37,525 bases of DNA from an uncultured Lachnospiraceae bacterium (lineage in GTDB: Bacteria; Bacillota; Clostridia; Lachnospirales; Lachnospiraceae), in NCBI GenBank assembly GCA_947588005.1, contig CANPYE010000011.1, positions 1 to 37,525 on the forward strand, given 5' to 3'. Both the position numbers and the translations under genes were made by a program. Of the stretch, positions 1 through 37,525 are shown one piece after another. A model generated the notes under the pieces. It had not been told where the DNA came from. It saw only the letters and a program-made list of their open reading frames with translations, and searched no databases. Position 1 is the first letter of the stretch. Each line of letters opens with the position of its first letter.

Positions 1-422
1 TCACCGCCTTCTAAATCTGCCTTCGAGGCAATCTTACATTTGCAGGGCAACTTGTGCATGGCAAGACGAAGAGCCTCACGGGCGGTGGCTTCATCGACGC
101 CTGCGATCTCAAACAGCACGCGGCCGGGCTTTACGACAGCTACCCAGTACTCCAGGGCGCCTTTACCGGAACCCATTCGGGTCTCGGCGGGCTTCGCCGT
201 AACCGGCTTATCCGGGAAGATCTTGATCCATACTTTACCGCCACGCTTGATATAACGGGTCATGGCAACACGGGCCGCCTCGATCTGGTTGGACTTGATC
301 CAGCAGGGCTCGATGGCTATAAGGCCGTACTCGCCGTTGGAAATGGTATTGCCCCTTAAGGCCTTTCCTGCCATGCTTCCACGGAACTGCTTACGGCGCT
401 TTACTCTCTTAGGCATTAACAT
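1..422 (-). CDS. rplP: 50S ribosomal protein L16 (partial, 3' end outside window)
   Basis: L16 of the large ribosomal subunit, which helps form the A-site tRNA and peptidyl-transferase environment. The product begins [15 protein letters not shown], the family N-terminus, and continues through the typical [20 protein letters not shown] stretch. About 140 codons are present and only the last few residues are missing. The start at 422 is chosen because it gives the usual MLMPKRV beginning and overlaps the rpsC stop by one base (TAATG), indicating translational coupling. It is the most distal S10-operon gene visible here. Confidence 0.97.
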
Positions 423-1078
423 TATCGATCGCTCCCTTCCTTGTTTCCTTTAGTAGGAAGTATTTCGCCCTTGTAGATCCATACCTTAACGCCGATCTTG
501 CCGTAGGTGGTATCTGCCTCAGCGAATCCGTAGTCAATATCTGCTCTCAGGGTCTGCAGCGGAATGGTTCCCTCGCTGTAGAACTCGGTACGGCACATAT
601 CAGCGCCGCCCAGACGTCCGGAGCAGGCAGTCTTGATTCCCTTGACGCCGGCTTTCATGGAACGGCTCATGGTGCTCTTCATGGCGCGGCGGAAAGACAC
701 ACGGCCTTCCAGCTGCTGCGCGATGTTCTCAGCGACCAGCTGCGCGTCGCGGTCCGGTCTCTTGATCTCCTTGATATCGATAAACAGCTTCTTGGGGGTC
801 AGCTTCTGAACTTCACCCTTCAGCTTCTCGATCTCAGCGCCGCCCTTGCCGATGACAACGCCCGGCTTTGCGGTGTAGATGATCACCTTCACGCGGTCGG
901 AAGCTCTCTCGATCTCGATCTTGGAGATGCCGGAATTATACAGTTTCTTCTTCAGAAAAGTTCTGATCTTATGATCCTCGATCAGATTGTCCGCGAAATC
1001 GCCTTCCGCGTACCATCTGGAATCCCAATCTTTGATGACGCCGACTCTTAAGCCGTGCGGATTAACTTTCTGTCCCAT
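422..1078 (-). CDS. rpsC: 30S ribosomal protein S3
   Basis: S3, a small-subunit head protein at the mRNA entry channel. The 218-residue length is normal for the family. The start [20 protein letters not shown] is the classic S3 N-terminus, and the KH-domain loop is visible as [14 protein letters not shown] around residues 74-87. The C-terminal domain contains the conserved [12 protein letters not shown] segment. It lies 9 nt downstream of rplV and is followed by rplP through a TAATG overlap. Confidence 0.98.
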
Positions 1079-1087
1079 ATTTGCCTC

Positions 1088-1474
1088 CTATCTCTCATTC
1101 AGCACTACGGTAATGTGGCTCATTCTCTTCTCGATCCGGTAAGCCCTGCCCTGTGCCCTCGGTTTGATTCTCTTCATGGTCGGTCCTTTATTGGCGTAGC
1201 ACTCAGCCACGTAAAGGTTCTCCCTGCTCATGTTGTTATTGTTCTCAGCGTTAGCGATCGCCGATTCCAGTAACTTCTTGATCAGTGAAGAGGCGTATCT
1301 GGGACTGTATGTCAGGATGCCCAGTGCGGTCTGCACGTCCTTGCCCCTGATGGCGTCCAATACAAAGCATGCCTTCTCAACCGACACGCGGGCGTAAGAC
1401 AGCTTCGCCGACGGCCTGGTATCTTTCTGGGCATTTCTCTCTCTCTTGATCTGACTTCTATGTCCTTTAGCCAT
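1088..1474 (-). CDS. rplV: 50S ribosomal protein L22
   Basis: L22 lines the peptide exit tunnel of the 50S subunit. The 128-residue product has the family core ARVSVEKACFVLDAIRGKDV and the C-terminal tunnel-loop region ending in MSHITVVLNER, with the basic GRAYRIEKRMSH stretch before it. It carries a modest basic N-terminal extension (MAKGHRSQIKRER) common in Clostridia. A GGAGG-type ribosome site lies just upstream in the 27-nt gap after rpsS. Confidence 0.97.
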   Translation of the reverse strand: MAKGHRSQIKRERNAQKDTRPSAKLSYARVSVEKACFVLDAIRGKDVQTALGILTYSPRYASSLIKKLLESAIANAENNNNMSRENLYVAECYANKGPTMKRIKPRAQGRAYRIEKRMSHITVVLNER

Positions 1475-1501
1475 TGCTGTAACCTCCTTTCAATCTTCCG
1501 C

Positions 1502-1783
1502 TTAGCGCTTGGCGGTCTTCTTCTCGTCCTTGCCATGGCCCCTGTAGGTCCTGGTTACGACGAACTCGCCAAGCTTATGGCCTACCATATCCTCAGTCAC
1601 ATAGACCGGAACATGCTTTCTGCCGTCATGAACTGCGATTGTATGACCAACCATCTGCGGGAAGATCGTGGAGCGGCGGGACCAGGTCTTGATCACCTGC
1701 TTCTGTCCCGAAGCGTTCATCGCGTCGATCTTCTTCAGAAGATGAGCGTCTGCAAATGGTCCTTTTTTAAGTGAACGTCCCAT
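1502..1783 (-). CDS. rpsS: 30S ribosomal protein S19
   Basis: S19 sits in the small-subunit head and contacts S13 and the A-site region. The 93-residue product starts [19 protein letters not shown], the canonical N-terminus, and includes [21 protein letters not shown] and [14 protein letters not shown], both diagnostic. It lies 19 nt downstream of rplB in normal S10-operon order. Confidence 0.98.
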
Positions 1784-1802
1784 AAGGTAAATCCTCCTTC
1801 AA

Positions 1803-2648
1803 TTATTTAATGGCGCTGCCGTCACGTCTTCTCACGATCAGCTTGTTGGAATGCTTGTTCTTCTTCCTGGTCTTCAGACCCAGAGCGGGCTTGCCCCACG
1901 GAGTGGAGGGACCCGGACGCCCGATACCGTTCTTGCCTTCGCCGCCGCCGTGCGGGTGATCGTTCGGGTTCATAACAGCGCCGCGGACGGTCGGGCGGAT
2001 GCCCATGTGACGTTTTCTTCCGGCCTTGCCGTAATTGATCAGGTTGTGATCACCGTTGCCCACGACGCCGATGGTTGCGCGGCACTCGATGGGAACCATT
2101 CTCATCTCACCTGACGGGAGTCTTAAGGTTGCGTACTTGCCTTCCTTCGCCATAAGCTGAGCGGCGTTGCCGGCCGCGCGGACCATCTGGCCGCCCTTGC
2201 CGGGATACAGCTCTACGTTATGGATCTGGGCGCCGACCGGGATCTCGGAAAGCGGCAGGCAGTTGCCCAGTCTCGCCTCGGCGTGGGGACCGCTCATGAC
2301 CTTCATGCCGTCGGTCAGCCCTGCCGGAGCCAGGATATAGGACTTCTCGCCGTCTGCGTAGCAGATCAGGGCGATGTTGGCGGAACGGTTCGGATCATAC
2401 TCGATGCCGATCACGGTCGCCGGAATGCCGTCCTTCTTATTTCTCTTGAAATCTACGATTCTGTACTTGGTGCGGTTGCCGCCGCCATGATGCCGGACCG
2501 TGATCTTGCCCTGGTTGTTGCGGCCGGCGTTCTTCTTAAGGGATACGATCAGGGATTTCTCGGGAGTCGTCTTGGTGATCTCGCTGAAATCGGAGCCGGT
2601 CATATGCCTTCTGGAAGGTGTATATGGGTTGTAGGTTTTAATTCCCAT
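1803..2648 (-). CDS. rplB: 50S ribosomal protein L2
   Basis: L2 is needed for subunit association and the peptidyl-transferase centre. The product is 281 residues from the chosen start [14 protein letters not shown], the family N-terminus. A strong GGAAAGGAG ribosome site precedes the ATG by a normal distance. The conserved C-terminal [20 protein letters not shown] segment, with the universally conserved histidine, is intact. The frame stays open 40 codons further upstream, but that stretch is made of two repeat copies and does not look like L2, so it is excluded. Confidence 0.97.
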
Positions 2649-2673
2649 GATGCTAACTCCTTTCCTAATTAAC

Positions 2674-2772
2674 GCCCGTTTTTCCGGGCATAAAGGGATG
2701 CCCGCAGGGTGTTTCATTGTGGATGCCCTGTTTTCCAGGCATTCAGGTATACCCGCAGGGTGTTTCATTGTG
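2674..2772 (-). repeat. tandem 48-nt structured repeats in the rplW-rplB gap
   Basis: Two imperfect direct copies (2674-2721 and 2725-2772, period 51 nt) occupy the untranslated gap upstream of rplB. Each starts with a small hairpin: GCCCG/CGGGC in copy 1 and CCTG/CAGG in copy 2. The stem differs between copies but pairing is kept, which suggests selection on RNA structure. Each copy ends with the same block (CCGCAGGGTGTTTCATTGTG on the plus strand), and a partial third GGTGTTTC block lies near 2785-2793. Function is unknown; a role in mRNA processing or L2-level control is only a guess. Confidence 0.75.
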
Positions 2773-2800
2773 AAAACGCGCTCGGGTGTTTCCTTTTATC

Positions 2801-2838
2801 ACGGCGCAGTATAGGGTTTTATTTATCACTGCGTCCGT
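2801..2838 (-). other. hairpin in the rplW-rplB gap
   Basis: On the transcribed strand, ACGGACGCAGT pairs with ACTGCGCCGT around a 17-nt A/T-rich loop. This gives about 10 base pairs with one bulge. It lies between the rplW stop and the tandem repeats. No U tract follows, so it is not an obvious terminator; it may stabilise or process the operon mRNA. Confidence 0.5.
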
Positions 2839-2873
2839 ATGGTCATATTATCTGACGAGCAAGGTCCTTCTCT

Positions 2874-3173
2874 TTACAGTCCCGAGAAGATCTCAATCTC
2901 CTTGCTGTCCTCAGTCAGCCAGACAATGGCCTTCTTGGTCTTCGCCGTCTTGCCGACGCTCATGCCGCGTCTCTTGGTCTTGCCCGGCACGTTCAGGGTA
3001 TTGACCTTCTTTACCTTGGTGCCCGGGAACATCTTCTCAACAGCCTCTTTGATCATGGTCTTGTTGGAATCCGGATGCACTAAGAAGGTGTATTTCTTCT
3101 CAGCCATGCCGTCCATGCTCTTCTCGCTGATGACCGGCTTTAAAATGACGTCGTAATATCTGATATCTGCCAT
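2874..3173 (-). CDS. rplW: 50S ribosomal protein L23
   Basis: L23 sits at the tunnel exit and docks trigger factor and SRP. The 99-residue product begins [19 protein letters not shown], with the family VISEKS signature, and has the [25 protein letters not shown] segment of the beta-alpha-beta core. The start overlaps the rplD stop by one base (TAATG). It is followed by an unusually long 225-nt gap before rplB. Confidence 0.97.
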
Positions 3174-3793
3174 TATGCGTACACCTCCTCGATGCCTGCG
3201 ACAGCCGCCTTCGTCGCGACTACGGTGTTGTACTTCAGGATATCGTACACGTTGATCGTGTTGACCGCCGCGGTCTTGACACCCTGGATATTCCTCGCGG
3301 ACAGAACGGCGTTCTTATTATCGCCATCCAGAACCACCAGCGCCTTCTCAACCTTCAGGTTGTTAAGAACAGTCTGGAACTTCTTCGTCTTGATCTCGTC
3401 GAACTTCATCTCATCCACAACGATGAACTTGTTCTCCTGAACGCGGCTGGTCAGAGCGGACTTAAGAGCCAGTCTCTTCTCCTTCTTGTTCAGCGTGATC
3501 GTGTAGTCCCTGGGGCTGGGAGCGAACACAACGCCGCCGCCCTTCCACTGGGGAGCTCTCGTGGAACCCTGGCGCGCATGGCCGGTTTCTTTCTGTCTCC
3601 AGGGCTTGCGGCCGCCCCCGGATACCTCTCCGCGGGTCTTGGCTTTCTGCGTGCCCTGACGCTTGTTGGCAAGCTGCGCGACAACCGCCATGTGTACCAG
3701 ATGCTCGTTGACCTCAACACCAAAGACAGCGTCGTTAAGCTCAAGCGTCCCTACTTCCTTGCCTTCCATATTGTAAACAGATACGTTTGCCAT
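3173..3793 (-). CDS. rplD: 50S ribosomal protein L4
   Basis: L4 is a 50S assembly protein whose extended loop reaches the exit tunnel; in some bacteria it also autoregulates the S10 operon. The 206-residue product has the signature [19 protein letters not shown] in the tunnel loop and the [12 protein letters not shown] segment near the C-terminus. Length is normal. It lies 29 nt after rplC and is translationally coupled to rplW. Confidence 0.97.
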
Positions 3794-3822
3794 CTGTGTC
3801 TTCCTCCTTTCCTGTCAGCCCG

Positions 3823-4458
3823 TTATTTCCCGACCTTGACAGTCTCTTTCAGCGTTACCAGTGACTTCTTCGGTCCGGGGACAGCGCCCTTTACGAGGAT
3901 CAGGTTGTTCTCAGCGTCAACCCTGACGATCTCCAGATTCTGCACTGTCACTCTCTTGTGGCCCATGTGACCGGGCATCCCTTTGCCCTTGAACACGCGG
4001 CCCGGGGTCGTAGCGGAACCGTTGGAACCCTGATGACGGTGGAACTTGGAACCGTGCGCCATGGGGCCTCTGTGCTGGCCGAATCTCTTGATCGCGCCCT
4101 GGTAGCCCTTGCCCTTGGAAATGGCAGTCGCGTCTACCTTATCGCCGGCAGCGAAGATATCAGCCTTGATCTCGTCCTTAACGGAATACTCATCGGCGTT
4201 CTCCAGCTTCAGCTCACGGATGTATCTCTTATAGGAAACGCCCGCTTTGTCGAAGTGGCCCTTGACAGGCTTGCTCACCAGCTTCTCTCTCTTGTCCACA
4301 AAGCCGACCTGAACCGCCTTGTATCCGTCGTTCTCTTCGGTCTTCACCTGAAGAACGGCGCAGGGGCCGGCCAGAAGGACAGTTACCGGGATCAGAACTC
4401 CGTTGTCGCCGAAGATCTGGGTCATCCCGACCTTTGTTGCCAAAATCGCTTTCTTCAT
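3823..4458 (-). CDS. rplC: 50S ribosomal protein L3
   Basis: L3 is an early 50S assembly protein near the peptidyl-transferase centre. The 211-residue product starts [20 protein letters not shown] and carries the long central loop [18 protein letters not shown] followed by [17 protein letters not shown]. The glutamine methylated by PrmB in enterobacteria is threonine here (GSATTPG). A GGAGGT ribosome site lies just upstream. Confidence 0.97.
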
Positions 4459-4650
4459 TCCTTTTACCTCCTGTTTTGTCTACAGCGGAACGCATGCGCC
4501 CTCGCGCCGCGTTCATCCTAGCCTAGAAACAGTCATATAAGCGGAACACTATGACTCCGGCGGACCGGAGATGTTGATTCCTGTGAGGAATAAGTGTTGC
4601 TTCTATATAAACTATATCTGGGTTCGAAACATTGCGCCTGTGTACAATGA
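4459..4650 (-). promoter_or_regulatory. rpsJ-rplC untranslated spacer with two hairpins
   Basis: This 192-nt gap is long for neighbouring S10-operon genes. It contains two perfect small hairpins, CTCCGG-CGGA-CCGGAG at 4555-4570 and ATTCC-TGTGA-GGAAT at 4577-4591. No convincing promoter or open frame is seen. It may be a regulatory or processing region ahead of rplC, but nothing in the sequence proves this. Confidence 0.4.
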
Positions 4651-4968
4651 TTACTTCGTCTTCATCTTAATATCAATGTACACGCCGGCAGGCATCTCAA
4701 GCCTTGACAGAGCTTCCACCGTCTTCTGGTTCGGAGCGGTGATATCGATCAGTCTCTTGTGGGTCCTCTGCTCGAACTGCTCGCGGGAGTCCTTATCCTT
4801 GTGGACTGCGCGCAGGATCGTGACAACCTCTCTCTTGGTGGGCAGCGGCACCGGCCCGCTCACCTGAGATCCCGTCTTCTTCACGGTCTCAATGATCTTC
4901 GCAGCAGACTGATCGACCAGCTTGTGGTCATAAGCCTTAAGTGTGATCCTCATTACCTGACTTGCCAT
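4651..4968 (-). CDS. rpsJ: 30S ribosomal protein S10
   Basis: S10 is a small-subunit head protein that also acts as NusE in transcription antitermination. The 105-residue product has the family core [20 protein letters not shown] and the conserved [24 protein letters not shown] stretch. AAGGAGG precedes the start at a normal distance. It is the first gene of the operon, behind a promoter at 5219-5247 and a leader of about 240 nt. Confidence 0.98.
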
Positions 4969-5212
4969 AAAAAAAGTCGCCTCCTTTTCGCACTTGTTTG
5001 ACTAAGTACGACAAGCGGTGACTGTACACGCTTCCGGGTGTGTCGCGGTTCTCAGGAGAACCACCACCCGCTTTCTACATTCTTACTGCAGAAACTACTG
5101 TCTGTACAGTGACTTGTCGCCAGTTTTCGCAACTTGACATTCGCTCCACGGAAAACCTGTCTCGCCTCGCGACGGGCAGCAACCTCACGCTTCATCGCTA
5201 TCATGCCACAGC
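4969..5212 (-). promoter_or_regulatory. structured 5' leader of the S10 operon
   Basis: No gene is visible between the promoter and rpsJ. The leader can fold: GACAAG at 5010-5015 is complementary to CTTGTC at 5113-5118, and CTGTAC at 5022-5027 to GTACAG at 5104-5109. Together they make a long-range interrupted stem. It encloses a perfect local hairpin GGTTCT-CAGG-AGAACC at 5047-5062. This architecture fits a ribosomal-protein-responsive or attenuating leader, but I recognise no specific known class. Confidence 0.5.
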
Positions 5213-5218
5213 CTTGTG

Positions 5219-5247
5219 AGTATACCATACTTTATTTGTAAATGCAA
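5219..5247 (-). promoter_or_regulatory. candidate S10-operon promoter
   Basis: On the minus strand, TTGCAT (5247-5242) and TATACT (5224-5219) are separated by exactly 17 nt, a good sigma-A layout. Transcription would start near 5212, upstream of the S10 leader. It lies directly behind the adenylate cyclase gene and its possible terminator. Confidence 0.7.
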
Positions 5248-5258
5248 GAACTTTTTTC

Positions 5259-5282
5259 AAAAAACCGCGCTCCCTACCGCAG
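5259..5282 (-). terminator. weak intrinsic terminator of the signalling cassette
   Basis: On the minus strand, CTGCG and CGCGG pair around an 8-nt loop that contains the adenylate cyclase stop codon, followed directly by TTTTTT. The stem is only five pairs with one G-U, so termination is probably incomplete and some readthrough into the S10 operon is possible. Confidence 0.45.
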
Positions 5283-6329
5283 CCCCTTCAGGGTCAGCAC
5301 CTCGAAGCCCTCTTTCTTTCCTTTCAGGAAGACGTCCCGGCCCAGGGATTCGATCTCGGCCCGCCCGCCAAGCTCGCCGGCGACGCGCCGGCTGATGTAG
5401 ACCACTCCGGGCGGCGCGATGGAGACCAGGCGCGAAGCTGTGTTCACCGTATCACCGATGGCCGTGTAGTCCTTCCGGTCCTGGGCTCCAAGGGAGCCTA
5501 CTACCGCCGTTCCCATGTGTATGCCCGCCGAGAACGCCACATCCTGCCCGTAGTTTTCTTTGGCGAATGTTCTGAATTCCGAAGCCCACTCCATCATATC
5601 CATCGCCGCACGGCACGCCCGGTAGGCTTTGTCCTCACAGGGAAGCGGCGCTCCCCAGAAGGCCATGGTGCAGTCCCCGATGAACTTATCCAGCGTTCCG
5701 CCGTTGCGCTGGATCGCGGTGCTGGTCAGCGTCAGGAAATGATTGAGGATCTCCACCAGCTTCTCCGCCTCCAGCTGCTCCGACATGCTCGTAAATCCGC
5801 GTATATCCACGAACAGTATGGCGATCTCCGTATTCCTGATCCGGATGTCCTCGCCCGTCATCCCGTTCGCCAGCAGTTCTTCCACCACCGCCGGCTCCAT
5901 ATAGCGGGAAAATGTTTCCTTCATCATCCGCCGCTGCATTTCCGCGTAACGGCGGCGGCTTATGGTGTTCTTAAGCCGCAGCTCAACCACAGCCGGGTTG
6001 AACGGTTTCCGTATGAAATCCCAGGCGCCGGCCTCCAGACACCGGTTCTCCGTCTGCTGCCGCTCATCGGCCGTCGAGACAAGGACGGGGATATTCTGCC
6101 ACCGCTTCTCCTTCGAATACTGCTCCAGAAATCCGTAGCCGTCCATTCCGGGCATGATCAGATCCAAAAGAATCCCGTCGACCTCGTCGGTATGGTCCGA
6201 AAGCACCTGCAGCGCCTCCTGCCCGTCCGCCGCCTCCAGAATATCATAATTTTCCTCCAGGCAGCTTCTCAAAATATCCCTGTTAATCTCATCGTCATCC
6301 ACGATCAAAACTGTCGGCCTGCGCTCCAT
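5274..6329 (-). CDS. response regulator-adenylate cyclase fusion
   Basis: The 351-residue protein joins an N-terminal receiver (about 1-120; acidic pocket DDD at 11-13, phospho-acceptor D56 in LLDLIMPG, K108 in RKPF) to a class III nucleotide cyclase (about 165-350). The cyclase keeps metal aspartates D175 (FVDIRGF) and D219 (KFIGD), substrate residues K215 and T289, and transition-state N296 and R300 (VNTASR). It should make cAMP from ATP under phosphorylation control, although the output nucleotide is inferred from family residues. The start at 6329 has AAGGAGA upstream and matches the receiver boundary. It is the last gene of the MBL-GAF-cyclase cassette. No partner histidine kinase is in the window. 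Confidence 0.9.
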   Translation of the reverse strand: MERRPTVLIVDDDEINRDILRSCLEENYDILEAADGQEALQVLSDHTDEVDGILLDLIMPGMDGYGFLEQYSKEKRWQNIPVLVSTADERQQTENRCLEAGAWDFIRKPFNPAVVELRLKNTISRRRYAEMQRRMMKETFSRYMEPAVVEELLANGMTGEDIRIRNTEIAILFVDIRGFTSMSEQLEAEKLVEILNHFLTLTSTAIQRNGGTLDKFIGDCTMAFWGAPLPCEDKAYRACRAAMDMMEWASEFRTFAKENYGQDVAFSAGIHMGTAVVGSLGAQDRKDYTAIGDTVNTASRLVSIAPPGVVYISRRVAGELGGRAEIESLGRDVFLKGKKEGFEVLTLKGLR

Positions 6330-6354
6330 GTCATTCTCCTTTGTCCGCCGAAAA

Positions 6355-7125
6355 TCATCGATTCCAGGGGTTCCTCCGTCCAAACCGTTCCTTCTTGCCG
6401 CCGAAAAACGCCCACATCTGGCGCGCCAGCCGCAGAACCGCATCCTGTTCTCCCACCCGCAGGGCGGCGAACGCGTCTACCTTGCGCAGCTGCCGTTCCA
6501 TTTCCTGCGCGTCCTCCGCGGAGAATATCTGTACAAATGAAATCTCCGGCGGCCTGTCGTCCTCTGGGAAGGCCACATTGGCCATATAATCGTCCAGAAG
6601 GCCCTGCTTGCGGAACAGTTCCGCGGTCGCGTCCGCAAGCTGCTCCAGAAACGCCAGGTCCCTCTCGTCAAACAACATCTTATCCGTCCGGTTGATCACC
6701 TGGATGCAGCCGAACACGACCTTCTTAAGCGACAGCGGCACGCAGATCATGGACTCCGTCCGAAAGCCGGTCTTCGCGTCCGCCTTGCCCGCCCACCGCG
6801 GGTCCTTCTGGCAGTCGGAAATGATCTCCGGGCTTCCTGTCTGGATCACCTTACCGGCAATGCCTTCGCCCGGCAGCAGAGAAAATCCCTTCAGGTCGCC
6901 GCCTCCGAATACCGCCTTGGGCCGGATACGGCCGTCGCCGAACTGGTCATAGAACCAGAATGTGCCCGCCTGCGCATGGATCACCTCTACCACTGTGTCC
7001 AGCGCCGCCGTCAGCGCGTCTTCCAAATGTTTCGTATTTCTGATACTCCGCTCCAGCTGATCGATCGTCCGCTGATAGTGAACGCCCTTCATTGCGTCCC
7101 ACATCGATTCCAATTCGACGCTCAA
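6355..7125 (-). CDS. GAF-domain sensory protein
   Basis: A soluble protein of about 256 residues with a central GAF domain (roughly residues 35-180). Family motifs include GEGIAGKVIQTGSP, the DPRW turn and TESMICVPL followed by GCIQVINR. The NKFDE motif of cyclic-nucleotide-binding GAFs is not present in its canonical form, so the ligand is unknown. The C-terminal third is charged and helical, with no recognised output domain. No ATG gives a good start; I chose TTG at 7125, preceded by GGTGGAG, with ATG at 7104 as the alternative. It sits 25 nt upstream of the cyclase and probably modulates it or reports to it. Confidence 0.8.
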   Translation of the reverse strand: MSVELESMWDAMKGVHYQRTIDQLERSIRNTKHLEDALTAALDTVVEVIHAQAGTFWFYDQFGDGRIRPKAVFGGGDLKGFSLLPGEGIAGKVIQTGSPEIISDCQKDPRWAGKADAKTGFRTESMICVPLSLKKVVFGCIQVINRTDKMLFDERDLAFLEQLADATAELFRKQGLLDDYMANVAFPEDDRPPEISFVQIFSAEDAQEMERQLRKVDAFAALRVGEQDAVLRLARQMWAFFGGKKERFGRRNPWNR

Positions 7126-7168
7126 TGTTCTCCACCTTTCCTTTTCTGTGAAATCATGGCTCGCTGCC

Positions 7169-7951
7169 TTACAGCTCGTATACGTCCCCTTCCCGGGCGA
7201 ACCGCAGGCCCGGCGTATCCGCCATCGCCTCCCGCTCCAGTTCAAGAAGCTCCGCGTCCGGCCGGTCCGGACTGTGATGGGTTATGATAAGTCTCGCTTC
7301 CGGGTACATCCGGTGCAGCGCGCACCCCTCCTGCCATGTGGAATGGCCCCATCCGGGATGCTGCCGGTATTCCTCCTCCGTGTACATGCCGTCGTAGAGC
7401 AGAAGCGAACAGCCCTCTGCCATATGCATCGGAAATGGATCCGTATGTTCATAATCAAATGCGACGCACACCGCGCCGTCTTCCGTCTCCACTCGCAGAA
7501 TATTCGCGGAATCCGGATGATTCGAGGGATGGAAAACCACGCGCGCTCCGTCCAGAATCACCTCGCCCGGCGATTCCGCCTCGCAAAGCTCCGCCTCCGG
7601 CGTGTACGGCCAAAAAGGCGGGCCGATAAACCGTGAGAGCGTATCCTTTCCGTACCACTTCCCGAACTGGGCAAATATCCTTGGTTTAACCGGAAATACG
7701 CCCCAGTTCAGAAGCCCGATCAGATGATCATAGTGGAGATGAGTCAGGAAAATATCGATCTGGCCGCAGTCCCGCAGAAGCTCCTTCGCCCGGTACAAAC
7801 CGCTTCCGCAGTCAAGGATGACTGCATGGCCGCCCCGTTTCAGAATATAACAGCTGGTCGCGCCGCCAAACTCCTGAAACTCCGGTCCCGAAACCGGCCA
7901 GCTGCCGCGGCAGCCCATCACATGAAGCTTCCAGTGTTCCCTCTCGCTCAT
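7169..7951 (-). CDS. metallo-beta-lactamase-fold hydrolase
   Basis: The 260-residue cytosolic protein has the MBL metal motif HLHYDH at 71-76, plus H145, D187 (LLLYDGMY), H203 (GWGHSTW) and H225/H226 (ITHHSP). The fold and the GHSTW-type lid resemble RNase Z/PhnP-like and class III cyclic-nucleotide phosphodiesterase-like MBL enzymes. Because it is co-transcribed with an adenylate cyclase, hydrolysis of a cyclic nucleotide is an attractive but unproven role. GGGAGG lies upstream of the ATG. It follows the 4231-residue surface protein gene after a 47-nt gap filled by a strong hairpin. Confidence 0.85.
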   Translation of the reverse strand: MSEREHWKLHVMGCRGSWPVSGPEFQEFGGATSCYILKRGGHAVILDCGSGLYRAKELLRDCGQIDIFLTHLHYDHLIGLLNWGVFPVKPRIFAQFGKWYGKDTLSRFIGPPFWPYTPEAELCEAESPGEVILDGARVVFHPSNHPDSANILRVETEDGAVCVAFDYEHTDPFPMHMAEGCSLLLYDGMYTEEEYRQHPGWGHSTWQEGCALHRMYPEARLIITHHSPDRPDAELLELEREAMADTPGLRFAREGDVYEL

Positions 7952-7968
7952 TCCACGCCTCCCTTATT

Positions 7969-7992
7969 CCGGGGGCGGCAAGCCGCCCCCGG
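7969..7992. terminator. strong GC hairpin between giant gene and hydrolase gene
   Basis: A perfect inverted repeat, CCGGGGGCGGC and GCCGCCCCCGG with a 2-nt centre, fills the gap between the giant gene stop and the MBL ribosome site. In the direction of the genes it is not followed by a U tract (AATAAGGG follows), while the plus strand has TCTTTCTTATTT after it. It may partially terminate, or act as an mRNA-stabilising end, splitting the surface-machine genes from the signalling cassette. Confidence 0.55.
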
Positions 7993-7998
7993 TCTTTC

Positions 7999-10900
7999 TT
8001 ATTTCCTCCGGTATTTCTCCCGTGCGAAGATCACGCCCAGGATTATGAACGCCGCGATCGCTGCCAGCGCCAGCAGAAGGAATCCGTTCTCCTCCCTGTG
8101 GGTCAGGGCGCGACCGATACCGTGGCCGATTTCGAAAGCGGAATCTCCATCCGCATCTGCGGCATCCATAGGCGCCACCGCCTCGTCCATGAGGTTCCTA
8201 TTCTTAGCGGCAAGGACTTCCGTCGTCGTACGCGGCTTGCCGCTCACCAGCGATTCGGTGTCATAGGCGCCGTACTTGCCGGTGACCGGATCGTAGCTTA
8301 CCATCGCTGCGCCCAGCTCCGCCATAAGCTGGCTGGTGTGCAGTTCCTCTGAAACCAGAGCCACCGCTCCGGACAGTTTCTCCGGAGTCCGGGCTGTTTC
8401 ATCCGGATAGTAAGTCTTTCCGTTCACACGGAAGGTGCCCTTCGCTTCGTCGCGTTCAATCCTGGCATAGGCCACAGCCTTAACGCCGTCAGCCGTTTCT
8501 GCGTACAGCTTACCGTCCGCCATATCGATAAATAATGTCTCCGGAAGCTCTGCTGCGCCTTCCGCACCAGCAATACCTGCTTCCGCACCGGCTATCTCGG
8601 AATCCGCGCCCGTGCCGCCCATGATACCTGCAGCCGCAGCGGCCGTCATAAGGCCACTGCCGGACTGACCGGCTGTTTCCGTATTGCTTCCGGCCATGCC
8701 ATTCGCTCCCGTGATACCCTCATCAGAGCCATCTGCTCCCGTGCCGTAAGCTCCGATACCGCTGCCGCCCGCCGCGTCAGAACCATCCGCTCCTGCGCCG
8801 GTACTGCTATCACCGGACTGACCACCTTCTCCGCTGTCTGCCGCTGCACCACCTGCGCCGCCGGGTGCATTGGGATCCGGATTCACACCGCTTCCAAGCT
8901 GGCTGCTGCCGCTTCCGGCAGGACCGCCTGCGCCGTCCTCACCGCCCGCGCCCGCTTCCGCGTCCGCATCGCCGTCAAGGAGTTCACCGGTATTTCCGTC
9001 AGCGCCGCCGGCTCCGTCTTCCATAGACTGCCCGCCGTCTCCGATCGTTCCATCCTCACCGCTGGCTCCGTCCGCTCCTGCAGCTTCACCTTCCGGAAGC
9101 GGATTCTCTGTACTGGCCGTTCCGCCGGCGTTAGTGCCTTTGCCTGCTCCCGTCGCGCTGTTCGCAGAGGAACCGCTTCCGGAAGTCCGTCCCGTTCCGC
9201 CATTCTCCGCGTCAGCATCTCCGCCGGCCCCGGTGCCGAGATTCTCCCCAGCGCCGCCCTTAAGCGACCGGCCGCTTCCATTGCCATCTTCTCCGCCGTA
9301 AAGCTCCATATCTCCGTCATCCTCGAAACTGCCGGAACCGTCGTTCTCTCCAGGATGCAGCTCATCCGACGGATCGCGATAGTTCCTGGCTTCATCAAGC
9401 GCCTCACTGTAGCTCGGGTCATGCGGCACGGTAGTCATCCCCGAAGGTCTGAAGACAGAGGTCAGATAATTCCTGGCGTAATCCAGCAGAGAAATCGTAC
9501 CTGTCGGTACCGGCGACTGGTAAACGACAAAGTTATTGCTGAAGTTGACTACGCATACCTGCCCACTTTCATAACGCAGAACCGCCAAAGCCCTGGTCGT
9601 ATTAAATGTGTTGGACATCTGCTTAATTCCCGTAGCCGCCCATCCATTACACCGAATTGCGGACAGGTAGCTCGTGAGATCTCCCTTGTTGTTCAGAACC
9701 GCGAAATAAGTGATTGGAACTCCCTCATTTCTGGTGCTGGCCAGGAGAACGCTGTCATAAACGCAGTCCTGATAAGGAGAAATAGTATAGAGACTGTCGC
9801 TCAGCATATAAAGCCTCTGATCCAGTTTCTTATCTCCGAACAGTGTGAAGTTATGGAAAACCTTCACATCCATCTTGCTGCTCTGTCCATACTGGTACTT
9901 ATAGAACGGCTGGACAGCCCTCGTTCCTCCTGTAGTAACTTCATCGCCTTCATCCAGCGTCGCGGTTGCCCCGTTCAGCGTATAGATCTTGCCGTCTTCG
10001 GTCAAAGCCTTGCCGCCCCAGAGATGGATCACGCCGGTAAGCTTCTCACCATCCACTTTGACAAAGTCCGTCTCCGTAGCAGTCGTCTGCACATAGGCAC
10101 TGTACTCTGCGCAGCGAAGCATTCCTTTCCCGCCCGCATTTCCTTCAGGCTGTGTATCCCACTGGTCGATAAAATACCAATAATCGTCCTTCACCAGAGT
10201 ATCCCGACACAGCTCCCCAGCCGTAAATGTGGCGCCGTCCACGCTCAGATCAGTCTTAAAATCATAAGTCATCGTAGCCACGCCGTATTTATCCGTAGTA
10301 AGCGAATGACCACCCAACGTCACCTGCTTCGGCTGACCATCCTCGTTCTTCACCTCCACATTCACAGTGTCGATGCCGGAAGCATAGACGACCGCTTCCG
10401 CCAGAGTGACTTCGCCCAGCACAGGCAGTGAGATACCTGCCACATTCGGGTCTTCCTGCGTCCATCCGTCCTTGAACAGACTGAATTCAGGCCAGCGTGC
10501 CAGTTCCAGCAGCTGATTCGACTTCATCGCGCTGTTACCGGGCTCATTGTCGGACGTGTAATACCAGTTATTGTACGCCGGATACGGGAAGTATTTAACA
10601 TCCGATGCGCCGGAAGAATCCTCCGCCATAAACCGCAGATCCCAGTTGCCCTTGAATGCTTCAGTGATTGCTTCCTTCATATCCTGCGTCAATGTAACCG
10701 CGGAGAAGCCCCTCTCCGTATAGAAATCCTTCAATCTGAACTGATCCGCGCTTACCAGCGAAATAACGCCTGCCGGCTTCGCGGCATAGGACGATGCCTC
10801 TGCCGCGTCCGCCATCGCCACTATATCCTTCGCGACCTGTCCGTTGACAGTCGCGTTCTCCCAGATATGAATCTTCGTAAAATCATGGACGGTAAGGTTA

Positions 10901-13900
10901 ATCGTAGAAGCGTCGTTGAGCCAGAGGGAGTTCTTCCCCTCGCCGCCCACCACATCCGTGGCTACGATCACGTCTTCTATCGCTTCATCCGTCATGTACT
11001 CAAAGGCAACGTCCAGCAGTCCGATCAGACCGCCTGCATAACCGCCGTCTGCACGAACTACCCCACAGGCAGAGATGCAATGGGCCAGCTTACGCGTCAG
11101 CGTAGCGTATGTCTCTGTGTATCCGGCATAGCCGATCAGGCCACCCGCGCACTGCCCGTACGCTGTGACGAACTTCGCGCCGGAGATGCAATCCTCGATA
11201 TCGAAGCCGCCGCGGGCATAACCGATCAGACCGCCTGCGCCGGTATACGACGAGTATATTCTGGTATCGGCAGTGCTTAACGGCACCAGACCGGAGGCCG
11301 AAATCTCCACGTCTTCCGCCACATAGCAGTTCTGAAGATGCACCATGGATCCCGCAGTCCCGGCGCCCACAAGACCGCCCACAGCAGACCGTCCTTTGAT
11401 ACGGGTATTACGGACCACCGTGCCAGCGATTGCGATATTGGGGGCAGAGTAGCTGTAGTATCCGCACACGCCGCCGGCGTTCATCGTATAGTTGTTATAA
11501 TTATCCTTATTTGCATACTCTCCCTGTTCGCTCGTAATATCGCAATTATAGATCTCGGCGTCCCGAATCGCGACCTCCAGATCTCCGGCAATACCGCCCG
11601 CCTGGTAGCCGGAAGTTACCTGGGTATTCTCAACCCGGATCCGCTCCACCGGTTCGTAACGGTCGGCCAGCCGTCCCGCATAGCCTCCCGCTCCTATACC
11701 GTCCGTATCGCCTGTATAGCCCGTTACTCGCTCCTGCTTGATTATACAGTCCTTTACAAGAATATCCTGCTGGAAATTATAAGGTCTTGTATACCCAGCA
11801 AACGAGCCGCAGAAATCGCCTGTGATCTGGACACGTATATTATTTAGTTTAAGGCTATCTACATTAATATAACTGGTAGATCCTGCAACTCCGCCGACCC
11901 AGGTCGACCCGTTCTTGATCTCGATATCGTCAAAGTCGCCCTTCAGCATATGGGTATAGTTATTCACGCCGTCGTTCTGACCTGTCGCTCCTACGATTCC
12001 TCCCAGATAATGGGACGGCATATCCACTGTGATATGATAGCCCTTCACCTCCGTCATGACGCCGGTGATATACGCCGCCACGCCGCCGGCGTAAGAAGTG
12101 ACGCCCATGGTTCCCGTCCGCTTCATATCCAGTGCGTTTACTTTGACTCGTTCCAGGTTGCCTTCTACCCGGCTGAAGAAGCCAAAGTAGGGATTGCTGG
12201 CCTGCGCGGTCTGCAGCGTAATGTTCTCCATAACCAGATCGCTCACTCCCGCGCACAGCAGAATCAGTCCGGAGCGCTCCCTGCCCAGCGTAGTCTGGTT
12301 GAAATACACGCTGATATCCTTAAAATACAGGCGCTCGACCGAATGATCCACACTCTCGATCCAGGGCTGTCCGTTCACGTCGGCCGTGTAATTCAGTCCG
12401 CTGAAACCGATACCCTGACTCTGTTCGCCGCCGCTTGTCACCGCTACTAAAGGTTTCCCTTCCGCGTCCAATACTCCGTCTTCCCAGGCATGGCCTGTAT
12501 CCCCTTCCAGACGGCCCAGGCGCAGTCCCCGGTAGTCGGTCGAGCCGAGATCTGTGCCGCTTCCGGTTTGATTCTTGAAATTCACCATTCCGGTTATAAG
12601 GAAATTCTCATTGGTCTTTCCATGGCCGCCCTCCTCGGAGACTAAACTGTTCCACCTCTGAATATCCGGAACTTCCCAGTAGAATGGCTCACCATACCAG
12701 ATCTGGGCGTTCAGCTCCTGACCGTTCTCTAATACAGTAACCGTTATACGGTAATAATCCAGCGCCTTGGTAAATTTATGCGTAGTTACTGAAATGGAAG
12801 ACATATTCTTTCCCCCATTCCAGACAATCTCCGCGTCCGACATATCCATGCCGTCAATTACCACTTTAAACTTCTTTTCCGCCTCATTCCATGAGTTCAG
12901 ATCCGATAAATCCACGTCTGGATGGCGCAGTTCACAGTCCGCGGTCATATTCTCGTCGTTTGTGCCGCTTACATACGCTTGATTCACCACCAGCTCATAA
13001 TTATTCGCAGTCGGCAGAGGAATATCCGTCTGATCATAAAGCAGCTTTTTTTCCTCCGAATCCGACGGATCCTCCTCCAGATACGACGGATCCAGAAGCT
13101 TCGGGAAGGAAGGCGTTCCGCCGCTGTCCTTCGGCGGGACGACAGGATCATAATCCCACTTCGCGCCCAGCTTGATAACCTCCGTCCAGGTTCCCCGGCT
13201 GCGCAGATCATTCTCATCCAACAGCCGGCGGACCTGATATGGATCGCCCTTGGCCAGATTATTGACGGTCTGATCCGCATAAGCATATACGACCTGCGCG
13301 GCCAGCCTGGTCATATCGCCGCCGGAGCTTCCGATCACACGATGGGTCGTATCATCCGATACCGACAGGATATTGCCAACGGCAAGGCCGTTATCGTTCT
13401 TCGCCCCCGCGTAGCCTGAAATGCCGCCCACATTGCCGGTTGGATGGATGGAATCGATCGTTACGTCCGACCAGGTATTCTTTGTAAAGGCGTTACCATT
13501 TATCTGATTGCCGACAATACCGCCTACGCGATTGGCCTTAGCGGTAATGCTGCCGGTGGCGTAGCAATCGGTGATCGAACCGTTGCTGTAACCGGCGATA
13601 CCTCCCGCGTCGTAGATGACAGGAGAATTCCTCGCCTGAATCTCCACGTCGCGGACAAAGGATGACTGGATGGAACCATACCAGTTTGCGAATCCAACCA
13701 GGCCCCCGATATACACGGAAGTGCCGGAACCGACATCGGTCAGAGTTACGCCGGTATTCCCAAGGGGGGCAGCCGAGCAGCCAATCACGGCAGCGCCCGA
13801 CGTCTCAGCGGCGACAGTCCCTATCCGGCCCACGCCGCTGATTTCGGCACCCCTGATGTGGATATTCTCCACTGTCGTACTCTCAACGTGCCGTATAAAT

Positions 13901-16900
13901 CCGGTATAGGCGTTGCCGTTGGGAGTATTGGACAGCGCGGTAATTTTCAGATTCTCAACTATCAGGTTCTTGACCTCAGCTCCGTTATTCACATAGTAGA
14001 TCACCCATGGACGATCCACATTATCCAGATGAATATTCTGCAGCTTGTGCATCTGACCGTCGATCTTGCCGTTAAAAACTCCGCCGGCGTAATTATTGGA
14101 GGAGCCGTCGATCGTGATAAAAGCAGGGGTATTTACAGCGCTGAAATTGATATCCGTCATCACACGGTAATTCCAGTTCATATTCAGGTTGATCTCCTGC
14201 CAATCCTTAGCGCTTCTGACTTCCTTCCAGAACTCAATATTCTGGGTCCGGTAATTGGGCGTGCTGGTAAAGGACGCGCTTCCCCGCATATACGTTAAAT
14301 CGGTAATCGTATAGTAGCTGAGGTAATCGATGGCGTCCGCCTTGACGATAACCTCCCACAGACCGTCCTTTGTATAGCCCTGGCCGTCAAGAATCTCCAG
14401 CTTCAGGGTATCTCTCTTGTTGGCCTCCGTACCGGTGCTGGCTGTAAGGCTGGTAATGGTGTAGCCTTTGTCATTCTGGAAGACGAAGCGGACATACCCG
14501 GACTCGTTGCCCGGTTCGCCCCGGTTGGGAGCCCAGTCGTCGCTGACGGGCACGGGCACCTCTCCTTCACTGCGGGATGGAAGCAGGACATACTCCTGGA
14601 ACTTCTGCATCTCGTTCGGCAGACTGTTCAGCCTCGGATAGAAGCCCATTTTGACACAGCTCTCGGCGTCGAAGGCGTCGCCCAGTGTTTTTGCCTGCCA
14701 CTTCTCGTCGAGCAGACCCTTAATGGGCTTCTGGTAGATCTGACGCGGCGTACTCACAAGATCCGGGTACTTAAAGTCCGTAAAGAAGCTGAGGTTACGG
14801 TTCATCTCCTGATTGCGGGCGGCCGTCAGATGCAGCTGCCCGCTGCTGATACGGCTGTTATAGGTTTTATCCGAGCCGTCGGCATAGCCGGTATAGACGT
14901 AGAACTCGCCCACATGATAGCTGTCCAGATACTCTCCGATCGAGTCTGTATATCCTACCAGCGCATAGCTTTGATTGGCATAATTTTCCGGCTGTGCAAA
15001 CCATGTGTCATAGACGGTGAATACGTTCCGTATCACAGCCTGATGGAAATTCTGAAAGAGCAGGCCGCCGTAATAGGGAGATCCGTTATAACCGGGATCC
15101 GCATAGAGAAGCACGCCGTGGGTACTGTCCGTATAGACGTATCCATCCTCAATGATTCCGTAATTCGTATAGAAAACGCCGCCCATATTCCAGCCGATGT
15201 TGTGGATTCGTAAGTCTCCCCCCAGCTTCACAATAAAGTTGCGGACATGACCGTAGTTGGAGAAGCACAGCAGCGGATAATATGCGGATCTGACATGAAC
15301 GGTATTCTGCGTCCGCACAATCACATTCTCCAGCACTCCTGTCTCACGGTTTTCATAGATCGGCGGTCCGCTGGTGATATAATTATTCTCGGAAGGATAA
15401 TCATAAACCAGATTGCGTACTGCACCGTAATTGGTAGTGAGCAGATACGTCGAATTAGGAAGACCGCTCTTACGCGTAACCACATGACCCTGGAAGTCCA
15501 GCGTACCATAAAGGGTGATGGAATCTATCTTGACGTTGTGCTCAAAGTCCTTGGTCACAAGGAAATTGCCGTAAGGATTGCGCAGGATCTTACGCATATC
15601 CTCGTTGCACTGGATGGTGTCGTAAACGCCGTCGGTCTGGAACTCGATCGTATCCAACACTACCGTGCTTTCCTTATAGTAAGCAGTCAGAGTAAGTTTG
15701 TATTTGCTGTTCGGGAGCAGCTTCCCCTTCAGCAGTTTCAGGACGCCGTTCTCATCGCTGCCCTCCGGGACCCAGACTCCCTCATAGGAATCCCACCGAT
15801 CCTCATCCCGGTAATCCGGATCCTTCGGAACCAGAGTTACCTTATGCTCCATTTCCTCCGTTTCCCATCTCTCCTCCTCATACTCGGGCAGCTGAATGGA
15901 CGCGGAGCGGTAAAGCTTCAGAAAAACGCCTTTGCTTTCGATATTATTAAGATACCCCTTGGCATCCTCCACTTTCACCTCCACATTGGCGTCGAAGCCT
16001 CCCTCCTCATTCGCCTCAGAGAGACGGTACAAGTACGGATGCTGCGTATCGTCCACATAGCTATAGGCGGCAGATATATAATAGACGCCGTCGGGAACCC
16101 TGAACATTCCCAGGTAGCTGGTATTTACACGTCCGATGTAAGCTTTATTCTCGGAATAGAGGCTAAATCCGGGACTATTTACACCTATCTGGCCCACGAA
16201 TACTTCGCCCGGCTTAACCGGGATCATGTGGATCACGTTCCAGCCATTATATTCCCGCAGCGTGCCGTCGACCTGGTCGTTATACATGTTCTTTTGTATG
16301 TGTTCTTTATCATTATAAAGATCAAAGTAATTCTCTCCCTTATCCTGGGTGTAGCCTAACAGCGTGAAACCGTTTTCATTCAGATATTTCCGCCCATTAA
16401 CGATAATGCGGAAATACGTCGCGTCTTCAGGCACTGCAACCACGGGTGTGGTGCCGTTCTTCGTGTACACGCTATACCAACCTACATTCAAATTATTCTC
16501 CCAGGTATACGCCGTGGCGTTCTTGCTCGTATAGAAGCGGAAATGACAGCTGTCATCGGTCGCCGAGTCCGGATGGTAGTTATCCAGCTGGAGAAAATGA
16601 ATCGTTTTGCCATCGATCGGAATCAGGGGACTCATATAGCGGTCGCTTCCATAGTTATGCCAGTAGTTCAACCCGCCTTCTGTGTTGTCGTTCTCTCCCA
16701 GGGTCAGATAGTGTTTATCGCCCGAGTCTTTAAGCGCAGCCTGAAGATCAGAACCGGATATCTGGAAGAACGGCGTACTCTTTCCTGTGCGGTCAGAATA
16801 ATCCAGGCCCACCAGATTCAGGCTTCCAGTGAGGAAGCTGCCGCCTGTAAAATTATGTGTCCAAAGAACCCAGTCATACTTCTGATTCGAGTAGCCTTCG

Positions 16901-19900
16901 GCATCGTTAAACGATTTGGCCACGAACCGCAGGGAATAGTAGGCTCCCGGTATCAGACCATCAAACCGCATCGGTACAGGCTCCTTATTGGCATGGAGCT
17001 CCACCGCCTGAAGACGGGTACCAGTACCCTCCGCTGAATCGCCCAGATAGTAGAGGTACGCATATACCAGTCCGTCGTCGTCATTGATGGTTCCATCTTT
17101 GTCCTCGATCCACAGATCCAGGTATTCCAGCACGTCTCCAGCGATAAACAGATCGCTGTAGTGGAGTTCCGGCTGAATCTTTCTGGTCGTAAATTCAGTC
17201 AGGCTGAGCGTGGTGGGTATCTGGTATTCGATACCGCTCTTAATAACCACAGACTCCATCCTCATCACATGACGGGTGGACGTCTTCATGGTTCCCTTCG
17301 GCAGGTCAATCACCAGCGTCATGCGCGGGAGAGCCTTGGGTTCCTCTCCCTCATTCCCGCTCTCCGCCAGCTTATAGAGCATGGCCTGCCAGGGATTATT
17401 GTGTTCCCGTTTGTATATTTCCTCCTGACCCTCCAGCCGGATCGTAGGAGCCGTCTCTCCCCCATCGACCAGGACGACTGAGTTCGTCTCCGGATCAAAC
17501 GGATACTTATCTTCTACATCCAGATCGCTCATCTTCAGAACGACTGTATTCTTTTTATCATCGATTACCGGCGTACCGCTTTCCTTCTCCGTAAGGAAGA
17601 AACGGAACTCGTCGACCAGGGGCAGAATGTCCGCCGTCGTCCGCTCGTTCATGGCCAGCGTTATCGTTCCGTAGGTATCCATCAGCACAGGAACATTGCT
17701 GGTAAAGTTCACGCTGCCGCTGGACAGAGAAGCAGTATAGCTGCGAATACTGCCCAGAAGCTGATCCGGCATCTGCGCCAGTTTGCCTTCCTCATCCGCG
17801 CCCTCCGTAGTCGGCTGAGGATCGTAGCTTCCTTTCACCTGAATCGTGTAGAGCTGGGCAAACGCCAGAGATTCCAGCGTCAGCTCATAGGTCTTCTGGT
17901 TCTCAGGAGCAGGCAGCTCAAGAAAACCTGTAGTTTCGCTTCCGAAACTGCTGGTATTCTCTGCATTACCGATCTGCACCCAGTGTCCGTAGATCGAGGA
18001 ACTCAGGTTCTTGCTGTCCACAGCGGTAAGAACCAGCGGCAGGGGATTGCCTTCCGCGTCTTCTGCCAGCGCAGCATCCGGATCGTTGACGGTGATCTTC
18101 AGCGTCAGCTTATCCGTTTCGTTCTTTGTTTCTTCGATCGTAACGGAAGGAGTAGTCTTCCTCGTAAAGATAATATCGCTCCAGTCCTCAGAAGCTACCG
18201 GTCCGTCAGGTCCCATGATCTGCAGGGGCAGCTCGTTGCCCCAGCGGTCCTTTGCTACGGCCTGCATCCGATAGCGGGTATTGGGATCCAGCTTAGGTGT
18301 CGAAGAAAGGAACACAGTCCCGCCTTCTTCTTTCGCCTTATTCATCACGGAGGAACCGGCGGTCAGGGTAAGCGCCTCTTTCTCCTCCCGGGTACTCCTT
18401 CCGCTTTCCTCCAGGGGAGTAAGGATATACTCCATCCTGTAGATGTAGGGAAGCGTATCCTTCTTAAAGTTCTCAAACGTCAGATCGCTGCCGGTCAGCG
18501 ACGGATTGTAATCCGAAGTATTGGCAATCGTAAGCCGGTCCAGCTCCATAGCAGCCTCGTGTCCGGCAAAGACGGCTTTCCAATCAGCCAGGATGGCCTC
18601 AACGCCGCCGTCCTTAATGCTCGGATTCTTCAGCTCATAGAAGTCGGAATAACAGGTATGCCGCTCAAACGTCAGCGTCCAGGTTCCGTCCTCGTTACCC
18701 TTGCGGGCAGTCTCCTCATTGTAGCGGTAATAGAACTGGACGTAAATACTCTTACCGTCCTCATCGCCCGGAGGGATCGGAGACATGGCGATCGTCTGGC
18801 TGCCTACGAAGGTACGCCGGACAATGGTAGATTTGCCTTCATTATCCCGGTTGCTGTATACGTTGACCGGATTGCCTTTGGCGTCTGTCTCCGTTCTGAA
18901 AGGCTTTTTAGTGCCCTTCAGGTCGCCGTAAACCACAACCTTAATACCCTTCTGGATCGCTCCGTAAGGGTCATCTATGTCCAGATCCGCGCCCAGGGCG
19001 TAGGTCCAGGCTTCCATATTATTTAACAGTACCTTGGGAGGCTTATACTGCATCGGTTCCGTAGGCTTGGGATTCGCGCCCTGGCTCGGCTTGCTCTGTC
19101 CGGAATCCGGATTGGGGTTCTCCTCTCCGCTGCTGCCAGAGCCGTCGTCCTTCTCGCCGGACTGATCGTCATCATCGTCGCCCGCTTCGCCTTCCTCATC
19201 GTCGCCGGAATCACCGCTTTCTTCCTCCCCAGCGCCGCTGCTGCCGCTTCCGCCGGTGCTGCCGGATCCGCCGGATCCGCTCCCGCTTCCGCCGCTGCCG
19301 CTTCCGCCGCCAATGACGCCGCCGGTAACGCTCCCGCTGCCGCCGCTGCCGGAACCCGCTCCGGAAGAACCGGTACCGGAACCGCTGCCGCTGCCCGGAT
19401 CGGTCGGGCTGCCGGCAGGACCGGGCTTGCCGCTTTCTGGATCCGTCGGGTCACCAATTTCACTGGAACCGCTCCCGGAATCCGAAGATTCTCCGCCGAC
19501 TCCATCACCGCTGCCGGAACCGGTGCCGGAGCCATCGCCGCTGCCAGCCCCGCTTCCGGAACCACTTCCGGGATCCGCGTTGCTGCCGGTAGCTGGATCC
19601 ACAGTGCTGTCGGACGCACTTCCGCTGTCTGAGCCGGATGAACCGCTGCTTCCTGAACTGCCGCTGGGTCTGGAAGAACTGCCGCCCGAGCCGGATGAAC
19701 CGCCGGAGCTGCTTTCCCGATGGCCGGATGAACCCGCCTGACCGGCCGTCTTCTCCTTCTCTGAACCGTTCTCATCCTTCTCCGCTGCAGAAGAAAGGTC
19801 TGCGGACGCGGATGAACCCCCTGCCTCGAGGGTCTGCTCCTGCTGCCCCGATCCGTTCTCCGTAGGCTGCGACAGCGTCTCCGCATCGCTGCCTTCTCCT

Positions 19901-20694
19901 TCTTCAGGCGCCTCGCCTCTGACCGGCTCACGCAGGACTTCTTCGCCGCCATTTAAGATCTCGTCGATCTTCTGCATCGTAGAATCGTCGGGACGTCCCT
20001 TGTAGGACGCGTCTATGGCATCCTCCAGAAGATCGAGGGCCTTCAGCAGGCGCGCATAGTCATAGGTATGGCTGCCGATCGTAAGCGTCGCATCGAAAAC
20101 AGACTCCTCCTCCTCGTATACGAGCGCGTTCGAATCCAGATAGTACCAGCGGATATAGGAGTCCGTCATCGCCAGAATGCTGTTGGCGGGGATACTGTGA
20201 GTCGTGATCCGGTTCTCAAAGGTCGCCGCCTGGGCGTTCATGAAAAGTTTATTCTGCAGAACCAGGAGGATAAATTCCTCTGAATCGGCCTGGTCCCGAT
20301 TATAGTCGTAAGTATAGCCGTCCGTCATATAAAGACCTTCATACGTACGCAGAAGATCCACATCGGCGGAGAAAAGCCAGATTTCTTCATCTAAAAACTT
20401 CAGACCGGTACCCGCGTTCACAAAAACCGGAAAATGACGGTCAATCGACGTTCTCCGGTCGCCTACGTAGTAGCCGCTTAAGGATGAATACACAACATCT
20501 TCGTACCCGACATCCACCAGTTCCACCGCCGGTCCGTCGCCGGAGGAGAGCATACGGGACAGTCCGGAGTCCGCCGGCACGGCGAACCCGTCCTCCGCCA
20601 TGATCGACAGCGCGTATACGCTGTTCATCGCGACGCCGGTAATAACGGCGATCGCCAATATAGCGACCACGAACATCCATTTCATTTTTTTCAT
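7999..20694 (-). CDS. giant exported surface protein with GLUG-like repeats, 4231 aa
   Basis: N-terminal hydrophobic segment (about 7-29, possible signal peptide), then a beta-rich module to about residue 250. A Ser/Gly/Asp/Glu-rich linker follows (about 255-557), then many beta domains with fibronectin-III-like LxPxTxYxxxVxA edges. A tandem jelly-roll-like region lies at about 1350-1540. GLUG-type repeats (GGIAGYSNGSITDCYATGSI and relatives) occur at about 2165-2440 and 2760-3255. A second Gly/Ala/Asp-rich linker (about 3760-4040) precedes a C-terminal membrane helix (about 4203-4224) and a short basic tail REKYRRK. There is no LPXTG motif. The start has a near-perfect GGAGGTGATC ribosome site. 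If the N-terminal segment is not cleaved, both ends sit in the membrane. Function unknown; a surface adhesin or force-bearing filament coupled to the neighbouring ATPase is inferred. Confidence 0.9.
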   Translation of the reverse strand: MKKMKWMFVVAILAIAVITGVAMNSVYALSIMAEDGFAVPADSGLSRMLSSGDGPAVELVDVGYEDVVYSSLSGYYVGDRRTSIDRHFPVFVNAGTGLKFLDEEIWLFSADVDLLRTYEGLYMTDGYTYDYNRDQADSEEFILLVLQNKLFMNAQAATFENRITTHSIPANSILAMTDSYIRWYYLDSNALVYEEEESVFDATLTIGSHTYDYARLLKALDLLEDAIDASYKGRPDDSTMQKIDEILNGGEEVLREPVRGEAPEEGEGSDAETLSQPTENGSGQQEQTLEAGGSSASADLSSAAEKDENGSEKEKTAGQAGSSGHRESSSGGSSGSGGSSSRPSGSSGSSGSSGSDSGSASDSTVDPATGSNADPGSGSGSGAGSGDGSGTGSGSGDGVGGESSDSGSGSSEIGDPTDPESGKPGPAGSPTDPGSGSGSGTGSSGAGSGSGGSGSVTGGVIGGGSGSGGSGSGSGGSGSTGGSGSSGAGEEESGDSGDDEEGEAGDDDDDQSGEKDDGSGSSGEENPNPDSGQSKPSQGANPKPTEPMQYKPPKVLLNNMEAWTYALGADLDIDDPYGAIQKGIKVVVYGDLKGTKKPFRTETDAKGNPVNVYSNRDNEGKSTIVRRTFVGSQTIAMSPIPPGDEDGKSIYVQFYYRYNEETARKGNEDGTWTLTFERHTCYSDFYELKNPSIKDGGVEAILADWKAVFAGHEAAMELDRLTIANTSDYNPSLTGSDLTFENFKKDTLPYIYRMEYILTPLEESGRSTREEKEALTLTAGSSVMNKAKEEGGTVFLSSTPKLDPNTRYRMQAVAKDRWGNELPLQIMGPDGPVASEDWSDIIFTRKTTPSVTIEETKNETDKLTLKITVNDPDAALAEDAEGNPLPLVLTAVDSKNLSSSIYGHWVQIGNAENTSSFGSETTGFLELPAPENQKTYELTLESLAFAQLYTIQVKGSYDPQPTTEGADEEGKLAQMPDQLLGSIRSYTASLSSGSVNFTSNVPVLMDTYGTITLAMNERTTADILPLVDEFRFFLTEKESGTPVIDDKKNTVVLKMSDLDVEDKYPFDPETNSVVLVDGGETAPTIRLEGQEEIYKREHNNPWQAMLYKLAESGNEGEEPKALPRMTLVIDLPKGTMKTSTRHVMRMESVVIKSGIEYQIPTTLSLTEFTTRKIQPELHYSDLFIAGDVLEYLDLWIEDKDGTINDDDGLVYAYLYYLGDSAEGTGTRLQAVELHANKEPVPMRFDGLIPGAYYSLRFVAKSFNDAEGYSNQKYDWVLWTHNFTGGSFLTGSLNLVGLDYSDRTGKSTPFFQISGSDLQAALKDSGDKHYLTLGENDNTEGGLNYWHNYGSDRYMSPLIPIDGKTIHFLQLDNYHPDSATDDSCHFRFYTSKNATAYTWENNLNVGWYSVYTKNGTTPVVAVPEDATYFRIIVNGRKYLNENGFTLLGYTQDKGENYFDLYNDKEHIQKNMYNDQVDGTLREYNGWNVIHMIPVKPGEVFVGQIGVNSPGFSLYSENKAYIGRVNTSYLGMFRVPDGVYYISAAYSYVDDTQHPYLYRLSEANEEGGFDANVEVKVEDAKGYLNNIESKGVFLKLYRSASIQLPEYEEERWETEEMEHKVTLVPKDPDYRDEDRWDSYEGVWVPEGSDENGVLKLLKGKLLPNSKYKLTLTAYYKESTVVLDTIEFQTDGVYDTIQCNEDMRKILRNPYGNFLVTKDFEHNVKIDSITLYGTLDFQGHVVTRKSGLPNSTYLLTTNYGAVRNLVYDYPSENNYITSGPPIYENRETGVLENVIVRTQNTVHVRSAYYPLLCFSNYGHVRNFIVKLGGDLRIHNIGWNMGGVFYTNYGIIEDGYVYTDSTHGVLLYADPGYNGSPYYGGLLFQNFHQAVIRNVFTVYDTWFAQPENYANQSYALVGYTDSIGEYLDSYHVGEFYVYTGYADGSDKTYNSRISSGQLHLTAARNQEMNRNLSFFTDFKYPDLVSTPRQIYQKPIKGLLDEKWQAKTLGDAFDAESCVKMGFYPRLNSLPNEMQKFQEYVLLPSRSEGEVPVPVSDDWAPNRGEPGNESGYVRFVFQNDKGYTITSLTASTGTEANKRDTLKLEILDGQGYTKDGLWEVIVKADAIDYLSYYTITDLTYMRGSASFTSTPNYRTQNIEFWKEVRSAKDWQEINLNMNWNYRVMTDINFSAVNTPAFITIDGSSNNYAGGVFNGKIDGQMHKLQNIHLDNVDRPWVIYYVNNGAEVKNLIVENLKITALSNTPNGNAYTGFIRHVESTTVENIHIRGAEISGVGRIGTVAAETSGAAVIGCSAAPLGNTGVTLTDVGSGTSVYIGGLVGFANWYGSIQSSFVRDVEIQARNSPVIYDAGGIAGYSNGSITDCYATGSITAKANRVGGIVGNQINGNAFTKNTWSDVTIDSIHPTGNVGGISGYAGAKNDNGLAVGNILSVSDDTTHRVIGSSGGDMTRLAAQVVYAYADQTVNNLAKGDPYQVRRLLDENDLRSRGTWTEVIKLGAKWDYDPVVPPKDSGGTPSFPKLLDPSYLEEDPSDSEEKKLLYDQTDIPLPTANNYELVVNQAYVSGTNDENMTADCELRHPDVDLSDLNSWNEAEKKFKVVIDGMDMSDAEIVWNGGKNMSSISVTTHKFTKALDYYRITVTVLENGQELNAQIWYGEPFYWEVPDIQRWNSLVSEEGGHGKTNENFLITGMVNFKNQTGSGTDLGSTDYRGLRLGRLEGDTGHAWEDGVLDAEGKPLVAVTSGGEQSQGIGFSGLNYTADVNGQPWIESVDHSVERLYFKDISVYFNQTTLGRERSGLILLCAGVSDLVMENITLQTAQASNPYFGFFSRVEGNLERVKVNALDMKRTGTMGVTSYAGGVAAYITGVMTEVKGYHITVDMPSHYLGGIVGATGQNDGVNNYTHMLKGDFDDIEIKNGSTWVGGVAGSTSYINVDSLKLNNIRVQITGDFCGSFAGYTRPYNFQQDILVKDCIIKQERVTGYTGDTDGIGAGGYAGRLADRYEPVERIRVENTQVTSGYQAGGIAGDLEVAIRDAEIYNCDITSEQGEYANKDNYNNYTMNAGGVCGYYSYSAPNIAIAGTVVRNTRIKGRSAVGGLVGAGTAGSMVHLQNCYVAEDVEISASGLVPLSTADTRIYSSYTGAGGLIGYARGGFDIEDCISGAKFVTAYGQCAGGLIGYAGYTETYATLTRKLAHCISACGVVRADGGYAGGLIGLLDVAFEYMTDEAIEDVIVATDVVGGEGKNSLWLNDASTINLTVHDFTKIHIWENATVNGQVAKDIVAMADAAEASSYAAKPAGVISLVSADQFRLKDFYTERGFSAVTLTQDMKEAITEAFKGNWDLRFMAEDSSGASDVKYFPYPAYNNWYYTSDNEPGNSAMKSNQLLELARWPEFSLFKDGWTQEDPNVAGISLPVLGEVTLAEAVVYASGIDTVNVEVKNEDGQPKQVTLGGHSLTTDKYGVATMTYDFKTDLSVDGATFTAGELCRDTLVKDDYWYFIDQWDTQPEGNAGGKGMLRCAEYSAYVQTTATETDFVKVDGEKLTGVIHLWGGKALTEDGKIYTLNGATATLDEGDEVTTGGTRAVQPFYKYQYGQSSKMDVKVFHNFTLFGDKKLDQRLYMLSDSLYTISPYQDCVYDSVLLASTRNEGVPITYFAVLNNKGDLTSYLSAIRCNGWAATGIKQMSNTFNTTRALAVLRYESGQVCVVNFSNNFVVYQSPVPTGTISLLDYARNYLTSVFRPSGMTTVPHDPSYSEALDEARNYRDPSDELHPGENDGSGSFEDDGDMELYGGEDGNGSGRSLKGGAGENLGTGAGGDADAENGGTGRTSGSGSSANSATGAGKGTNAGGTASTENPLPEGEAAGADGASGEDGTIGDGGQSMEDGAGGADGNTGELLDGDADAEAGAGGEDGAGGPAGSGSSQLGSGVNPDPNAPGGAGGAAADSGEGGQSGDSSTGAGADGSDAAGGSGIGAYGTGADGSDEGITGANGMAGSNTETAGQSGSGLMTAAAAAGIMGGTGADSEIAGAEAGIAGAEGAAELPETLFIDMADGKLYAETADGVKAVAYARIERDEAKGTFRVNGKTYYPDETARTPEKLSGAVALVSEELHTSQLMAELGAAMVSYDPVTGKYGAYDTESLVSGKPRTTTEVLAAKNRNLMDEAVAPMDAADADGDSAFEIGHGIGRALTHREENGFLLLALAAIAAFIILGVIFAREKYRRK

Positions 20695-20727
20695 AGGATC
20701 ACCTCCGCAAGCATCAGATTTCTATGT

Positions 20728-21525
20728 TCAGCCCACCGGTTCCAGAAGCTCCGGCCTGCTGAACAAAAGGGTACGCTTGCCCACATTATTCGTCATGGAA
20801 TCATTGATCAGGGCAATTTCATAATCCCCTGTTTCAATCCTTGCCGTCACAGCCCCCATCGGCGGTTCCATAAGAAATTCTTTCGTCCCATAGTCAAATA
20901 CCATCACATTGCCGGTATAAACCGCCTCCACATAGGACAGAGGAGGCAGGAGCAGCTTATAGCCGTTAAAAGTAAGGATCACCGGCTCCATAAAGATATA
21001 CAGATCCCCACCGTCATACAGAAAACCGTTCTCCAGATCCATCGTCTTGCCGTCCCTCTCGACCGTCACGCCGCCAAGGGACGTCAGACGCAGGTCAGTG
21101 AAATGCTCCAGGCGCCCGTGAACCCCGCTCCGGGGAGCATAATAGATCATATCCTGCGTAGTAGTCAGTCCATCCCTCTCCTGGTAATAAATGGGCAGAT
21201 CGTTGGCATCGCGTCTCCCCGAGCTGTCCGTAACCACGGTCGTCCCTTCCGGCGTCCGCGTCAGAACCGCGCCTTCCTCCATCGGGTAGACGCTTCCGCC
21301 GTAATACTGGCAGGGACCGTCTTTTAGTTCATAGCTCATTACTTCTTCGGTAAAGAACTGATTGATGATCACCACCACCGCGACAGCGGCGGCTACCGGG
21401 AAAAGCAGGATCAGCCACTCGCGCCAGCTAAGCCTGCGCCGCCTGGTCTTTGCGGCCAGCCTCCGCAGCTTCGTATCCTTCCGACGCCGGGAACGTCCCG
21501 GCTGCAGGGTCCCACTCGTACTCAA
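20728..21525 (-). CDS. membrane-anchored exported module protein, 265 aa
   Basis: A strongly basic cytosolic N-terminus (KLRRLAAKTRRRRLSW), one membrane helix (about 36-58), then a beta-rich exterior domain (about 65-265). The segment NGFLYDGGDLYIFMEPVIL and the following SYVEAVYTGNVMVFDY align by eye with the membrane-proximal modules of the three large exported proteins of this cluster, so this looks like the stand-alone version. The start is TTG at 21525, supported by GGGGAGGAG 8 nt upstream; no in-frame ATG gives the membrane helix. It overlaps the upstream membrane-protein gene by 98 nt and ends 33 nt before the giant gene. No known family recognised. Confidence 0.8.
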   Translation of the reverse strand: MSTSGTLQPGRSRRRKDTKLRRLAAKTRRRRLSWREWLILLFPVAAAVAVVVIINQFFTEEVMSYELKDGPCQYYGGSVYPMEEGAVLTRTPEGTTVVTDSSGRRDANDLPIYYQERDGLTTTQDMIYYAPRSGVHGRLEHFTDLRLTSLGGVTVERDGKTMDLENGFLYDGGDLYIFMEPVILTFNGYKLLLPPLSYVEAVYTGNVMVFDYGTKEFLMEPPMGAVTARIETGDYEIALINDSMTNNVGKRTLLFSRPELLEPVG

Positions 21526-22057
21526 AATTCATGCTCCTCCCCTCGGAAATATCGTTTAACTCTGTCAGAAAAAGATAGATTCCGAACAGAGCCGTGAAGA
21601 TCGCAATACAGGCATAGATCGTGTATAAATAAGCGTCGGCAGACACATCGCGGATGTACCCGCAGACCATGTTGCAGGACATAAGCGCCGCCAGCTCCAG
21701 CGCGAGCCACAAAAGCCGGCCCGGAATCCGCAGCGCCCCCCGCCGGGAGAAGCACTGCAGCGCGCCCGGAATCACGAAAAGCAGGTAATGCGGCACATTC
21801 ATCTTGCGGAATATGGTCAAAAAACTGATGAGCAGAAGCAGCTTGATCCAGGAACACGCAAGCCGCAGGCAGTCCCACCAGTCCAGTCCCACAAACAGTC
21901 CGATCCAGCGGAAACGCCGCTGGTTCACCCACAGGCCGCTGCCCAGACGCAGAAATAAGGGCAGCAGAAGCGCCGTGGGGACCACGGCCGCCAGCATGTA
22001 AGGCAGAAGCGGCTCCGCCTGAGCCAGAATACGAATCGCCAGCTCCGCAGCGCTCAT
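21428..22057 (-). CDS. polytopic membrane protein of the ATPase cluster, 209 aa
   Basis: Four or five membrane helices are predicted by eye (about 17-37, 62-83, 90-104, 114-134, 142-166), with a hydrophilic tail of about 40 residues. It is the only polytopic membrane protein in the cluster and sits where an Fo component might be expected. I see no resemblance to subunit a: there is no helix with the essential arginine in its family context. Charged residues near or within helices include R65, K72 and E121. It overlaps the epsilon-like gene by ATGA and the 265-aa gene by 98 nt, so coupling is tight. A membrane scaffold or stator substitute is the working guess. Confidence 0.75.
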   Translation of the reverse strand: MSAAELAIRILAQAEPLLPYMLAAVVPTALLLPLFLRLGSGLWVNQRRFRWIGLFVGLDWWDCLRLACSWIKLLLLISFLTIFRKMNVPHYLLFVIPGALQCFSRRGALRIPGRLLWLALELAALMSCNMVCGYIRDVSADAYLYTIYACIAIFTALFGIYLFLTELNDISEGRSMNFEYEWDPAAGTFPASEGYEAAEAGRKDQAAQA

Positions 22058-22410
22058 ACTGTCTCTCCCCCTTCATCGGACCGTTCGGACGCAACCATAG
22101 ACGACGTCTGTTTCTCAAGCAGGAGGGTAAATTCATTGTGCTGATGCTTATAGAAACCTTTCACTCCGTCCAGCTGATATTCCTTATCCTGCGTCAGGAA
22201 GGTGACGCTTCCGTCCACCTGCCCCAGGGCGGGCAGATAATCCTCCATGATCAGCAGGTTATACGCCTTGCTGCGCAGCCGCACGACGCTTACGCCGGTG
22301 ATCAGGCGTAGACCGTTCTCCTCGTCGATCACACGTGCCCGGATGACTCCCGGCCCCGACGTATTCTGCGGCCTGCGCGGCTGCTGTTTTGTCTCTTTTT
22401 TCCCAGCCAT
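22054..22410 (-). CDS. F1 epsilon-like subunit lacking the C-terminal helices
   Basis: The 118-residue product has a basic tail (about 1-20) and then one beta-sandwich. NLLIMEDYLPALGQVDGSV lines up with the epsilon GELGILPGHAPLVTALKPG segment, and VKGFYKHQHNEFTLLLE with the SGGFVEVSNNKVTVLAE strand. The usual C-terminal helical hairpin, which inhibits ATP hydrolysis in bacterial F1, is missing. It lies 10 nt after beta, the normal epsilon position, with AAGGAG upstream. The match is remote and read by eye, but position and fold pattern agree. Confidence 0.75.
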   Translation of the reverse strand: MAGKKETKQQPRRPQNTSGPGVIRARVIDEENGLRLITGVSVVRLRSKAYNLLIMEDYLPALGQVDGSVTFLTQDKEYQLDGVKGFYKHQHNEFTLLLEKQTSSMVASERSDEGGETV

Positions 22411-22420
22411 AGAACGCTCC

Positions 22421-23986
<1,566 letters not shown>

Positions 23987-24000
23987 ACCGCGCCGTTTCG

Positions 24001-24783
24001 TTACGCTTCCTCTAACGACTTCTGCTTCACATAGCTGTCGATGGTCTTCTGGAAGGCCAGCTGGTTCTTCTCCTTCCGGGCCTGCCGCACTTCTTCTTCT
24101 TCCCGCTCATCCAGCTTCTTAAGCGACTCCATCGTGGCGTTCTGGCGCATGATGTTCTCCGCCGCGTAGGCGCTGGCCGCCGCGATCTGGAGCTCATAGA
24201 CCAGATACGAAACCGTCATATCGTTCAGCAGTCCCTCCACATCGCCCTCGATCACGAAATCATCCCACTGGTTCTCCTCCTCCTCGGGAAGGGCCTCCAG
24301 CGGGTAGATGCGCCGGCTCACCTGCTTGATGGAACTCAAATTGTAGTAATGGTTATATACCAGTTCGACCGCCGACCAGCAGCGCTCCTTCACCGCCCGT
24401 TCCAGGTATCCGTATACCCTCTCCGGCTCGGCCTCGTAGTCCTCTCTGGTCAGGAACAGGCTTACCTCCGACGGAGTGCGTACTTTCTTGCCGATCACAA
24501 CCTTCTCGCCGGTCCGGTCCTGATTCAGGACCGACGTGACCGAAGCGTTCACGCCGCCGCAGAAGCCCAGGTCGGACCCCATATAGATCCGCAGGGGCGG
24601 CAGCTTGGGATCCGGCAGCCGGACGCGCTTATCCGCCCGGAGATTCCGGTTGTTCAGCACGATCCGCATCATCGCCGCCAGCTCCTCCTCCATCGCCGCC
24701 AGCTTATCCGCCTTTCTCCGGGAGGCGTCCACCCGGAGCAGGGCGTGGAAATTCATGACCTTCACTACCGCTTTTACGTTCAT
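24001..24783 (-). CDS. F1-type ATPase gamma subunit (rotor shaft)
   Basis: The 260-residue product has the N-terminal helix expected inside the alpha-beta ring. GSDLGFCGGVNAS at 69-81 matches the gamma SDRGLCGGLN motif. The C-terminal helix (about 195-255) contains AAENIMRQNATMESLKKLDE, matching the conserved gamma C-terminus. It is about 25-30 residues shorter than typical bacterial gamma. Its start overlaps the alpha stop by ATGA. It should transmit rotation from beta to the epsilon-like protein and the c-ring. Confidence 0.92.
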   Translation of the reverse strand: MNVKAVVKVMNFHALLRVDASRRKADKLAAMEEELAAMMRIVLNNRNLRADKRVRLPDPKLPPLRIYMGSDLGFCGGVNASVTSVLNQDRTGEKVVIGKKVRTPSEVSLFLTREDYEAEPERVYGYLERAVKERCWSAVELVYNHYYNLSSIKQVSRRIYPLEALPEEEENQWDDFVIEGDVEGLLNDMTVSYLVYELQIAAASAYAAENIMRQNATMESLKKLDEREEEEVRQARKEKNQLAFQKTIDSYVKQKSLEEA

Positions 24784-26108
24784 TCTCCCTCATCCTCATT
24801 CAGCCTGGCTACCATGTCCAGCATGGTCTGACTGGTCCTTACGGCAAATTTATGCTGCTTCAGCATCTCCAGGATCAAAGCGCCGCGCCTCATGCGCTTG
24901 CGCATGGCCTCGCCCATCTCGTCCGCGTTCGCCAGTTCGAAGACCTCTCTCTGCTCCAGGTAACTCAAAAGCTCACGCCGGATCGGCGGGCCGGCCTTCT
25001 TCATAGCCGCTTCCTGCACCGCGCCGCCCAGACGGGACACCGACAGGCCGTAATTAATGGCCGGCTTCTGGCCCTTTTCGAAGTTCTTCGCGGACAGCAC
25101 GATCTGGCCGTCGGTGATGGAAATTATATTCGTAGAAATGAAATCCGTGATATCTCCGCCCTTTGTCTCGCAGATCGGCAGGATCGTGATGGACCCGCCG
25201 TTCATATGCTGGCAGCCTGTCTCCAGCATCCTGGAATGGGTATAGAAAATATCCGGAGGATACGCGTCGCGGCCGGGCGTCTTGCCCATCAGCAGGGCGA
25301 TCTCACGGCATACGTCCGCGTGCCGCTTCAGGTCGTCGATCACGACCAGCGTATCGCGTCCCTGCGCCAGATAGAGCCGCGCGATGGAAAGGGCCACGTA
25401 CGGCGTGGCGCGCAGCACCGGCGCGCAGTCGTCGTTAAAGGCGGCCAGGATCATGGTATACTCCATGGCCCCGCGGCGAAGGAGCTGATTGTAGATGTCC
25501 TTGACCTCTTTCTTGGTCTTGCCGATGGCCACATAGATGCAGATCTCATCCTGTCCCGCCTGGTTGGTGATCGTATCCAGTGCGATCTGGGTCTTGCCGG
25601 TCTTCGCGTCGCCGATGATCAGCTGGCGCTGGCCGCGTCCGATGGGATAGATCAGGTCGATCCCCGTGATTCCCGTTAACAGCGGCCGGTTCACCGACCG
25701 GCGGTCCATGATCGGAATGGGCGGATTCTCGACCGCCACCTCGCGCAGGCCGTCCAGCTTCTTTCCTGCCAGACAGTCCGTGCCGAACATATCCACCACA
25801 TGGCCCAGGGAGCCTTCCGAATAATAGCCGTGGAACTCCTGGCCCGTGGCCACCACGCGGTCGCCTACCTTGATCTTATCCTCTACATGAGTCAGCGCGA
25901 TCAGAACGCTGTCCCGGCGGATGGCGTCCACATAGCCTTCTCCGCTTCTGCCCACCTGCACACGCTCAAAGTAGGCCACATTCTCGAGGCCGGTCGCCTC
26001 TACGATATATTCCCGGACAAGGCGGACCTGACCGGTCGCGTATGTATTTCTTCCGGCCTTGATATCCTCTACCTTCCGCTCCAGGATGCCGCTGATCGTC
26101 TCGTTCAT
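24780..26108 (-). CDS. F1-type ATPase alpha subunit, short
   Basis: The 442-residue product is about 60 residues shorter than usual, mainly through loss of the last part of the C-terminal helical domain. It retains Walker A GDAKTGKT at 166-173 (the alpha-type glutamine is K169), Walker B LVVIDD with D258, and the arginine finger R359 in GLSVSRLG that completes the beta catalytic site. SITDGQI and HSRMLE are also alpha-specific. The start at 26108 overlaps the b-delta stop by ATGA and gives a normal MNETISGIL beginning; a longer frame to 26135 is not needed. Confidence 0.95.
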   Translation of the reverse strand: MNETISGILERKVEDIKAGRNTYATGQVRLVREYIVEATGLENVAYFERVQVGRSGEGYVDAIRRDSVLIALTHVEDKIKVGDRVVATGQEFHGYYSEGSLGHVVDMFGTDCLAGKKLDGLREVAVENPPIPIMDRRSVNRPLLTGITGIDLIYPIGRGQRQLIIGDAKTGKTQIALDTITNQAGQDEICIYVAIGKTKKEVKDIYNQLLRRGAMEYTMILAAFNDDCAPVLRATPYVALSIARLYLAQGRDTLVVIDDLKRHADVCREIALLMGKTPGRDAYPPDIFYTHSRMLETGCQHMNGGSITILPICETKGGDITDFISTNIISITDGQIVLSAKNFEKGQKPAINYGLSVSRLGGAVQEAAMKKAGPPIRRELLSYLEQREVFELANADEMGEAMRKRMRRGALILEMLKQHKFAVRTSQTMLDMVARLNEDEGE

Positions 26109-26899
26109 TCGCCCATCTCCCTCATCTTCACACAATAGTCGTAAAGCATATTATTCGCTTCCACCTGGAAGCCTTCGCATATCTCGTCGTCCACCACGAC
26201 CCGCACCCGGTCGGAATAATTCCCGGCCGCGGCCGTAGGCGGTACCCGCAGGTACACCGGCCCCGGCTCTTCCGCCGCGCGGGACTGCAGGTAATCATAG
26301 AAGCCGATACAGTCGAACTTGCTGTGCAGCGCGTTATAATTTCGCAGAAGCATCCGCTCCTCCGAAGAAAGCACCTGCGAGAGTACGCTCTCCTGTTCCT
26401 CACGGGGCAGCGTCGACAGCCTGTATATCGACTCATAATCAAGCTTGCCTAACAGCTTCCCGGCCGGACCGGCCTGATGAACCGCGCCCGCGGTAAACGC
26501 AGGGAGCACATCCCTGGGCGAGAAGCTGAAATTCTCCCGGATCCTGCGGTAGAGCGTCCCCCCGCCGCTGTCCCGGTACTCCGTACCGCTGATCTGTTCC
26601 ACGACCTTTAAGAAGGCCATGGGCTTTTCTTCTGTGGTCTCCTGCACCGGAGCGGGTATGACCGCCTGCTGCTCCTGCTTTAACTGCTCCAGCTCCGACC
26701 GCGCCTGCTCGATCTCGCTGTCAAGCTCCTTAAGGCGAAGGCTCCGGTCCTCCAGAAGACCGTCATATGTAGACAGAAGCGTCACGCTCCGATCCCGTAC
26801 GCTCTTTCCGACCACACGCGCCGTCCATACCACGCACAGGGTCACGAAGCCGATCAGCACGCCAACCACTACTGCAACTGCCAGCCAATTCGTCAACAT
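26105..26899 (-). CDS. fused b-delta peripheral stalk subunit
   Basis: The 264-residue protein starts with a membrane helix (about 5-27), followed by a charged coiled coil (about 50-80, rich in E, L and Q) as in subunit b. It ends in a helical-plus-beta region whose last 35 residues (VRVVVDDEICEGFQVEANNM then LYDYCVKMRE) resemble the delta C-terminus (DPSLIGGLRIRVGDKVIDGS type). It lies between c and alpha, exactly where b and delta genes lie in atp operons. It should tie F1 to the membrane as stator. The b part is certain in layout; the delta part is a remote match. Confidence 0.75.
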   Translation of the reverse strand: MLTNWLAVAVVVGVLIGFVTLCVVWTARVVGKSVRDRSVTLLSTYDGLLEDRSLRLKELDSEIEQARSELEQLKQEQQAVIPAPVQETTEEKPMAFLKVVEQISGTEYRDSGGGTLYRRIRENFSFSPRDVLPAFTAGAVHQAGPAGKLLGKLDYESIYRLSTLPREEQESVLSQVLSSEERMLLRNYNALHSKFDCIGFYDYLQSRAAEEPGPVYLRVPPTAAAGNYSDRVRVVVDDEICEGFQVEANNMLYDYCVKMREMGE

Positions 26900-26920
26900 C
26901 GTATCAGTCCTTTTCCGTAT

Positions 26921-27193
<273 letters not shown>

Positions 27194-27226
27194 TTATCGG
27201 CTCCGGGTCACGGGGCCGTCTCAATC

Positions 27227-29488
27227 TTAACTGCCTATCGCTGTAACGGTAACGGTACTGCCGTCCGCGTTCCCGCCGTCTGCGGCCGTTTCTGCCGGCT
27301 GCGCCTGCGTCTCGCCGTTTGCGCTGAAAGCGCTGATCGTATTGCTTCCGAATGTCTCGCCGGCTCCGGCCGTCGGCTCCGGCTCAGAAGGCGCGGTGGG
27401 CGCCGCGGTTGTCTCCGGTGCGGCTGTCGTCTCCGGTTCCGAAGCCTGCGTCTCCGCTGCGGCCGTCGTCTCCGGTTCGGGCGCTGCAGTCGTTTCTGCC
27501 GCGGCCGATGTCTCCGGCTCAGAAGGCGCGGTGGGCGCCGCCGTCGTCTCCGGCTCGGATGCCTGTTTCGACGCCTGCATCGCGCTGTTCGATGCCTGCG
27601 CTCCAGATGAAGACACGCTGCTGTTCGTGGCCGCCGCTCTGCTTGCAGCAGACAGGCTCGCACCGGCTGCCAAGCTGGGATCATAGAACGGATTGGAGAT
27701 GCGAGCGGTCACAATTGTTTTATCGCCGGCCATCATCGCAGCCGTGAAATTCGCTTCCTGCTTGATCACTGCGGAGTCTATCGTGAAAATATGCTCAAAT
27801 CTTGAATCAACCGCCCGTCTGACATCATCCTCCTCCAATTTATACGGAACTTGGGAATTCTCTCCAACAGTCAGCGTAATCCGGCTATTATCTGATTCTG
27901 GTATCCAAACATTCATGTTTTCGAGACTGAGCGTCACCTGCACGGAATCAGCGGTCACCCGGCTGATCGTAAGGCTGTTTTGCTGGGTAATCGTTCGTAC
28001 CCTGTAATAATCGTCCAGATAGCGGACATCATCGCCCGTCTCCGGATCAGACGTTATATGCGCCATAACCACATAATACTGGGCGCCCGGCTCCAGATTA
28101 CTGAACGTATAGCTGTTCTCATAGGTAGTCACACTGGTTCGCCGGGTAGCGTCATACGCATTCCAATACTCATCCTTAGCCGCAAGCACTTCATCACTGT
28201 CGTCCTCTCCGTAAATCTGACGGATCGTAAGGCCTTTTCCACCATTAGCGGCTTCCAGATCCGCAACCGCATGAACCTCCAGAAAGACAGTACCCAATTC
28301 TCCAAAAGGATCCACGAAGTAGTAGCCTACGGTCAGACTGGTGCTTGTCTCCGAACGCACAGACTTGAGCAGGACCACCTTTACCGTATCCTTCTCCTCG
28401 CCGACGCCTCCGGTACCGCCGGAACCGCCGTCGCCGCCTTTGCCGCCCTTGCCGCCTGCGCCTCCGGAACCTCCGGAACCGCCCGTGCCGCCCGTGCCGC
28501 CCGTGCCGCCTGCGCCTCCGGTGCCGCCCGTGCCGCCTGCGCCTCCGGTGCCGCCCGTGCCGCCTCTGCCGCCTGCGCCTCCGGTGCCACCCGTACCACC
28601 GGAACCGCCTGTGCCGCCGTCACCGCCGATTCCTCCGGTGCCGCCGTCGCCGCCGATTCCTCCGGTACCGCCCGTGCCGCCGTCGCCGCCAATTCCTCCG
28701 GTGCCGCCCGTGCCGCCCGCGCCGCCCGCGCCGCCGTCACCGCCTGCGCCGCCACGTATCGTCAGATCGATCTCGTCCGGCGTCTGGGGATCGTCGATGG
28801 TTTTATAAATGGCGGAATCATATGTATTCGTACTGCTGCCGCTGATAAGATGCCGCAGATCCAGAGTCTGATCCCCCGCACCCAGCGTCTCCTGCGCGAT
28901 ATCAAAGGTAAGCGAACCGGCCCGTATCGTCGTCGGCTGAGTCGTCTTCAGACTCATGGTACTGGAACAAAGCCGGGCGTTGCCTACCATGTCCAGCACA
29001 ATGTACAGATAGTTCGGCACATGGAACGTCTCCTCACCGTCCGTAATATCAGTATAGACGATCGCATAACGACGATCCGCCAGCTTGAAAAGCGCCGGTT
29101 CGGAGAGATCGCTGTATTCCGTGTCGTCCGTGACCGCTTCCACGCTGCCGTCCGCGCCTACGCGGTACCCGCCGCCGAACACACGAATGCCGGTCCCGGT
29201 AAAAGCCAGCGTATGACCGCTTAAGGGCAGCCCCGTCCCGTTCATCGAGAGATAATATTGATCGGCGGCGCCTCTTGACACAAGAGCGGTCTCGGTAAGC
29301 TCAACCGGCGTATAAGTTCCGTCATAGACCACCGAACCTACCGGCAATTCCACTCCCGGACTGAAGGCGGCGGCCGTATTGCGCGCTACTAAAGCCATCC
29401 CGGTAAAGATGACAAGCAGAACCGCCGCGACAAGTCCAATCGCGATCCGGTTGCCGCGATTCATTTTGCGAGTCGATTTGATCGCCAT
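27227..29488 (-). CDS. exported glycine-rich (GGX) surface protein, 753 aa
   Basis: N-terminal membrane helix (about 12-33), a beta module to residue 245 with LFKLADRRYAIVYTDIT and NYLYIVLDMVGNARLCSS, then 39 uninterrupted GGX triplets (246-362). Next come fibronectin-III-like domains (LEPGAQYYVVMAHITSD) and a Pro/Thr/Ala/Glu/Ser-rich tail with SEPETTAAP-type repeats. No C-terminal anchor or LPXTG is seen, so the N-terminal helix may be an uncleaved anchor. The start at 29488 has AGGAGG upstream. It is second in the cluster, 16 nt after the 2289-residue protein and 57 nt before the c subunit, implying co-transcription with the motor. Confidence 0.88.
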   Translation of the reverse strand: MAIKSTRKMNRGNRIAIGLVAAVLLVIFTGMALVARNTAAAFSPGVELPVGSVVYDGTYTPVELTETALVSRGAADQYYLSMNGTGLPLSGHTLAFTGTGIRVFGGGYRVGADGSVEAVTDDTEYSDLSEPALFKLADRRYAIVYTDITDGEETFHVPNYLYIVLDMVGNARLCSSTMSLKTTQPTTIRAGSLTFDIAQETLGAGDQTLDLRHLISGSSTNTYDSAIYKTIDDPQTPDEIDLTIRGGAGGDGGAGGAGGTGGTGGIGGDGGTGGTGGIGGDGGTGGIGGDGGTGGSGGTGGTGGAGGRGGTGGTGGAGGTGGTGGAGGTGGTGGTGGSGGSGGAGGKGGKGGDGGSGGTGGVGEEKDTVKVVLLKSVRSETSTSLTVGYYFVDPFGELGTVFLEVHAVADLEAANGGKGLTIRQIYGEDDSDEVLAAKDEYWNAYDATRRTSVTTYENSYTFSNLEPGAQYYVVMAHITSDPETGDDVRYLDDYYRVRTITQQNSLTISRVTADSVQVTLSLENMNVWIPESDNSRITLTVGENSQVPYKLEEDDVRRAVDSRFEHIFTIDSAVIKQEANFTAAMMAGDKTIVTARISNPFYDPSLAAGASLSAASRAAATNSSVSSSGAQASNSAMQASKQASEPETTAAPTAPSEPETSAAAETTAAPEPETTAAAETQASEPETTAAPETTAAPTAPSEPEPTAGAGETFGSNTISAFSANGETQAQPAETAADGGNADGSTVTVTAIGS
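28403..28753 (-). repeat. in-frame GGX tandem repeat (39 triplets)
   Basis: A 351-nt tract encodes 39 consecutive Gly-Gly-X triplets, with X mostly Thr, Ala, Asp, Ile or Ser. Such tracts are expected to fold as polyglycine-II helices, giving a rigid stalk. At DNA level it is a GC-rich 9-nt-unit repeat, prone to length variation by slippage. Confidence 0.9.
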
Positions 29489-29504
29489 GTCAATTCCTCC
29501 TCTC

Positions 29505-32500
29505 TTAGCCGACAAACACGAAGGAAAGCGTTCTGTAAGGCGCACCCGAATTGGGGTCTACCCCCTGCTGATAAAGTTTGACTGTTATCTCGTAATAGCC
29601 GTTCATCGGTACGTCATACGGGATTTCGTAGGTATAAACTTCATAGCCGACCGAGTCGTGAGCTATCTTAAACCACTCGTCATCGGTAGACGTCGTTCCC
29701 TCTGCCGATACAATGATCTGTTCTTCCGAAGATCCGGCATAGCCCTCGATACTCCATTGCACATTTTCAATCGCCTGATACCCCTTATCTCCATATTTCT
29801 CATCAGACTTATCCACTACGCCAAAGCTCTCTGACAGTCTGAGCTGCAGCCTGTTTCCGATTCTGGTAAGAGCTACTTTCTTATCATTGATATAGAGACC
29901 GGATTCATCCGTCAGACTCAGTTCCTTACGAGCCAGCCGGAACACCTGTCCCTTCTGCCATATCGCGTCTTTCTTAGGTCTGACTTTTCCAGTCACTTCA
30001 TAATCTTTTTCCCAGAACTGATCCAAAAATTCCGAGAACTTTTGGCCGGCTGCCGCCATAGCTTCTTCATCATTACTCGGGACTTCCTTGCCGAAGAAGT
30101 ACGAGTAATCCTGTCCATCCGTTCCATCGGGCAGGCCTTCGCTCTTCCCGATATGGTACTTGTCTATCACAGCATAAATGTTGATATAATAGGTTTCGTT
30201 CGGGTCTAATTCATAATTTGGCTGGCTTGTCGTATTGTTTTCGTTGCCGCCCTTCAGCGTGAAAGTCTGTCTGGCTTTCGATGCATCAAACACCTGATCA
30301 TCATATATCGTCTCGACCAGGTTGCCATCTGCATCGGTAAAACGTACCGCGAACAGGCTGACTCCCTTCCTTATATCTTTGTGTCCCATGATGGAATAGC
30401 CCACGTCGTTAATGGAAACCGTAAATGTCATGGAATCCTTGGTCGCCCCTGTGGCATAGATCAGCGCGCCGTAATTGCTCACAGACGGGATCTGGACAGC
30501 GTACACCTGACGCCCCATCTCCGTCTCTCCCTCATATGCCCTCATGAGCAGATAAACTCTCGTACCGGGCTTTAATTCGCTGCGCAGGCTGGACGGAGTC
30601 ATATCGATTTTGACCCTGTTGTTGCTGCCGGTAAAGCTGTTTGACGGAGCAGTGAGCATCCCGTTATCGCGCATATCCTTGTCATTGTAAATAACTAAAC
30701 TCGGATCCGGATCCGTATATTCATTTGTCGAAACCGAACTTCTCAGCAATGTATAAGTCATTCGTACACCGGAAGTACGGTTCAGGGTGAAGAAAAGCTC
30801 CATGTACTTGTCAAAATACCCGTTGTTGTTGTAAACCAGCCCCTTCTCGGAATTAATCACTATGCCAGCCGCCGTCTGGAACGGATAAACTGCTTTCTTA
30901 GCGGTAGCCCGATCCACCAGAACCATAATCTCATCCGGGGAATCCTTCTTCATCATGTAAAAGACTACCCAATAGTCCCCTCCGGCCTGAAGCAGCAGCT
31001 CATCGCCGTCTTTAGGCCTGATTATACCGGATCCGGCATTCTCCGTTCTCTTTTCATCTTCTATCGGGTAACCCCTTCTTGCGTTATCTTCTCCCTTTTC
31101 AAGACGAAGCCGGATCTCTGAGTTTTTGATGGCATTTTCCTTGTTTTTCGGGGTCGGATCTTCAGCAAAGCGATTCGCAAGCGGCTCGCGATCGAACAGC
31201 AGCGCATGAACTACATATTCATCCGTGTCCGTTTCGTCCTTATGCCATTTTTCCGTGCCCGCCTGCTCCTGGTTGTAGACCTGGAAACCGAACACATCCA
31301 CCTGATTGGCGCCGGTCACAAGTTCTCTCGTCAGCCGCATAGTCGGAACAACGTGATTCAGCGTACATTTATTGTCATCATTCGTAAATTTAAGCTCATC
31401 ATATATACCCACGCCCTTTGGAACCACGCAGTCCTTAATTTCTTCCAGCCTGCTGGAAGTGCTCTGCGCCACGCCGTTATTGGTAGGATAGATCCATCTG
31501 CCCGTGGTCCAGTCGCTGCTTCCCTGAATCGTCAGGTTCGCAGCGTACGCTTCATGCTTTACATCCGGGTAAAGCAGATGACGGATGTCCTTAGCCTTTA
31601 TATAAGGATCCGATGTCTGTTTCGCCATAGCGCCATAGGTACCGTTATTGATGTTGCCGCCCACGATATAGCCGCCCAGGCGATAGCTTCCGTCCTGCTG
31701 GCTGATCGTCTGCAGAGCAAAATTGCCGTTCGGATCTTCAATCAGGTTCCAGCCCTGTTCACCGGTATCGTAGTAAATCTGCGCTTCTACGGCGAATGTC
31801 TTCCCTATGAAATCCGTATGCAGATCTCCGGTAGACAACCGGGCATAATACCCCACATCCACTTCATAACTCATGGGCAGATAAATCCGCTGATCGTGTT
31901 CAAGCTCGGACGTCTCCTCCGTAACGGTCTTGATATACAACTCCATCGCGTACGCACGGTTGCCCAGATACAAAGCGGATCGCTCCTGACTGTTCGTCCT
32001 TAAGATAAAATCGATGTAATTCTGCTCAAGATGCTCATCCATAGTGACGTAAACCGGTTGTATCTGGCCAACAGAGATGCTTCTGCCGCTAAAGTAGCTT
32101 CCATAAGCCCGGTCGACCGGGATATGGCAAAGATAAATCCCTTCTTCCCCGTTCTCGCTGTCCGCATCTCCCATATTGAAGGCACTCAAGACGTCGCTGT
32201 ATGACACATCATACAGACTGACATTCACCTTAGGTTCCACTGTGTTAACCCCGCTGGACGAGACAGTATACGGAAGGGCCACAGAATACCAGTCCATACC
32301 GTCGTTGACATTGCTCTCGACACTTCGCGCAATCTCAAACAGGGGCGTCGTCTCTTTTCTGCCACCTGATGTATATTCGATCTGGGTAGCCGTCTCTCCT
32401 GTCGATGCGATCTCTCTGATCGTGTCATCCAGGTCGCGCCATGTATAGTGAAGCTCCAGTATGCCGGTATCCTCCATCATATCGCCGCCCCAGCTTGCAT

Positions 32501-35500
32501 CGGCAGTTTTATACACATAAGTGTAAAATTCGGGAGCCAGCTTGGGCGCTTCCTGCATGCCGGAATTAAGGATATAAGCCACCGTTTTGCCAATCGATAC
32601 ACCATTTTCCGTACCGGCGCCGTAAGAATTCTTAAAACTGGCATAGGTGCTTTCCGGATAGTAGGGATAGGTCGAAGTTGTGCTGCCGGCAGCTTCGCTC
32701 CACTCTACCGTATAGGCAAAGACATAGCGATAACCGCGGCCCATGCCTTTCGGTATGCCGCTCGTCTTGCTCGCGTCGCCGGCGTAGTAGCAGTAATAGC
32801 CATTATAGAAATTATTATCTTCACTCACCGGCTTCTGTTCAGGCCCTCCGCCAAACAGAATCGCGACCTTGGGCGCAGTGTTGCTTCCCGGGGCGAAATC
32901 AATTGTAATCGGCTGTGTAACAACGAGATCAAGCCTATCATCATAATGGACTTGAGATACCGGATCTTTTTCTTCCTTCATCAGCGCGGTATAGAAATTG
33001 TTATACTCAAACGCATAGTAGGTCACGCTTTGTGCCAGACGCTGCGAGTTATCGTAAGTAGATTCCAGCCGGTATCCCACGATCACGTCATCCGGTATTC
33101 TCGGATCAACCGTTCCGCCGTAATCCTTCGCTTCGCCATTCAGAATCGGGATCGCCTTAACGCCATTGTTGGGATCGGTCATCAGGTCGGGCGGCTTGGC
33201 CGCGCCGGTAATCACCTCGGTTCTGGTGCTGACACTGACGTCGAATTCATTCACATAACCCATTTTCATACGGCTGGTCGAGTCCGTCACTTTCGTGACT
33301 TCCAGCGTATAAGCAATTCCGGAGTCCAGACGCAGGTTAAAATCGGTTTCATTAACAGTTACACCGTCATCACCATACAGATCCGCCGCTTGCTTGCCTC
33401 CCGGGATATTGCTCAGCGTAATGCCTGCCAGATAGGTCCTTCCTGGGCCGGTGCCGCGGTAGATCGACAGACTCACATCGCCATTCCGGAGCTGCTCCAG
33501 GGCATGCTCTTTCCTTCTTCTGGTCATTTCCTCGTCTGTAACCGAGTCGTCATCATGCAGCTTCAGTTTTATATTACACGTTACACCCTCGCCGGAGATG
33601 GAGTTCTGTTCCCATATCGCGTCCACGACATACGTCTCAAACGTCCGGAAACTGGCGGTCCCGATGGTACGGCGAACAAAACCGTTACCGTCGTTCAGAT
33701 TAATGTAGCCGCTGACCACGATCGAATAATTGGTATTCTTAAAAAGATGGGTCAGGTCCAAATGCACCTTTATCTGATTGGTTACAGATTCATCCAGTGT
33801 GGCCGTGATAATCTCCTCACCGCTGTCATCATGTTTGATATCCTGTTTACTGCTGCCGATCACGACCTCCCTGTCATAGATCTGGTCGGCATATATCTGC
33901 ACGGTCAGCTCCTGGCCGTCTTTGATCTCCATGCTGGATCCCTGCTTGCTCATATCGATGATGAGATCCCCTTTCATGGTGTCATAATCTGTACCGTATT
34001 CAACCTTTTCCAGCTTCAGCAGGGGCAGAGAATCACCCATCGACATGACCTCGGCACTTTGTCCCAGGTCGTAGTAAACATCCTTCTCATTATCATTAAA
34101 TACCAGTTCAACTTTGAACCTGTAATTCACATTGGAAGGCAGGAAGAAGCTCACCGGTCCGGTCTCGTTGGGCAGAGCCGTCTTCTGCGCGGCCTCTACC
34201 CAAGCCCCGTCCTTATATTCCATAGCCGTATAGACATATCGGACTACGCCTCCGTCTGAATCAGTAACAGCAGGCCGGTTTACCTCAAAAGCGCCGGTAA
34301 CGCGATTGAAGCTGGCCGTCGGAACCGGTTTATTGTTCTCCTGTCCCGGTTCCCACCATGTAGGCGGAGTACGCAGAGTAAGCCCATCCAATTCCTGATT
34401 GGTGAGAATACTCATCGTTTCATTATCGCCGCTTGTACTCACAAACACCCTGACCACATAATTGGTATCCGGAGAGAGCGGCTTTGTGGAACTCCTTGTC
34501 AAAGCCCCTACCTGATCGCCGAATGTCAGGCTCAGGTTATACGCATTCCCGTCCTTCGGTACTTTTTGTGTCCCAATGGCGTCTAAGTAAGAGATGTCGA
34601 CGTCGCCGGGGGTTTGGATATAGTCCAGAGTATATCTGGCCTCATAATCTACGCCCGGCGAACTGAGCGAAGCAGAAGACGTAACCTTTCTGTTCTGCGC
34701 CGGAGTAAGCAGATAGAGCTGCACCACTTTTACAGAATCCTGATACGCCTCCGCCACATTGACGCCGACCGTAAGGGTAGACGTACCGGCAGATTCATAG
34801 TTAAGATAAATACCTGTAGAATCCGTGTAGAAGAAACGACTGACAAATTCTCTGGAATAGAGCATTCCAGACATGTTGTAGTACGCCACCACAGAAATGC
34901 GGTAACTGGTGTCAGGCGTAAGCACATCGGTATTATAATTCCCCTCTTCACCTTCCATCGCCATGAAGTAAGCAGGAGTAGCATCGAATGAATTCGGAGC
35001 AAAGGGGCCCGCTGTTCCCTCGTTATAACCTCCCGAAAGACTAAGGCACTGAACCTGCTCGCCGGTCTCCACATTATAAATGGTAACCTTGGGATTATAC
35101 TTTTCACTATCGGTTCCGACCATATTGCTTATATCCAGCAGACCTTGCTCATCATCCACCTGAATCGCGCCCCTTAAGCCGGTAGCGGTAACCTGCCAGT
35201 CCACGAAGGACATCACAGGCAGGGCCACGTTCGTCGAGCTCTGGATCGTCGCGTCGTTGCCCTTATTGCCGGTGTAGCCGTCGCTGCCGCTCTTGCCGTT
35301 GCCGCCATTGGCTCCCGACGTGCCGGAATCGCCGTTTGCGCCGGAGATGCCGGACGTACCGGAACCGCCCTGGCGGCCATTCGCACCGATCTGGCCGTTC
35401 GCGCCGGCCTGACCGGTCGCACCGGTCTGTCCGGTCGCACCGGTACTGCCGGAGGAACCGCTGCTGCCCTGATCGCCTGCTTCGCCGGCCGCACCCTGTT

Positions 35501-36374
35501 CACCGGCCGCGCCCTGCTCGCCGCGCACGCCCTGCTGGCCGTTCTCGCCCTGGTCGCCGTTCTCGCCGGCTTCGCCGTCCACGCCGTCCTCGCCGTCTAT
35601 GGTGTCGATATTCAGTTCCGGCACGATCTGCCGGCGGGTTTCATTCTCTGCGAGAACGATGCTGTCGTCCGCGCTCACGGAGAGCTTGGCTAAGGACATC
35701 TTATGAGTGCCGTCGTCGATAAGCTGGGTCACAGGCGTGACTTTAACCCCGCCCTGCGTCTCGATGTAGCAGTCGGGGGAGATCGTCGTCCACAGGTTCT
35801 CCGCTGTGAGCAGCTGAACGATATTGTCCTCGGTGACGGTCACCTGCACATAGTCGCCCACGGGTCTCACATCATCGTCGGAGAAATGGATCGTCAGTTC
35901 CGGGGAACGAATGATATACTTGTCGTCGGACAGCTTCCAGAGGTTCTCTCCGAAATTAACCGTGCCGGCGTTCGTCTCTGCCGTGTAGACTCCTCCGGAC
36001 CCGGAGATCGGCAGCTCGGCGGTGATATAATAGTTATTAATGAAATTCTCGGACAGATCGTTGAAATCGAGCAGAATACTGTCGCTGAGCGCGAAAAAGC
36101 TTCCGTCGTCCAGACGCGCGAAGCTCTCGCTCCGTACAACGGCCTTCTCCCCGTCGCTGTCCCGGAAACTTACCTGCCCGGCCCTGGAGATCTGATACGT
36201 CTCCTGGCCTGTGAAGCCTACCTGCTTTACTTCTCCCCCATCCCCGCGGAGTACGTATCCGTCCATAGGAAAGGACGGCCGGGAGCTGACCGACCTCCAC
36301 ACTCCAAAGGCGGTGAAGCCAACCAGCGCGGTCAGGCATAATGCCATCACTGATATGACAATTTTCTTCCCCAT
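29505..36374 (-). CDS. giant exported collagen-like surface protein, 2289 aa
   Basis: N-terminal membrane helix (about 5-26), a beta module to residue 260 with LWKLSDDKYIIRSPELTI and DYVQVTVTEDNIVQLLTAEN, then 38 perfect GXY collagen-like triplets (261-374). A long array of fibronectin-III-like domains runs to the C-terminus (LTPDTSYRISVVAYYN, LSPDTNYVVRVFVS, LFKNTNYSIVVSGY, LKPGTRVYLLMRAY). No C-terminal membrane helix or sortase signal is seen. It is the first gene of the cluster, behind about 400 nt of upstream sequence, with AGGAG before the ATG. Probably a cell-surface fibre held in the membrane by its N-terminus; function unknown. Confidence 0.9.
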   Translation of the reverse strand: MGKKIVISVMALCLTALVGFTAFGVWRSVSSRPSFPMDGYVLRGDGGEVKQVGFTGQETYQISRAGQVSFRDSDGEKAVVRSESFARLDDGSFFALSDSILLDFNDLSENFINNYYITAELPISGSGGVYTAETNAGTVNFGENLWKLSDDKYIIRSPELTIHFSDDDVRPVGDYVQVTVTEDNIVQLLTAENLWTTISPDCYIETQGGVKVTPVTQLIDDGTHKMSLAKLSVSADDSIVLAENETRRQIVPELNIDTIDGEDGVDGEAGENGDQGENGQQGVRGEQGAAGEQGAAGEAGDQGSSGSSGSTGATGQTGATGQAGANGQIGANGRQGGSGTSGISGANGDSGTSGANGGNGKSGSDGYTGNKGNDATIQSSTNVALPVMSFVDWQVTATGLRGAIQVDDEQGLLDISNMVGTDSEKYNPKVTIYNVETGEQVQCLSLSGGYNEGTAGPFAPNSFDATPAYFMAMEGEEGNYNTDVLTPDTSYRISVVAYYNMSGMLYSREFVSRFFYTDSTGIYLNYESAGTSTLTVGVNVAEAYQDSVKVVQLYLLTPAQNRKVTSSASLSSPGVDYEARYTLDYIQTPGDVDISYLDAIGTQKVPKDGNAYNLSLTFGDQVGALTRSSTKPLSPDTNYVVRVFVSTSGDNETMSILTNQELDGLTLRTPPTWWEPGQENNKPVPTASFNRVTGAFEVNRPAVTDSDGGVVRYVYTAMEYKDGAWVEAAQKTALPNETGPVSFFLPSNVNYRFKVELVFNDNEKDVYYDLGQSAEVMSMGDSLPLLKLEKVEYGTDYDTMKGDLIIDMSKQGSSMEIKDGQELTVQIYADQIYDREVVIGSSKQDIKHDDSGEEIITATLDESVTNQIKVHLDLTHLFKNTNYSIVVSGYINLNDGNGFVRRTIGTASFRTFETYVVDAIWEQNSISGEGVTCNIKLKLHDDDSVTDEEMTRRRKEHALEQLRNGDVSLSIYRGTGPGRTYLAGITLSNIPGGKQAADLYGDDGVTVNETDFNLRLDSGIAYTLEVTKVTDSTSRMKMGYVNEFDVSVSTRTEVITGAAKPPDLMTDPNNGVKAIPILNGEAKDYGGTVDPRIPDDVIVGYRLESTYDNSQRLAQSVTYYAFEYNNFYTALMKEEKDPVSQVHYDDRLDLVVTQPITIDFAPGSNTAPKVAILFGGGPEQKPVSEDNNFYNGYYCYYAGDASKTSGIPKGMGRGYRYVFAYTVEWSEAAGSTTSTYPYYPESTYASFKNSYGAGTENGVSIGKTVAYILNSGMQEAPKLAPEFYTYVYKTADASWGGDMMEDTGILELHYTWRDLDDTIREIASTGETATQIEYTSGGRKETTPLFEIARSVESNVNDGMDWYSVALPYTVSSSGVNTVEPKVNVSLYDVSYSDVLSAFNMGDADSENGEEGIYLCHIPVDRAYGSYFSGRSISVGQIQPVYVTMDEHLEQNYIDFILRTNSQERSALYLGNRAYAMELYIKTVTEETSELEHDQRIYLPMSYEVDVGYYARLSTGDLHTDFIGKTFAVEAQIYYDTGEQGWNLIEDPNGNFALQTISQQDGSYRLGGYIVGGNINNGTYGAMAKQTSDPYIKAKDIRHLLYPDVKHEAYAANLTIQGSSDWTTGRWIYPTNNGVAQSTSSRLEEIKDCVVPKGVGIYDELKFTNDDNKCTLNHVVPTMRLTRELVTGANQVDVFGFQVYNQEQAGTEKWHKDETDTDEYVVHALLFDREPLANRFAEDPTPKNKENAIKNSEIRLRLEKGEDNARRGYPIEDEKRTENAGSGIIRPKDGDELLLQAGGDYWVVFYMMKKDSPDEIMVLVDRATAKKAVYPFQTAAGIVINSEKGLVYNNNGYFDKYMELFFTLNRTSGVRMTYTLLRSSVSTNEYTDPDPSLVIYNDKDMRDNGMLTAPSNSFTGSNNRVKIDMTPSSLRSELKPGTRVYLLMRAYEGETEMGRQVYAVQIPSVSNYGALIYATGATKDSMTFTVSINDVGYSIMGHKDIRKGVSLFAVRFTDADGNLVETIYDDQVFDASKARQTFTLKGGNENNTTSQPNYELDPNETYYINIYAVIDKYHIGKSEGLPDGTDGQDYSYFFGKEVPSNDEEAMAAAGQKFSEFLDQFWEKDYEVTGKVRPKKDAIWQKGQVFRLARKELSLTDESGLYINDKKVALTRIGNRLQLRLSESFGVVDKSDEKYGDKGYQAIENVQWSIEGYAGSSEEQIIVSAEGTTSTDDEWFKIAHDSVGYEVYTYEIPYDVPMNGYYEITVKLYQQGVDPNSGAPYRTLSFVFVG
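35253..35594 (-). repeat. collagen-like GXY repeat (38 triplets)
   Basis: 342 nt encode 38 uninterrupted Gly-X-Y triplets, beginning GEDGVDGEAGENGDQ and ending GSDGYTGNKGND. It is rich in charged triplets at the N-terminal end and in Ala/Ser/Thr later. Expected to form a trimeric collagen-like stalk, which would make the protein a trimer. Confidence 0.9.
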
Positions 36375-36661
36375 TCCAGCATCTCTCCTGTCTGTTCCGA
36401 AATTACTTTGAAACTCTTGAAAAACCTTTAAAAATCCCGTTTTGATCCCTGTTTCAGCAAAACCAGCTAACGCAAATTTGCCGCAGAACCAATTTATCCG
36501 GATTGCGACATCTCCACGAAGCCATTTGCTTTATTATACAACAGGGGGTATCCCGCAAAGTGTCTCGCATTACCCGAGATATATATTTTCTTTTTTCTTT
36601 AGAAATTGGGGAATTGTCGGAATTATGTGAACAAAATTGTTGCCTCAAAGAAAAATTTTTA
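36375..36661 (-). promoter_or_regulatory. upstream region of the ATPase/surface-protein cluster
   Basis: A/T-rich and without a convincing gene. On the minus strand a perfect TATAAT lies at 36538-36533, followed by an untranslated leader of about 150 nt; the -35 at 17-nt spacing (ACTTTG) is poor, so an activator may be needed. An inverted repeat TCTCG-N7-CGAGA at 36563-36579 overlaps or abuts the expected -35 side and could be an operator. The assignment is tentative. Confidence 0.4.
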
Positions 36662-36690
36662 TTGCATTCTTTCACCGCCTGATGTATAAT
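36662..36690 (+). promoter_or_regulatory. promoter of the antisense antitoxin RNA
   Basis: TTGCAT (36662-36667) and a perfect TATAAT (36685-36690) are spaced by 17 nt on the plus strand. Transcription would start near 36697 and run into the terminator shared with the toxin gene. It points away from the surface-protein cluster. Confidence 0.75.
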
Positions 36691-36696
36691 ATGCTT

Positions 36697-36798
36697 ATCA
36701 AGACAGCCGGTAAGGTGAATCCATCTCACCCGCCCCGGTGAAATCTAAGACTAAGAGATAGCCGTTTCCCTAAGATCAAGACGGCTATTTCTTATTTT
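36697..36798 (+). ncRNA. probable RatA-like antitoxin RNA
   Basis: A short transcription unit of about 100 nt has a good promoter and an intrinsic terminator on the plus strand. It has no sensible open frame and faces the holin-like toxin gene. Its 3' part is complementary to the 3' end of the toxin message, the arrangement of TxpA/RatA and BsrG/SR4 type I systems. The central AAGGTGAATCC and CTCACC blocks can form local hairpins. The identity rests on context, not on a sequence match to a named RNA. Confidence 0.65.
36758..36797. terminator. bidirectional terminator between toxin and antitoxin
   Basis: ATAGCCGT (36758-36765) pairs with ACGGCTAT (36781-36788) around a 15-nt loop. On the plus strand it is followed by TTCTTATTTTT, and on the minus strand by the moderately T-rich CTCTTAGTCTTAG. 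It serves both convergent transcripts. Confidence 0.7.
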
Positions 36799-36869
36799 TC
36801 ATATTCAGAATTGCAACAATGAAAAATCCCCATCGTCAGTAATACCATGAATTCCTCGTATGTACTCAC
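36785..36869 (-). pseudogene. holin-like type I toxin, frameshifted
   Basis: GTG at 36869, behind a very strong GGGGGTGATT ribosome site, begins MSTYEEFMVLLTMG, the N-terminus of the putative holin-like toxin family (TxpA/BsrG type). The frame then reads an unrelated tail and stops at 36792. Shifting by one base at the GGGG run (complement of 36828-36831) gives GFFIVAILNMKNKK and a stop at 36785, exactly the expected hydrophobic helix and basic end. The restored toxin would have 27 residues. Either a real inactivating insertion or a base-calling error at the homopolymer. Confidence 0.75.
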
Positions 36870-37060
36870 AATAATCACCCCCTTCCGCAAGACTCGGAAT
36901 GGGCAAGAGCACGTCCCCCGGCTGCCCGGATAAACATATGATACTGTCAAGGTACGCTCGTTTTCTTTGGTGTCGCTGGATTTTATCCGATGTAAATCAC
37001 GTAAATCAGACTGACCGTCCTCCCCGGCAGAAGCGGCAGAACGCCGCGCCGGATGAAATT

Positions 37061-37089
37061 AGTATAACATAAGAGGGGCGCCTAAGCAA
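37061..37089 (-). promoter_or_regulatory. candidate toxin promoter
   Basis: On the minus strand TTGCTT (37089-37084) and TATACT (37066-37061) are separated by 17 nt. Transcription would begin near 37054 and give a structured 5' leader of about 185 nt before the toxin GTG. The promoter overlaps the hairpin at 37071-37097. Confidence 0.5.
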
Positions 37090-37097
37090 CCCCTCTT
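37071..37097. terminator. hairpin, possible terminator
   Basis: AAGAGGGG and CCCCTCTT pair perfectly around an 11-nt loop. On the plus strand TCGTCGTTTT follows; on the minus strand no T run follows. It may stop plus-strand readthrough toward leuS; its role for the leuS transcript is doubtful. Confidence 0.4.
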
Positions 37098-37158
37098 TCG
37101 TCGTTTTACGACCGTGTGCAAAAAGAATGCCGGTGACGCTCGTTTTGTATTTCATGCG

Positions 37159-37183
37159 AGCGGGGCGTCAGTGACGCCCCGCT
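37159..37183. repeat. 12-bp perfect inverted repeat downstream of leuS
   Basis: AGCGGGGCGTCA and TGACGCCCCGCT flank a single base. It lies 58 nt after the leuS stop, so it is positioned like a leuS 3' end structure. It lacks a U tract on the minus strand, making it either a weak terminator or an mRNA-stabilising hairpin. Confidence 0.6.
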
Positions 37184-37241
37184 TGTATATCGCTATGAAT
37201 TGCCGGTTTGTCGTTATGAATCCACATGAAATCCCAAAATC

Positions 37242-37525
37242 TTACCGCACCACGAAATTCACGATCTTATTCGGCACGTAGATCTCCTTCACCAGCGTCT
37301 TGCCGTCCAGGAAGGGCGCCACCTTCTCGTTGGCCCTGGCCGTCGCAAATGCGGTCTCCTTGTCGCAGCCGGTGGGAACCGCCACGGTGCCGCGGAGCTT
37401 TCCGTTCACCTGAACGCCGATCTCCACGGTCTGGTCCACGGTCTTGGTCTCGTCGTACTCGGGCCACTCCGCCAGGGAAATGAAGCCTTCCCGGCCCATG
37501 CTCTCCCACATTTCCTCGCACAGAT
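37242..37525 (-). CDS. leuS: leucyl-tRNA synthetase, C-terminal end (partial)
   Basis: The last 94 or so residues of LeuRS, which charges tRNA-Leu in the cytosol. The segment LCEEMWESMGREG is the end of the anticodon-binding domain, and VEIGVQVNGKLRGTVAVP followed by IYVPNKIVNFVVR is the conserved C-terminal domain ending of bacterial LeuRS. The 5' part lies beyond the right edge. It is transcribed toward the toxin-antitoxin locus and is not obviously linked to the surface cluster. Confidence 0.95.
   Translation of the reverse strand, partial: LCEEMWESMGREGFISLAEWPEYDETKTVDQTVEIGVQVNGKLRGTVAVPTGCDKETAFATARANEKVAPFLDGKTLVKEIYVPNKIVNFVVR

Follow-up and report, generated by a model that had tools for sequence, protein, structure and literature searches.

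We describe a gene cassette that encodes the parts of an F-type rotary ATPase together with giant exported proteins, and we judge it fairly probable that its product is a rotary motor without ion transport, mechanically working surface rods through an ion-blind c-ring. Tentatively, and with rather less assurance, we advance the family as a possible third class of F-type rotary ATPases put to a new use, in which ion transport would have been abandoned, c-ring and stator kept and the ring reduced to a pure torque transmitter, driving surface proteins of up to ~4300 residues across at least two phyla of walled gut bacteria. We know of no rotary ATPase in which an F-type c-ring serves as a mere mechanical gear. 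If true, the rotor of a textbook ion machine would have found a second use in ordinary walled bacteria, as a mechanical drive. The family, which isolate genomes carry too, is a large and so far unexplained surface system of bacteria associated with the gut, and it raises a clean question, namely whether an ion-blind c-ring turns and what is moved.

Operon organization

Judged from its sequence, the window (the whole stretch of 37,525 nucleotides analyzed here) carries eleven closely spaced minus-strand genes (36374-7999) that constitute one operon, with intergenic spacing of -98 to +59 nt from the 2289-aa through the 4231-aa gene. The initial annotation of this DNA had genes, strand and span right, and the measured distances agree with its description of genes mostly overlapping or less than 60 nt apart; its count of ten consecutive genes becomes eleven. 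A promoter scan upstream of the operon returned no score above those of shuffles.

F1 core subunits

The identities of the alpha, beta, gamma and c-like subunits are confirmed. In the window, Pfam gives 230.6 bits (ATP-synt_ab) on alpha (24780..26135, minus strand as throughout the operon; 451 aa, or 442 aa from the ATG, with a short C-terminal domain) and 210 bits on the catalytic beta subunit (22421..23941; 506 aa, with an N-terminal extension of ~50 aa if the first ATG is the start). Gamma (24001..24783; 260 aa, family signature VKVMNFH) reaches 71.2 bits against a cut-off of 39.9, and the c-like subunit (26921..27169; 82 aa) 28.9 bits against a cut-off of 24. The F1 catalytic residues had been annotated as intact, and so they are: window beta retains GGAGVGKT and GERSREG, window alpha retains SVSRLGG, and all 74 family members whose alpha and beta ORFs are separate have the P-loop and GER motif in beta and the Arg-finger motif in alpha (a narrower beta motif pattern missed three P-loop and eight GER instances, every one a variant).

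Evidence is weaker for the identities of epsilon and b-delta. Matches of the epsilon-like subunit (22054..22410; 118 aa) are weak singly and consistent, all seven PDB profile matches being ATP synthase epsilon-type chains (E 0.26-0.93). Alignment with hhalign to four canonical epsilons gave no match (0.2%), and in Pfam an unrelated family had a better E-value than DE_N.

A c subunit without the ion-binding carboxylate

The docking loop GRNPETK of c is kept across the whole alignment, and the ion-binding carboxylate in helix 2 is found in none of the 74 sequences examined. Window c has Ala at this position, which is occupied by T (31), A (28), S (6), V (6) or M (1) in 72/72 sequences, by Ala in the 73rd and by Ser in the 74th; four canonical c subunits from the same host family have E there. 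The c of locus L076 carries an acid one position ahead of the canonical site. Of 15 pairs, 12 allowed a measurement, and in these dN/dS of c lies between 0.000 and 0.073, indicating strong purifying selection; the ratios are rough, with dS above 1 in several pairs and almost no difference between the members of one pair. A decayed ATP synthase was rejected as an explanation, no part of the cassette being under tighter constraint than c, alpha and beta. At three loci (L053, L054, L057) the c gene was scored as missing; the L053 and L054 genomes do hold a c gene, acid-less in both, and in that of L054 contig number and coordinates are compatible with a rearranged cluster in which c lies at the far end.

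The window genome encodes a separate canonical F1Fo, and subunit a (PF00119) occurs only on contig C210 of that genome, none being recognised in the cassette. A canonical ATP synthase is likewise found on the complete chromosome of the isolate Chakrabartyella piscis BP5G, which carries the cassette at ~643.8-671.6 kb, and subunit a was found in 34 of the 48 host genomes searched. The initial annotation had proposed looking for another ATP synthase in the host: it is present, and the c subunit of the operon is not canonical. A canonical synthase served by subunits from elsewhere was likewise considered and rejected on the acid-less c. Taken together, the loss of the carboxylate, the lack of a recognised subunit a and the separate canonical F1Fo make it very probable, as far as sequence can tell, that the motor cannot pump ions. 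The acid-less c, absent from the initial annotation, is the strongest evidence for coupling to the surface.

Probable peripheral stalk and membrane protein m209

The peripheral stalk is probably a b-delta fusion (26105..26899), as suggested by weak profile evidence and a structure model. The window protein has no Pfam match to any b or delta family. Among 56 family members, OSCP is matched in five (best E 0.0035), and unrelated families are matched better, among them DUF4446 in 14 (5.3e-4); hhalign gives 0.5% for b and 32.7% for delta, and the PDB profile matches are headed by influenza coiled coils. The first 36 PDB matches of the structure model (m972f725e4b03) are all ATP synthase, with query-normalised TM-scores of at most 0.27 and a best E of 6.8e-3. 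The fold predicted by this model comprises a long N-terminal membrane or stalk helix, a helical bundle and a C-terminal beta part.

The next protein to be considered, m209 (21428..22057), has 4-5 transmembrane helices and might act as a stator or channel not recognised as such; in 11 of 71 loci it is found as a fusion with t265. In one alternative reading the cassette encodes a diverged ATP synthase, or an ion pump, with subunit a either borrowed from elsewhere or supplied by m209 itself. Genes for c, the probable b-delta, alpha, gamma, beta and the epsilon-like subunit are indeed present, and this small polytopic protein adjoins the ATPase genes in 74/74 loci with room for it. However, m209 shows no similarity to subunit a (hhalign 1%; no a-subunit match in the PDB profile search) and lacks an invariant Arg, the column richest in basic residues holding R in 32 and K in 22 of 62 sequences; 12 of the 48 host genomes, for which completeness is not given, yielded no subunit a and no V-type I subunit. 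With no acid at the ion site of any c examined, we regard an ion pump as highly improbable.

Exported proteins and a shared juxtamembrane module

Four exported proteins frame the ATPase genes. G2289 (29505..36374; 2289 aa) has an N-terminal membrane helix, a juxtamembrane module, a collagen-like segment (Pfam Collagen, 1.2e-14) and Ig/fn3-like repeats recognised by eye. Next to it, p772 (27227..29545; 772 aa from a GTG, 753 aa from the ATG at 29488) combines a membrane helix and the same module with a (GGX)n rod and a sub-threshold fn3 match. The third, t265 (20728..21525), has a basic N-terminus, one membrane helix (34-62) and an all-beta ectodomain that is the module common to G2289 and p772. 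G4231 (7999..20694; 4231 aa) bears a hydrophobic helix at each end, as do seven complete relatives, and a single sub-threshold GLUG match.

The N-terminal regions of t265, p772 and G2289 match one another in hhalign over 157-172 columns at 91-96% probability, against 0.1-25% in seven control pairs. G4231 probably has a module related to t265 at its N-terminus as well, on a thinner case: it matches t265 at 86.5% over 115 ectodomain columns, p772 at 73% with the membrane helix included, and G2289 at 78.5% over just 46 columns around the membrane helix. No confident match to the fold of the shared module was found in the PDB or among viral models.

A collagen-like stretch is present in 9 and absent in 13 of the 22 complete upstream giants (17 from the loci and five further ones, a sixth, G1062, being the L055 record); the corresponding figure for all upstream giants, 18/58, is biased low, most of those ORFs being cut by the 10-kb flank. 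Gly-Gly-X rods occur in 39 of 61 members of the 753-aa class. Such repeats are therefore common without defining the system, and the portrayal of the operon as one of collagen-like and GLUG-like giants holds for the first term as a frequent feature, but not as a universal one, and for the second only below threshold.

Distribution and gene order

A genome scan found 128 relatives, 80 of which were kept for study. The family is not confined to Clostridia, the class named in the initial annotation: the hosts also include Bacilli-type MAGs, Coriobacteriales and one isolate Bifidobacterium. A plasmid search with t265 found none. Gene order is the same in 58 of the 59 loci in which nine parts were recognised (window included; 52 groups at 97% alpha identity), and the arrangement is conserved beyond chance. 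Alpha was scored as missing in three loci and beta in five, seven of these eight entries being assignment artefacts at contig ends; the beta of L063 is a partial ORF only.

Of the 57 loci with room on the respective side, 51 by script have an upstream ORF of 1000 aa or more on the same strand, or 54 once L105, L117 and L121 (1716-1741-aa ORF) are included, and 53 have one downstream. Giants thus usually accompany the ATPase, and the contrary outcome named in the initial annotation, clusters usually lacking the surface genes, did not occur. In the rearranged loci L053, L054 and L057 the downstream giant is of the 2289 type.

An alternative is an energised export or assembly machine, in which the F1 motor would help to push, fold or anchor the giants during secretion instead of moving them afterwards. 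The giants, as its cargo, share an operon with it, and the relatives of F1 include the flagellar and type III secretion export ATPases, with weaker matches to the FliI and SctN models. The best matches, however, are F1 alpha and beta, and export ATPases are not known to have an alpha/beta division, c-ring or delta stalk. The exported proteins have ordinary, signal-anchor-like N-termini, and four Bacilli-type loci (L076, L092, L112, L122) keep the motor with no downstream giant. We consider this alternative unlikely.

The closest-relative locus of the window operon is L045. An assembly chimera or misbinned contig, with a wrong host link, is the least probable of the alternatives. Homology to the window ends at ~5262 in 8/8 same-genus genomes, alpha matches in the 25 same-genus genomes searched do not rise above canonical-alpha level, and the ribosomal part correlates with its own contig C57 at only 0.59 in tetranucleotide composition. 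Against this, the adjoining ribosomal protein L4 is single in the bin and 99-100% identical to that of four same-genus genomes, and the tetranucleotide correlation of the operon is 0.82-0.88 with another contig of the bin versus 0.53-0.60 with L045. The family itself does not depend on the window contig, being carried by a complete chromosome and by isolate records.

Proposed mechanism

The observed gene content and order, missing acid, purifying selection and related modules lead us to propose the following scheme for an ion-blind motor. Hydrolysis of ATP by alpha3-beta3 would turn gamma-epsilon, which would dock on the c-ring through the conserved GRNPETK loop while the b-delta fusion keeps F1 stationary. 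The ring, whose formation is assumed, would act as a torque plate in the membrane, carrying no ions because every c examined is acid-less and the cassette has no recognised subunit a. Torque would be handed to the membrane helices of m209, t265, p772, G2289 and G4231; their related juxtamembrane modules probably sit side by side outside the ring. The long surface rods would thereby be turned, pulled or reset, contacting host, mucus or other cells. The initial annotation had already inferred that ATP hydrolysis is coupled to surface fibres. Given the company of the giants, the separate canonical synthase and the non-canonical c, such coupling is therefore the best reading, and we continue to infer it.

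Torque might also run the other way, a pull on the rods turning the ring and altering the F1 ATPase, to be read by GAF and cyclase genes as a mechanosensor or switch. Three possible accessory genes bear on this: a metallo-beta-lactamase-fold protein (7169..7951, minus strand) 47 nt behind G4231, a GAF-domain protein (6355..7245, minus) and, adjoining them in the window, a fusion of a response regulator and a class III nucleotide cyclase domain (5274..6443, minus). Relatives of the first two follow the giant at the same place in C. piscis (46% and 52% identity). None was found in the downstream sequence covered behind the cassette in G1062, G966, G352, G196 and G044, and both genes are therefore placed outside the core. 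Catalytic motifs conserved throughout are more in keeping with a driver, and we give the sensor little credence.

Comparison with known rotary ATPases

The ion-blind drive proposed here has its nearest counterparts in mycoplasmas, to which the re-use of rotary F1 for surface work is described as specific in two reports (PMC12994834, PMC3369863). A search of open-licence PMC literature, preprints excluded, found no description of such a system outside mycoplasmas, in line with the initial remark that no such operon was known from Clostridia. According to these reports, the Mycoplasma Type 3 F1-like X0 ATPase is an extra F1 (alpha, beta, gamma, epsilon) besides the canonical F1Fo, encoded with exported surface proteins, as here (PMC12994834, PMC3369863). 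MIB-MIP function depends on it, and under cross-linking it is recovered together with MIB and MIP (PMC12994834); ATP hydrolysis is stated to be required for the surface function (PMC12994834, PMC3369863), a requirement that would probably apply here.

The membrane sectors differ. X0 features a 12-TM protein, a small cytosolic protein and an 87-kDa two-TM protein, with no c, b or delta, whereas the window family has c, probably a b-delta, m209, t265 and the giants, and no 12-TM protein is found in the window operon. Profiles of c, b-delta, m209, t265 and the N-modules gave no match in the one complete X0 cluster compared (L183; three other loci do not show the complete order). The earlier comparison with Mycoplasma thus stands for the shared F1 subunits, but no membrane or surface part matches the X0 cluster examined. 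Window alpha and beta score below the cut-offs of the NCBIfam MSC_0619/MSC_0618 models (295.8 vs 520 and 386.3 vs 570 bits) and of the Type 2 MMOB1660/MMOB1670 models (369.7 vs 600 and 361.3 vs 850 bits). The Type 2 (G1) gliding motor of Mycoplasma mobile, its components taken from the description in PMC12994834, resembles the present system in that F1 is proposed to work mechanically on surface proteins. By analogy, the cassette may encode a mechanical drive as proposed for Types 2 and 3, but with a different membrane sector.

With canonical F1Fo the family shares alpha, beta, gamma and c homologues, catalytic residues included, and probably b-delta and epsilon ones; it differs in the acid-less c, the lack of a recognised subunit a in the cassette and the gene order, here c-bdelta-alpha-gamma-beta-epsilon followed by membrane and surface genes. 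In a quick-method, unrooted alpha tree of 57 rows, 24 of them family alphas, the window family and Type 3 each form a clade of their own (SH-aLRT 100).

Organization of the ATPase operon

On the minus strand of the window, eleven genes follow in series from 36374 to 7999 at intervals of -98 to +59 nt, encoding in order a 2289-aa exported protein (G2289), a 753/772-aa exported protein (p772), c, a probable b-delta fusion (hereafter b-delta), alpha, gamma, beta, an epsilon-like protein, a 209-aa polytopic membrane protein (m209), a 265-aa single-helix protein (t265) and a 4231-aa exported protein (G4231). We refer to this operon as the cassette; the initial annotation counted ten genes, a miscount, as its own list comprises these eleven. 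The source is contig C11 of a 3.05 Mb metagenome-assembled genome (MAG) that is 81% complete. The alpha, beta, gamma and c products score above Pfam cut-offs and, as had been read from the sequence, the catalytic residues are intact, with the beta P-loop, the catalytic Glu motif and the alpha Arg finger all kept.

Downstream of the 4231-aa gene, also on the minus strand, lie a metallo-beta-lactamase (MBL)-fold gene (7169-7951), a GAF gene (6355-7245) and a response regulator-cyclase fusion (5274-6443), all three possible regulators, and then come the S10-region ribosomal protein genes. An MBL-GAF pair likewise lies behind the giant in Chakrabartyella piscis (46% and 52% identity to the window pair), and genome G044 carries an MBL relative (34%) about 25 kb and a cyclase relative about 17 kb upstream of its cassette on the same contig. 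Between the 4231-aa and MBL genes, a perfect, G+C-rich 10-bp hairpin at 7969-7992 is without a T-run on the operon strand; its T-rich tail is on the opposite strand.

The ribosomal protein L4 of the window is 99-100% identical to that of four same-genus genomes, and DNA identity to eight such genomes ends at 5258-5271 in all eight (about 5262). The cassette is therefore read as accessory DNA that lies next to the S10 region; a join made in assembly is less likely. The site is variable in the genus, several genomes carrying a 445-452-aa gene there instead, and the tetranucleotide pattern of the cassette matches contig C57 of its own MAG at 0.82-0.88 versus 0.53-0.60 for the relative locus L045; the ribosomal part of the window matches C57 at only 0.59.

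Distribution and conservation of the cassette

Relatives were sought with a two-sequence gamma profile over the contigs of 84,980 species genomes. The scan yielded 128 stretches encoding a relative, of which the best 80 were studied. Their record titles include MAGs of Lachnospiraceae, Oscillospiraceae, Clostridiales Family XIII, Coriobacteriales, Bacilli and Erysipelotrichaceae, and relatives not marked as MAGs come from C. piscis BP5G (a complete chromosome), Lachnospiraceae bacterium G11, Clostridia bacterium MS499-83 and Bifidobacterium colobi LC6. Iterated profiles over the 80 loci and the window served to recognize parts; each part was then tallied in the 80 loci alone, and among them in those whose contig extends far enough to contain it. 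So counted, m209 (74/74), b-delta (74/74) and epsilon (75/75) occur throughout, c in 70/73, t265 in 67/71 and the p772 module in 58/60 loci; the misses for alpha (72/75) and beta (72/77) are assignment artefacts except for one partial beta. On the same strand, an ORF of 1000 aa or more is present downstream in 53/57 loci and upstream in 51/57 by script, or 54/57 when three just outside the script's cut are added.

Gene order is common to 58 of the 59 loci with all nine recognized parts (window included), these loci being partly non-independent (at 97% identity the 74 alphas collapse into 65 groups, 52 of which are represented among the 59 loci). The exception, L122, and another locus from Bacilli/Tenericutes MAGs, L124, have a rearranged cassette with gamma after m209, followed in L124 by several small single-helix proteins. 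Three Bacilli-type loci (L076:7327-9999, L092:3938-6889 and L112:6727-9999) lack the downstream giant and have an alpha ORF of 890-1090 aa that is greatly extended at its C-terminus.

Carriers are few and scattered: at E 1e-30 they number 6/397 genomes in a family sample, 3/392 in an order sample and 3/398 in a phylum sample. Each of these counts takes in the window's genome, and the samples overlap in some genomes. Cassette neighbourhoods differ; in G044, for example, the adjoining genes were recognized by eye as CRISPR-cas. In an alpha tree (24 family, 14 canonical and 9 Mycoplasma Type 3 alphas, plus 10 others from the class of L124's host), a Coriobacteriales MAG (L091) pairs with a Family XIII MAG (L108) at support 100, which suggests transfer between phyla.

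A c subunit without the ion-binding acid

We aligned 72 family c sequences (one from the window and 71 from the loci, falling into 62 groups when alphas are clustered at 97% identity) with four canonical c subunits from the same host family. The residue aligned with the canonical ion-binding Glu is T (31), A (28), S (6), V (6) or M (1) in these 72; it is Ala in a further c from the genome of L054 and Ser in another from that of L053, so that none of the 74 examined carries an acid there. An acid anywhere in helix 2 is found in only 1 of the 72 (L076), one position before the canonical site. The Gly-rich helix 1 is conserved, as is the polar loop GRNPET, the counterpart of the gamma- and epsilon-docking loop ARQPE of canonical c, and dN/dS is 0.000-0.073 in the 12 measurable of 15 close pairs tried. 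We therefore take the acid-less c to be neither an annotation error nor a decayed gene. Judged by its residues, the putative c-ring of the cassette cannot hold an ion. A canonical c in G044 (L180, contig C21) has a loop, GRNPGAKSD, that resembles the GRNPETKSD of the cassette, yet keeps the acid (VAET), a hint that the ion-blind c may derive from a c of this kind.

Subunit a, stalk and host ATP synthases

No subunit a is recognized among the cassette sequences: m209, with 4-5 helices, reaches 1% against subunit a in profile comparison, its PDB search found no subunit a, and family members share no invariant Arg. The AlphaFold2 model of b-delta (mean pLDDT 88.4, pTM 0.54) comprises a single helix of 78 residues, a helical bundle and, at the C-terminus, a beta part. 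Each of its first 36 PDB matches is an ATP synthase entry, with modest E-values (best 6.8e-3, probability 0.93; none under 0.001) and low query-normalized TM-scores of at most 0.27; from titles and chain letters, we take the matched chains to be delta, OSCP or b-delta. The evidence from sequence is weaker: Pfam OSCP is matched in 5/56 members, with unrelated families scoring higher, and hhalign gives 32.7% for delta and 0.5% for b. The modelled protein is probably the stalk. For the epsilon-like protein, 7/7 PDB matches are epsilon-type, all weak; one Pfam match occurs in 39 members, and hhalign against four canonical epsilons is negative (0.2%).

The window MAG also holds ordinary ATP synthase genes, the separate canonical set whose existence the initial annotation had left to be checked: a 464-aa beta, the end of an alpha and genes of gamma and epsilon length and place on C57, and subunit a on C210, both groups cut by contig ends. 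In C. piscis a canonical atp operon lies about 6 kb before the cassette, and its c keeps the Glu (ALAES). Subunit a was searched for at 50 of the 80 loci, 49 of which fall in the 48 genomes searched, and is present in 34/48. Two of the other 14 have a V-type I subunit; neither was found in 12/48, small genomes (1.0-1.9 Mb) with completeness not given. The window MAG may hold a third rotary ATPase, since an open frame of 598 aa (C58:2791-3414) matches ATP-synt_ab and has what we take to be V/A-type length; a V-type I subunit was not found in the bin.

A module shared by the exported proteins

Over the ectodomain, hhalign relates t265 to p772 (91%, 172 columns), G2289 (94%, 165) and G4231 (86.5%, 115), and p772 to G2289 (96%, 157). 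Matches of G4231 to p772 (73%, membrane helix included) and to G2289 (78.5%, only 46 columns around the membrane helix) are weaker. The controls, seven pairs that include b-delta, m209, canonical a or canonical epsilon, give 0.1-25%. By these profiles the exported proteins are related to each other at the membrane. In the confident t265 model (pLDDT 91.2, pTM 0.81) the ectodomain after the membrane helix is all-beta, and the fold search returned no confident known fold for it. In 11/71 loci m209 and t265 form a single ORF, a link between the polytopic protein and the shared module. This ORF is about 400 aa (L065, L090, L087, L081, L072, L075, L080, L069, L077, L052 and L099) and in many of these loci is followed by another single-helix protein, about 450-550 aa long, weakly resembling t265 in G196 and G373.

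Relation to known systems and proposed working

The nearest systems in working are the Mycoplasma F1-like ATPases of Type 2 (the Mycoplasma mobile gliding motor) and Type 3 (X0, with MIB-MIP), the latter described in PMC12994834 as specific to mycoplasmas. The window alpha and beta score below the cut-offs of both family models, Type 3 alphas form a clade separate from the family's, and our membrane and surface profiles have no match in one complete Mycoplasma X0 cluster. From canonical F1Fo the cassette departs in c, without the ion-binding acid, and in a, of which none is recognized. We therefore set it apart from the named types as a repurposed F1 that has its own membrane sector; no description of this system was found in the open-licence literature.

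We consider it rather probable that the cassette is a mechanical drive of surface structures. ATP hydrolysis would turn gamma-epsilon and the ion-blind c-ring, against which the b-delta stator would hold, and torque, having no other outlet, would pass to the membrane partners carrying related modules and long rods. By analogy with MIB-MIP, one possibility for the rods is the shedding or moving of bound ligands; adhesion, gliding and mucus penetration are others.

A hydrophobic helix is present at each end of the window's G4231 and of all seven complete relatives inspected. Outside the shared module the exported proteins vary: Gly-Gly-X rods occur in 39/61 p772-like proteins. The collagen-like feature first noted in the window, scored as a run of 15 or more triplets in complete upstream giants, recurs in 9/22 (4/17 in loci, window included, and 5/5 from longer stretches) and does not define the system; the 13 giants that lack it are from MAGs, Bacilli-type ones among them.
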